From positions 6,303,701-6,367,700 of the forward strand of contig OZ014422.1 in NCBI GenBank assembly GCA_963965975.1: a DNA stretch of 64,000 nt, given 5' to 3'. Below the pieces are notes generated by a model. The model did not search any database, was not told the DNA's origin, and worked only from the letters and a program-made list of their open reading frames with translations. This DNA comes from Xestospongia bergquistia (taxonomy: Eukaryota > Porifera > Demospongiae > Haplosclerida > Petrosiidae). Both the position numbers and the translations under genes were made by a program. Below, piece by piece: positions 1 through 64,000 of this stretch. Position 1 is the first letter of the stretch. Each line of letters opens with the position of its first letter.

Positions 1-25
1 TCATAAAATTTATATTTCTTTGTAG

Positions 26-1543
26 CTTACAATATACAGTCTACAAGTACTATCACTAATAAAACTTGTATTGGTAAACTATCTAATAAGTTATTAAGAT
101 GTTTATTATTAAGTTTAAATTAATTAGCTCCTAATGGTAATGGTGTTGTACGTCTCTATCGTAATGGAGTCACCACATCCTCCTATTACTATGGTATAGT
201 ACAGATATGGTATAATGGAGAGTGGGGTAATATCTGTGATGATGATGACTATGATCAATATGAAGCTGATGTTATCTGTCATCAGTTAGGATATACTGGA
301 GCCTCTAGTTACTCTAGAGCTGAAGTAGTGAGGTTGGGTAGTTAAGCTCTTACTTTTAACCATTACAAATCTCTAGCTATGGTATTGACTACAGTCCTAT
401 GTTACTGGATCATGTAAACTGTGCTAACAACAACTACCTCACTATCTTACAGTGTTCCTACTCTACATACATATATAGTGGATGTAGATCCAACTATTAT
501 GATGCTACTGTGTCCTGCTGTGAGTTGGACAGTTTAATACATCTTATTACAACTTATATAGACACTACTAGGGTTTGGAACAGTAATCCTTACCCTGGTA
601 TGATACGCCTTCAGGGAGGTGACTTTGTTAATGAAGGACGTGTGGAGGTCTATTGTAATGGACAATGGGGAACAATATGTGATGATGGATTTGGTTCTAC
701 TGAAGCATCCGTAATTTGTAGACAACTTGGTCATTCTAACTACATCAAATATCAATACCTCCAAATGTATGGTTTTTATATATAGTATTTTCAAGTTCTA
801 TAACTCTATAGACCTGGTAATTCTACACAGTCTATATGGTTTGATGAATTTCACTGCAGTAGTTCTTGTAGTAACTGTGTTCAGTCCTGTCAACAATGTC
901 CTAATGTTGCAGCTCATGATTGTAATCATCTTGTCACTATTGAATGCAGTAAGTATCCTGTAGTATTGTTAATAGTGTTACTTTTATTTTAGCTCATGAT
1001 GGAAACCAGTCAGTATTTACAAATAATGAAACTTGTAAGATCAGTTCAGCTGTATTAGCTACTTCCTGTAAGTCTAAATATGTGCATTGTTTTTTTTATT
1101 TGTGTGTTGTTTTCTAAAATGTTTTCTTTAAATTTAACACAGCAAAAACAATGTCAGTTGTATATGGAGTTTTACCATCTTTCATTATAATTCTCTTACT
1201 AGTAATTGCTATAATAATAGCAGTTGTTTGTGTTAAGAGGAATCATCACAAACAACAATCATCTGACAGTCACAATGTTGAGATGGATGAATATTATAAT
1301 CATCCTACAACAAAATCCATTTATAATAGTGTTAACAACATTGATTATGACCCTACATCATCTGAACAACAGATCCATCATTTTCATTTGTTTGAAAACG
1401 TTAGCTATGGTGTTCAACCAGCACGTCCAAACATTACTGTGTGGCAGTCTTCTTTTTATCCACATGATAACATGTCACAATTAATTTCAGCCAAAATTGT
1501 TGTCTACTACTTGCAAAGTAACAGTAATATTTTGTTTATATAG
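26..1543 (+). CDS. SRCR receptor gene A, 3' end (5' part outside window)
   Basis: This is the end of a type I membrane receptor with scavenger receptor cysteine-rich domains. Exons are 26-73 (linker with one Cys), 128-332 and 377-519 (first SRCR domain), 562-766 and 812-948 (second SRCR domain), 993-1067 (linker), and 1143-1543 (transmembrane segment and cytoplasmic tail). The phases are consistent and give 404 codons including the stop. The membrane segment (about residues 8-30 of the ORF starting at 1151) is followed by a basic KRNHHK stop-transfer. Exon 812-948 lacks two codons (Glu-Asp) found before the last Cys in the paralogs. The tail is unusual: the middle Ser/Thr-rich part is deleted, and the stop used by genes B and C is lost, so translation runs about 20 codons into former 3' UTR. 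A likely poly(A) signal AATAAA lies at 1763-1768. Closest paralog in the window is gene D, judged from the tail. Confidence 0.85.
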
Positions 1544-1884
1544 GTTCATTATTTTATTATAATAATTCTTTAATGTACTTTCAACTGATACACATAGTCA
1601 GTATGTCTACAGCAAGTGGTTTACATAGGAGCTCATAATGATTGTCTTAATATAATACTAACAGCTGTGTTTGTATTAGGAAAGTTGTTACAGCTACAAA
1701 TCAACTAATGATATGTACAGACATGACTTAATAATATTGATGTTAAGAATGTATAATAACTCAATAAAAATATAGTTATAGTTTGTAGGTGTTCAGATTA
1801 ATGTACTTAAAAAGTTTATACATTTACAGCTCTGCAATAGTTTTGAATAAGTAATAAACAAACACATTTTCAAATTTGATTCAT

Positions 1885-1985
1885 TATAAGTAGGAACATT
1901 GCTTTAAGTAATTACTATAGACAATATATCATTAATTTTTATTGCTACATAAATGAACAGTACAAAAAATAAGAATAAGATCACC
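1885..1985 (-). pseudogene. Remnant of the 3' end of an RCC1-like gene
   Basis: This stretch matches 43575-43675, the last coding exon and 3' end of the RCC1-like gene that lies tail to tail with gene D. Read on the minus strand it still gives the C-terminal membrane anchor ending in FIYVAI, as in the intact gene. The similarity follows directly on from the 3' flank of gene A and stops abruptly near 1985. It is therefore the edge of an old segmental duplication that once carried an SRCR gene plus its convergent RCC1-like neighbour. No other part of the RCC1-like gene is present here. Confidence 0.7.
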
Positions 1986-2027
1986 TGATGGAGATAGAGG
2001 CAGTCTAATAAAAGTCCTTCACAACAG

Positions 2028-3636
2028 ACTCTAGTAATCAATCTAGTAATTTTAACCCTAATGCTCCTACATTTATACCTATGGGCATGCAAGGAGGATC
2101 AGCTAATGTGAGTTAGAAATTTTAACCCTTAAAATCAAATCATTATTTATTATTAACTCTTTAATTACAGGGCCATATGTTTACTCCCCCATCAACAACC
2201 ACCAGTCCCATATTAGGAAATCCGCCAGCTACCTTTAAATATACCTTACCAATGCCTATGGGTTCATCTATCCTAGGGAACATCCCACCACTGCCAACTA
2301 GTATTGGCAGTGGACGTGTCATGTCATCCCCTGTTGTACTAAACTCATCACATCCTCCCCCTCCTCCTCCTCCTCCTCCACCACCACCTCCACCACCCCT
2401 TCCAAATGTCCCACCACTTATGGGGAACCAACCATCTCTTTTGTGTAACCCACCCTTTCATTTACTAATGCCTCAAAATGTTCCAAATCGTCCTGTTAAT
2501 CCTGTTTATTTCAGAAACCAATTTGATTCCAATGGACCTCCACCTGTTCCACCTCACATGTTACCTAATGTACCACCTAATCAGTTCCCTCCGTCACATC
2601 CTGGAGGTCCTCCTCATACACCAGTAGGTATGGTCCCACATGAATCCCTCTCAGCTCATCCAGAACAATACATTGGTCCACTGTTACCAAATGATAATGC
2701 CCCACCTACACCTCCTGTGTTTAGATTTCCATATGTTGAATTTCCATATATTCCATATGTTTCCTACTATTACATTATCAGGATCTTCAACATTATCTAT
2801 GTTGACTTCAGGTATAGTTTGCACAAACAGTACTTCACTTTATATATTAACTCTAAAGTCTCTCTTTGATAATAATAATAATAATAAAATGTTTCCTTTT
2901 ATTGTAGGTATTAGTAATGTTTGGTCATATTCGCCTAATGTAGGTAAGTATTATAACTTTGACTAAAGTATCATTTACCTTCAACTCATAACACTATTAT
3001 CATAATATTTATTTCTAACTAGTTGGTTCTGATGAGTCTGGTTGGAATAAAACAGCTAACATTTCAAGAGAACCAACTTCAGATTGGCCTTCCTTAGGTC
3101 CACCTCCTAGTTCTACTGTAGTCTGTTCTGGTAATAGTCTTACTTCAAACTCAAGTCCTATCACAGCTGGTGATCTGTCTCAAGATGATTTAGGTAGCTT
3201 ACTGGAGAGGTTAGGTTTAGAGAAATATCATGATCTCTTTCAGGTAATATCATGTAATAATATATTGTTTATAATAAGAATATGTTGTTTAGAAAAATGA
3301 AATTGATCATCATGCACTGTTATTAATGAGTGAAAAAGACTTTGCTGAAGTTGGAATACCAAAAGTAAGTTTATGCGAAAGATATTGTGAAAGATATAGT
3401 GAATGATATTGGTAACTATATCGCATAGATATCATTATATTGATGTAGTGTCATATATATATATAATGTATGTAGTGTTATATATAATATAATATGTATT
3501 GTTTTTATTATAGGGTCCTCGTGTTAAATTATTAAATGCTATTGGTCGTAAAGATACAGATTATATGGAACATGAAGGAAGTGGAGAAGAAGAACACAAT
3601 GATATATTATCTACTGATCAGTCACTAACAGACTAA
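2028..3636 (+). CDS. PAM2-like motif, proline-rich, SAM-domain protein (5' end not identified)
   Basis: I could not name this gene. The first exon I can support is 2028-2107; it encodes SSNFNPNAPTFIP, close to the PAM2 motif by which proteins bind the MLLE domain of poly(A)-binding protein. The next exon starts at 2171 and encodes a Pro-rich region, including a run of about 15 prolines near 2353-2400. Its 3' boundary is unclear: the reading frame changes between about 2630 and 2820, so at least one intron or small exon is unresolved. A short exon lies near 2908-2943 (ISNVWSYSPNV). Then come 3023-3243, 3293-3364 and 3514-3636, which encode a SAM domain (LGSLLERLGLEKYHDLF to VKLLNAIGRKD) and a short acidic C-terminus. 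PAM2 plus SAM suggests an mRNA-binding regulatory protein; that is inference. The 5' end may have been removed by the rearrangement next door. Confidence 0.6.
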
Positions 3637-3735
3637 TACTAGGTAGATAGTGCCCACTATATATTATATCAGTATAGTATAGTCTAACAGACTAATACTA
3701 GGTAGATAGTACCCACTATATAGTATAGTATAGTC
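3625..3735 (+). repeat. Tandem direct duplication at the SAM-gene stop codon
   Basis: A unit of roughly 58 bp, starting with the last codons and TAA stop of the SAM gene (CTAACAGACTAATACTAGG), is repeated once directly downstream. The second copy begins near 3683. It appears to be a local duplication of the stop region and early 3' UTR. Confidence 0.75.
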
Positions 3736-4792
3736 TACTGTAGATGTATAGTAATGTTATTGTATTGTTTTATAGACATCATGATAAGTCTGTGTTTACA
3801 CTTCTTCTTTTTTCTAATTAGGGTACACTTTCAGTTTCAACAAATCTTTCAATAATTACAACAATTCAGAGAACTGATATGTTCTATAGAGTGATTGATT
3901 GTTGTGTTAAATATCTCTCTATATTAAATTAAATCATGTGACATTATGTCATATTATATATAGTATAATGTACTACTCTCTTGTTGTTGTTATTATTAAG
4001 ACATTAATACACACACCTATCTACTACTCTATTATTATGTAGCTTATATTATTATTATTATTGATCAGCCCTGTTGTAGAATACATCTAATAAAAGTTCA
4101 AAAATGCAAGCTATCTAATATAATACACATGTACATATTATGCTAATGATGTTAAATGTTGTTCCACTTGGCACATTTAGTGTTATCATGTACTCAGCAG
4201 TAAGAGGTAGTATTAAGGATCTTGAAGTACTTATTAATGATATACTGTTAATGTAATAGCAGACATAATAATAGAACATTTGTTGATAATGTCTGCATAC
4301 AAAAATCAAGTACTATGTTAAACAACAATAAACATCATTAGTGAAGTTTGTATAATCAAATTGACTCTATTCCCTGCTTCATACTAGGAAAACCGTTTGT
4401 TAGTTTTATTAAATAATATTATTCTATTATTATGTGTGTTTGTTGCTGTTGTAGTGCTAATTGCTTATAGTATGTTAGTAGTGGGTGCTACTTGTTTGCT
4501 GTTGTACACATTAAAATATCAAAGTGCATGACTAATGATTGTGTCTAATGGAGTCAAACCATTAACAAATGTGTACATAATATAATCAATAACATTTATT
4601 ATTTAAAACTTAATAGGTTTGTGTTTGTATTGTTGCATTATTTCATTGGCTTCATAAATGTAAATGTTTTTTTTCCTCTTAATGGTTAAGCTTGAATTCA
4701 TCATGTTTATTTTTTGTGGGATGATGAATATAGTTTAAATTTTACTGTTTAAGCAGCTATCCTCAGAGAATTAGATATCATTTATGTCAGAA
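3736..4792. other. Intergenic region upstream of SRCR gene B
   Basis: No coding region seen. Positions about 3855-4100 belong to a block also found near 15600-15760 and 34838-35070, with shared pieces such as ACTACTCTCTTGTTG and GATCAGC-CTGTTGTAGAATAC. The remainder up to the gene B start is AT-rich and has no feature I recognise. Confidence 0.6.
3855..4100. repeat. Dispersed flank block, copy 1
   Basis: Shared with about 15600-15760 and 34838-35070. It contains one arm of the inverted repeat that forms a full palindrome at 15579-15654, followed by an ATT-rich tract and a GATCAGCYCTGTTGTAGAATAC motif. The copies sit in the flanks of SRCR genes B and D and of the pseudogene, so they mark duplicated intergenic DNA. 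I see no transposase. Confidence 0.7.
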
Positions 4793-6500
4793 ATGACTGT
4801 CTACTACATGTCTTTGAGTGTAGTAGTTCTACTTTGTTTTCTACCATTATCTGCTGTTGGTAAGGACAATTAAAATTTAAATGATATTTTTTGCTTCACA
4901 GCTTTGTCAAATGGTGCAGTAATTCTCTCTCGATACAATTCAGCCTCAACATCTTATTACTATGGTATTGTGAGGATCTACTATAATGGATGGGGTAATA
5001 TCTGTGATGATTACTACTACAGTTCTACTGAAGCTAATGTCATATGTCATCAGTTAGGATATACTGGATATTCGAGTTACTCAAGAGCTGGATTAGTGAA
5101 GTTAGAATTATCTAATAATCAAACTCTATATACAATATACTTTCTATAGCTATGGCACTGATTCCTATTCTATGATAATGGATGACCTCAACTGTGCTAG
5201 TAGCAGCTATCTCACTATCTTTCAGTGTTCTTTCTCTACATACATTGATAGTGGATGTACTAACACTAACTCTTATGATGCTACTGTGTATTGCTGTGAG
5301 TATCAATATTTTCCTAACAATTACCATAATTGTTACAGATACTACTAGAATCTGGAACAGTAATCCTTTCAATGGTATGATACGTCTTCAGGGAGGTAGT
5401 TATTCTAATCAAGGACGTGTTGAGGTCTACTGTAATGGACAATGGGGAACAATATGTGATAATGGATTTAATTCTACTGATGCTCAAACTATCTGTAAAC
5501 AACTGGGATATAACTATTACTATAGTTATGATCACCTTAGTCTGTGAGTAATACAATAATACTATTGGTGATTATAAGCAGTATGTCTTAGTTGTCCACA
5601 ACACCTTCAAAATTATAAGGTTTTAAACAACATCATCAGAAATTATCATTTGCATCTGGTTATGTAGTGTAATCTCATTTCAATAATTAAACAATGGTCT
5701 CATGTAGTAGGCTATTGATCTATACTCCAATATCCACAAGGTTACTTTCTAATCTTAATATGCTCTCTCTTATTAAATATAACCTTTACTATATAAGGAT
5801 GCAGTAGAATTTGAAGATTAACGATCCAAGTTTATTTCTTTACTTTAAAATTGTTTTAATAAAAAAATCATTATGCTGCTACATGTCTAGAGTTCAAATT
5901 AGAAAATGCAATATTTAATATATAATTAATCCTAAATGCTTCATCCAAAACATTAAACCTTGAAACTTGAATTTATTAATTTACAATGAAATGTGACTTT
6001 ATTTATATAGATATATCTTTTTCATTATGCTATCATACTACTGTGCAGTAGTATGTTGCCAGCAAACTCTGCTCCTCCAACACTCTCAACTTTTAATGTA
6101 TGTTAAAATAAGACTGCAAAAAGCACATTAACAAACTGGTAGCTAATATTACCAAATTAACAGTTAACATTGATGATTACAAAGTTAGCAAAGGCAACAA
6201 ACTTGTGTTGTTAATTCACTAACGATCCTATTAATGAATTGCAAGTAAAGGAGTCATCAATTGCTTGAGCACTTTATTTTCCCTGCATTTCCTTAATTAA
6301 CTATATTTTATAATATATTTTATAATTTCCTATACACTTATGTTGTAATAAGAAATACCAGTATAATTGTTGTAGCTATGATACTATCTTTAGATCTTTA
6401 TCTGTTTCTTGGAAAACTAAATAATCATTCCTGATGATGAAGTAATTAAATTTAAAATTTTTTAATTTAATATAAATCAAAATAAATTACAGTTCACTCT

Positions 6501-6540
<40 letters not shown>

Positions 6541-6798
6541 CCATAATATATATATATATATTATTTTTAATTGTTGTGATAATAAATATTAGTGTATTGT
6601 TTGTTGCTATGATACTGTTTTCCAAGAGATAAAGACCAATTCCTTTTTTTTGAAATTGTTAGTCACTTGTGATGATGAAGTAATTAAATCTTAAAATATT
6701 CGACTTAAGCTATAAATTATACTTCACTCTACTATAATCAGACATATGGTAGCAGTGCCTATGTAGGGATATAATATCCTAATGTATATGTATATATA

Positions 6799-6895
<97 letters not shown>

Positions 6896-9800
6896 GTACG
6901 TATATGTATATGTATACATTATGTGAATATTAAGAATGTCATTGTTTCACTATAATAGATCTGGTAGTTCCAGTCAACCAATTTGGAGTACAAACATGTC
7001 TAGTTCTTCCTCTGACACATGTTATGGTACTAGAAATTCCTGTCCATCAACGTCAGTTACTAGTTGTACTCACTCTGAAGATATCACTGTGGAATGTAGT
7101 AAGTAGAATATTTCTGTATTTGTAGAAACAACTTACTTCCTCTGTCCTTCAGCTTATAGTAGTTCATATAGCAAACCAAGTACAACTTATAGTACTTGTG
7201 GTAAGATTTCTTTAAAAGAGGGAAGCATTTAACAACACTTGTTTTATATAGGGTTTGGTAATGGTGTTGTACGTCTCTATCATTATGGAGTCACCTCATC
7301 CTCTTATTACTATGGTATAGTACAGATATGGTATAATGGAGAGTGGGGTAATATCTGTGATGATGATGACTTTGATCAATATGAAGCTGATGTTATCTGT
7401 CATCAGTTAGGATATACTGGAGCCTCGAGTTACAACAGAGCTTATTATTATTATTATCATCACTAGTTAGAACATCTTATACATAGTAATTTATATTAAA
7501 TTAACTACTTTATTTATTATTATAGCTACTATGACTACAGCCCAACATTACTGGATGATGTCAATTGCACTCACAACAACTACCTCACTATCTTACAGTG
7601 TTCCTATTCTACAATCATTGATAGTGGATGTAGTTCTAACTATTATGATGCTACTGTGTTCTGCTGTGAGTTTAACTATACATTTGATCCATTGAGATGA
7701 GCTTTATATAAATGTTACAGATACCACTAAGATATGGGACAGTAATCCTTACCCTGGTATGATACGTCTCCAAGGAGGTAGTTATTCTAATCAAGGACGT
7801 GTGGAAATCTACTGTAATGGACAGTGGGGAACAATATGTAATGATGGCTTTGATTTTAGGGATGCTAATGCTGTTTGTAAACAACTGGGATATTCTGGAT
7901 ATGTTAGCTATGATAGTCTGAACTTGTATGATCTATATAATATCTAACTCCTAATGTCATTAATATGTCCACTTAGACCTGGTTCCTATAAATCAATATG
8001 GCTGACAAAAATGAACAGTCACTCATCAGATAAATGTATTACATCTAGAAACTCTTGTCCATCAACTGCTGTTAGTAGTTGTACTCACTCTGAAGATGTC
8101 ACTGTGGAATGTAGTGTGTTAATGTAATAAATTAATGATTTAAAAGATTATAACAGTTTTTGTTTTGTTTAGCGAAGACATCAACTACTAATTATAACAC
8201 TGTGGACAGCTGTCAAGGTATTAGCTATCAATGAATTTGTATACCTTTTTTTCCTTAATATATATAGCACTAGCTGGTAATGGTGTTGTACGTCTCTATC
8301 GTAATGGAGTCACCTCATCCTCCTATTACAATGGTATAATTCAGATATGGTATAATGGAGAGTGGGGTAATATCTGTGATGACTCCTACTACAATCAGTA
8401 TGAAGCTGATGTTATCTGTCATCAGTTAGGATATACTGGATCCTCTAGTTACTCTAGAGCTGGATTAGTGAGGTTAGATATACTACTTGCATATTTAATA
8501 TTCAATGTTGTGTAGTTATGGCACTGACTACAGCCCAACAATACTGGATGATGTCAGCTGTCCTCATAACAACTATCTTACTATCTTACAGTGTTCCTAT
8601 TCTACATATATTGGTAGTGGATGTGTGAACAGCAACTCTTATGATGCTACTGTGCACTGCTGTTAGCATAAATATTGCCATAGCATTTATTATATTAATT
8701 TTGTTGCAGATGCTACTAGGATCTGGAACAGTAATCCTTATCCTGGTATGATACGTCTCCAAGGAGGTGATTTTGTTAATCAAGGACATGTAGAAGTGTA
8801 TTGTAATGGACAATGGGGAACAATATGTGATAATGGATTTGGTTCTGATGATGCTAATATCATTTGTAAACAACTGGGATATAGTGGATATGTTAGAATG
8901 AACTACCAGAATTTGTAAGATTTCTTATTGTATTTTTGCTCAGATTTTGAAGCTTGAGCAACATTGCAATATACTACATTATAATTTTTTAATAATCTCC
9001 CCATTCAGTGCAAAATACTATAGTATATATATATATATATAATTACAAATTTTATGTGTGTATTCATATCTATATAACATTTTTCTGTAGATCTGGTAAT
9101 GCTTCTAAACCAATATGGCTAACTGACATGAAAAGTGCATCATCAGACAAATGCCTTATATTTAGAAACATTTGTCCATCAACTTCAGTAAGTAGTTGTA
9201 CTCACTCTGAAGATGTGACCGTGGAATGCAGTAAGTATTATTATTTTCAAGTATATTAACCTTGCATCTATCTCTTTATAGCAAAAAATACTAGCAGTAC
9301 TAACCTAATCCAAACTTGTTCAGGTATAACTGTTGTCTACATTGAAATCACACGTTAACTAATGTATTAGGTCCTGCTAGTAATGGTGTTGTTCGTCTCT
9401 ATCGTAATGGTATTACCTCATCCTCCTATTACTATGGTATAGTACAGATATGGTATAATGGACAGTGGGGTAATATCTGTGATGATACTGACTATGATCA
9501 ATATGAAGCTGATGTTATCTGTCATCAATTAGGATATATTGGAGCCTCAAGTTACTCTAGAGCTGGATTTAGCAGGTATAACACTTTATTGTAATCTTAA
9601 ATTAATAGGTTAAATTTTTTAATCAGTTTAGGAAGAGATTACAATGAAATGCTTTTGGATAATTTGGACTGTCATTTTAATGACTACCTCACTATCTTAC
9701 AGTGTTCCTACTCTACATACATTGATAATGGATGTACTTCTAACTCTTATGATGCTACTGTGTACTGCTGTATGTATACTAACCACTATCATAGTATATT

Positions 9801-12800
9801 GTTGCTAATTATTATAGATACTACTAGGATCTGGAACAGTAATCCTTATCCTGGTATGATACGTCTCCAAGGAGGTGATTTTGTTAATCAAGGACGTGTT
9901 GAGGTCTATTGTAATGGACAATGGGGAACAATATGTGATAATGGATTTGGTTCTGATGATGCTAATATCATTTGTAAACAGCTGGGATATACTGGATATA
10001 TAAATTATGACCACCTGTCACTGTATGCAAATTAGATAATGCAATGTCATATTACTGTCATTTTAGACCTAATTATGGCACTGCTATATGGATGACTAAT
10101 GTCTATACCAAATCAACTGATCAATGTATTAGTACAAGAAATGCTTGTCCTACTTCACAAGTCACCAGTTGTTCCCATACTAAAGATATCACTATAGAAT
10201 GCAGTCAGTTACAACTACTGTATCTCGTAACATTTTTATTTCTTTTTAGCTTACAATATACAGTCTTCAAGTACTACCACTAATAACACTTGTATTGGTA
10301 AACTATCTAATAAGTTATTAATATGTTTATTGTTTATTTAAATTAATTAGCTCCTAATGGTAATGGTGTTGTACGTCTCTATCGTAATGGATTGACCTCA
10401 TCTTCCTATTACTATGGTATAGTACAGATATGGTATAATGGACAGTGGGGTAATATCTGTGATGACTCCTACTACAATCAATATGAAGCTGATGTCATCT
10501 GTCATCAGTTAGGATATACTGGAGCCTCTAGTTACTCTAGAGCTGGAGCAGTAAGGTAAGGTTATATTAAATAAGATAAAGTCCTTTCAACAAATCTTTG
10601 TAGCTATGGCACTGACTATAAATCAATGAAGTTAAATCGTGTTAACTGTCCTAACAACAACTACCTCACTATCTTACAGTGTTCCTACTCTACATACATA
10701 TATAGTGGATGTAGTTCTAACTATTATGATGCTACTGTATACTGCTGTAAGTTTGAATAATTTTCTTAGCAGTAGTTATTTCTTTGTGTTAGATACCACT
10801 AGAATCTGGAACAGTAGTCCATTTCCTGGTATGATACGTCTTCAGGGAGGTAACTTTGTTAATCAAGGACGTGTTGAGGTCTACTGTAATGGACAGTGGG
10901 GAACAATATGTGATAATGGATTTGGTTCTACTGATGCACAAACTATTTGTAAACAATTGGGATATAACTATTACTATAATTATGATCATCTTAGTCTGTG
11001 AGTAATACAATAGTAATTCCTTCCTTATTAAAATAGTCATTTGACATATTGAGGAAGTAGCTATATTTGATTAACTATACATAAGTGTTAATTTTATCAT
11101 GATACAGATCTGGATATTATAGTCAACCAATTTGGAATACATACATGTCTAGTACTTCCTCTGACACATGTTATGGTACTAGCAATTCCTGTCCATCAAG
11201 TTCAGTAACTAGTTGTACTCACAATGAAGATGTCACTGTGGAATGTAGTAATGCAGTTGTTTATTTTAAATGTAGAACTTCCTCTTTCTTCTTTAGGTTA
11301 TAACACTGCTTACAATGAATCAAAAAATATGATAACTTTCTGTGGTAAGTGAGGGGCTCCCATTATTACCAACAGCTGGATATTTTTCTTTGTAAAGATT
11401 CTCCTAATGGTAATGGTGTTGTACGTCTCTATCGTAATGGAGTCACCTCATCCTCCTATTACTATGGTATAGTACAGATATGGTATAATGGACAGTGGGG
11501 TAATATCTGTGATGACTTCTATTACAATCAATATGAAGCTGATGTCATATGTCATCAGTTAGGATATACTGGAGCCTCTAGTTACTCTAGAGCTGAATTA
11601 AGCAGGTTAGAACTTAAATGTCTTGCCATTATATAACAAAATATACAGCTATGGCACTGACTACAACACAATGTTACTGGATGAGGTCAACTGTGCTAAC
11701 AACAATTACCTCACTATCTTACAGTGTTCCTACTCTACAATCATATATAGTGGATGTAATTCTAACTATTATGATGCCATTGTGTACTGCTGTAAGTTTG
11801 ATTATTGCAATTGTATATTATCATGCATTATAATTTAGATACTATTAAAATTTGGGACAATAATCCTTACCCTGGTATGGTACGTCTCCAAGGCGGTACT
11901 TATTCTAATCAAGGACGTGTTGAGGTCTACTGTAATGGACAGTGGGGAACAATATGTGATAATGGATTTGATTCTGGAGATGCTAACACTATCTGTAAAC
12001 AACTGGGATATACTGGATACACAAACTATAGCCACTTAGAAATGTTAGTATTTGATTAATCATATCATCACAATTATGTTTGTTTAATAGATATAGACAT
12101 CCTCCTCAATACATTTGGATGACAGAACTAGAAAACAATTCATCATCAACTTGTATCAGTGAAAGTAACACTTGTCCTGCATCTCCTGTTGGTACTTGTA
12201 GTCACTCTGAAGATGTTACTGTTGTATGTGGTATGTTAATATACATGTGATCACTTATTACTAATGTACGCAATACAATACTTTCTTTACAGATTTTACT
12301 CCTAGTCAGACCAGTAATAACACTATAAACACTTGTTCCTTATTAAGTGACAAAATTGGTATGTAACATTTTGTTATAATGTGTATTACATGTAATTTAT
12401 TATAGTCCCGTCTGGTAATGGTGTTGTCCAACTCCTCCTAAATGAATCAACTTCATCCTTTTATTACTATGGTATAGTACAGATATGGTATAATGGAGAG
12501 TGGGGTAATATCTGTGATGACGATGACTATGATCAATATGAAGCTGATGTCATCTGTCATCAGTTAGGATATACTGGAGCCTCTAGTTACTCTAGAGCTG
12601 GAAATATGAGGTTTAAAGATCTCACTTCTTATTATTTTTTATTGTTTCTTTTAGCTATGGAATAGACTATTATAAAACTTTAATTGTTGAAGTCAACTGT
12701 ACTCATGATAACTACCTTACTATCTTACAATGTTCCTACTCTACAACCATTGATAGTGGGTGTACTGATAGTTATGATGCTACTGTGTACTGCTGTGAGT

Positions 12801-14853
12801 ATAAGCATGTTTTTGGTCAGTTTCCAAAGTTTGTTACAGATACCACTAGGATCTGGGACAGTAATCCTTATCCTGGTATGATACGTCTCCAGGGAGGTGA
12901 TTTTATTAATCAAGGACATGTTGAAGTCTACTGTAATGGACAGTGGGGAACAATATGTGATAATGGATTTGGTTCTACTAATGCCAATACTATCTGTAAA
13001 CAACTGGGATATACTGGATATGTTATATATGGTCGCTTTAATAAGTAAAGCTTCCTTTTTTTTCTGATATAACTTCCTTTTTTTCTTAGATCAATCACTA
13101 CTTACCATCCAATATGGATGACATCAATGAAAAGTAACAGTGAAGACACTTGTATAGGAAGTAGTAACTCTTGTCCATCATCTTCATTATATTCATGTAA
13201 TCATAATCAAGATATCAGTATTGAATGCAGTAAGACATATAACAGTAATATGTTAGTGTTACTTAGCTGTTCTGTTTAGCTTATGTCACTTCTCAAGTTA
13301 ATGAAAATGATATTAATTCTTGTGTTGGAGTAACTAATACAACCAGTAAGTTATGATAATTATAAATATAATATTGATGCAAACAATGACTTTAGCTCCT
13401 AATGGTAATGGTGTTGTACGTCTCTATCGTAATGGAGTCACCTCATCCTCTTATTACTATGGTATAGTACAGATATGGTTTAATGGACAGTGGGGTAATA
13501 TCTGTGATGATACTGACTATGATCAATATGAAGCTGATGTCATATGTCATCAGTTAGGATATATTGGAGCCTCTAGTTATCCAAGAAATGAGCAAAAAAT
13601 GTCTATATCATTTCTTTTGTCGAGCCTTGATACATTTGTTTTTTAGGTTTGGACAAGATAATAGCCCAATATTACTGGATAATGTTAACTGTCCTAACAA
13701 CAACTACCTCACTATCTTACAGTGTTCCTACTCTACAACCATTGATAGTGGATGTACTTCTAACTACTATGATGCTACTGTGTCCTGCTGTGAGTTTAAT
13801 CATATTGACACTTAGATTGTATTTATAAAATGTTACAGATTCTACAAGGATCTGGAACAGTAATCCTTATCCTGGTATGATACGTCTTCAGGGAGGTGAC
13901 TTTGTTAATGAAGGACGCGTGGAGGTCTATTGTAATGAACAATGGGGAACAATATGTGATGACGGATTTGGTGCTACTGAAGCATCTGTCATTTGTAGAC
14001 AACTTGGCTACTCTAACTATATCAAATATAAACATCTCCAGAAGTAAGATTTTTATATATAGTATTTAAAATTTTATTATATTAATACTATAGACCTGGT
14101 AATTCTACACAGTCAATATGGTATGATGAACTCCACTGCAGTACTACTACTAGTAATTGTGTTCAGTCCTGTCAACAATGTCCTAATGTTGCATTTCATG
14201 ATTGTAATCATCTTGAAGATGTCACTATTGAATGCAGTAAGTTATACAGAATATTCCATATTATTGTTAATGTTGTTAATTTTATTTAGCCTATGATGGA
14301 AACCAGTCAATAATTACAAGTAATAACACTTGTAAGATCAGTACAAATGTATTAGCTTCTTCCTGTAAGTCTAAATATGTGCATTGTATGTTGTTTTTAA
14401 TGTGTTTTCTTTAACTTTAACACAGCAAAGACAGTATCAGTTGTGTCTGGAGTGGTGCCATCTCTTGTTATATTTCTCTTACTAGTAATTGCTATAATAA
14501 TAGCAGTTGTTTGTGTTAAGAGGAATCATCACAAACAACAATCATCTGATAATCACAATGTTGAGATAGATGTACACTATCATCATCCTACAACAAGTAT
14601 TAAATTTAGTGAGGAGACAACACCCTCAGAAGTATACAGATCACGTTATGAAACTCCTCAACAAACCACTTCAGTTCAGAGTACATCAGAAACATCCATT
14701 TATGATAATGTGGACATTGATGATGACCCTATATCATCTGAACAACAGACTGATCATCCTTATGTTAATGTTAAGTATGATGTTAAACCAACAGGTCCAA
14801 GCATTACTGTGTCACAATCTCATTATTATCCACGTGACACACGTCGCAAATAA
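4793..14853 (+). CDS. SRCR receptor gene B: signal peptide, 16 SRCR domains, TM, tyrosine tail
   Basis: A predicted type I receptor of 2,159 residues in 42 exons. The signal peptide exon is 4793-4859 ([20 protein letters not shown]). Eight five-exon cassettes follow and are listed separately. The last exon, 14426-14853, holds the membrane segment ([16 protein letters not shown]), a KRNHHK stop-transfer and an approximately 105-residue tail with YDNV and YVNV motifs. SRCR domains bind proteins, glycans or microbial ligands outside the cell; the pYxN pattern fits Grb2-type SH2 docking, which is inference. Unlike genes C and D it lacks the two canonical N-terminal SRCR domains and goes straight from the signal peptide to cassette 1. 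All splice phases agree and the spliced length is 6,480 nt. Intron 5544-6958 is unusually long. A poly(A) signal candidate lies near 15003. Confidence 0.85.
4902..7200 (+). other. Gene B SRCR cassette 1
   Basis: Exons a 4902-5100, b 5150-5295, c 5339-5543, d 6959-7098, e 7153-7200. The first domain is divergent ([13 protein letters not shown]) and is not preceded by a linker Cys. Exon d is separated from c by a 1.4-kb intron carrying microsatellites. Confidence 0.85.
6506..6892. repeat. AT and TG microsatellites in the long intron of gene B
   Basis: An (AT)n run lies at about 6506-6537, and an almost pure (TG)n run of 45 units lies at 6803-6892. Both are inside intron 5544-6958, the only long intron of gene B. 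TG runs of this length are mutation-prone and could make assembly length unreliable here. Confidence 0.9.
7252..8217 (+). other. Gene B SRCR cassette 2, with coding TAT expansion
   Basis: Exons a 7252-7465, b 7526-7665, c 7721-7925, d 7977-8113, e 8173-8217. Exon a is 9-12 nt longer than its paralogs: the usual AGAGCTGGATTAGTGAG end is replaced by a TAT/ATT microsatellite that adds a Tyr-His run ([14 protein letters not shown]) while keeping the phase-2 donor. The frame stays open. Confidence 0.8.
8268..9323 (+). other. Gene B SRCR cassette 3
   Basis: Exons a 8268-8472, b 8516-8661, c 8710-8914, d 9091-9230, e 9282-9323. Exon b ends VHC, with donor GTTAGC rather than the usual GTGAGT or GTATGT. 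The linker is [13 protein letters not shown]. Confidence 0.83.
9371..10297 (+). other. Gene B SRCR cassette 4
   Basis: Exons a 9371-9575, b 9627-9769, c 9818-10022, d 10067-10203, e 10250-10297. This is the [15 protein letters not shown] subtype, with a GTCAGT donor after exon d and a YNIQSSST linker. Gene C cassette 10, gene D cassette 5 and the first linker of gene A belong to the same subtype. Confidence 0.85.
10351..11344 (+). other. Gene B SRCR cassette 5
   Basis: Exons a 10351-10555, b 10604-10746, c 10793-10997, d 11108-11247, e 11297-11344. Exon d ends with a weak GTAATG donor. The linker is [15 protein letters not shown]. Confidence 0.82.
11398..12358 (+). other. Gene B SRCR cassette 6
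   Basis: Exons a 11398-11605, b 11649-11791, c 11839-12043, d 12091-12230, e 12293-12358. The near-identical segment shared with gene C begins in this cassette (about 12000 onwards). The linker is longer than usual (22 codons). Confidence 0.83.
12406..13345 (+). other. Gene B SRCR cassette 7
   Basis: Exons a 12406-12610, b 12655-12794, c 12840-13044, d 13090-13229, e 13280-13345. Exon a starts with a divergent strand ([10 protein letters not shown]) instead of [10 protein letters not shown]. It is the near-identical counterpart of gene C cassette 12. Confidence 0.85.
13396..14364 (+). other. Gene B SRCR cassette 8 (membrane-proximal)
   Basis: Exons a 13396-13600, b 13647-13789, c 13839-14043, d 14094-14236, e 14290-14364. 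Exon a ends in a different sequence (PRNEQK) with a GTCTAT donor. Exon d encodes a Cys-rich insertion (QSCQQCP), and linker e leads into the membrane exon. The same subtype is membrane-proximal in all four genes. Confidence 0.85.
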
Positions 14854-15578
14854 CTTCGATTAAAATTGTTGACTTTTATGTGTAAAGTATATAATTGTAA
14901 TAGTTTGTTCATATAGTCCCAGTTGCTGTACTGATTTTTTCCTCTAAACTTTGATCAGCTATTATTACAACTGAAGATATACGATATTATTAGTGTTCTT
15001 ATAAATAAAGTAGACATTGCTGAATGGTATAATGCTTATTTAATGTAGTGTCAATCGATACACATAGTCATATCCACAACAATTTGTTTACATAGAAGCT
15101 CATAATGATTGTCTTAATATATAATAATAACAGCTGTGTTTATATTAGGAAAGTTGTTACAGCTACAAATCAACTAATGATATGTGGACACATCATTTAA
15201 TGATATTAATGTTTAGAATGTATAAATAAAAATACTCAATAACAGAAAATGCAGTTATAGTTTGTAGGTGTTGAGATTAATGTACTTAAAAGTTTATACA
15301 TTTGGAGCTCTATAATAGTTTTGAATAAGTAATAAACAAGCACATTTTCAAACTTGTATTTGTTTTAAAATAAACTAGTACTATTTAGTTATTTTTTAAA
15401 GTGTTCTAATTCAGAGAACCGATGTGTTCTTACTGTTCTATCAGAAGCGCATAAGCGTCCAACTCACTGTTGTTGAATCAAGGCTTAGAACGTATATCCA
15501 AATATAGACATAACTGCTGCATTTTAATAACTTGTGGGCTGTAACTCTTAGTTAGTTGCAAGATTTGAATAGATAAAA

Positions 15579-15654
15579 AATAACAACAAGAGAGTAGTAC
15601 ATTATACTATATATAATTATATATAGTATAATGTACTACTCTCTTGTTGTTATT
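15579..15654. repeat. 76-bp perfect palindrome
   Basis: Arms 15579-15616 and 15617-15654 are exact reverse complements with no spacer; the centre is TATATAATTATATA. One arm is present near 3955-3985 and near 34925-34955. The full inverted form arises where the flank of gene B meets the dispersed block, so it may be a duplication junction, a hairpin-forming element, or an assembly artefact. Confidence 0.9.
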
Positions 15655-16249
15655 ATTAAGACATTAATACACACACCTATCTACTACTCTATTATTATGT
15701 AGCTTATATTATTATTATTATTGATCAGCTCTGTTGTAGAATACATCTAATAAAAATTCAAATTTGATAAAGTAATATATCTTAATATTAATGAGTTATT
15801 TAAGGTAAACAGACTTCTATTGGACAATGATAGTACATGTGTAACTAGCTACAAGTCTGCTTTTTAGAGTCAGTTTACTTACTCTAGTTCCTAGTTATAG
15901 TTATTTCATTTGCACAACATTGTCAGTTGATTGTTGGGTTGGTACATTTGTAAACATTGTTGAATACAACTATTGCTCATGATTTCTCAATTAGTCTTTA
16001 CAATGCATGGCTACTACAACAGTGTGTAGATTGAGAAACATTAGCATTATATTAAAAAGAATGCACCATATATTAGGTGTATTTCTGCCAGCTGTCAAAG
16101 ATGATATAAGTGTTTATTTGTGTAGGTAGGATAGTATGCATAAATATTAGTTTGTCAATGATTTAATGGGTTTTTGTTAGTTTTAGTTAAAAAGATATCA
16201 ATTAAAAGGTGACCCTTCTTGGTCATAAACACATCATTATTATCTGAAG
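15640..16249. repeat. Duplicated copy of the gene D upstream flank
   Basis: It matches about 34930-35607 upstream of gene D, including the segment from TTTGATAAAGTAATATATC through GGTAAACAGACTTC and on to the start-codon context GAAGATGAGAGGTTAT. It leads directly into the decayed receptor copy at 16250. Confidence 0.75.
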
Positions 16250-17530
16250 ATGAGAGGTTATTACAATTTTAAAGTGATAAATTCCACTATGTTTTCTACC
16301 ATTATCTACTATATTATGCATTATCTATTTTAGGTACCGGTATAAATGTGCTAAATTATGAGATAACACTGTCTCTCTTTATTGTTTGTACTATTGGTGT
16401 TGTTGGTAGGTAGTAGCTATACATATCAAGGAAGAGTAGAAATATGTGTTAACAATACATGGGATACTGTGTGTGATGATGACTTTGATAGTAGTGATGT
16501 TAGAGTCGTATGTCATACAAGGTAGTCATAATTGTTTTAGTGAAGATCTGAATGTGAGATATTCTGGAAGTAAAACAGGTTCATTGCTTAAATTAAAGGT
16601 ATATTCTGATTTATTTTGATATCTTTATACAGGAAAATGGTGATGTTCATCTAGTTAGTGGTTCTAATAATGGTTGGTCGTGTAGAAGTATGCAATAATA
16701 ACGTGTGTGGTACATTATGTGATGATTACTGTCATAATAATAATGACCCATCATTCTTTTAATAACATTAATTACAATGTTGAACCACCAGGTCCAAACA
16801 TTACTGTGTGACAGTCTTATTATTGCTAATTGTCCATTTGACAAACGTCACAAGTAACTTTAAAATTGATTGTCATCTTGTACTTGCAAAGTGACTTTAA
16901 CAGTTTGTTTATGTATATTAGGCTTGTTATTTTTATACGTATAACCACCTGCTGTAATTTTTCTGCTTAGGTTTGATTTGATTTGGTTCTTACTCATGAT
17001 AGTTGGTGAAGTGTAATAATATATAATAACTCCTATAAACCACTCTACTTTGGACTACTGACTATATGTATTAGTTATTACATTAAATAATACTAACATC
17101 AATGTATTAGTACAAGAAATGTTTGTCCTACTTCACAAGTCACTAGTTGTTCCCACACTGAAGATACCACTGTAGAATGCAGTCAGTTACAACTATTATA
17201 TCTCATAAAATTTATATTTCTTTTTAGCTTACAATGTACAGTCTTCAAGTACTATCACTAATAACACTTGTATTGATAAACTATCTAATAGGTTATTAAT
17301 ATGTTTATTGTTTATTTTATATTAATTAGTTCCTAATGGTAATGGTGTTGTTTGTCACTATCATTCACCTCATCCTCCTATTACTATGGTATAGAACAGA
17401 TCTATATTAATAGCAATTAGTATATAGTAAGCTATCATCTTTATAGCAATATTAACTATCATATTCAACCAGGAGGTCCACATTACTGTCTCATAATCTT
17501 ATTATTATCCACATCACAATTAGCTCGTTG
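16250..17530 (+). pseudogene. Collapsed SRCR receptor pseudogene
   Basis: Recognisable pieces are a degraded signal exon (from 16250, matching gene D), a first canonical SRCR exon (about 16395-16525) cut off before its end, and part of the second SRCR domain (about 16632-16745) with stops and indels. A receptor tail and 3' UTR follow (about 16755-16920). Then come an exon d plus linker and a truncated exon a (about 17098-17425), and another tail fragment (about 17440-17530). Almost all middle cassettes are gone and no long frame remains. It is a gene D-like receptor that died by internal deletion. Confidence 0.8.
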
Positions 17531-17972
17531 TTTTCTACTTGTAAAGTAACTGAAATCTTTCAATGGCCACTCCTGTGGTGTAGTTAGCATTAGCACATGG
17601 TGAGTTCTTTGCTTGAGCTGTTTATTGCCCCTTAAGATATCTCTCAAGGTTATCTCAATCCAGCCACACTAGATTATTGACACATACATAGTCCCTTATT
17701 TCTTCACTCGTTTATAAGGAACTCAATTGCAATGCATCATAGATAAATCATATTATAATAGTTAAATGGTTTAGTGTAAACAATTTGCTTATCAAATGAG
17801 TTAATCGCTGTTGACACGTTTTCCTCAAAGTTAATGGTTTTTGTTAGTTTAACTAAAAATATTATTTTTGTTAATGCATGCGAAAGAAGTGGTTGTTTAA
17901 ATTATTGAGGCATTTTGTTTATAAACCAGTAACTAACTATCATTTACAGACTACACTAGATCTATTTCAGAG
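17531..17972. other. Intergenic region upstream of SRCR gene C
   Basis: No coding region seen. It is AT-rich; it should contain the gene C promoter, but I recognise no specific element. Confidence 0.5.
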
Positions 17973-20900
17973 ATGACACTCTACTGTATCTCTTTGAGTG
18001 TAGTATTTCTATTGTGCTCTCTGCCACTGTCTGCTGTAGGTAAGGACAGCTAAACATTATATCACTAATTCAGTGAACTTTTTCTTAACTTTTATAGGTT
18101 GTACTACTGGTGTTGTTAGACTGGTAGGTAGTAGCTATGCAAATCGAGGAAGAGTAGAAATTTGTGTTAACAATACATGGGGCACTGTGTGTGATGATTT
18201 ATTTGACAATAGTGATGCTAGAGTTGTATGTCGTCAACTAGGATATTCATCAGGTAATAATATCTACCAATAAAATGTTTTTATTTTATTTTGATTTTTT
18301 ATTCATCAGCTTACACATATTATGGCAGTGCACATTTTGGACAAGGGACTGGTCCAATATGGCTGGATGATCTTAGTTGTTCTGGGTCTGAGTTAACATT
18401 ACTACAATGTTCTCATAGAGGAATAGGTAGTCATAATTGTGGTCATGGTGAAGATGTGAGTGTGAGATGTTCTGGAAGTAAAACAGGTTTGTTGTTTAAA
18501 TTAAAGATATTTTCTCAATTATCTTAATGTCTTTATACAGGAAGTTGTACTAATGGTGATGTTCGTCTAGTTGGTGGTACTGATACCACATCTGGTCGTG
18601 TAGAAGTGTGCACTAATAATACATGGGGTACAGTATGTGATGATAGCTGGGATAATAATGATGCTAAAGTTGTATGTAGAATGTTGAACTATTCTAGTTC
18701 TAGTAAGTATATATACTCCATATATTATGTAATTGTACTTTACTTCAGGTGCTATTGCTAAACGTTATGCTTACTTTGGTCAAGGGAGTGGCTCAATATT
18801 ACTAGATGATGTTCAATGTACTGGTAATGAAGTATCTATCTTCTCTTGTTCTCATAATGGCATTGGGTCACATGATTGTAGTCATAGTGAGGATGCTGGA
18901 GTTGAATGTGGCTGTAAGAATGAAATTATAGTTATCACTATAGTATTATGTTTCTTGTTAGCTGTGGGTGTTGTACGTCTCTATCGTAATGGAGTCACCT
19001 CATCCTCCTATTACTATGGTATAGTACAGATATGGTATAATGGAGAGTGGGGTAATATCTGTGATGACTCCTACTACAATCAATATGAAGCTGATGTCAT
19101 CTGTCATCAGTTAGGATATACTGGAGCTTATAGTTACTCTAGAGCTGGATTAGTGAGGTTAGTTATATACATCTTGTGTAATTAATATTTAATGTTATGT
19201 AGTTATGGCACTGACTATAACCCAATGTTACTGGATGATGTTAACTGTGCTAACAACAATTACCTCACTATCTTACAGTGTTCATTCTCTACATCCATTG
19301 ATAGTGGATGTACTTCCAACTCTTATGATGCTACTGTGTATTGCTGTATGTTTAACTTTTATACATCATTATAAGTTATATTTGTACAGATACCACTAGG
19401 ATCTGGAACAATAATCCTTACCCTAGTATGGTACGTCTCCAAGGAGGTGACTTTGTTAATCAAGGACGTGTTGAGGTCTATTGTAATGGACAATGGGGAA
19501 CAATATGTGATAATGGATTTAGTTCTACTGATGCTCAAACTATCTGTAAACAACTGGGATATAGTGGATATATTAGATATGATCACTTAAATTTGTGAGT
19601 TTATTTAATGTTTTGTATAATCTGTAGTTTATAACTTACTATAGACCTGGTAGTTCCTCTAAATCAATATGGCTAACTAACATGAACAGTTATTCATCAG
19701 ATAAATGTATTAGTTACAGTAACATTTGTCCATCTACTGATGTTAGCAGCTGTAGTCACTCCGAAGATGTCACTGTGGAATGCAGTAAATCAAATACTAT
19801 AAATTGGGTTCATTTATTGTTGTTTAATTTTTGGAAAGCTTTAAATTTGCGGAAATTAACATGCATGAATTTTTAATTCGTGTATTTTAATATAGTGGAT
19901 TCATTGCATTAACCTCTGTGTAAAATTAAGAAATGATAATTAAATGTATGAAATAAACCAAATCTATGGTATTATATTTACTACATGTAGTGTATATATA
20001 TTATTGTTTTTATATTTTAGCTTCATCAAGGTCAAATACAGTGACTCAAAGGACTTGTACAGGTAAATGATTGTCATGTAATTGTATTAGTTATAATGCA
20101 ATTGACCCTTTTCTGTATAGGACCTGCAGGCAATGGAGTTGTACGTCTCTATCGTAATGGAGTCACCTTATCCTCCTATCACTATGGTATAGTACAGATA
20201 TGGTATAATGGACAATGGGGTAATATTTGTGATGACTCATACTACAATCAATATGAAGCTGATGTCATCTGTCATCAGTTAGGATATACTAGAGCCTCTA
20301 GTTACTCTAGAGCTGGATTAGTGAGGTTAGTTATATACATCTTGTGTAATTAATATTCAATGTTATGTAGTTATGGCACTGATTCTAACCCAATGTTACT
20401 GGATGATGTCAACTGTGCTAACAACAATTACCTCACTATATTACAATGTTCTTTCTCTACATACATTGATAGTGGATGTGTTAACAGTAACTCTTATGAT
20501 GCTACTGTGTATTGCTGTATGTTTAACTTTTATCCATCATTATAAGCTATATTTGTACAGATAATACCAGGATCTGGAACAGTAATCCTTACTCTGGTAT
20601 GATACGTCTCCAAGGAGGTGACTTTGTTAATCAAGGACGTGTTGAGGTCTATTGTAATGGACAGTGGGGAACAATATGTGATGATGGATTTAGTTCTAAT
20701 GATGCTCGAACTATTTGTAAACAACTGGGATATAATTATTACTATAGATATGACCATCTCAGGCTGTAAGTTCTGTAAATATTATAGTTTAATTATCAGT
20801 GAAATAGTGACTATCTTCAAATTTTATTTATTTATATTTTATTGCTCTAAAAGGAAAAGTTAAGTGTAATTTTTTTAGTCATGGTAGTTCCAGTCAACCT

Positions 20901-23900
20901 ATTTGGAGTACATACATGTCTAGTTCTTTCTCTGACAAATGTTTTGGTACTAGAAATTCCTGTCCATCAACTTCAGTGACGAGTTGTTCTCACTCTGAAG
21001 ATGTCACTGTGGAATGCAGTAAGTAAGATATTTGTATGTGTAGGCATTCCTCAATCTTTTCTTTAGCTTATAGTACTTCATACAGCAAAGGAAGTAATAC
21101 TAAAACTACTTGCGGTAAGATTGAATAACAACACAGTACAAAGAGATAACACAAACCCAACTAATGATTTGATTGTTATTTTTCACTTTTTATAATATAT
21201 ATATAGGGTTGGGTAATGGTGTCGTACGTCTCTATCGTTATGGAGTCACCTCATCCTCCTATTACTATGGTATAGTACAGATATGGTATAATGGACAATG
21301 GGGTAATATCTGTGATGACTCATACTACAATCAATATGAAGCTGATGTCATCTGTCATCAGTTAGGATATACTGGAGCTTATAGTTACTCTAGAGCTGGA
21401 TTAGTGAGGTTAGTTATATACATCTTGTGTAATTAATATTTAATATTGTGTAGTTATGGCACTGACTATAACCCAATGTTACTGGATGATGTCAACTGTG
21501 CTAACAACAATTACCTCACTATATTACAGTGTTCATTCTCTACATCCATTGATAGTGGATGTACTTCCAACTCTTATGATGCTACTGTGTATTGCTGTAT
21601 GTTTAACTTTTATCCATCATTATAAGTTATATTTGTACAGATACCACTAGGATCTGGAACAATAATCCTTACTCTGGTATGATACGTCTCCAAGGAGGTA
21701 CTTACTCTAATCAAGGACGTGTTGAGGTCTATTGTAATGGACAATGGGGAACAATATGTGATAATGGATTTAGTTCTAATGATGCTCAAACTATCTGTAA
21801 ACAATTGGGATATAATGGATACATTAGATATGATCACTTAAATTTGTGAGCTTATTTAATGTTTTGTATAATCTGTAGTTTATAACTTACTATAGACCTG
21901 GTAGTTCCTCTAAATCAATATGGCTAACTAACATGAACAGTTATTCATCAGATAAATGTATTAGTTACAGTAACATTTGTCCATCTACTGATGTTAGCAG
22001 CTGTAGTCACTCCGAAGATGTCACTGTAGAATGCAGTAAATCAAATACTATAAATTGGGTTCATTTATTGTTGTTTAAATTTTGAAAAGCTTTAAATTTG
22101 CGGAAATTAACATGCATGAATTTTTAATTTGTGTATTTTTAATATAGTGGATTCATTGCATTAACCTCTGTGTAAAATTAAGAAATGATAATTATATGTA
22201 TGAAATAAACCAAATCTATGGTATTATATTTACTACATATAGTGTATATATATTATTGTTTTTATATTTTAGCTTCATCAAGGGCAAATACAGTGACTCA
22301 AAGGACTTGTACAGGTAAATGATTGTCATGTAATTGTATTAGTTATAATGCAATTGACCCTTTTCTGTATAGGACCCGCAGGCAATGGAGTTGTACGTCT
22401 CTATCGTAATGGAGTCACCTCATCCTCCTATTACTATGGTATAGTACAGATATGGTATAATGGACAATGGGGTAATATTTGTGATGATTCTCACTATGAT
22501 CAATTTGAAGCTGATGTCATCTGTCATCAGTTAGAATATACTGGAGCCTCTAGTTACTCTAGAGCTGGATTAGTGAGGTTAGTTATATACATCTTGTGTA
22601 ATTAATATTCAATGTTATGTAGTTATGGCACTGATTCTAACTCAATGTTACTGGATGATGTCAACTGTGCTAACAACAACTACCTCACTATATTACAATG
22701 TTCTTTCTCTACATACATTGATAGTGGATGTGTTAACAGTAACTCTTATGATGCTACTGTGTATTGTTGTATGTTTAACTTTTATCCATCATTATAAGCT
22801 ATATTTGTACAGATAATACCAAGATCTGGAACAATAAACCTTACTCTGGTATGATACGTCTCCAAGGAGGTACTTACTCTAATCAAGGACGTGTTGAGGT
22901 CTACTGTAATGGACAGTGGGGAACAATATGTGATGATGGATTTAGTTCTAATGATGCTCGAACTATTTGTAAACAACTGGGATATAATTATTACTATAGA
23001 TATGACCATCTCAGGCTGTAAGTTCTGTAAATATTATAGTTTAATTATCAGTGAATTAGTGACTATCTTCAAATTTTATTTATTTATATTTTATTGCTCT
23101 AAAAGGAAAAGTTAAGTGTAATTTTTTTAGCCATGGTAGTTCCAGTCAACCTATTTGGAGTACATACATGTCTAGTTCTTTCTCTGACAAATGTTTTGGT
23201 ACTAGAAATTCCTGTCCATCAACTTCAGTGACGAGTTGTTCTCACTCTGAAGATGTCACTGTGGAATGCAGTAAGTAAGATATTTGTATGTGTAGACATT
23301 CCTCAATCTTTCCTTTAGCTTATAGTACTTCATACAGCAAAGGAAGTAATACTAAAACTACTTGCGGTAAGATTGATTAAAAGCACAGTACAAAGAGATA
23401 ACACAAACCAAACTAATAATTTTCTTGTTATTCTTCACTTTTATATAAAGGGTTGGGTAATGGTGTTGTACGTCTCTATCGTTATGGAGTCACCTCATCC
23501 TCCTATTACTATGGTATAGTACAGATATGGTATAATGGACAGTGGGGTAATATCTGTGATGATTCTCGCTATGATCAATATGAAGCTGATGTCATCTGTC
23601 ATCAGTTAGGATATACTGGAGCCTCTAGTTACTCTAGAGCTGGATTAGTGAGGTTAGTTATATACATATTGTGTAATTAATATTTAATGTTATGTAGTTA
23701 TGGTACTGATTCTAACCCAATGTTACTGGATGATGTCAACTGTGCTAACAACAACTACCTCACTATTCTACAGTGTTCGTTCTCTATATACATTGATAGT
23801 GGATGTGTTAACAGTAACTCTTATGATGCTACTGTGTATTGCTGTATGTTTAACTTTTATCCATCATTATAAGCTATATTTGTACAGATAATACCAGGAT

Positions 23901-26900
23901 CTGGAACAGTAATCCTTACTCTGGTATGATACGTCTCCAAGGAGGTACTTACTCTAACCAAGGACGTGTTGAGGTCTATTGTAATGGACAGTGGGGAACA
24001 ATATGTGATAACGGATTTGGTTCTACTGATGCTCAAACTATCTGTAAACAATTGGGATATAATGGATACATTAGATATGATCACTTAAATTTGTGAGTTT
24101 ATTTAATGTTTTGTATAATCTGTAGTTTATAACTTACTATAGACCTGGTAGTTCCTCTAAATCAATATGGCTAACTAACATGAACAGTTATTCATCAGAT
24201 AAATGTATTACTTACAGTAACGCTTGTCCATCTACTGCTGTTAGCAGCTGTAGTCACTCCGAAGATGTCACTGTAGAATGCAGTAAATCAATTACTGTAA
24301 ATTGGGTTCATTTCATTGTTGTTTAATTTTTGAAAAGCTTTAAATTTGCGGAAATTAATATGCATGAATGTTTAATTCATGTATTTATAGTATAGTGGAT
24401 TTGTTCCTTTTCCAAAAATTAACCTCTGTGTATATTTAAGAGGTGATAATTTTGTATATGGAATAAACCCAATCTATGGTATTATATTTACTACATGCAG
24501 TGTATATATGTATTATTATTATTATTATTATATTTTAGCTTCATCAAGGTCAAATACAGTGACTCAAAGGACTTGTACAGGTAAATGATTGTCATGTAAT
24601 TGTATTAGTTATAATGCAATTGACCCTTTTCTGTATAGGACCTGCAGGCAATGGAGTTGTACGTCTCTATCATAATGGAGTTACTTCATCCTCCTATTAC
24701 TATGGTATAGTACAGATATGGTATAATGGACAGTGGGGTAATATCTGTGATGATTCTCGCTATGATCAATATGAAGCTGATGTCATCTGTCATCAATTAG
24801 GATATACTGGAGCCTCTAGTTACTCTAGAGCTGGATTAGTGAGGTTAGTTATATACATCTTGTGTAATTAATATTCAATGTTATGTAGTTATGGTACTGA
24901 TTCTAACCCAATGTTACTGGATGATGTCAACTGTGCTAACAACAACTACCTCACTATATTACAATGTTCTTTCTCTATATACATTGATAGTGGATGTGTT
25001 AACAGTAACTCTTATGATGCTACTGTGTATTGCTGTATGTTTAACTTTTATCCATCATTATAAGCTATATTTGTACAGATAATACCAGGATCTGGAACAG
25101 TAATCCTTACTCTGGTATGATACGTCTCCAAGGAGGTACTTACTCTAATCAAGGACGTGTTGAGGTCTACTGTAATGGACAGTGGGGAACAATATGTGAT
25201 GATGGATTTAGTTCTAATGATGCTCGAACTATTTGTAAACAACTGGGATATAACTATCACTCTAGTTATGGTCATCTCAGGCTGTAAGTTTTGTAAATAC
25301 TATAATTTAGTGATCAGTGAATTAGTGATTATCTTAAAATTTTATTTATTTATATTTTATTGCTCTAAAAGGAAAAGTTAAGTGTATTTTTTTTAGTCAT
25401 GGTAGTTCCAGTCAACCTATTTGGAGTGCATACATGTCTAGTTCTTCCTCTGACAAATGTTTTGGTACTAGAAATTCCTGTCCATCAACTTCAGTGACGA
25501 GTTGTTCTCACTCTGAAGATGTCACTGTGGAATGCAGTAAGTAAGATATTTGTATGTGTAGACATTCCTCAATCTTTTCTTTAGCTTATAGTACTTCATA
25601 CAGCAAAGGAAGTAATACTAAAACTACTTGCGGTAAGATTGATTAAAAGCACAGTACAAAGAGATAACATAAACCCAACTAATGATTTGATTGTTATTCT
25701 TCACTTTTATATAAAGGGTTGGGTAATGGTGTTGTACATCTCTATCGTTATGGAGTCACCTCATCCTCCTATTACTATGGTATAGTACAGATATGGTATA
25801 ATGGACAGTGGGGTAATATCTGTGATGATTCTCGCTATGATCAATATGAAGCTGATGTCATCTGTCATCAGTTAGGATATACTGGAGCTTATAGTTACTC
25901 TAGAGCTGGATTAGTGAGGTTAGTTATATACATCTTGTGTAAGTAATATTTAATGTTATGTAGTTATGGTACTGATTCTAACCCAATGTTACTGGATGAT
26001 GTCAACTGTGCTAACAACAACTACCTCACTATTCTACAGTGTTCATTCTCTATATACATTGATAGTGGATGTGTTAACAGTAACTCTTATGATGCTACTG
26101 TGTATTGCTGTATGTTTAACTTTTATCCATCATTATAAGCTATATTTGTACAGATAATACCAGGATCTGGAACAGTAATCCTTACTCTGGTATGATACGT
26201 CTCCAAGGAGGTACTTACTCTAATCAAGGACGTGTTGAGGTCTACTGTAATGGACAGTGGGGAACAATATGTGATAATGGATTTAATTCTACTGATGCTA
26301 ACACTATATGTAAACAACTTGGATATAGTGGATACATTAGATATGATAATTTCACATTGTAAGTGAAAGGCTATAGCTACAGTAATTGTCCTGAGATTGT
26401 TTGTGGTATTAATGCAGATGATATTATAGTGAGTACAGAATTGTGCAGAAGGCTATCCAATAGCTTTGATATGAGACCTAATCATCAATTGTAGCACTTG
26501 CAATAGAGGCAATTTAACATTATTCATTATTCATTGGATGTCAGTGTTTATGGTCATTGCTTTCATACATTGAACACAACACTAAATTAAAATGAAACAC
26601 AATAAGGACATCAAGTAGTTAAAATCTTAGGACAATCTGTCATGTATAATATTTATTGATAATGGTTTACCTTAAATTCATAGACCTGGATCTTCTGGTC
26701 AACCTATATGGTCTACATATATGAGTAGTATTTCAAGTGATAGATGTTTTGGAACTAGTAATTCTTGTCCTACTTCTAGTGTGACCAGCTGTAGTCACTC
26801 TGAAGATGTCACTATCTCTTGTAGTAAGTGATATGCATGGTCTTAAATCAGAAAATGTTATAAGATAAAATATTTAAAATATGACATTATACTTTGATGA

Positions 26901-29900
26901 AAAAGGAGTTCAAATCCTATGACATATTGGTACTTTTAGTCCTTAGACTCTCTTCCATACTTTATATGCCAGGCTAAATGATTTTTTTACATTCTCCAAG
27001 TATCTTAATTAGACAAATCTTTTATTTGAACTTCAAATTAAGAGATGTACTTGACTCAATAATCTGAAATATATCAAAAATTGACGCAATCTCTTATTTA
27101 GCAAAGATCTCATCTAATGTAAACACAAAAACAACTTGCTCTTCAGTCACTGATACTGTGCCTTCTGGAAATGGTGTTGTACGTCTCTATCGTAATGGAT
27201 ATACCTCATCCTCCTATTACTATGGTATAGTACAAATCTATATTAACAGTGATTGGGGCAATATCTGCGAGGACTCCTACTATAGTTCTACTGAAGCTAA
27301 TGTCATCTGTCATCAGTTAGGATATACTGGAGCCTCTAGTTACTCTAGAGCTGGATTAGTGAGGTTAGTTACTGAACTTAAGCTCTTTCCATTAACCATT
27401 ACCAATGTTGTAGTTATGGTACTGACTATAATTTAATGATTCTAAATCGTGTCAACTGTTCTAACAACAACTACCTCACTATCTTACAGTGTTCCTACTC
27501 TACATACATATATAGTGGATGTAGTTCTAACTATTATGATGCTACTGTATACTGCTGTAAGTTTGACAGAGTAGTACATCTTGTATATTATTATTACTTA
27601 TATAGATAACACTAGGATTTGGAACAGTAATCCTTATCCTGGTATGATTCGTCTCCAAGGAGGTGACTTTGTTAACCAAGGACGTGTTGAAGTCTACTGT
27701 AATGGACAGTGGGGAACAATATGTAATGATGGATTTGATTCTAATGATGCTAATGCTGTTTGTAAACAACTAGGATATACTACATTTGTGAGCTATGATC
27801 ATCAGAACTTGTATGATCTTTGTTTCTTTGTTATTTCCATTATAATATATCATACCTTTTAGACCTGGTTCCTTTCAACCAATATGGCTGACTAACTTGA
27901 ATAGTCACTCATTAGACACTTGTATAAGTTACAGAAACACTTGTCCATCTACTGCTGTTAGTACTTGCACCCACTCTGAAGATGTCACTGTGGAATGCAG
28001 TAAGTCAATACAATAAATTTCACTTTCAACAGATCATATTTAAATTTAGCAATGACATCAAGTACTAATTATAATACTATGGATAGCTGTGAAGGTACAT
28101 GTATTAGCAATAAACTTTTCTTTTATTACACCTTTCTTGTTATGCAGCACCAGCAGGCAATGGTGTTGTACGTCTCTACCGTGATGGAATCACCTCATCA
28201 TCTTATTACTATGGTATAGTACAAATTTATATTAACAATGGTTGGGGTAATATCTGTGATGATAATGACTACAATCAATATGAAGCTGATGTCATCTGTC
28301 ATCAGTTGGGATATACTGGAGCCTCTAGTTACTCTAGAGCTGGATTAGAGAGGTTAGTATAAACCAATTGTGGTCTGTATTTTATTATTCATTCAGTTAT
28401 GATACTGACTACAATTCAATGAAACTAAATCATGTCAATTGTCCCCACAACAACTACCTCACCATCTTACAGTGTTCCTACTCTACATACATTGATAGTG
28501 GATGTGTGAATAGTAACTCTTATGATGCTACTGTGTACTGCTGTGAGTTTGACAATATAATCCATCTCATACGTTTTTACTGCTCATATAGATACTACTA
28601 GGATCTGGGATAGCAATCTTTATCCTGGTATGATACGTCTTCAGGGAGGTGACTTTGTAAATGAAGGACGTGTGGAGGTCTACTGTAATGGACAGTGGGG
28701 AACAATATGTGATGATGAATTTGGTCCTACTGATGCTAGCACTATCTGTAAACAACTGGGATATAGTGGATACATTAGATATGATCACTTAAATTTGTGA
28801 GTTTATTTAATTTTTGTATAATCTGTAGTTTATAACTTTTACTATAGACCTGGTAGTTCCTCTGAATCAATATGGCTAACTAACATGAACAGTTATTCAT
28901 CAGATAAATGTATCACTTACAGTAACACTTGTCCATCTACTACTGTTAGGAGCTGCACTCACTCTGAAGATGTCACTGTGGAATGCAGTAAGTATTGTCA
29001 TGTGTATGATCCATAATGTTAATGTCTTTGTTCAGCAAAAAATACTAGCAACTCTAACCAAATTAGAACTTGTTCAGGTAACAGCTAGTTAATTGTAACA
29101 AGCAATAAATTAACACATGTGCTGATATATTAGGACCTGCAGGCAATGGTGTTCTACATCTCTATCAAAATGGAGTCACCTCATCCTCCTATTCCTATGG
29201 TATAGTACAGATATGGTATAATGGAGAGTGGGGTAATATCTGTGATGATGATGACTATGATCAATATGAAGCTGATGTCATCTGTCATCAGTTAGGATAT
29301 ATTGGAGCCTCTAGTTACTCTAGAGCTGGATTAATGAGGTATAATGTTTTGCTTTACTTCTTAAATCAATATACTGAACTTCTTTTTGTCAGTTTTGGGA
29401 TAGATTATAATGAGACACTTTTGGATAATTTGGACTGTGCTCACGGGAACTATCTCACAATTTTGCAGTGTTCTTATTCTACACATATTGATAAAGGATG
29501 TACTGATAATTATGATGCTACTGTCTCCTGCTGTAAGCTTTAGTGCTATGGTAATGTATTATTGCTAATTGTTTACAGATATCACTAGGATCTGGGAGAG
29601 TAATCCTTATCCTGGTATGATACGTCTCCAAGGAGGTAACTTTGTTAATCAAGGACGTGTGGAGGTCTACTGTAATGGACAATGGGGAACAATATGTGAT
29701 AATAGATTTGGTTCTGATGATGCTAATATCATTTGTAAACAGCTGGGATATACTGGATATATAAATTACAACCACTTGTCACTGTATGCAAATTAGATAA
29801 TGCAATGTCATATTACTGTCATTTTAGACCTCATTATGGTGCTGCTATATGGATGACTAATGTCTATACTAAATCAACTGATCAATGTATTAGTACAAGA

Positions 29901-32900
29901 AATGCTTGTCCTACTTCACAAGTCACCAGTTGTTCCCACACTGAAGATATCACTATAGAATGCAGTCAGTTACAAGTACTATGTATATATCATAAAATTT
30001 GTATTTCTTTTTAGCTTACAATATACAATCTTCAAGTACTACTACTAATAACACTTGTATTGGTAAACTATCTAATAAGTTATTAATATGTTTATTGTTA
30101 ATTTTACTTAATTAGCTCCTAATGGTAATGGTGTTGTACGTCTCTATAGTAATGGAGTCATCTCATCCTCATATTACTATGGTATAGTACAGATATGGTA
30201 TAATGGACAATGGGGTAATATCTGTGATGACTCCTACTACAATCAATATGAAGCTGATGTTATCTGTCATCAGTTAGGATATACTGGAGCTTCTAGTTTC
30301 TCTAGAGCTGGATTAGTGAGGTTAGTTATTGAACTTAACTTTTTCCCTTAACCATTATTAATGTTATAGCTATGGTACTGACTATAAATCAATGAAGTTA
30401 AATCGTGTCAACTGTCCTAACAACAACTACCTCACTATCTTACAGTGTTCCTACTCTACATACATATATAGTGGATGTAGTTCTAACTATTATGATGCTA
30501 CTGTATACTGCTGTGAGTTTGACAGTATAGTACATCTTGTATGTTATTACTACTTATAGATGCCACTAGGATCTGGAATAGTAATCCTTTTCCTGGTATG
30601 ATACGTCTCCAAGGAGGTGACTTTGTTAATGAAGGACGTATTGAAGTCTATTGTAATGGACAGTGGGGATCAATATGCGATGATGTATTCAGTTCTACTG
30701 ATGCTAATACTATCTGTAAACAACTCGGATATACTGGATACACAAACTATAGCCACTTAGAAATGTTAGTATTTGATTGATCAAATCACCACAATATGTT
30801 TGTTTAATAGATTTAGTCATCCTCCTCAATACATTTGGATAACAGAACTAGAAAATAATTCATCATCAACTTGTATCATTGAAAGTAACACTTGTCCTGC
30901 ATCTCCTGTTGGTACTTGTAGTCACTCTAAAGATGTCACTATTGAATGTGGTATGTTAATACACATGTGATCACTTATTGCTAATGTATGCAATTTCAAT
31001 TAAAGTTATTATACAATTTTTACAGATTTTACTCCTAGTCAGACCAATAATAACACTATAAACACATGTTCTTCGTTAAGTGACAATATTGGTATGTAAC
31101 ATTTTGTTATAATGTGTATTACATGTAATTTATTATAGTACCTTCTGGTAATGGTGTTGTCCAACTCCTCCTAAATGAATCAACTTCATCCTCCTATTAC
31201 TATGGTATAGTACAGATATGGTATAATGGACAGTGGGGTAATATTTGTGATGATGATGACTATGATCAATATGAAGCTGATGTCATCTGTCATCAGTTAG
31301 GATATACTGGAGCCTCTAGTTACTCTAGAGCTGGAAATATGAGGTTTAAAGATCTCACTTGTTATTATTTTTTCATTGTTTCTTTTAGCTATGGAACAGA
31401 CTATTATAAAACTTTAATTAATGAAGTCAACTGTACTCATGATAACTACCTTACTATCTTACAATGTTCTTACTCTACAACCATTGATAGTGGGTGTACT
31501 GATAGTTATGATGCTACTGTGTACTGCTGTGAGTATAAGCATGTTTTTTGTCAGTTTCAAAATTTGTTACAGATACCACTAGGATCTGGGACAGTAATCC
31601 TTATCCTGGTATGATACGTCTCCAGGGAGGTGATTTTATTAATCAAGGACGTGTTGAGGTCTACTGTAATGGACAATGGGGAACAATATGTGATGATGGA
31701 TTTGGTTCTACCGATGCCAATACTATCTGTAAACAATTGGGATATACTGGATATGTTATATATGGTCGTTTTAATAAGTAAAGCTTCCTTTTTTTCTGAT
31801 ATAACTTCCTTTCTTTCTTAGATCAATCACTACTTACCATCCAATATGGATGACATCAATGAAAAGTAACAGTGAAGACATTTGTATAGGGAGTAGTAAC
31901 TCTTGTCCATCATCTTCATTATATTCATGTAATCATAATCAAGATATCAGTATTGAATGCAGTAAGACATATAACAGTAATATGTTAGTGTTACTTAACT
32001 GTTCTGTTTTAGCTTATGTCACTTCTCAAGTTAATGAAAATGATATTAATTCTTGTGTGGGAGTAACTAATACTACCAGTAAGTTATGATAATTATGAAT
32101 ATAATTTTGATGCAAACAATGGCTTTAGCTCCTAATGGTAATGGTGTTGTACGTCTCTATCGTAATGGAGTCACCTCATCCTTCTATTATTATGGTATAG
32201 TACAGATATGGTATAATGGACAGTGGGGTAATATCTGTGATGATACTGAATATGATCAATATGAAGCTGATGTCATATGTCATCAGTTAGGATATATTGG
32301 AGCCTCTAGTTATCCAAGAAATGAGCAAAAAATGTCTATATCATTTATTTTGTCGAGCCTTGATACATTTGTTTCTTAGGTTTGGACAAGATAATAGCCC
32401 AATATTACTGGATAATGTCAACTGTCCTAACAACAACTACCTCACTATCTTACAATGTTCCTACTCTACAACCATTGATAGTGGATGTACTTCTAACTAC
32501 TATGATGCTACTGTGTCCTGCTGTGAGTTTAATCATATTGACACTTAGATTGTATTTATAAAATGTTACAGATTCTACAAGGATCTGGAACAGTAATCCT
32601 TATCCTGGTATGATACGTCTTCAGGGAGGTGACTTTGTTAATGAAGGACGCGTGGAGGTCTATTGTAATGAACAATGGGGGACAATATGTGATGACGGAT
32701 TTGGTGCTACTGAAGCATCTGTCATTTGTAGACAACTTGGCTACTCTAACTATATCAAATATAAACATCTCCAGAAGTAAGATTTTTATATATAGTATTT
32801 AAAATTTTATTATATTAATACTATAGACCTGGTAATTCTACACAGTCAATATGGTATGATGAGTTCCACTGCAGTACTTCTACTAATAATTGTGTTCAGT

Positions 32901-33586
32901 CCTGTCAACAATGTCCTAATGTTGCATTTCATGATTGTAATCATCTTGAAGATGTCACTATTGAATGCAGTAAGTTATAGAGAATATTCCATATTATTGT
33001 TAATTTTGTTAATTTTATTTAGCCTATGATGGAAACCAGTCAATAATTACAAGTAATAACACTTGTAAGATCAGTACAAATGTATTAGCTTCTTCTTGTA
33101 AGTCTAAATATGTGCATTGTATGTTGTTTTTAATGTGTTTTCTTTAACTTTAACACAGCAAAGACAGTATCAGTTGTGTCTGGAGTGGTGCCATCTCTCG
33201 TTATATTTCTCTTACTAGTAATTGCTATAATAATAGCAGTTGTTTGTGTTAAGAGGAATCATCACAAACAACAATCATCTGATAATCACAATTTTGAGAT
33301 AGATGTACATTATCATCATCCTACAACAAGTATTAAATTTAGTGAGGAGACAACACCCTCAGAAGTATACAAATCACGTTATGAAACTCCTCAACAAACC
33401 ACTTCAGTTCAGAGTACATCAGAAACATCCATTTATGATAATGTGGACATTGATGATGACCCTATATCATCTGAACAACAGACTGATCATCCTTATGTTA
33501 ATGTTAAGTATGATGTTAAACCAACAGGTCCAAGCATTACTGTGTCACAGTCTCATTATTATCCACGTGACACACGTCGCAAATAA
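17973..33586 (+). CDS. SRCR receptor gene C: signal peptide, 28 SRCR domains, TM, tyrosine tail
   Basis: A predicted type I receptor of 3,607 residues in 70 exons, the largest gene in the window. The signal exon is 17973-18039 ([20 protein letters not shown]). Two canonical SRCR domains follow (18098-18913), then thirteen cassettes listed separately, and the membrane and tail exon 33159-33586. The tail carries YDNV and YVNV motifs and is almost identical to that of gene B. The spliced length is 10,824 nt, divisible by three, with every exon open. Cassettes 1-7 form a higher-order array in which odd and even cassettes alternate. Between cassettes 7 and 8 the linker and SRCR exons are fused into one exon (27102-27363). 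Role: extracellular ligand recognition by the SRCR domains with signalling through the tail; the ligand is unknown. Confidence 0.85.
18098..18913 (+). other. Gene C canonical N-terminal SRCR pair
   Basis: Exons 18098-18253 and 18310-18486 encode SRCR 1 ([30 protein letters not shown]). Exons 18541-18702 and 18749-18913 encode SRCR 2. Each has eight Cys, including one just before the domain, unlike the cassette domains. The last donor is offset by a few bases relative to gene D, so its exact position (after 18913) is the least certain splice site here. Confidence 0.85.
18962..20062 (+). other. Gene C SRCR cassette 1
   Basis: Exons a 18962-19157, b 19203-19345, c 19390-19594, d 19645-19784, e 20021-20062. 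Odd-type cassette of the higher-order array, with a 236-bp intron before the linker. Confidence 0.85.
20121..21114 (+). other. Gene C SRCR cassette 2
   Basis: Exons a 20121-20325, b 20371-20516, c 20561-20765, d 20879-21018, e 21067-21114. Even-type cassette. Exon a has TRASS where the others have TGASS. Confidence 0.85.
21207..22314 (+). other. Gene C SRCR cassette 3
   Basis: Exons a 21207-21408, b 21454-21596, c 21641-21845, d 21896-22035, e 22273-22314. Odd-type cassette, nearly identical to cassette 1 from exon b through the linker, introns included. Confidence 0.85.
22373..23366 (+). other. Gene C SRCR cassette 4
   Basis: Exons a 22373-22577, b 22623-22768, c 22813-23017, d 23131-23270, e 23319-23366. 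Even-type cassette, 2,252 bp downstream of cassette 2 and nearly identical to it. Confidence 0.85.
23451..24580 (+). other. Gene C SRCR cassette 5
   Basis: Exons a 23451-23652, b 23698-23843, c 23888-24092, d 24143-24282, e 24539-24580. Odd-type cassette; its exon b has the even-type [11 protein letters not shown] ending, which suggests gene conversion with its neighbours. An ATT repeat precedes the linker exon. Confidence 0.85.
24639..25632 (+). other. Gene C SRCR cassette 6
   Basis: Exons a 24639-24843, b 24889-25034, c 25079-25283, d 25397-25536, e 25585-25632. Even-type cassette, 2,266 bp downstream of cassette 4. Confidence 0.85.
25717..26823 (+). other. Gene C SRCR cassette 7 (edge of the array)
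   Basis: Exons a 25717-25918, b 25964-26109, c 26154-26358, d 26684-26823. It follows the odd type through exon c, then diverges: the c-d intron is 325 bp and exon d is of a different subtype. Its linker is fused to the next cassette. Confidence 0.83.
27102..28094 (+). other. Gene C SRCR cassette 8, linker and exon a fused
   Basis: Exon 27102-27363 reads without interruption from a linker ([14 protein letters not shown]) into the SRCR exon a, so the intron between them is missing. Remaining exons are b 27414-27556, c 27606-27810, d 27863-27999, e 28050-28094. Exon a here has [14 protein letters not shown] in place of [14 protein letters not shown]. Confidence 0.8.
28148..29077 (+). other. 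Gene C SRCR cassette 9
   Basis: Exons a 28148-28352, b 28397-28542, c 28592-28796, d 28848-28987, e 29036-29077. The linker resembles that of gene B cassette 3. Confidence 0.84.
29134..30062 (+). other. Gene C SRCR cassette 10
   Basis: Exons a 29134-29338, b 29393-29532, c 29579-29783, d 29828-29964, e 30015-30062. [15 protein letters not shown] subtype, matching gene B cassette 4 and gene D cassette 5, including the GTCAGT donor and YNIQSSST linker. Confidence 0.85.
30116..31091 (+). other. Gene C SRCR cassette 11
   Basis: Exons a 30116-30320, b 30370-30512, c 30560-30764, d 30811-30950, e 31026-31091. The block shared with gene B starts near the end of exon c. Confidence 0.84.
31139..32078 (+). 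other. Gene C SRCR cassette 12
   Basis: Exons a 31139-31343, b 31389-31528, c 31573-31777, d 31822-31961, e 32013-32078. Counterpart of gene B cassette 7, including the divergent [10 protein letters not shown] strand. Confidence 0.85.
32129..33097 (+). other. Gene C SRCR cassette 13 (membrane-proximal)
   Basis: Exons a 32129-32333, b 32380-32522, c 32572-32776, d 32827-32969, e 33023-33097. Same membrane-proximal subtype as gene B cassette 8, with the PRNEQK exon end and QSCQQCP insertion. Confidence 0.85.
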
Positions 33587-34246
33587 CTTCAACTAAAATT
33601 GTTGACTTTTATGTGTAAAGTATATAATTGTAATAGTTTGTTCATATAGTGCCAGTTGCTGTACTGATTTTTTCCTCTAAACTTTGATCAGCTATTATTA
33701 AAACTGAAGATATACGATATTATTAGTGTTCTTATAATAAAGTAGACATTGCTGAATAGTATAATGCTTATTTAATGTAGTGTCAATCAATACACATAGT
33801 CATATCCACAACAATTTGTTTACATAGAAGCTCATAATGATTGTCTTAATATATAATAATAACAGCTGTGTTTGTATTAGGAAAGTTGTTACAGCTACAA
33901 ATCAACTAATGATATGTGGACACATCATTTAATGATATTAATGTTTAGAATGTATAAATAAAAATACTCAATAAATAAAAACGCAGTTATAGTTTGTAGG
34001 TGTTCAGATTAATGTACTTAAAAGTTTATACATTTGGAGCTCTATAATAGTTTTGAATAAGTATTAAACAAGCACATTTTCAAACTTGTATTTGTTTTAA
34101 AATAAACTAGTACTATTTAGTTATTTTTTAAAGTGTTCCAATTCAGAGAACCGATGTGTTCTATCAGAAGCGCATAAATGTCCAACTCACTGTTGTCGAA
34201 TCAAGGCTTAGAACGTATGTCCAAATATAGACATAACTGCTGCATT

Positions 34247-34456
34247 TTAATAACTTGTGGGCTGTAACGTCTTAGTTAGGTGCGATTTGAATAGATAAAA
34301 AATAACAACAGCAGCAACAGCTGAGATCAGAGCACTCCTGTCCAAGCTAGAAATCTCACTGAGGTAAATCCAAAGTGTGCTGGTGTTCTGTGTGGACAAA
34401 GAGTCACAAACCAAAGTGTCTATTTCATTGTACCACGTAGCAAGAAAGCGACCCAA
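34247..34456 (-). other. Open frame with a hydrophobic end in unique DNA, possible gene fragment
   Basis: An open frame of 69 codons spans the junction at 34310 between gene C flank and unique DNA. It reads LDRSALISAVAAVVIFYLF, which looks like a membrane segment. The hydrophobic part lies in the unique side and the last residues come from gene C 3' flank. I do not recognise it, and no splice partners are clear. It could be a broken piece of an inserted gene or chance. Confidence 0.25.
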
Positions 34457-34837
34457 ACATTCGTTACCCTTGTAATAGACGAAAAAAGCTGGCAGAAAGT
34501 AACTTCCCCAGTATGAGATTAGTCTTTGTGTAGTGCTAGAGAACTAGTCTTGTTGAATAAGACATGTATGTTGTTCAATTATTTCCACCCCTTTTAGTTA
34601 AATGAAAAAAACCTCCATAACCTCCAAGTCCAATCTCTTAAACGTTTCTTGATGTACATAACTTCTTTCTTAGTTTCTTCGTTTTACTTGCCATTGCTGA
34701 TTGTAATAATATTCATTGCTCTGTCACGTACTTAGCAGTACTTAGGCTACGTAAGTGTATTTTCCTTATATGAAATAATCCCTGACCGTAATGGTTAGAA
34801 TACAAATATAATACAAGTTGGACCTTCATGCGCTCCT
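34311..34837. other. Unique insertion between duplicated flanks
   Basis: This stretch separates the gene C 3' flank from the dispersed block and has no match in the rest of the window. It is less AT-rich than its surroundings (CAGCAGCAACAGCTGAGATC near 34306). I recognise no coding region apart from the doubtful minus-strand frame listed separately. Confidence 0.5.
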
Positions 34838-35607
34838 GGTTCTATAGAGTGATTGATTGTTGTGTTAGATATCTCTCTATATTAAAATCAAATCATTTGA
34901 CATTATATCATATACTAATATATATAGTTTAATGTACTACTCTCTTGTTGTTGTTATTATTAAGACATTAATACACACACCTATCTACTACTCTATTATT
35001 ATGTAGCTTATATTATTATTATTATTATTGATCAGCTCTGTTGTAGAATACATCTAATAAAAGTTCAAATTTGATAAAGTAATATATCTTAATATTAATG
35101 AGTTATTTAAGGTAAACAGACTTCTATTGGACAATGATAGTACATGTGTAGCTACCCACAGGTCTGCTTTTAATGTCAACTGTTTACTCTATTAGTTTCT
35201 AGTTATCAGAGTAGTAATATTTCATTGCACAAAATTGTCAGTTGATTATTATTGCATTATTGTCAGTTGTTACATTTGTAAACATTGTTGACTGCACCTA
35301 TATTGCTCATGATTTCTCAATTAATGTTTACAAATGTATGGTTAATACAACAGTGTGTGGATTGGGGAATATTTAACATTATAATTTAATAAAGATTGTA
35401 TATTAAGTGTATCCCATGTCAGTTGTTTAAGATGACATCATAAGTGTTAATATTTGTGTAGGAAGAATAACATATATAAAGTTAGTTTGTAAAATGACTT
35501 GATGACATTTGACTTTATTTAATGTATTTTTGTTAGTTTTAGTTAAAAAGATATCATTTAAAAGAGCTGACCTTTCTTGATCATCAATGCATCATCAGTA
35601 TCTGAAG
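34838..35607. repeat. Dispersed flank block, copy 3, and gene D upstream region
   Basis: The first part (to about 35070) matches 3890-4100 and 15620-15760. The remainder matches 15760-16249, upstream of the pseudogene. It must hold the gene D promoter; no specific site was recognised. Confidence 0.7.
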
Positions 35608-38600
35608 ATGAGAGGTTATAACAATTTTAAAGTAATAACTCTACTTTGTTTTCTACCATTGTCTACTATAGGTAAGGATAATAGTGTATGTACTAAATGA
35701 TGAGATAACACTGTCTATCTCCATTAGGTTGTACTACTGGTGTTGTTAGACTGGTAAGTAGTACCTATAGATATCAAGGAAGAGTAGAAATATGTGTTAA
35801 CAATACATGGGGTACTGTGTGTGACAATGGCTTTGACAGTAGTGATGCTAGAGTTGTATGTCGTCAACTAGGACATTCATCAGGTAAAATATATCAATAA
35901 AATAAGTTTATTTAATTTAATTTATGATTTTTTATTCATCAGCTTATACATATTATAGCAATGCCTATTTTGGACAAGGGACTGGTCCAATATGGTTGGA
36001 TGATCTTAGTTGCTCTGGGTCTGAATTAACATTACTACAATGTTCTCATAGAGGAATAGGTAGTCATAATTGTGATCATAATAAAGATGTAGGTGTGAAC
36101 TGTTCTGAAAGTAAAACAGGTTCATTCCTTAAATTAAATATATCTGACTTATTTTGATATCTTTATACAGGAAGTTGTACTGATGGTGATGTTCGTCTAG
36201 TTGGTGGTTCAAATAGTACATCTGGTCGTGTAGAAGTGTGTGCTAATAATCAGTGGGGTACAGTATGTGATGATTACTGGGATAATAATGATGCTAAAGT
36301 TGTATGTAGAATGTTGAACTATTCTAGTTCTGGTAAGTATATATACTCCATATATTATGTAATTGTACTTTACTTCAGGTGCTATTGCTAGAGGAAGTGC
36401 TTACTTTGGTCAGGGGAATGGCTCAATATTATTAGATAATGTTCACTGTACTGGTAATGAAGCGTCCATCTTCTCTTGTTCTCATAGCAATATCGGGTCT
36501 CATAATTGTAATCATGGTGATGATGCTAGTGTTGTTTGTGGTAAGAATACAATAACATTTCACAAAAGGCCAAATTTTCATATATGTATAGCTGTGAGTA
36601 ATGGCACTATTACCCTTTATCGTAATGGAGTCACCTCATCCACCTATTACTATGGTATAATACAGATATGGTATAATGGAGAGTGGGGTAATATCTGTGA
36701 TGATGATGACAATGATCAATATGAAGCTGATGTCATTTGTCATCAATTAGGATATATTGGAGCCTCTAGTTACTCTAGAGCTGGATTAATGAGGTAAGTA
36801 AGTACAAACATAAACTGTTCTTTCTATATTTTGATGTTGTAGCTATGGCATTGACTATAATTCAATGAAACTAAATCATGTCAACTGTTCTCACAACAAC
36901 TACCTCACTATCTTACAATGTTCCTACTCTACATACATATATAGTGGATGTAATTCTGACTATTATGATGCTACTGTATACTGCTGTGAGTGATGTTCAC
37001 ACACATTTAAAAATATTTTTTGTTAATACTAACTTCAATACAGATACTACAAGAATCTGGAACAGTAATCCTTACCATGGTATGATACGTCTTCAGGGAG
37101 GAAGTTATTCTAATCAAGGACGTGTGGAAGTTTACTGTAATAAAAAATGGGGTACAATATGTAATGATGAATTTGGCTCTACTGATGCACTTGTGCTCTG
37201 TAAACAACTGGGATATACTGGATACATTAAATATAATCATTTGTTTTTGTGAGTGATCAGATGATATCCCATCACATATTATATGATTTATTATTACAGA
37301 CCTGGTAAATCCTTTCAACCAATATGGCTAACTAATATGAACAGTTATTTCTCAGACAAATGTATTATCTATAGTAACACCTGTCCATCAACTTCACTCA
37401 CTAGTTGTACTCATTCTGAAGATGTCACTTTGGAGTGTAGTAAGTTATTATTTTATTCTTTTTGTTTTTGACTATCTACTCTTTTAAGCCTACACTGACA
37501 CATCAGTTGTAAACACAGTAACTGAAAAAACTTGTAGAGGTAATAATTAAACAGATTATAATAATATTTGATATAAATAAATTTATGATAGGTCCTGCTA
37601 GTAATGGTGTTGTTCGTCTCCATCGTACAGGAATGACCCCATCCTCTAATTACTATGGTATAGTACAGATATGGTATAATGGAGAGTGGGGTAATATCTG
37701 TGATGATGATGACTATGATCAATATGAAGCCGATGTTATCTGTCATCAGTTAGGATATATTGGAGCCTCTAGTTACTCTAGAGCTGGAATAGTGAGGTTT
37801 GTTATATTCATCTTGTGTAATTAATATTCAATGTTGTGTAGTTATGGTACTGACTCTAATCCAATGTTACTGGATGATGTCAACTGTACTAACAACAACT
37901 ACCTTACTATTCTACAGTGTTCTTTCTCTACATACATTGATAGTGGATGTACTTCAAATTCCTACGATGCTACTGTATATTGCTGTATGTTCGACTTTTA
38001 TACATCATTGTAAGCTATATTTGTATAGATACTACTAGGATATGGAACAGTAATCCTTACTCTGGTATGATACGTCTTCAAGAAGGTACCTATTCTAATC
38101 AAGGACGTATTGAGGTCTACTGTAATGGACAATGGGGAACAATATGTAATAATGGATTTGATTCTACTGATGCTCAAACTATTTGTAAACAACTGGGATA
38201 TAGTGGATATATTAGATATGATCACTTAAATTTGTGAGTTTATTTATTGTTTTATCTAATCTGTAGTTATAACTTTTACTATAGACCTGGTAGTTCCTCT
38301 AAATCAATATGGCTAACTAACATGAACAGTTATTCATCAGATAGATGTATTACTTACAGTAACACTTGTCCATCTACTGCTGTTGGCAGCTGTAATCACA
38401 CTGAAGATGTCACTGTGGAATGCAGTAAATTATATACTGTAAACAGGTTTTTTTCATTGGTGTTTAATTTTTACAAAGCTTTTACTAATTTACTAATTTG
38501 TAATGTACATAAACATCTAATTCATGTATATATAATATGGTGGATCATTAGTTTTGTAAAATTAACCTCTGCATAAATCCAAGAAGTGATAATTAAATAA

Positions 38601-41600
38601 ATCCAATCTGTAGTATTATATTTTCTACATGTAGTGTATACATAATGTTGTTTTTTTTTACATTTTAGCTTCATCAAGGTCAAATACATTGACTCAAAAG
38701 ACTTGTACAGGTAATTAATAGGCTAGTAGGTATATTAATGATAAATACAATTGATGACCCTTTTCTGTATATAGGACCTCCAGGCAATGGTGTTGTACGT
38801 CTCTATCATAATGGAGTCACTTCATCCTCTTATTACTATGGTATAGTACAGATATGGTATAATGGACAGTGGGGTAATATCTGTGATGATACTGACTATG
38901 ATCAATATGAAGCTGATGTTATCTGTCATCAGTTAGGATATATTGGAGCCTCTAGTTACTCTAGAGCTGGATTAATGAGGTAAGTAAGTACAAGCACAAA
39001 CTGTTCTTTCTATGTTTTGATGCTGTAGTTATGATACTGACCACAATTCAATGAGATTAAATCATGTCAATTGTATTCATAATAACTACCTTACTATCTT
39101 ACAATGTTCCTACTCTACAATCATTGATAGTGGGTGTTCTGATAATCATGATGCTACTGTGTACTGCTGTGAGTATAAGTATATTTTTTGTCAGTTATCA
39201 GAGTTTGTTACAGATACTACTAGGATCTGGGAAAGTAATCCTTACCTTGGTATGATACGTCTTCAAGGAGGTAACTTTGTTAATCAAGGACGTGTTGAGG
39301 TCTACTGTAATGGACAATGGGGGACAATATGTAATGATGAATTTGGGTCTGCTGATGCACTTGTGCTCTGTAAACAACTGGGATATACTGGATACATTAA
39401 ATATAATCAATTCACTTTGTAAGTGATCAGATAATGTGTCATCACCTTTTTCACCATATATTATTACAGACCTGGTAGCTCATCTCAACCAATATGGCTA
39501 ACTAATATGAACAGTTATTCTTCAGACAAATGTATTATCTATAGTAATACCTGTCCATTAATGTCAGTAACTAGTTGTACTCATTTTGATGATGTCACTG
39601 TAGAATGTAGTAAGTTATTAATATATTCTATTTGTTTGTGACTATTTACTCTTTTAAGCCTTCACTGACACATCAGTTGTAAACACAGTAACTGAAAAAA
39701 CTTGTAGAGGTAATAATTAAACAGATTATAATAATATTTGATATAAATAAATTTATGATAGGTCCTGCTAGTAATGGAGTTGTACGTCTCTATCGTAATG
39801 GAGTCACCTCATCTTCTTATTACTATGGTATAGTACAGATATGGTATAATGGAGAGTGGGGTAATATCTGTGATGATGATGACTATGATCAATATGAAGC
39901 TGATGTCATTTGTCATCAGTTAGGATATACTGGAGCTTCTAATAATAATAGATCTGGATTAGTGAGGTGAAACTTGCCAAGTCAAAATATATTAATATCC
40001 ATCATGTATAGCTATGGTATTGACTCTAATTCAATATTATTTAATCGTGTCAACTGTGACAACAACAACTACCTCACTATTTTACAGTGTTCCTACTCTA
40101 CATACATATATAGTGGATGTAGTTCTAACTATTATGATGCTACTGTATACTGCTGTGAGTGATGTTTACGTATGTTAAGAAATATCTCTTGTTAATATTA
40201 ATTTAATTATAGATGCGACAAGAATCTGGAACAGTAATCCTTACCTTGGTATGATACGTCTCCAGGGAGCTAACTTTGTTAATCAAGGACGTGTTGAAGT
40301 CTACTGTAGTGGACAATGGGGAACAATATGTAATGATGAATTTAGCTCTGCTGATGCACTTGTGCTCTGTAAACAACTGGGATATACTGGATACATTAAA
40401 TATAATCATTTGATTTTGTCAGTGATCAGATGATATCCCATCACATATTTCATGATTTATTACTACAGACCTGGTAGTTCATCTCAACCAATATGGCTAA
40501 CTAACATGAACAGTTATTATTCAGACAAATGTATTGTCTATAGTAACACCTGTCCATTAACTTCAGTAACTAGTTGTACTCATTCTGAAGATATCACTGT
40601 AGAATGTAGTAAGTTATTATTATATTCTATTTGTTTGTGACGATCTACTCTTTTAAGCCTACACTGACACATCAGTTGTAAACACAGTAACTGAAAAAAC
40701 TTGTAGAGGTAATATTTAAACAGATTATAATAATATTTGATATAAATAAATTTATGATAGGTCCTGCTAGTAATGGTGTTGTACGTCTCTATCGTAATGG
40801 AGTCACCTCATCCTCTTATTACTATGGTATAGTACAGATATGGTATAATGGAGAGTGGGGTAATATCTGTGATGATGATGACTATGATCAATATGAAGCT
40901 GATGTCATTTGTCATCAGTTAGGATATATTGGAGCCTCTAGTTACAATAGAGCTGGATTAGTGAAGTATGCTATGTTATTTTACTTCTTAAATCAATATA
41001 CTGAACTTCTTTTGCAGTTTTGGGATTGATTATAATGAGATGCTTTTGGATAATTTGGACTGTACTCATGGCAACTACCTCACATTTTTACAGTGTTCCT
41101 ACTCTACACATATTGATAAGGGATGTACTGATAGTTATGATGCCACTGTCTCCTGCTGTAAGCTTTAGTGCTATGGTGATATGTTATTGCTAACTATTAC
41201 AGATACCACTAGGACCTGGAACAGTAATCCTTATCCAGGCATGATACGTCTCCAAGGAGGTGACTTTGTTAATCAAGGACGTGTTGAAGTATACTGTAAT
41301 GGACAATGGGGAACAATATGTGATGAAAGATTTGGTTCTGATGATGCTAACATCATTTGTAAACAGCTGGGATATACTGGATATATAAATTATGACCACT
41401 TGTTACTGTATGTAATGATAGAGAATATTCATTTTATTTTACAACATTCTTAGACCTGGCAATTCAACTGCTATATGGATGACTAATGTCTATACTAAAT
41501 CAACTGATCAATGTATTAATACGAGAAATGCTTGTCCTACTTCACAAGTCACCAGTTGTTCCCATACTGAAGATATCACTATAGAATGCAGTCAGTTACA

Positions 41601-43138
41601 ATTACTGTATCTCATAAAATTTGTATTACTTTTCAGCTTACAATATACAGTCTTCAACTAGTACCACCAATAACACTTGTATTGGTAAATTATCTAATAA
41701 GTTATTAATATGTTTATTGTTTATTTTACTTAATTAGCTCCTAATGGTAATGGTGTTGTTCGTCTCTATCGTAATGGAGTCACCTCATCCTCCTATTACT
41801 ATGGTATAGTACAGATATGGTATAATGGACAGTGGGGTAATATCTGTGATGATGATGACTATGATCAATATGAAGCTGATGTCATCTGTCATCAGTTAGG
41901 ATATACTGGAGCCTCTAGTTACTATAGAGCTGAAGTAGCAAGGTTAGCTAGCAAACTTAAGCTCTTTCATTTAACCATTACTAATGTTATAGTTATGGTA
42001 TTGACTATAGTCCCATATTACTGGATCACGTAAACTGTCCTAACAACAACTACCTCACTATCTTACAGTGTTCCTACTCTACAATCATTGATAGTGGATG
42101 TAGTTTTAACTATTATGATGCTACTGTGTCCTGCTGTGAGTTGGACAGTACAATACATCTTATTACTACTTATATAGATACCACTAGGATCTGGGATAGT
42201 AATCCTTACCCTGGTATGATACGTCTTCAGGGAGGTGACTTTGTTAATGAAGGACGTGTGGAGGTCTACTGTAATGGACTGTGGGGAACAATATGTGATG
42301 ATGGATTTGGTGCTATTGAAGCATCTGTCATTTGTAGACAACTTGGTTATTCTAACAATATCAAATATAAACACCTCCAAAGGTATGGTCTTATATATGG
42401 TATGTTAAAGTTCTATTATATTAATACTATAGACCTGGTAATTCTACACAGTTAATATGGTTTGATGAGTTCCACTGCAGTAGTTCTACTATTAACTGTG
42501 TTCAGTCCTGTCAACAATGTCCTAATGTTGCATTTCATGATTGTAATCATCTTGAAGATCTCACTATTGAATGCAGTAAGTATCCTATATTATTGTTAAT
42601 AGTGTTGCTTTTGTTTAGCCCATAATGAAAACCAGTCAGTAATTACAAGTAATGAAACTTGTAAGATCAGTTCACCTGTATCAGCTTCTTCCTGTAAGTC
42701 TAAATATGTGCATTGTATGTTTTTTTAATGTGTTTTCTTTAATTTAACACAGCAAAAACAGTATCAGTTGTTTCTGGAGTGGTGCCATCTCTCATTGTAA
42801 TTCTCTTATTAGTAATTGCTATAGTAATAGTACTTGTTTGTGTTAAGAGGAATCATCACAAACAACAATCATCTGATAATCATAATGTTGAGATGGATGA
42901 ACCCTATAGTCATCTTTCAACAAGTTTTAGATTTAGTCAGGATGCAACACCCACAGATGTATACAATTTACCCTTTGCAAATTCTCAACAAACCACTTCA
43001 GTTCAGAGTGAATCAGAAACACCCATTTATAAAAATGTTAACAAAATTGATGATGACCCTACATCATCTGAACAACAGATCAATTATTTTCAACCTTTTA
43101 ATAACGTTAACTACACTGGTCCAGACACTATTGTGTGA
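35608..43138 (+). CDS. SRCR receptor gene D: signal peptide, 14 SRCR domains, TM, shortened tail
   Basis: A predicted type I receptor of 1,857 residues in 36 exons. The start was chosen at 35608 because [19 protein letters not shown] makes a good signal peptide and joins in phase to the next exon (signal exon 35608-35671). Two canonical SRCR domains (35728-36540), six cassettes and the membrane/tail exon 42753-43138 follow. The spliced length is 5,574 nt. Compared with genes B and C the tail ends about 13 residues early, because the codon matching a Ser (TCA) is TGA at 43134-43136. Only one YxNV motif remains (YKNV); the second is FNNV. The gene is convergent with the RCC1-like gene at 43571, with about 430 bp between stop codons. 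A poly(A) signal candidate lies near 43347. Confidence 0.85.
35728..36540 (+). other. Gene D canonical N-terminal SRCR pair
   Basis: Exons 35728-35883 and 35943-36119 make SRCR 1; exons 36171-36332 and 36379-36540 make SRCR 2. It is homologous exon by exon to the N-terminal pair of gene C and to the decayed copy at 16395-16745. Confidence 0.85.
36592..37539 (+). other. Gene D SRCR cassette 1
   Basis: Exons a 36592-36793, b 36843-36985, c 37044-37248, d 37300-37439, e 37489-37539. Exon c has [11 protein letters not shown] where others have [10 protein letters not shown]. The linker is [16 protein letters not shown]. Confidence 0.85.
37592..38710 (+). other. Gene D SRCR cassette 2
   Basis: Exons a 37592-37796, b 37842-37984, c 38029-38233, d 38285-38424, e 38669-38710. 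From exon b on it resembles the odd-type cassettes of gene C, including the long intron before the linker. Confidence 0.85.
38775..39709 (+). other. Gene D SRCR cassette 3
   Basis: Exons a 38775-38979, b 39029-39168, c 39214-39418, d 39470-39609, e 39659-39709. The linker and following intron are near-identical to those of cassettes 1 and 4. Confidence 0.85.
39762..40708 (+). other. Gene D SRCR cassette 4
   Basis: Exons a 39762-39966, b 40012-40154, c 40213-40417, d 40469-40608, e 40658-40708. Exon a carries SNNNRSG in place of SSYSRAG. Exon c has VYCSGQWG. Confidence 0.84.
40761..41684 (+). other. Gene D SRCR cassette 5
   Basis: Exons a 40761-40965, b 41018-41157, c 41203-41407, d 41454-41590, e 41637-41684. 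[15 protein letters not shown] subtype with the GTCAGT donor and YNIQSST linker, as in gene B cassette 4 and gene C cassette 10. Confidence 0.85.
41738..42693 (+). other. Gene D SRCR cassette 6 (membrane-proximal)
   Basis: Exons a 41738-41942, b 41993-42135, c 42178-42382, d 42433-42575, e 42619-42693. Membrane-proximal subtype with the QSCQQCP insertion; closest to the single cassette of gene A. Confidence 0.85.
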
Positions 43139-43570
43139 CAGTTTTTTTTTATCCACATGGCACAGGTCACAACTAACTTCAACCAAAATTGTCTGCTACT
43201 TGTAAAGTAACTGTAATAGTTTTTAAAATTATTTTGGTTCATTATTTTGTATGTAGTAGTGCCAGCTGCTGTACTGATTTTTTTTCCTCTAAAGTTTGAT
43301 CAGCTATTATTACAATTGAAGATACACAATATTATTAGTGTTTTCATAATAAAGTAATAAAGTTGAATGGTATAATAGTTTTTAATGTACTTTCAACTTA
43401 TGCACATAGTCAGTATGTCCTTAGTTTTGATTAAGTAATTAACAAACATATTTCAAATTTTTATTTGTTTTGAAGTAAACTAATACTTTTTACTCATTTT
43501 TTAGAGTCTATTAATTAACACTTTTATTGAAATAAAACACAAAAACAATAGAACATTAACAAATGATTTA

Positions 43571-45753
43571 TTATAAATAGGGACATCGCTTTAAGCGATT
43601 ACTATAGACAATATATCGTTCTATAGCTACATAAATGAACAGTATAAAACATAACAATAAAAACAAAACTATAACTAGAAAGACACACTGAAACAACCGA
43701 TATCCTAACTTACATAGAATGCTAACCATTGTACAACAAAATAACTTGCAATGTCCCAATTTGAGATAAAAACTCTTTCTTACAACACATGTAACATGTT
43801 TCTTTATAACAATTTCATGTTCTCCTTTTTCTATATCCTCTTCACTTTCATTGTCATCTCCAGATTTATAGTCATCATCATCATCGGTCCATTGAGATGG
43901 AATTAACACACTACTATCCTTGTCCTCAGAATTGTCTGATGTTGTAGAATTCTCTTTTGCATCTATTTCTTCATCAGAAACATTGTCAATATCAGAATCT
44001 CTGTCCTGTTCTCCTCCACTATCAAGATCAGATTCATCTTCCTCTTTTGACTCAGTTTTTGTCTTTGTCTCCTCTTCTTGATCAACAAAGTGATAATCCT
44101 CATTATCTTCATCAGTCTGTTCTTTGTCATCATCTGAAATACAATCTTCATTAAATTTGCTTCCCACAAGCTTCCATGTACAAGCATCATACTTATAGCA
44201 TACATGAAATATATCATATACTTGCCTATATTTGTGTAAGGAAGTCTATAAGAACGACTTTCCAAATAAACAGTAAAAGCATCATCCAATTTCTCAAGAG
44301 GTGTTTGAATGGGATTACTGATAATACCAAACCGAGTCTCTCCCCAAACATATATCTAAAATAATTTAATTATCATAATGTATTAATAATGACACCTTAC
44401 TTTGCCTGCATATCCTGTGGCAGCTGCCATATCACAGTCAAAATGTGCAGCCACATCACTGTATCTTTTGATAAGAAGTAATATTTAGAGCCATTAATCA
44501 TATTAATTTATTACTTTCCAATATTGATAGGAATATCCTGATGATCAAACTGTTCACTAGTAATTCCTAATTGTCTTTTACTATTAGAACCCCAACTATA
44601 TACTGCATTAGAAGCACTGACAGCATAAGCTGTATTTCGTCCTCCAACAATCTAAAGAGATATAAACATCTATACAAAGCTATAATATTTCAATACATAG
44701 TTCTAACTGTGAGTATTAGTTAATTCTGACTGACCTGTTTGATGGGTACTTTGACTTTAACTTTGACTAGACAACAAGAGTCTACCATACTACCAGTACC
44801 TAATGCACCATTTTCTGCACTACCAGTAGAATAAATCTGTATAGTGGATAAATAGATGGAGAAAGATATTAAGATATACTTACCATTCCTCCTGAAACTA
44901 GAAGATAAGAAGTATTTTCTGTGCAGACAACATCAATACATCTTACAATACCTTTATCCAAAGACAATATAACTAGCTTGTATGATTTTGTTTATTATAT
45001 TGTAACTAACCTACATCTTCTAAAGGAACCTTTACTAAACCTTTCATACAGTCTTTTGTGTGGATACCTAATTGACCTTGAGAATTGTCACCTCTACCGT
45101 AAACCTGAAAATAATTCGTAGGATTTATTCTCTCAAAAATTGAATCAGAATGTGTACCTGTCTATTTTGTAGTAGAAAGAGAGTGTGACGTGCTCCAATA
45201 GCTATTTTTGCAACAGAATGTGAAAATGATAGTTTTTGTGGTCTAGTGACAGTATCCATTGTTCCATCAATGTTATTGTACTTGTTGTTACCCCAGCTAT
45301 AAACTACACCATTTTTACTAAGTGCCATAACATGACCACCATTACCAGCAACAATTCCTACAATACCTACAGTGGAAGGAAAATTATATTTGGTCAAGAA
45401 CAATAGCCTAGTTTATAATATTAAACAGCAACTCCTCTATTTCAAGTCAGTGTAATAGAATTATTTAAAAATGAACACTTCTACAGCAACTTCCATTATC
45501 AACATATGTTTTAACTATCCCAACCTTTTCCATAAAGTTCTGGTATCTTCTTAGCTTTAAATACCCTTTGAATGTCACCCACACCAAGTGGAGCATGATA
45601 GCCATTAACTCCTAATGAGTAAACTTCATCATCAACAGTAACAACAATAGCATTGTTTCCATCATCAAGCACAGCAAAATGCTTGATTTTTAACTGAATG
45701 TTCAACTCCAAAGCTTGAAGAAGAGGCCAATGGCAGATTGATTTGGAGACCAT
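43571..45753 (-). CDS. RCC1-repeat protein with acidic region and C-terminal membrane anchor
   Basis: Proposed exons: 45753-45525, 45366-45158, 45104-45011, 44951-44884, 44836-44735, 44651-44515, 44464-44401, 44355-44272 and 44191-43571, giving about 535 residues. The first eight exons encode RCC1-type propeller blades (VYSWGNNKYNNI, YGRGDNSQGQLG, VYSWGSNSKRQLG, IYVWGETRFG). The last exon encodes a long Asp/Glu/Ser-rich stretch and a hydrophobic C-terminus (VFLVIVLFLLLCFILFIYVA), consistent with a tail anchor. Exon structure matches the RCC1-BTB gene downstream, but BTB and BACK regions are missing. The weak point is the last intron: the phase fits only if the donor is GTTTAT at 44271. The start at 45753 is preferred to the longer frame from 45822 because it aligns with the paralog's MSCSSVCIWPIL start. 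Confidence 0.75.
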
Positions 45754-46431
45754 CTTAAAATGAATTGATTCAGAGATGAAAAATTTTCTATTGTATATTG
45801 AATAAAGTGCTAAGTGTGTCAATATAAAGAATAAGGAAATGACTTATTTAGGAATAGTGCAAACACTTTATGAACAAGGACTTCTATAATAAACAGATCA
45901 CTGTTCAATATTAGTGTCTACAATGTGCTATAACTTAGGACAAGCAGTTGGTGTTACTCAGATAGTTAATTGCTATACCATATACTGTATCATGTTATAC
46001 TGTACCAAACCATATTGTATTATACCATATATTGTACTTTATTGTAACATGCTGTAATTACCATAACACATTCTACTGTACACATTTTACCATATACTAT
46101 ATTGTAAATAAAATGGCGTCTCTCAGAGAGGCTACTTCCAAGCTCTGTAAAAATCAACTTTCATTATTAAATCGCTTGAATGGACTGTCTATTAACAGAT
46201 CTGATTGTAGTATCATTAAAACTGAAAATGTTCTTTTATTATGAAAAATGATACAATTAAAGTTCAAAACTTGGGTAAATTAACTTGTAATGATATCACA
46301 GTGCACAACAATCATTATGGGCTAAAGTAAGGACCAAAACTAATCACTAGATATTAATTAGTTTTAGTTATAACTACAATTATATAAGATTACATATTAA
46401 AGTTTCTCTTCATAGGTATATGACTGATAGT
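45754..46431. other. Region between the two RCC1-like genes
   Basis: It lies upstream of one minus-strand gene and downstream of the other. It contains degenerate repeats of a CCATATTGTA-like word (about 45970-46100). A short + strand frame (46112-46244, starting MASLREATSKLC) shows no clear similarity or splice partner. Confidence 0.4.
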
Positions 46432-48940
46432 TCACATGATGGCGCATTGTTGCATGCGTGGAGGAACAAGAGTGACACACTTGGGTGTAGTAGATACAGG
46501 CTTGACCTCCATGCCTATTTGGGATTCAAGTTGATTTTTGAAATTGATAAGCGAATCCATGTCACCGCCTCCACACGAGGCAATTATCTGGTGAATTTCC
46601 TCAGTTTGTGGCTGAAATATGCTCTGAGGATAGCAGGAAATAATTTGTTCACCTCCTTCTCCGATGCGTGCCTTAGCAACTTGGGATTGAAGTGGCTGAT
46701 AGTACAAAGCTAAGTCTTGCATGATTTGACGCATAGTATTACATTCAATTTCATTTAGAAACTCATTTGATGTAAAGACTGGGAACAGATTCTCCAGAAT
46801 GAAATTAATGCACAGTTTTCGAATATTCTAAAGAGAAGAAACAACATTAAAAATAAGATCACATGATACTATGCATTTTCAAAGAAAGCTACTCACATCA
46901 TCTCCATCTTTCAATGCTTTTTGATAAACAAAACAGACATTGTCAATAGTCAGTGACTTTGGTGGCAATGGTGGTTTCACACCAAAGTTTTCAATCAAAA
47001 ATTGGATCAGACCAAGTTCTCGGTAGCGTAAAGCCAGAGTATAGAGACCTATAAGATGGTTGTACATTGTTATTTTCCATTGTTAGCATATGTTACCTAG
47101 TAATTGTTCCTTGGTGATGTCTTGAGGTAGTTTCCTGGTTCGTATATAATAAACATAAAATTTCACCACTTCTTCCGGGAAACCGACTATCACATAATCT
47201 CTGTAAATAGAAAGATAATAATTTTTCTTTAAAAAATTGATTGAATATTATAACTGTATTCGCACTTTGTTTCCCTTGTGATCTGGCCAGACTTGATCAA
47301 ACTTTTAAAGAAGAGACTGTTGGTTGCCAAAGCAGACCAAGTCACAAGGAAAAATGGACCAGAGCAGCTTCCTACGTGAATCTTGATTTCTCCCTTTACT
47401 TCCTAAGAAGTAAGATTGATAATCATTATTTGAATTTCACTATAAACTAATTCAATAATCACCTCAGGTGGTTCAATAATCTCTGGACGTACCACAGTTT
47501 CTATCAATGGAATTATAATACATGGTATTTCAATGTCTAATTCAATAACACAGTGTATATATAACATGTAGATTAACATACCAACAATGTGCAAACGAAA
47601 AGTCCGGCTGGTAATATAAACAATAAAAGCATCATCAAGAACCTTGAGAGGAGTTCCTGTAGGCCTACGCATTGCACCAAAACGTGTCTTTCCCCAAACA
47701 TAAATCTATCAGAAAAAATAGTATAGATTAGTGCACATTTATCAATAGACTTCACATTGAAGTTTTAGGTAAAATTTATACTTACAACCCCACTAGCAAG
47801 AGCAGCAGCCATATCACAGTCAAAATGAGCACCAACATCATGGAATCTGTAAGTTGCATTGATTTAAAATGAGCCTACACAATTTGTATATTAAAACTGA
47901 CGTTCCTATCCTGACAGGCATAGGTTCATCATCAGTACTATTAATACCAAGTTGATATTCATCATTGCGACCCCATCCATACAGTGTGTCATCAGCTTTT
48001 GTAATAGCATATACAGTATAGCGTCCTGCAACAACCTGTAAGATAATAAAATTATATGATTACAAATCTGTTATTAACCTTCCTAATAGCTTTATCAGTG
48101 ATAACGGAAACAGTATCAGATGAATTCTGAGAGACACCTGTCCCTAGAGCTCCATACATGCCAGAACCTGCACTAAAAAGCTATACAAAAGAGCTGATTA
48201 ATAAAAATAAAGTGTTTACTTGAACAACTAACCATGCCTTCAGTACTAATATAATAGGAGTTGGCAACACCACAAGCAATATCAAGAACACCAGCAGTTT
48301 CCTCTATAAAGACAGAAGACACAAATAGATATATATATTAAATATATTCTTACCCAATTCTCCTGCTCCTGATGGTATAGGCTTACTGCTACTGGTATTA
48401 TTACCAGTTCCAAGTTGTCCATCGCTATTATCTCCCCAAGCAAACACTTTTAAATCAACAGTGATAGCCAAATTGTGACGACCTCCAACAGCAACCTTTT
48501 TAACCTTTCCACTTAGAGGTATATGGGTGGGAACAAGAACATTAGCATCCGCATTGTCGCCTATAATCTTGTATTGGTTGCTTCCCCAGGCATAGATTTT
48601 ACAATCTTTGGTAAGAGCAACAATGTGGCCATTGTTACCTCCAACAAGTGAAATGATTTCTGAAATAAAAGAGTAATGTGCATATGTTATATGAGAGTGT
48701 GTTTTACACACCTTTGCCAGACAAGATATTAATCTTGGTGGGAAATGGGAAAGGATCAATAGTACCAAGGCCAAGAGGTCCATGGGTTCCGTTTGCACCT
48801 ATAGAGTAGGCTTCATTATCCAATGTTATCAAAATGGCATTTGATCCATTATCAAGAATAGCAAAGTATTTTGCTTTCTTAACCAGTTTCCTATCAATTG
48901 CATTAAGGATGGGCCAAATACACACTGAACTACAAGACAT
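46432..48940 (-). CDS. RCC1 and BTB domain protein (RCBTB-like)
   Basis: Twelve exons: 48940-48712, 48659-48354, 48303-48233, 48180-48079, 48035-47902, 47846-47786, 47705-47582, 47536-47463, 47402-47266, 47200-47097, 47048-46897 and 46827-46432. The total is 1,890 nt, 629 residues, with consistent phases. The N-terminal half has RCC1 blades (IYAWGSNQYKIIGD, VFAWGDNSDGQLG, LYGWGRNDEYQLG, IYVWGKTRFG). The C-terminal half has a degenerate BTB fold (WSALATNSLFFKSLIKSG; FPEEVVKFYVYYIRTRKLP) and a BACK-like helical part (LTIDNVCFVYQKALKDGDD). This order and size match animal RCBTB1/RCBTB2, which can act as substrate adaptors for CUL3 ligases. The start aligns with the neighbouring paralog. The last 60 residues are poorly conserved. 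Confidence 0.85.
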
Positions 48941-50065
48941 TTTTTTGAAAATAACCTACTCTCTTCAATGAATGAGACAGAGTGTGATCAAAATGATTAT
49001 CACTAGCTACTTCTACTTATATAACTTTCTTGTTCAAAACAGGTGGCTGGCAATGTGGACTTGTGAACTCTTAACAGATGGTCCATGAAAAGTTGTGATG
49101 TCGTTTTAGAATTAAGTAAATATGCTAGTTTCCTTCAACAACACCCTTGTGTTTGTATGAGTGATAATTACTTGATGTACAATATGAACATTGTGACACT
49201 GTCATTGCTTTCATATATGATCAGAAACACTTGAACAGGTGGTTTGAAAAGGAAAGAGTAAGTAAATTGACTTTATTACATACATTTCAGTAAACAGTGT
49301 GGTACATAGATATTAAATCATTCCTTCATTAGTGTTCATTAAAATATATCATAGCAATGGGCATTGCATACATGGTCATTGTAAAATCATATTTCTCAAT
49401 TTCTCATATTATTACTTTAAAATAGTACATAATACCATGATCTAATCAGCTATATACAGGTGTGAAGAAATAGGATAAGTACAAAGTAAGAATAAACTGG
49501 TAGATATAAAAAATTTAAATAAATAAATAAGAAAATATATTTAAAGATAATATACAATAGATAAAAGTAGAGATAAGAGTAATAGACAAATGTCAAACAA
49601 TACACAATGAAGGGGTTGGAATTAGTGGTGCATTCAAATGTTACCTACTTGTAGGGATTTAGCCATATTGCTATGCCAAGAGAAACAATCAAATACAAAG
49701 TTGTTGGACTAGATAATAAGGCTCTTGCTCTACATATACAGCACTAATTAAGAAATTAAGTACATTAATAGCTTAAATCAAGGAGGGGTTCGATGCTGAA
49801 TTTAATACTTACACACATTTGAGAGTGATCACGTTAACTTGAATACAGGAAGTGATATTACTGACAAATGACATATACAATTAATATAATTAAATATTTA
49901 AGATGGCGTTATATTAAAGCATGGTTGCATGTGCTTAATGGGGTCTGGTAATTCAATGAAATTTGAGTAAATCTGACCCAGACCCAGTACAATTATTGCC
50001 GCTGTTGCGTGTCATTCGTGTCAACTGTTCGATTTTGATTCTTATAACAAACTAGAAAACCTAAA
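48941..50065. other. Divergent intergenic region between RCC1-BTB gene and GPD1
   Basis: It separates two genes transcribed away from each other, so it should hold both promoters. It is AT-rich with no open frame or repeat that I can support. Confidence 0.5.
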
Positions 50066-51908
50066 ATGGCTGCTCAACCTACAGATCAAAGAAAAAAAGT
50101 GACCATTGTGGGCTCTGGAAATTGGTATGACCATATATGAATTAATAATATAAATGAAACCACACCTACCTCCTCTTTTAACATGTCAAGGTGTTACACT
50201 CTAATATCCTAACATATTTACATAATTATATCTCATTTTGAATTCTAATTGTTAAAGTAGTAAGTTGGTAATGTTATCATAGACCATGTTAACATTACTC
50301 GTATATCTGGAAAGTGACCTTTTAAAAATGCAATTACTAGCTAGCCAGTAATGGAACCAAGCACTATTGTGAAATTGATATTATGCTTTAGACCCTAAAC
50401 ATTAGGCATTGTGATTATCCTAAAATTTGTATAGAAATATGATGCAGGAAAAAGAGAAGGTTTTGTATCATGATTTAATCAATTTTGAGTTACCTTAATA
50501 GAAGTTTGTAGTCTTTTAATTGTACTAAATTATTTCATTTTAAAGAAATCAATTTATAATAAATTATAGTGTAGTGTTACAGTTGAAGGCAACATAATTG
50601 ACACACCTTTAGTAGTTCTATTGAACTGATAACTTATCAGATATTACTAATAAAATTACTTTATAATTTGACTGTACTTCTCTGATATCCATTATCTGAT
50701 ATAAGAAATATGACATTCAATAGACTATACCAAAACCTCTTTGAAAAGTACAGACTCTGAGATTGCTATCAACAGGACAATAGTTCCACCCATCAAAGAA
50801 AAAAGGAGGCTACTTATCATATGTGCTATTACATTTTGATTATAATGTAGGCCTATTAACTACATTTTAAAATAATGCTTGAAATAGGGTCTAGTGTTCA
50901 ATTCTAAACTACTCATCTTTTTTTCTAAAGGGGTTCAGCCATATCTAAAATAATTGGTCTTAATACTCAAGAGAGTACTAACTTTCAAAATGAAGTTCGT
51001 ATGTGGGTCTATGAGGAAATTGTTGATGGTGAAAAACTTTCTGAGATCATTAACAAACGTCATGAGAATGTTAAATACCTTCCTGGAGAAAAACTGCCTG
51101 AAAATGTAGTAAGTATCTCATAACCTTAAACAACTTAAATATTTCTTTGTCTATTTTTTGTTGTTCTAGTTTGTTCATTACTGTTATCTTTAACCATTGT
51201 ATTACATCTTTAACTATAATTATTTATTTACATTTTATTTTGTTTTATATCTACCTATTAATATATTCTTACTTTACACTTATCCTATTTCTCCATACCT
51301 CATATAACAGGCTATAAGTTTGTATTATATTAAAACTAGACAAAATTAAATAAAAAACGATAACTTTATAGATTATGATACAGCTTAGATCATCATCACT
51401 GTTACTATAGTAACACCTTATATTTTAGTTAATATTATTGTTATAGTATAATTATGTTATTCTCTGTAGGTTGCAGTACCAAGTATTACAGAAGCTGTAA
51501 AAGATGCTGACATCCTGATATTTGTTCTACCACATCAGGTAAAGCCATATATATTATATATGCATTATATATATTCTACAATAAAAACATCTGATGAATA
51601 GCGTCATCAATGAGTGGCACAATATAATATAGTATACTATTACTATTGCTACCATATATGTTAATGTGTACATTTCATTTATAGTTACAACTAGCTATAA
51701 TTCTTAATACAATTATTATAGCTATGTGTTACTATTGTTTTCTTACAGTTTGTTAAAAATGTCTGTGAACAAATCAAAGGACACATCAAAGAGGGAGCTT
51801 TTGCTTGCTCCTTAATTAAGGTGAAGATGAATTGTGTTACTTTTTGTGAAGACTTCTTTAATGCTTAGCCTATTTGTCTGTCTATTATATTTAATAATGA
51901 TATAGCTT

Positions 51909-51968
<60 letters not shown>

Positions 51969-52514
51969 ACACACACACACACACTGATCTCAGGGTGTTG
52001 ATGCATCTCAAGGTGGTATCCAGTTAGTCTCCAGTGTTATCTATAAAATGTTAAATATTGATGTATCTGTGTTGATGGGAGCTAACATTGCTGCTGAAGT
52101 AGCTAGAGGAGACTTCTGTGAATCTACTTTAGGTAAGTACTCCCCACACTGTAAGTAAATAGCCACTTTATGTCATATGATGACAATTTTATATTACATA
52201 TTCCTTAAAAATTCATGCTAAAAGGTTGTGCTAAATATACTTCATTGCTTGGCTTTGTTTTAATGAGTGTGCTTCCATGAGAGGTTGCCATAATCTGACT
52301 GTCTGCTGGTTAATTAAATAATCTAATACACAAGTTGTTTAATTATACAATAGTCACTGTGAGTAGAGGAAACTTGCCATGGTACTGCTAAGAAACACTT
52401 ATTGTATTCATTGATTGCAATATGCTGAGTCAGCACTGATTAGTGTATTCGTTGGCTGAATATATTGTAGATGACAATTATAAAATGATAAAAAAAGATA
52501 ACTATATATATAAT

Positions 52515-52553
<39 letters not shown>

Positions 52554-54208
52554 TATATTGTATAAAACAATCCTGACGCAAATCATTTCTGATAAAAAAT
52601 TGTGCTTTAAAAACTGAATGTTGCATGAAATTTAATAAATTATAGTACCAATACCAATACATGATAGTAGTAAAATATAATATTATAGCATAAATTAACT
52701 AAAGTCTTTATATTATTATCTTAAGTTATGTTAAGTATATTATGGAGCACCAATCATCTTTTATTCCGACCCAATTAAAGCTTCAGCTTTGAGATTTGCA
52801 ATTTTGGCCAAAATTTTGTCAATGACTGGACGTTTTTTATAACGAGCATGTAGCATACTGTCAATGAGATTGACCTCTTGTTCACTTTCAGAGCATGTTG
52901 GAGGGACTAGAACATCAGATGCTATTATAGAATGACGAATAAGTAGCTGTCCAAGCCAATATTGTGAGCCCTTGACAACAGAACATGGTGTTGTACGTTT
53001 ACTAGGCATTGCAGCCATTATCCAGAATATAAGGCCAAGAGAAAATATGTCACAAAATTCTGTGTAATGCCCTTTCCGTACTTCTGGTGCCATATAAGGT
53101 CTAGTTCCTACAATTGAAGTCTGGTACATGCAAAATGAGTCACCTGATGAATCTGATTGGACTCTATCCCATGCAGCTTTTGCCAAGCCAACATCAGCTA
53201 TTTTAAGGGAGTCATTAGCTGTGATAAGAATGTTATCAGGTTTCAAATCACGATGTATAATACGTTGATTATGAATGAACTGCAAACCTGAGGCCAGCTG
53301 CATATACCACTCATATCGAAGTGATGCTTCAATGGGTTCACGTTTATTTGAACATGTGTTGATTTGATCTTTCAAACTCCCTCCTGGACAAAACTCCATT
53401 ACTATAGCCACTCCATTAGCATACTGGTAGTGATCTAGGAATCCAACAACATTTGGATGTGGAAGACTCATGAGGGTGTTAATTTCCTTCAAGGCTGTCT
53501 TGCGAGCTTTCACCATTTTAATAGCTACAGATTGTCTTGTTTTCACAGCTTCTGCTTTAATGACAGTACCAAATCCTCCTTGTCCTAATATTGTTTCATA
53601 TTGATACCTTCCATGACTATGAGTTTTATCAATTCGAGGAAGTTTGTACGTAGGACATCTCCACTTCTTGTGTTGTTTAGTTCGATAATCTTCAGATGAG
53701 ACAGTGTCTTCTTGATATGTCTCATAAGAGAGAATGGTTTCATCCTCAATAGAAACAGTGTCATCCTCTGTTGTGGTGGTAGAGTTTTCTTCCTCAGAAG
53801 TAACAGTGCTCTCTTCCTCCATTGTGGAGGAAGACTCTGAAGTTGTATAATAAGAAGTATCATGGCGACTGGACTTCCTTCTTGGGTAGTTAAACATTTC
53901 TGAAAAAAATTAGTAGTTCTTTTGCTTGGGTAGATAATGGTTTTGGGGGAAGTCCAAGGGAAAACCCCTTACTTTCTATAAATATTTAATTAGATCACAT
54001 CAAAACAATTTATATGATGTCAAAGAATCTTAAAACCTTAGATAATAAACACTTTTAAATGATATTTTGAGTCCACATGTCAACTCCACATTAGAAATTC
54101 TTCATGTATGGAATAGCTGACCTAAGCTAGAGTAATGTATAATTAAGAACATAACTGTACTTGTAGTAATTGTCCTTCATTATTATTATTGTGATAATAA
54201 TTCACCTA

Positions 54209-54242
<34 letters not shown>

Positions 54243-57200
54243 TAATGTATGAAAGTTACAATACATGTATATATGTGTGGTTATAAAGTGTACTTATAAA
54301 TTCATAATATAGTTAAAATGTAGTCCCTTGTTTCCTAACCAAATACTCTGCCTTCAGCTTTCCAATTTCTTTCAAAATGTCATCCATAATTGGTCGTTGT
54401 TTATAATCATATTTTAACATTTTGTCAAAGAGATTGATTTCTGATTGTTGTGAAGAAGTTATTGAGGGCTGAAGATTTAACTGGGAAGCCTTTGTTTGTC
54501 GGCAGTTTGGCTGAGTATGTAATCGCTGCCCCAACCAATATTGCTGTGCAGGTATGCTAAACCATTGCCAATTTTGTACAACATGAGAAGATGGTATAAT
54601 GTTACTGTTTGGCATGGCGGCCATTACCCAGAACACCAATCCAAGAGAGAACACATCACACTCCTTTGTGTAGTGTCCTGAGTACACCTCAGGAGCAACA
54701 TATGGTGCTGTTCCTGCTCGTGTAGTCATGTAACTGCTAAATGACTGTTCAACTGCACTGATTTGAATAAATTGTCCTTCCCAGGCTGCTATAGCTATTC
54801 CTACATCAGCAATTTTGAGGTTGTCATCTCCTCCAATTAGAATGTTATCAGGCTTTAGATCCCGATGAACTATCTTGTGGTTATGGATAAAGAGCAAAGC
54901 TGATGCCAGCTGCATAAACCAACTGAAACGGAGAGATTTTTCAATGGATTTTCTTTGAGGTGCACATTGAACAAGGTATTGCTTTAAGCTGCCTTTAGAA
55001 CAATGCTCCATTACAATCGCAATTCCTCTCTTCCTCCCCTCAGTGTATTGGTAATATTGTAGAAAACTAACAATGTTTGGGTGAGGTAGTTCAGTCAATT
55101 TTTTAACTTCTGCTAATCCTTTTCTGATCGCTTCAGGACTAACACTCATATACATTTCTGCAATGGTTGGAACAGCTTCTATCATCTTTATGGCAACAAC
55201 CTGTTGAGTTACAACTGATCTTGCTTTTATAACTCTGCCAAAACCACCTCTACCCAGCTCGGATTGAAACTGATATTGTCCCTTGCTGTGGGTCACATCA
55301 GTAGGTGTTAGAGGATGATATCTGGCTACAAGTTTTGATGGAAATGGCTGATATCTTGCTTGATTATTTCGTTGTACAAAGAGAGCAGCCATAACAACCA
55401 CTGGATTAGAGAGCTGACTCTTAAATGATTTACCCCTTACTTATAGTTGCAGTTCAGCTGTGGGACTTTCCCTAGGGAATTCCCTTTGCTGAGCTGTTAC
55501 AAACCTTTTTTAATGACATCATCATTTTACTATCTCCAGATTGTAGATTGTTGTGTTTTGGTATCAGGATAGTAGTTACAATGACGCATTTCTTATTATT
55601 TTTTTATTTTCCTCTCCTCATCTGTATTATGTAATGATCATTACATAATACAGATGCTCGTAATGGAAAGTGTACTTTAATTATTACTGCCCACTTAAAA
55701 AGTGTTATGACTATGACACAAGTTGTTTAATTATGTAATAGTCACTGTGCTGAGTAATGTTGCATGAAATCTAATAAATTATGCCAATAAACTCTTAGTT
55801 TTACTCTGATCCATTAAAAAACGTCAGCTTCGAGGTTTATAGTTTCTATCAAAGTTTTGTCAATTGTTGTATGTTTTTTATAGTGAGCACACAGCGTAGC
55901 ATTAATGAGATTGACCCCTTGTGCCATTGTGCACTTTTAGAGCATGTTGGAGGGACTAGAACATAAGATGCTGTTATAGACTGACCAATAAGTAGCTGTC
56001 CAAGCCAATATTATGGTCCTTTGAGAACAGAACATGGTGTTAAATTGTTAATGTATCCAGAATGTAAGGCCAAAAGAAAATATGCCACAAGATTGTGTGT
56101 AATGCTCTTTCACACTTCTGGTACTTTATAAGGTCTAGTAGCTGCAATCGAACTCAGATACATGTAAAAAGGAGTCACCAAATGAATATGATCTGATTCA
56201 ATCGAATGGAGCTTTTGCCAAGCCGACATCAGCTATTTTAAGGGAGTCATTAGCTGCAATAAGGATGTTATTGGGTTTTAAATCAGAATATATATAATAT
56301 CTTCATTATAATTAGTAATTCTTCATTACAACCCAATTAATTAATTAATTATCCTTCGTGATTAACATTAGATTTTTCAATTGCTTTTTTAATTATGAAT
56401 TCGATTAACTCAGCTAAATAACAATATAAATGTAATATATGAAAGTTACAGTACATGTATATGTGTGGCTATAAAGTGTACTTATAAATTTATAATGTAG
56501 TTAAACTTTACTCCCTTGTTTCCCAACTAAATTCTCTGCTTTCAGCTTTCCAATTTCTTTCAAAATGTCATCCATAGTTGGTCGTTGTTTATAATCATAT
56601 TTTAACATCTTGTCAAAAAGATTGATTTCTTTTTGTTGTGAAGAAGTTAGTGGAGGCTGAAGATTTAACTGGGAAGCTTTCATATGTCGGCAGTTTGGCT
56701 GAGTATGTAAACGCTGCCCCAACCACCGTTGCTCAGCAAACAGTTTGCTGCATGGTATAGTGTTACTGCTTGGCATAGCAGCCATCACCCAGAACACCAA
56801 TCCAAGTGAAAATACATCGCAAGCCTTGGTATAGTGGCCTGTGTACACCTCAGGAGCAATATAGGGTGGTGTTCCTGCTTTAGTAGTCATGTAATCATTA
56901 AATGTTGGTCCAGCTACACTGACTTGAATAAGTCGTCCTTCCCAAGCTGCTTTAGCTATTCCCACATCAGCAATTTGGAGGTTGTTATCTCCTTCAATTA
57001 AAATGTTATCAGGCTTTAGATCCCGATGGACTATCTTGTGATTATGGATAAAGAGCAAAGCTGATGCTAGCTGCATAAACCAATTAAAGCAAAGTTGTTT
57101 TTCAATTGGTTTTCTTGAAGTTCCACATTGAGCAAGGTATCTACTTAGGCTGCCTTTAGAACAATACTCCATTACAATGGCAACTCCTCTCTTGGTTCCA

Positions 57201-58828
57201 GATGAATATTGGTAATAATGTAGAAAACTCACAATATTAGGGTGAGGTAGTTCAGTCAATGTCTTAACTTCTGTTAATGCTTTCCTAATGACTTCATTTT
57301 GGAGATTTACTCTACCAGTTGCAGCAGCTTCTATCATCTTGATGGCTACCAACTTTTCAGTACTAACTGATTTTGCCTTAATAACTTTACCAAAGCTTCC
57401 TTGTCCCAAATTTGATAGAAACTGATATTGTCCTCTGCTATGAGTTGCATCTGAGATAGGTATTGGAGGACGATGGCCTATTACAGGTCTAGGTGGAAGT
57501 GGTTGATATCTCACTTGTTTGTTTCGATGATTAAAGAAAGCCATAATGATCACTTGATTATAGGATTGATTAATACATTGATGCATCCCATATTTATAGT
57601 TGCCCTCGATGTGGGACTTTCCCTAGGAAACCCCTTTTTTTTGCTTAGCTATTTACAATGACATCATCATTGTACTATATTTAGATTGTAGATTGTTGCG
57701 TCTTGGCATCGGTATGATTAGGATAGTGTAACATGATAAGTTTTTGATATTTTTTATTCTCATTCCTCTCATTACACAATACAGGTGCTCGTAATGAAGC
57801 TAATGCTAAGTTGCTGTATGAACTATTTCATCGTGATCTCTTTAGAATATCTATCACACAAGATGCAGCTACTGTTGAAGTGTGTGGAGCTATTAAAGTA
57901 AGACCAATAATATAAGTTACATTACACATTAACTTACTTTATATTATAGAACATCATTGGAGTTGCTGCTGGTTTCTGTGATGGACTAGGGTAAGTTAAA
58001 CCAATCAGTACTAAACAAAGTGAGCTAATGACACTTACATGTTTACAGGACTGCCTCTATATATATGTTGTACAAATAAAATGTCATTATGTAAACCATA
58101 TTAAATGGCAGTGGGATGTAGGTAGTATATTTCTTAACTGGTAATGTGTGCTACCATAAATTACTCTTCAATGTAGAATATAGTCTACACATAATATTGT
58201 CTTCTTTTCATTAGATATGGTTCCAGTACTAAAGCAGCTGTTATGAGAATTGGAATGATGGAGATGTGGAAGTTTTCAAGTCAATATTACAAAGGTGTCC
58301 AACTAGGGACTTTCCTCGAGAGTTGTGGGTTCTCCGATATCATTGCCACTTGTTATGGTGGTAGGAATAGGAGAGTAGCTGAGGCCTATGTGACTTCTGG
58401 AAAGGTAAATAAAGATCTGTGTAAAATATGTATGATATTTTACACATAGTATAAGACAAATTGTAATATACAAGTAGTAGAGTATGTAGTGCTCCATGTC
58501 TTACAAAAAAATTTTAAAAAGTTTGGCTGAAGTAGTGACAGTTACTAATAGACTTAATTTTAAATGTTTTTTTTATTTTCTTTTTCCTAGTCCATTGATG
58601 AATTGGAACGTGAAATGTTGAATGGACAAAAATTACAGGGGACACTGTCGGCATTAGAAGTTCACAAATTATTAAAAGAAGAAGGCAGGGAGAAAGAGTA
58701 AGAGATAAAATATATAGACTAATTTTATACTCTTCTCTCTCTCTCTCAAAAGCTTTCCTTTGATGACTGCTGTTTACAAGATATGTTATGAAGGAGTTCC
58801 CCCACAAGATCTGTTAAAGTTAATATAA
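50066..58828 (+). CDS. GPD1: Glycerol-3-phosphate dehydrogenase, NAD-dependent, cytosolic
   Basis: The product interconverts dihydroxyacetone phosphate and sn-glycerol 3-phosphate with NAD(H), feeding lipid synthesis and the glycerol phosphate shuttle. Exons: 50066-50124, 50931-51108, 51470-51538, 51749-51820, 51994-52132, 57785-57897, 57950-57990, 58215-58404, 58591-58697 and 58753-58828. They total 1,044 nt, 347 residues, close to the usual 349. The Rossmann motif is [15 protein letters not shown] (about residues 12-26). Further family signatures are [41 protein letters not shown] with the catalytic Lys, and [12 protein letters not shown] near the C-terminus. The ATG is preceded by AAA. Intron 52133-57784 is 5.65 kb, far longer than the others, and holds three kinase genes on the other strand. 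Confidence 0.93.
51909..51984. repeat. TC/AC microsatellite directly before a GPD1 splice acceptor
   Basis: A (TC)n run passes into an (AC)n run that ends 9 bp before exon 51994. The repeat therefore makes up most of the acceptor-proximal region of this intron, with CTGATCTCAG as the only conventional acceptor sequence. Confidence 0.9.
52490..52560. repeat. TA-rich microsatellite in GPD1 intron 5
   Basis: Mostly alternating T and A from about 52503 to 52552. It lies downstream of the first nested kinase gene. Confidence 0.85.
52761..53897 (-). CDS. Protein kinase 1 nested in GPD1 intron (STK35/PDIK1L-like, DVG motif)
   Basis: A single-exon Ser/Thr kinase of 378 residues. An N-terminal Ser/Thr/Glu-rich tail (residues 10-70) precedes the kinase domain (about 98-370). 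Visible motifs are the Gly loop GQGGFG (105-110), VAIK with Lys127, Glu138 in helix C, HRDLKPDN (215-222), DVG instead of DFG (235-237), and MAPE (269-272). The Asp that binds magnesium is kept; the Phe-to-Val change affects the regulatory position, so activity is plausible but unproven. The [11 protein letters not shown] and [22 protein letters not shown] segments resemble the STK35/PDIK1L group, as far as I recall that family. Upstream at about 53944-53968 is a sequence related to the kappaB-containing promoters of kinases 2 and 3 but with a mismatched site. Confidence 0.88.
   Translation of the reverse strand: MFNYPRRKSSRHDTSYYTTSESSSTMEEESTVTSEEENSTTTTEDDTVSIEDETILSYETYQEDTVSSEDYRTKQHKKWRCPTYKLPRIDKTHSHGRYQYETILGQGGFGTVIKAEAVKTRQSVAIKMVKARKTALKEINTLMSLPHPNVVGFLDHYQYANGVAIVMEFCPGGSLKDQINTCSNKREPIEASLRYEWYMQLASGLQFIHNQRIIHRDLKPDNILITANDSLKIADVGLAKAAWDRVQSDSSGDSFCMYQTSIVGTRPYMAPEVRKGHYTEFCDIFSLGLIFWIMAAMPSKRTTPCSVVKGSQYWLGQLLIRHSIIASDVLVPPTCSESEQEVNLIDSMLHARYKKRPVIDKILAKIANLKAEALIGSE
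54209..54242. repeat. AAT microsatellite between nested kinases
   Basis: About eleven copies of TAA/AAT in the 3' flank of kinase 2. A related but shorter A/T-rich tract lies at the same place downstream of kinase 3. Confidence 0.9.
54313..55392 (-). CDS. Protein kinase 2 nested in GPD1 intron (STK35/PDIK1L-like, DVG motif)
   Basis: A single-exon Ser/Thr kinase of 359 residues, starting [12 protein letters not shown] Met three codons upstream (55401) is also in frame, but the chosen start aligns with kinase 3. Numbered from 55401, the Gly loop is GRGGFG (50-55), the ATP Lys is 72, HRDLKPDN begins at 179, DVG is 199-201, and APE follows [12 protein letters not shown]. The C-terminal half has an insertion rich in Gln and Ser before the last helices ([16 protein letters not shown]), shared with kinase 3. 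It lacks the Ser/Glu-rich N-terminus of kinase 1. A perfect kappaB-type site lies 70 bp upstream. Confidence 0.88.
   Translation of the reverse strand: MAALFVQRNNQARYQPFPSKLVARYHPLTPTDVTHSKGQYQFQSELGRGGFGRVIKARSVVTQQVVAIKMIEAVPTIAEMYMSVSPEAIRKGLAEVKKLTELPHPNIVSFLQYYQYTEGRKRGIAIVMEHCSKGSLKQYLVQCAPQRKSIEKSLRFSWFMQLASALLFIHNHKIVHRDLKPDNILIGGDDNLKIADVGIAIAAWEGQFIQISAVEQSFSSYMTTRAGTAPYVAPEVYSGHYTKECDVFSLGLVFWVMAAMPNSNIIPSSHVVQNWQWFSIPAQQYWLGQRLHTQPNCRQTKASQLNLQPSITSSQQSEINLFDKMLKYDYKQRPIMDDILKEIGKLKAEYLVRKQGTTF
55438..55445 (-). promoter_or_regulatory. TATA-like element of kinase 2
   Basis: On the minus strand this reads TATAAGTA, 46 bp before the ATG at 55392. It occupies the same position as the better TATA box of kinase 3, so a core promoter role is likely by comparison. 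Confidence 0.45.
55462..55471. promoter_or_regulatory. kappaB-type site upstream of kinase 2
   Basis: The sequence GGGACTTTCC is an exact match to the classical NF-kappaB site and sits 70 bp before the kinase 2 start. The same word occurs at the same distance upstream of kinase 3. Sponges have NF-kappaB, so regulation by it is reasonable, but binding is not shown by sequence alone. Confidence 0.6.
55785..56300 (-). pseudogene. Decayed fourth kinase copy
   Basis: It matches the 3' half of kinase 1 (about 52760-53260), from the C-terminal end back to the HRD region, with many stops and indels. Shared pieces include AGAGCATGTTGGAGGGACTAG and AATATGCCACAA; the latter corresponds to AATATGTCACAA in kinase 1. 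The 3' flank (about 55715-55790) also matches 52327-52660, so flank and gene were duplicated together. No N-terminal half is present. Confidence 0.8.
56501..57544 (-). CDS. Protein kinase 3 nested in GPD1 intron (STK35/PDIK1L-like, DVG motif)
   Basis: A single-exon Ser/Thr kinase of 347 residues ([18 protein letters not shown]). The frame is open up to a further Met at 57586, but that would add a stretch overlapping the TATA box, so the internal start is preferred. From 57544: GQGSFG at 47-52, ATP Lys 69, HRDLKPDN from 173, DVG at 193-195, and APE after [12 protein letters not shown]. It is very close to kinase 2 along its whole length, and their 3' flanks also match (54240-54312 and 56430-56500), so the two come from a tandem duplication of promoter, gene and terminator region. 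Confidence 0.88.
   Translation of the reverse strand: MAFFNHRNKQVRYQPLPPRPVIGHRPPIPISDATHSRGQYQFLSNLGQGSFGKVIKAKSVSTEKLVAIKMIEAAATGRVNLQNEVIRKALTEVKTLTELPHPNIVSFLHYYQYSSGTKRGVAIVMEYCSKGSLSRYLAQCGTSRKPIEKQLCFNWFMQLASALLFIHNHKIVHRDLKPDNILIEGDNNLQIADVGIAKAAWEGRLIQVSVAGPTFNDYMTTKAGTPPYIAPEVYTGHYTKACDVFSLGLVFWVMAAMPSSNTIPCSKLFAEQRWLGQRLHTQPNCRHMKASQLNLQPPLTSSQQKEINLFDKMLKYDYKQRPTMDDILKEIGKLKAENLVGKQGSKV
57591..57598 (-). promoter_or_regulatory. TATA box of kinase 3
   Basis: Minus-strand TATAAATA, 47 bp before the ATG and 15 bp downstream of the kappaB-type site. The spacing fits a compact core promoter; the transcription start would fall just before or near the ATG at 57544. Confidence 0.55.
57613..57622. 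promoter_or_regulatory. kappaB-type site upstream of kinase 3
   Basis: GGGACTTTCC, 69 bp before the kinase 3 ATG, within a stretch conserved with the kinase 2 promoter (GTGGGACTTTCCCTAGG). Confidence 0.6.
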
Positions 58829-59005
58829 CTAGGGAACTCTGTCTGTGTCAGATAATACATCTGATATTAAAATATACACTAGTATAGTATTAAAGACTCC
58901 CCTTACTAGAAATGATTATTATTTATTACATTAAACTGAGAAGAACAACTCATGCTAATTTGTCATAGACACACCTCTAACTAGGCGTGTTTACCGGTAT
59001 TACTT

Positions 59006-60925
59006 ATGATGGCTACCTCTGTTACACCCAAGTCAGAAGCTACTGAATTTCTCAATAATTTTGAAGAAGAACTAAGCTGTCATGTTTGTCTTGGTCCATA
59101 CTCACAACCACGTTTATTACCTTGTTTCCATGTATTTTGTCTGTCGTGTTTAGAGAGGCTGCCAACAAAGATGGAAGATGGTCATCGTATTCTACATTGT
59201 CCTTCATGTCGTCATCCTACACAGCTGCCAGATAAAGGTCCAGAAGGTTTAACGACTGCATTTCATATAAATAACCTTATGGAACTTTTTCAAACTGTAA
59301 AGAAGGTCTTAGGGGAGAATAATCAGGCTTCGTGTGATAATTGCAATAAGGCGGTCTCCCCTTGTGCTTTTTGTAAGCAATGTAATAAGCTTCTCTGTCA
59401 GGAATGTGTTGATCTTCATGCTGGTTGGGATGCTTTTAAAAGTCATGAAATTATCAGTAAAGACAAAATAAGAAGTGATGCTATTAAACGTGTCCCTTTG
59501 AAGAAAAAAGAGATTGCAAAATGTAAAGATCACGATAAGAGCATGAAAATATTTTGTGAGACATGTCAAATGCTAATCTGCCGAGACTGTACTGTTCGTA
59601 TTCACAAAGACCACATCTATGACTTAGTATCTGATCGCATTAAGAATTATAAAGATCAGATATTAGAAAAACTTAAAGTTGTGAAAGAACATGTAACCAC
59701 CATGACTGGAGTTGTCAATGAAATATCTGTAAAAGAAGAGAATATGATAAAAGAAAGTGAAATGATTAAGTTTATGATCACCTCTACAATGCAACAGATT
59801 TGTAAGAAATTAGAGGCCTCTTCAAAAGAATTGACTGCTCAGGTTGATGCACTCCTCCAGGCAAAACTAGAGGATATGAGAGAACAGAAAAAAGAAGTTA
59901 ACGCAACCTTGTCACAGCTTACTAATTGTCAACGTTATGTTGAAGAGGAGATGCGAATTGCCTCCCCTGAGGAGATTGTTTCTGCAGCAAAAGAGATAGA
60001 AGAGAGGATATTGGCTGTAAGTAGAACAGTTAAAATGGAGGATCTAAAGCCTAAAGAGATTCCTTCCATTAAATTCATTTCTTATGAAGACCAATTTATC
60101 CAACAAGTTGGTAAGATTGTGGTAGACATTCCTCTAAAAGGATTGTATGGACTTAATGGTCCCTCAGCAATAGCAATTGGAAAAGATGGTCGGATATATG
60201 TTACAGAATCAAATGCAAATTGTGTTACAGTATTCAATCAAGACGGCAAGAAATTATTACGTTTTGGTGCTGACATGGGTATGTCTGAACCCAGAGGTAT
60301 AGCTTTAACAGAAAGTAGAGTGTACGTAGCAACAAAGCACTCTCACAGTGTCTTTGTCTTTTCGTGTGATGGGATTCCAATAGTTGTTATTGGACAGCGT
60401 GGCAAAGGACCTCTACAGTTTTCCTATCCATACAATGTCTACATTGATGTTGAGGGTTTTATATATATTTCAGATCAACATAACTACAGGGTACAAATCT
60501 TGAACCCTGACCATACCATTCGTTGTAGTTTTGGGTCCAAAGGTAACGGTCCAGGTCAATTTGCTTTTCCCATGGGTATTGCTGTAGATGCCGAGGGTTT
60601 TGTTTATGTTTGCGACAATAATAATTCAAGAGTCCAAGTATTTACCAAGAAGGGTGTCTTTGTCCGAGAGTTAGGTCAAGGGACTTTAGTTGATCCACGA
60701 AACATTTTCATAACTCCAGACAATTTAATACATGTAACAGATGTTCGGAAATGTAAAGTATTGGTGTTTAGTACTAAGGGTGATCACCTTAAAAGTTATG
60801 GAACTGGTAAAGGCAAAGGTCCTGGAGAATTGTCTACCCCTCGAGGTGTTGCTGTACTTAACACTGGTCATGTACTTGTTTGTGATAGAAGTAAAAGTGA
60901 GGTTATTGTGTTTAATGATTATTAA
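59006..60925 (+). CDS. TRIM-NHL protein, probable RING E3 ubiquitin ligase
   Basis: A single-exon gene of 639 residues. The RING finger has C25, C28, C40, H42, C45, C48, C65 and C68 in the C3HC4 pattern. B-box 1 lies at about 107-150 and B-box 2 at about 170-208 (CKDHDKSMKIFCETCQMLICRDC). A coiled coil follows to about residue 325. Six NHL repeats at about 378-639 form a propeller; they often bind RNA or protein in this family. There is no filamin repeat between coiled coil and NHL, unlike TRIM2, TRIM3 and TRIM71, so I give no orthology. Likely cytosolic. A second Met follows the first, and either could start. It begins 177 bp after the GPD1 stop on the same strand. Confidence 0.92.
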   Translation: MMATSVTPKSEATEFLNNFEEELSCHVCLGPYSQPRLLPCFHVFCLSCLERLPTKMEDGHRILHCPSCRHPTQLPDKGPEGLTTAFHINNLMELFQTVKKVLGENNQASCDNCNKAVSPCAFCKQCNKLLCQECVDLHAGWDAFKSHEIISKDKIRSDAIKRVPLKKKEIAKCKDHDKSMKIFCETCQMLICRDCTVRIHKDHIYDLVSDRIKNYKDQILEKLKVVKEHVTTMTGVVNEISVKEENMIKESEMIKFMITSTMQQICKKLEASSKELTAQVDALLQAKLEDMREQKKEVNATLSQLTNCQRYVEEEMRIASPEEIVSAAKEIEERILAVSRTVKMEDLKPKEIPSIKFISYEDQFIQQVGKIVVDIPLKGLYGLNGPSAIAIGKDGRIYVTESNANCVTVFNQDGKKLLRFGADMGMSEPRGIALTESRVYVATKHSHSVFVFSCDGIPIVVIGQRGKGPLQFSYPYNVYIDVEGFIYISDQHNYRVQILNPDHTIRCSFGSKGNGPGQFAFPMGIAVDAEGFVYVCDNNNSRVQVFTKKGVFVRELGQGTLVDPRNIFITPDNLIHVTDVRKCKVLVFSTKGDHLKSYGTGKGKGPGELSTPRGVAVLNTGHVLVCDRSKSEVIVFNDY

Positions 60926-61100
60926 TATATTTTTTTTCCTATTCTATGCTGTGTGCTAGACAGTCCTATAATCATTTTGGACCATGTGTTATATAACAGA
61001 GTATGTTTATTTGTGATAGTTTTAACCATTAATTGAGGTGCAATTGCTATCATAATTATATATAATAAAATTAAAAACACAAATATGATTGTTGTTCATG
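60926..61100. other. 3' flank of the TRIM-NHL gene
   Basis: Contains a poly(A) signal candidate AATAAA near 61065. Nothing else seen. Confidence 0.5.
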
Positions 61101-61109
61101 TAGCAGAAA

Positions 61110-62150
61110 GCTCATTCCTACCAGATGTACAATAACAACAAAAAAAGGACAATTGTTAGTCATTATATTTGCTTCTTTATGAAGTGCACATGTGTCTTTC
61201 AACTATATATAGGTGATATGTAGCAGTAATATGTTGTTAACATTCACTGTTGGCATACCCTAACAACCTTAATGTAAACATTCTAGGAGTTAAGCATTTT
61301 TCTGTAACTGTTTAGGTACATTAGTAGCTCTTTTAGCTTGTAAAGGAATTGGTATTTTTATTAAGATAACCAAGACCTATGCAGGGAAACACCACCTTGT
61401 TGTGACTGTGATTGTACACATTGTGCACGAGTTTTGAGAACTGCAAATTGAAAGGAGTGCCATCTCATATGAAAGTCCTCCTTGTGGAGTAAATGACCTC
61501 ATATATTGTGGACTATGTCAACCGGACAGACTAGACCACATCTCTTGATCTTGATGGTTGTCATACTTAATAAGTTTTTTTGTTCAACTATTTTTACAAT
61601 ATAAGTGAGGTTGTTATGTAATTAATTATTATTAATCTTACTATGTATATGAATCACTACAAGATGTTGGTTACTGACATGCAACAACAACAGAAACAAT
61701 GCAAGAAACATTTTTGAAAACATCTTTTTGTCAGTTGTTATATATTTCTGGTTCTTTATGAAATCCATATAGCAATAATTATGTTGCTAACAGTCACTGT
61801 TCTATCTTAACAATATGGTACAATAAAGCATTTCCTATAACAGTTGGGTATACACATGTTCTTAAAACTTATAAGGAATACTATTTTTTTAAATTTGGAC
61901 AGTCGAGGTGTGTGGATATTTAGTGAGAAAGACCACCTTGTTATTACTGTGAGTGTACATTTAGTACAGGTGTTTTGAGAACGACAAACCGAAAGGAGTG
62001 CTATCTCATGTGAAAGTCCTCCTTGTGGAGTAAGTGACCTTATAACATATTGTGGACTATGTCAACTAAACAGACTAGACCACATCTCCTGATCTTGATG
62101 GTTTTCATACTTACATTTATAAGCTTTTTCTTGACTAATTTTTTAAATTG
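61110..62150 (+). repeat. Tandem duplication of a 0.54-kb non-coding unit
   Basis: The segment from about 61145 to 61600 is repeated at about 61725-62140. The best-conserved core (61388-61575 and 61929-62115) includes ACCACCTTGTT, AAAGGAGTGC, ATCTCATRTGAAAGTCC, CCTTGTGGAGTAA and TGTGGACTATGTCAAC. No open frame is shared, so the sequence is not constrained as protein. It could be a non-autonomous mobile element or an RNA gene; I cannot tell which. Confidence 0.75.
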
Positions 62151-63655
62151 AACTTGCTGTGCAATTATTTAATATTAATTAATTGAAGGTAATTATATGA
62201 TCAATTAACCTGTTAGCACGTTTTCAGGGCCATTGTGGATAAGATCCTCATTGTCTTGAGTTACTAGTTGTATGATGCACTCTATCTTGATAACACTACA
62301 GGTCTTTATTTCTTCATTTTATACCTTCAGAAAGGAAGAATGTATATTATACAAAGTTTAATTAAGGTATATAATTATATACTGGCTCCAAATATTGCCC
62401 TAAAAGTTTGTATCATTTTAGAAAAATCTCAGATGTTTTTAAAGAGGACGTTATCTTTATGTAGACTGGATCATTCAAATGTACTTTTTAAAAGGTACAG
62501 ATATCTCTTCTTATACAAGAAGACTCTAAATTGTGGGTGAGGCTATTGTGATAATAATCTCTACACCCTGAACCCTATAATCCCTTAATTTAGTAAGGTT
62601 TATCACACGTTGTTATTTATGGTAGCAAGTGGATACACGGAGAAAACTCGTCTCCTTTTCCCGTTAAGCATCTGACCATGCACGCAAGACCAGTGTGATA
62701 TTATGTAGAATTACAAATACTAGAACGTTTCCTGGTGTGATTTTTATTACATACTTTTATCCAGAAGTATAAGATTTTGTACCAACCAGTAGCCAACTAG
62801 CTGAAAAGTTTCATTTTGGTTACAACTATTGTTCAGGCTGTTATATCATATTCTGTACAAAATGTAAGAAGGTTAATGATGTCATCCTGTATTTTATAGA
62901 TCTTACCTCATAAGAGATCAACCTATGTTATAATAATGAAGACTCAAGGAACATGTGAGTTGAGAATATTAGAAGCCACTTCAGTCAATGTAAGTACATA
63001 CTCCATGCATAATCTGTGACATCATGTGACTTGACATATGCCGGATTTTAACCACAGACTCCAGTCCATGTTTTCATAGTTAAATATAATTGCAATATTG
63101 ATGAGGACTATCTTTATAGCTATGTACTCATTAAATTAAAGCAAAGAAACAAGTGATACACAACATTATTATGTATCATTTTAACACGTGGTATAGACAG
63201 ACACTCACCCTTTTTCTATAACGTGCTTGCAAACATCAAGTATCAAGAGTGACTTTTATTACTTAAAAAAACGTAAAAGACCTTTGAAAATACTGTGGAC
63301 ATTTTATCAAGAACACCATTATACAAACAGCTGCTACATGAGGCATTGCCAAGTGATTCTATGATCTTCAGTGTTTTGTTGACAGAAATAGTGAAGATCT
63401 TGAATTACCAAACAAAGTCACAAACTTATTTAATACAAGATTGGATATGACTTGAACAGAAGTTGACTAGATAAATCATTATTTGTGAAGACAATAATAA
63501 ATTTTTGATTATTGTAAAATTTGCTAATTAGTTGAAAATTGAAAGAAAATATTCTACCTAACAAACCCCTCCCCCTCCTTATTTGTTACAGCAATTATTA
63601 ATGATATAAAAGAGTACCTAATAATGATTTCCTATCTTTAAAAATAGAGGTTCGG
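62151..63655. other. Intergenic region between repeat and sulfotransferase gene
   Basis: AT-rich, with no long open frame. One possible first exon on the + strand (about 62937-62990, ATGAAGACTCAAGGAACATG up to a GTAAGT donor) is too short to judge. No RNA gene was recognised. Confidence 0.4.
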
Positions 63656-64000
63656 TTAATTAAGCACATATGCTTTGAGCCATTCTAGTGTCAGTACTGT
63701 AGGGTAGTTCTCCTTTTTAGTTAACGCAGTGATTTCTTCATAATTACTCACTTTTTTCTCTAATGTGTGAGGGTTTTGGCGTTTGGAACTTGCTTTCACT
63801 GGAAAAGGCTTGATTTTTAAAAAGTCAAATATTTTATTCATTGTCTCGTCTTGATTAGCTGTCAAATCTTCAAATGAGACGAAAAGTTTCTGACTACCAG
63901 ATAATTCAGACAAACTTTCTTGCCATCTCTTCCTTTCTGTTTCACAATACTCTTTAAACTCCTCCCAATCAACTTCAATACAGCATTCATTAACAAGAGT
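63656..64000 (-). CDS. Probable sulfotransferase, C-terminal end (5' part outside window)
   Basis: The frame is open from the window edge to the stop at 63656, 114 codons. It reads ETERKRWQESLSELSG, LFVSFEDLTANQDETMNKIF and DFLKIKPFP, which matches the usual end of the sulfotransferase fold: an aromatic residue plus EDL for substrate and cofactor contacts, then a helix and FLxI/L. The PAPS-binding N-terminal loop would be outside the window, so the family is likely but not proved. It may be the last exon of a larger gene, since no acceptor is needed within the window. Confidence 0.55.
   Translation of the reverse strand, partial: TLVNECCIEVDWEEFKEYCETERKRWQESLSELSGSQKLFVSFEDLTANQDETMNKIFDFLKIKPFPVKASSKRQNPHTLEKKVSNYEEITALTKKENYPTVLTLEWLKAYVLN

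Follow-up and report, generated by a model that had tools for sequence, protein, structure and literature searches.

A tandem cluster of SRCR receptor genes in Xestospongia bergquistia, with cassettes exchanged in frame and a predicted role in microbe binding

In our splice-site models, six intact plus-strand genes (A to F) with 42 cassettes, interspersed with decayed copies, form a tandem cluster of 71 kb that appears to encode type I membrane SRCR receptors. These are probably pattern-recognition or scavenger receptors, which would make multivalent contact with microbes and use a short tail carrying tyrosines for signalling. Genomic alignments indicate that cassettes have been lost, duplicated and multiplied in frame by uneven recombination. 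Multi-domain SRCR receptors are an already known kind of protein; new here are the cassette-change events, the junctions in exon a, the silent likeness of exon a, and the match between linker and domain cysteines.

Gene models and cassette architecture

Gene models were built independently of the preliminary description of this DNA: exon profiles for a to d were searched, and the exons were snapped to splice sites and joined. The region covered ran from 40 kb upstream of the window (the whole 64,000-nt stretch analysed) to 10 kb downstream of it, in one genome, and all genes are known here as splice-site models, not transcripts. The six genes comprise 241 exons and 235 introns (median intron length, 50 nt), with AG and GT at the intron borders of 240 exons and one GC donor, at exon f3 of gene B. 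Exon a has phase 1-2 in 41 of 41 cases, exons b, c and d have phases 2-1, 1-2 and 2-1 in 42 of 42 each, and linker exon e has phase 1-1 in 35 of 35, while one fused e+a exon is 1-2. The cassette phases reported earlier for the window thus recur in all six genes, and the domain units, which start and finish in the same intron phase, are phase-symmetric (1-1) exon-shuffling modules.

The coding sequences of genes A, B and C measure 5,463, 4,656 and 4,098 nt, and those of D, E and F (Table 1) are identical to the spliced lengths given before; all six are divisible by three and have zero internal stops. GC content is 33%, at which a random frame would, by simple arithmetic, meet a stop every ~13 codons, so the 1,365 to 3,607 open codons per gene are not due to chance. 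Each gene has a signal peptide and 4 to 13 cassettes, and a single exon supplies the transmembrane segment and a tail that bears tyrosines; including any N-terminal pair (see below), SRCR domains number 10 to 28 per gene. Each of the six proteins has just two hydrophobic segments, one N-terminal and the other, strongly hydrophobic, close to the C terminus. An N-terminal SRCR pair is present in five genes and missing from gene D, in which a 1.4-kb intron contains TG/TA repeats and diverged short repeats.

The preliminary description had placed about 60 SRCR domains and four genes, with at least 1, 8, 13 and 6 cassettes, in the window. Our models give the same cassette counts and exactly 60 domains, 56 from the 28 cassettes (1+8+13+6) and the rest from the N-terminal pairs of genes E and F. 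Four genes (C to F) do lie at least partly inside the window, but the full cluster has six, and the first of the four, gene C, is cut by the window edge, with one cassette inside and four in full. An Rfam scan of the window gave no match.

Table 1. Positions of the modelled genes and their parts, numbered from the first nucleotide of the window
Feature	Position	Strand	Details
Gene C, 3' part	1-1543	+	Gene start upstream at -3798; whole span -3798 to 1543; four cassettes
Gene C, exon e	26-73	+	
Gene C, last cassette	128-948	+	a 128-332, b 377-519, c 562-766, d 812-948
Gene C, stem g	993-1067	+	
Gene C, transmembrane and tail h	1143-1543	+	
Gene D	4793-14853	+	42 exons, 8 cassettes, CDS 6,480 nt, 2,159 aa
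Gene D, signal exon	4793-4859	+	Joined straight to first a, 4902-5100
Gene D, stem g	14290-14364	+	
Gene D, transmembrane and tail	14426-14853	+	
Decayed copy	16250-17414	+	Signal exon 16250, f1 16387, f3 16637, d 17093, a 17332; all damaged or partial
Gene E	17973-33586	+	70 exons, 13 cassettes, CDS 10,824 nt, 3,607 aa
Gene E, N-terminal SRCR pair	18098-18913	+	Exons f1-f4, each phase 1-1
Gene E, higher-order repeat	18967-26347	+	~2.25-kb two-cassette unit
Gene E, fused linker+a exon	27102-27363	+	e/a intron absent; opens cassette 8
Gene E, cassette 10 (typical)	29134-30062	+	a 29134-29338, b 29393-29532, c 29579-29783, d 29828-29964, e 30015-30062
Gene E, stem g	33023-33097	+	
Gene E, transmembrane and cytoplasmic tail h	33159-33586	+	
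Gene F	35608-43138	+	36 exons, 6 cassettes, CDS 5,574 nt, 1,857 aa
Gene F, signal exon	35608-35671	+	
Gene F, f1-f4	35728-36540	+	
Gene F, cassettes	36592-42575	+	
Gene F, stem g	42619-42693	+	
Gene F, transmembrane and tail	42753-43138	+	

Domain class and cysteine pattern

Six stretches within the initial 718 aa of gene F match the SRCR family PF00530 of Pfam (415.7 bits against a cut-off of 26.1; E, 4e-127). Only SRCR families were matched in this segment, with neither the CUB nor the zona pellucida domain of DMBT1, and the remainder of each gene model is composed of the same exon types plus stem, transmembrane segment and tail. The solved structures nearest to one cassette are those of CD163 (the best PDB sequence match), PIT54 and CD5-like.

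Each cassette contains an SRCR domain encoded by a+b with six Cys, another encoded by c+d with seven, and a linker (e) with one. The a+b domain has two exons in all models, and its Cys count is six in 41 cassettes and seven in one; c+d has seven in 36 of 42 and nine or ten in the six terminal ones. SRCR domains of group A are encoded by more than one exon; a+b, with its six Cys and two exons, agrees with this group, and c+d does not. The eight Cys per domain of the WC1/CD163 group B occur in neither cassette domain, and the N-terminal f-type domains have eight, as counted by eye. The seven Cys of c+d agree by number with the SRCR "Group C" described by Peng et al. 2024 (PMC10855680), in which one of the seven conserved Cys lies outside the intradomain bonds.

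Exactly one linker Cys is present in 42 of 42 models; in two of the 35 linkers, whose donors are doubtful (8173-8217 and 28050-28094), a better-scoring alternative donor would exclude it. The one-Cys linker that follows each cassette in the models matches the odd Cys of c+d; a cross-domain disulfide is likely, in which the linker Cys would pair with the seventh Cys of c within the cassette. Against this pairing, the last domain of one related gene at another locus (L028) is a c+d domain, followed by a stem of a different kind, and no linker Cys is apparent. Peng et al. 2024 (PMC10855680) guess that the odd Cys serves polymer formation, to which this bookkeeping of cysteines offers a testable alternative.

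Cassette exchange and selection

Genomic alignment indicates that gene B equals gene A minus one cassette, that gene C has one extra, duplicated P-type cassette, and that a 2.25-kb two-cassette unit was tripled in gene E (95.8% match between 18967-24081 and 21218-26347). The in-frame gain and loss of cassettes, envisaged earlier as a possibility, is thus actually seen as exchange in B relative to A, in C and in E. Both mapped junctions, of the cassette loss in B and the cassette gain in C, fall inside exon a. For junction B1, one switch at nt 139-164 fits 280 of 298 informative sites; for junction C3, in gene C, three choices of parents fit 177 of 183, 155 of 170 and 163 of 167 sites. Of 36 pairs of neighbouring cassettes, 26 have their longest exact match within exon a.

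As judged from substitution ratios, the cassettes are under purifying selection on average: dN/dS is 0.19-0.39 among recent copies and 0.25-0.51 when all 861 pairs of cassettes are binned, and no cassette exon type exceeds 0.5. It had been suggested that the ectodomain is under pressure to change, with phase symmetry as a sign of it and dN/dS of the cassette exons as a check. Cassettes are indeed exchanged in frame, but the ratios point to constraint and not to diversification, and phase symmetry by itself is no evidence of selection for change since any tandem phase 1-1 extracellular array requires it. The N-terminal pair is looser (dN/dS 0.82 in the sole comparison, A vs. B), and tails compared between tail types have dN/dS above 1 for A/C, E/F and D/F.

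Silent likeness of exon a

Between cassette classes, dS is 0.19 for exon a (bootstrap, 0.16-0.22), 0.68 for b, 0.52 for c and 0.97 for d. Exon a is therefore far more alike at silent sites than b to d, which fits gene conversion. A somewhat unlikely alternative is that a nucleotide constraint, imposed by splicing or codon usage, keeps exon a alike. Silent changes accumulate among recent duplicates about as fast in a (dS 0.093) as in b (0.131), c (0.102) and d (0.057), and exon a is half as diverged within the cluster locus (0.121) as to other loci (0.239), whereas exon d is nearly equal (0.325 within, 0.370 between loci); both observations argue against such a constraint. On its side are the similar between-class dS of exon a in same-gene (0.178) and different-gene (0.191) comparisons, the lack of local homogenisation of exon a at three of the seven other loci compared, and a site-compatibility (PHI-like) recombination test that was not significant (p 0.141; ~41% of site pairs incompatible at every distance). 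At other loci exon a is not always homogenised, its divergence within and outside the locus being 0.194 and 0.207 at C12x, 0.292 and 0.276 at C1, and 0.382 and 0.359 at C12z. Given the outcome of the PHI-like test, the case for conversion is confined to silent divergence and the mapped junctions.

Cassette change may be driven by gene conversion together with unequal crossing-over, with exon a as the anchor. We tentatively propose that the cassette maintains itself as a recombination device: conversion would keep exon a near-identical across old, divergent cassettes, and this shared 205-nt stretch would be the site of in-frame whole-cassette crossing-over, with diversity retained in b, c, d and the linker. 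As a joint part of the proposal, a disulfide that ancestrally lay within one domain (N-terminal Cys to the VE[VI]C strand) would have been split between two domains, with the linker Cys and the c-strand Cys locking the cassette rigid. Were exon a the recombination anchor, cassette-number variation would be predictable and could be genotyped by one amplicon. In sponges and echinoderms, large SRCR families have been counted more often than explained; this locus displays the events themselves, namely the unit lost or gained and the position of two junctions. In a full-text literature search, SRCR linked with "intron phase" was not found.

Microbe binding and alternative functions

The cluster resembles bovine WC1/CD163 in being a large membrane SRCR family with domain cassettes, an inter-domain exon and tail tyrosine motifs (PMC2906472), but the group B domains of the latter have eight Cys (PMC2906472), compared with six or seven in the cassette domains here, each encoded by two exons. 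WC1 is described as a large SRCR gene family with a tyrosine tail and a role in the bacterial response (PMC2906472), and in cattle the number of WC1 genes is reported to be constant at thirteen, with strong sequence conservation between individuals (PMC3511184). The short Ser/Thr-rich linkers between SRCR domains and the GRVEV.....W strand recall DMBT1/gp340/salivary agglutinin (PMC3100851, PMC5435793). DMBT1 is secreted in mucosal fluids and has CUB and zona pellucida domains with group B SRCR (PMC3100851, PMC5435793); the receptors modelled here differ in being membrane-anchored, in their two-domain repeat unit and in the one Cys per linker. Exon c carries the motif G[RH][VI][EK][VI]YC...W in 42 of 42 cases, and its commonest, 11-residue form (29 of 42), taken with its flanks, matches the DMBT1 16-mer at 11 of 16 positions (PMC3100851). 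Ligand contact might be made by this strand of c, in the way that GRVEVLYRGSW serves DMBT1. Human DMBT1 has 8 to 13 SRCR domains, varying between people, and with 8 it shows ~20-45% less bacterial binding than with 13 (PMC5435793). Here it is between paralogues that cassette copies changed, and avidity might be set by their number. By analogy, DMBT1/WC1-like microbe binding would be the best reading, and a better one than allorecognition.

It is unlikely that the genes encode surface proteins with an adhesive or structural role, in which the number of repeats drifts neutrally by unequal crossing-over, without selection for diversity. Tandem arrays grow unaided, as the 97-99% identity of a 4.05-kb two-cassette array in another genomic sequence (C3) would illustrate, decayed copies lie among the intact genes, and cassette dN/dS of 0.2-0.4 means constraint, not diversification; against drift, the full-length frame, transmembrane segment and tyrosine tail are kept in all six genes, and the closest solved relatives are immune scavenger receptors. 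Allorecognition, in which variable SRCR arrays would tell self from non-self conspecifics, is improbable, since despite in-frame cassette variation between the paralogues of a multi-gene cluster and the fast-changing tails, the cassettes are on average under purifying selection, and c-type exons on C1, C2, C3, C12 and C14, with full a-d cassettes at loci on the first four of these, are unlike a single polymorphic locus.

The putative microbe-binding receptors also have a counterpart in the SRCR superfamily of Amphimedon queenslandica, which shows massive tandem expansion, duplication units of one or two domains, and the seven-Cys "Group C" (Peng et al. 2024, PMC10855680). Most SRCR domains described there have three exons, and the cluster treated in detail has two to six SRCR domains (PMC10855680), unlike the two exons per domain and 10 to 28 domains per gene found here, where the linker Cys balances the cassette count.

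A Cluster of Six SRCR Receptor Genes

The SRCR cluster is real and well preserved. It had been accurately described in a preliminary reading that counted four genes; over the window at C12:6303701-6367700 with 40 kb of upstream and 10 kb of downstream flank, however, there are six plus-strand genes (A to F) with 42 cassettes, each made up of two SRCR domains (exons a+b and c+d) and a linker (exon e). Cassettes were found with exon profiles that were seeded with two hand-read cassettes and then iterated; the four exon profiles gave zero matches in the 20 kb beyond the upstream flank. In every gene the first exon is a signal exon, and the last two are a stem exon (g) and an exon (h) that holds both the transmembrane segment and the tail. 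Two extra SRCR domains (f1+f2 and f3+f4) precede the first cassette in A, B, C, E, and F, while the gene D model has no such pair. All six models read without stops, and the three CDS lengths proposed earlier match them to the base. Apart from a single GC donor, in gene B, the predicted splice sites are all AG/GT. The A-B and D-E gaps contain the remains of two or more additional genes, and orphan signal+f1 exon pairs are present downstream of A and upstream of C. Across the genome (146.5 Mb, 21 contigs), the tail type is confined, at the sensitivity used, to C12:6.28-6.35 Mb on the contig of the window (11 matches from 26 candidates), and the c exon is common, with at least 150 matches, including the cluster's own, from the 150 candidates scored out of 2,966.

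Cassette strings of the receptor genes and positions of other features (window positions unless a contig or locus is named; T, P, Q, R, and S are cassette classes)
Feature	Position	Strand	Organization
Gene A		plus	6 cassettes: RSRQPT
Gene B		plus	5 cassettes: SRQPT
Gene C		plus	4 cassettes: QPPT
Gene D		plus	8 cassettes: S, two unclassed, P, S, two more, T
Gene E		plus	13 cassettes: RSRSRS, three unclassed, P, two more, T
Gene F		plus	6 cassettes: QRQQPT
Gene E cassettes 1-2 and 3-4	18967-23366	plus	compared in the text
SRCR array on contig C3 (L020 and L021)	C3:2934001-2954000		two-cassette unit, 4.05-kb steps, 97-99% identity
Related gene at locus L028	6240-7300 of L028	plus	different Cys-rich membrane-proximal region after last cassette
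Proline-rich open frame	2165-2869		
Further copies of this frame	C12:6273386, 6285064, 6297599		
RCC1-repeat gene fragment	48304-48798	minus	downstream of receptor cluster
Three adjoining protein-kinase genes	52761-57622	minus	each one open frame, 373-382 aa stop to stop
TRIM-NHL protein gene	58985-60925	plus	one open frame; RING, B-boxes, NHL repeats

Recombination among Cassettes

The recombination history of the cassettes is the strongest new evidence of this analysis. In a tree of all 42 cassettes, position classes common to several genes were recognized, which we designate T (the last cassette), P, Q, R, and S, R being a grade and not a clade. Genes A and B align in two collinear pieces (93% and 90% identity) that overlap by ~600 nt of the first B cassette; as this overlap matches the first A cassette as well as the second, B is short of exactly one cassette relative to A. 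The two junctions that were mapped both involve exon a. In the first B cassette the junction lies inside this exon, with a single switch fitting 280 of 298 informative sites. The extra P cassette of gene C is T-type as far as exon a and P-type beyond, its likeness to the parental fourth and second C cassettes being 31:1 upstream, 8:9 in exon a, and 0:32, 1:37, and 2:62 downstream. Gene E contains a two-cassette unit repeated in 2.25-kb steps, with 93-96% identity between repeats; the array on contig C3 follows the same logic and is much younger. Between E1-2 and E3-4, introns differ by only 1.5% and silent exon sites by 7%, as would be expected had other cassettes donated tracts of exon sequence; for E3-4 and E5-6 the contrast is less clear (6.8% versus dS 0.107).

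Divergence of Exon a

This comparison covers the 31 cassettes assigned to five classes and leaves out the other 11 of the 42, which are chimeric or belong to no class. Between classes, pooled silent divergence is 0.19 in a, 0.68 in b, 0.52 in c, and 0.97 in d, as against 0.15, 0.36, 0.21, and 0.13 within classes, so that d tracks the classes closely and a barely does. The intron 3' of a does not share this likeness (mean between-class identity for T/P, P/Q, T/Q, and R/S of 0.34, 0.45, 0.34, and 0.70; 16 pairs each). Low mutation in exon a is an unlikely cause, because silent sites of this exon have changed to an ordinary extent in recent duplicates. Relative to seven other loci, exon a divergence within the cluster is halved (0.121 versus 0.239), with no such halving in exon d (0.325 versus 0.370). 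In the a-to-d stretch of neighboring cassettes, the longest exact match falls in exon a for 26 of 36 pairs (p ~ 2e-7, with coding length as the null). Counting against homogenization of exon a are a flat PHI-like recombination test and the absence of the within/outside contrast at three of the seven loci (C12x, C1, and C12z).

Cysteine Parity and a Putative Intrachain Bond

Domains a+b carry six cysteines in 41 of 42 cassettes, and c+d carry seven in 36 and nine or ten in the six terminal ones. Exactly one Cys occurs in the linker after every cassette (42/42; exon e, stem exon g or, in one case, the first part of a fused exon), although the linkers are otherwise variable (31 distinct sequences). 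Linker exons had initially been chosen by a score favoring Cys; upon rescoring with splice matrices blind to Cys, 33 of 35 choices ranked top, while at 8173 and 28050 a donor ahead of the Cys outscores the chosen one. In other clusters of the genome, c+d has seven cysteines in 31 of 38 models (eight in two, nine in four, and six in one, which looks like a modeling error), and the best-scoring linker contains Cys in 30 of 31 gaps, several being near-identical copies from the C3 array. No linker Cys is evident after the last cassette of the related gene at L028.

From the Cys parity per cassette, we infer an intrachain bond for the odd cysteines, in contrast to the polymers guessed at for SRCR proteins of Amphimedon queenslandica by Peng et al. 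(PMC10855680). Among domains with a recognized first strand, those of f-type have a Cys just ahead of strand 1 together with one after VE[VI] (80/89 by pattern, and the other nine by eye). A Cys just ahead of strand 1 occurs in 1 of 74 c-type domains (strand Cys one residue later), in 7 of 22 with neither strand Cys (a-type excluded), and in 22 of 62 a-type domains. An ancestral intradomain bond may thus have been split, with its first Cys kept by the linker ahead of a and its strand Cys by c.

Selection and Likeness to Known Receptors

The genes are under somewhat loose constraint rather than widespread positive selection. Recent copies have dN/dS of 0.37 (A3-6/B2-5) and 0.19 (D7-8/E12-13), and the gene E units 0.39, 0.29, and 0.32; by exon type, values are 0.31 (a and b), 0.35 (c), 0.49 (d), and 0.40 (e). 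The N-terminal pair reaches 0.82 between A and B. Tails of different type diverge faster (dN and dS 0.138 and 0.093 for A/C, 0.179 and 0.146 for E/F), and the D/E tails do not (0.006 and 0.032). Tyrosine contexts in the tails include SIYDNV, PIYKNV, and PYVNV, which we take to resemble SH2-docking motifs.

Nothing was found to support the allorecognition role suggested in the preliminary description. Sequence relatives with known structures include CD163, PIT54, CD5-like, MARCO, and DMBT1. Judging from the portions of the literature available, the closest functional precedent is DMBT1 for change in repeat number (PMC3100851, PMC5435793) and WC1 for a multigene family of membrane-bound proteins with signaling tails (PMC2906472, PMC3511184). 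Expression of pattern-recognition repertoires varies among individuals of the sponge Halichondria panicea (PMC8242945), which fits the X. bergquistia locus without being a test of it.

Neighboring Features

The proline-rich open frame, with zero Pfam matches, occurs upstream of A and in the gaps downstream of A, B, and C. Two of the four copies follow an orphan signal exon and f1, and the frame appears to have been copied together with the genes when these were duplicated.
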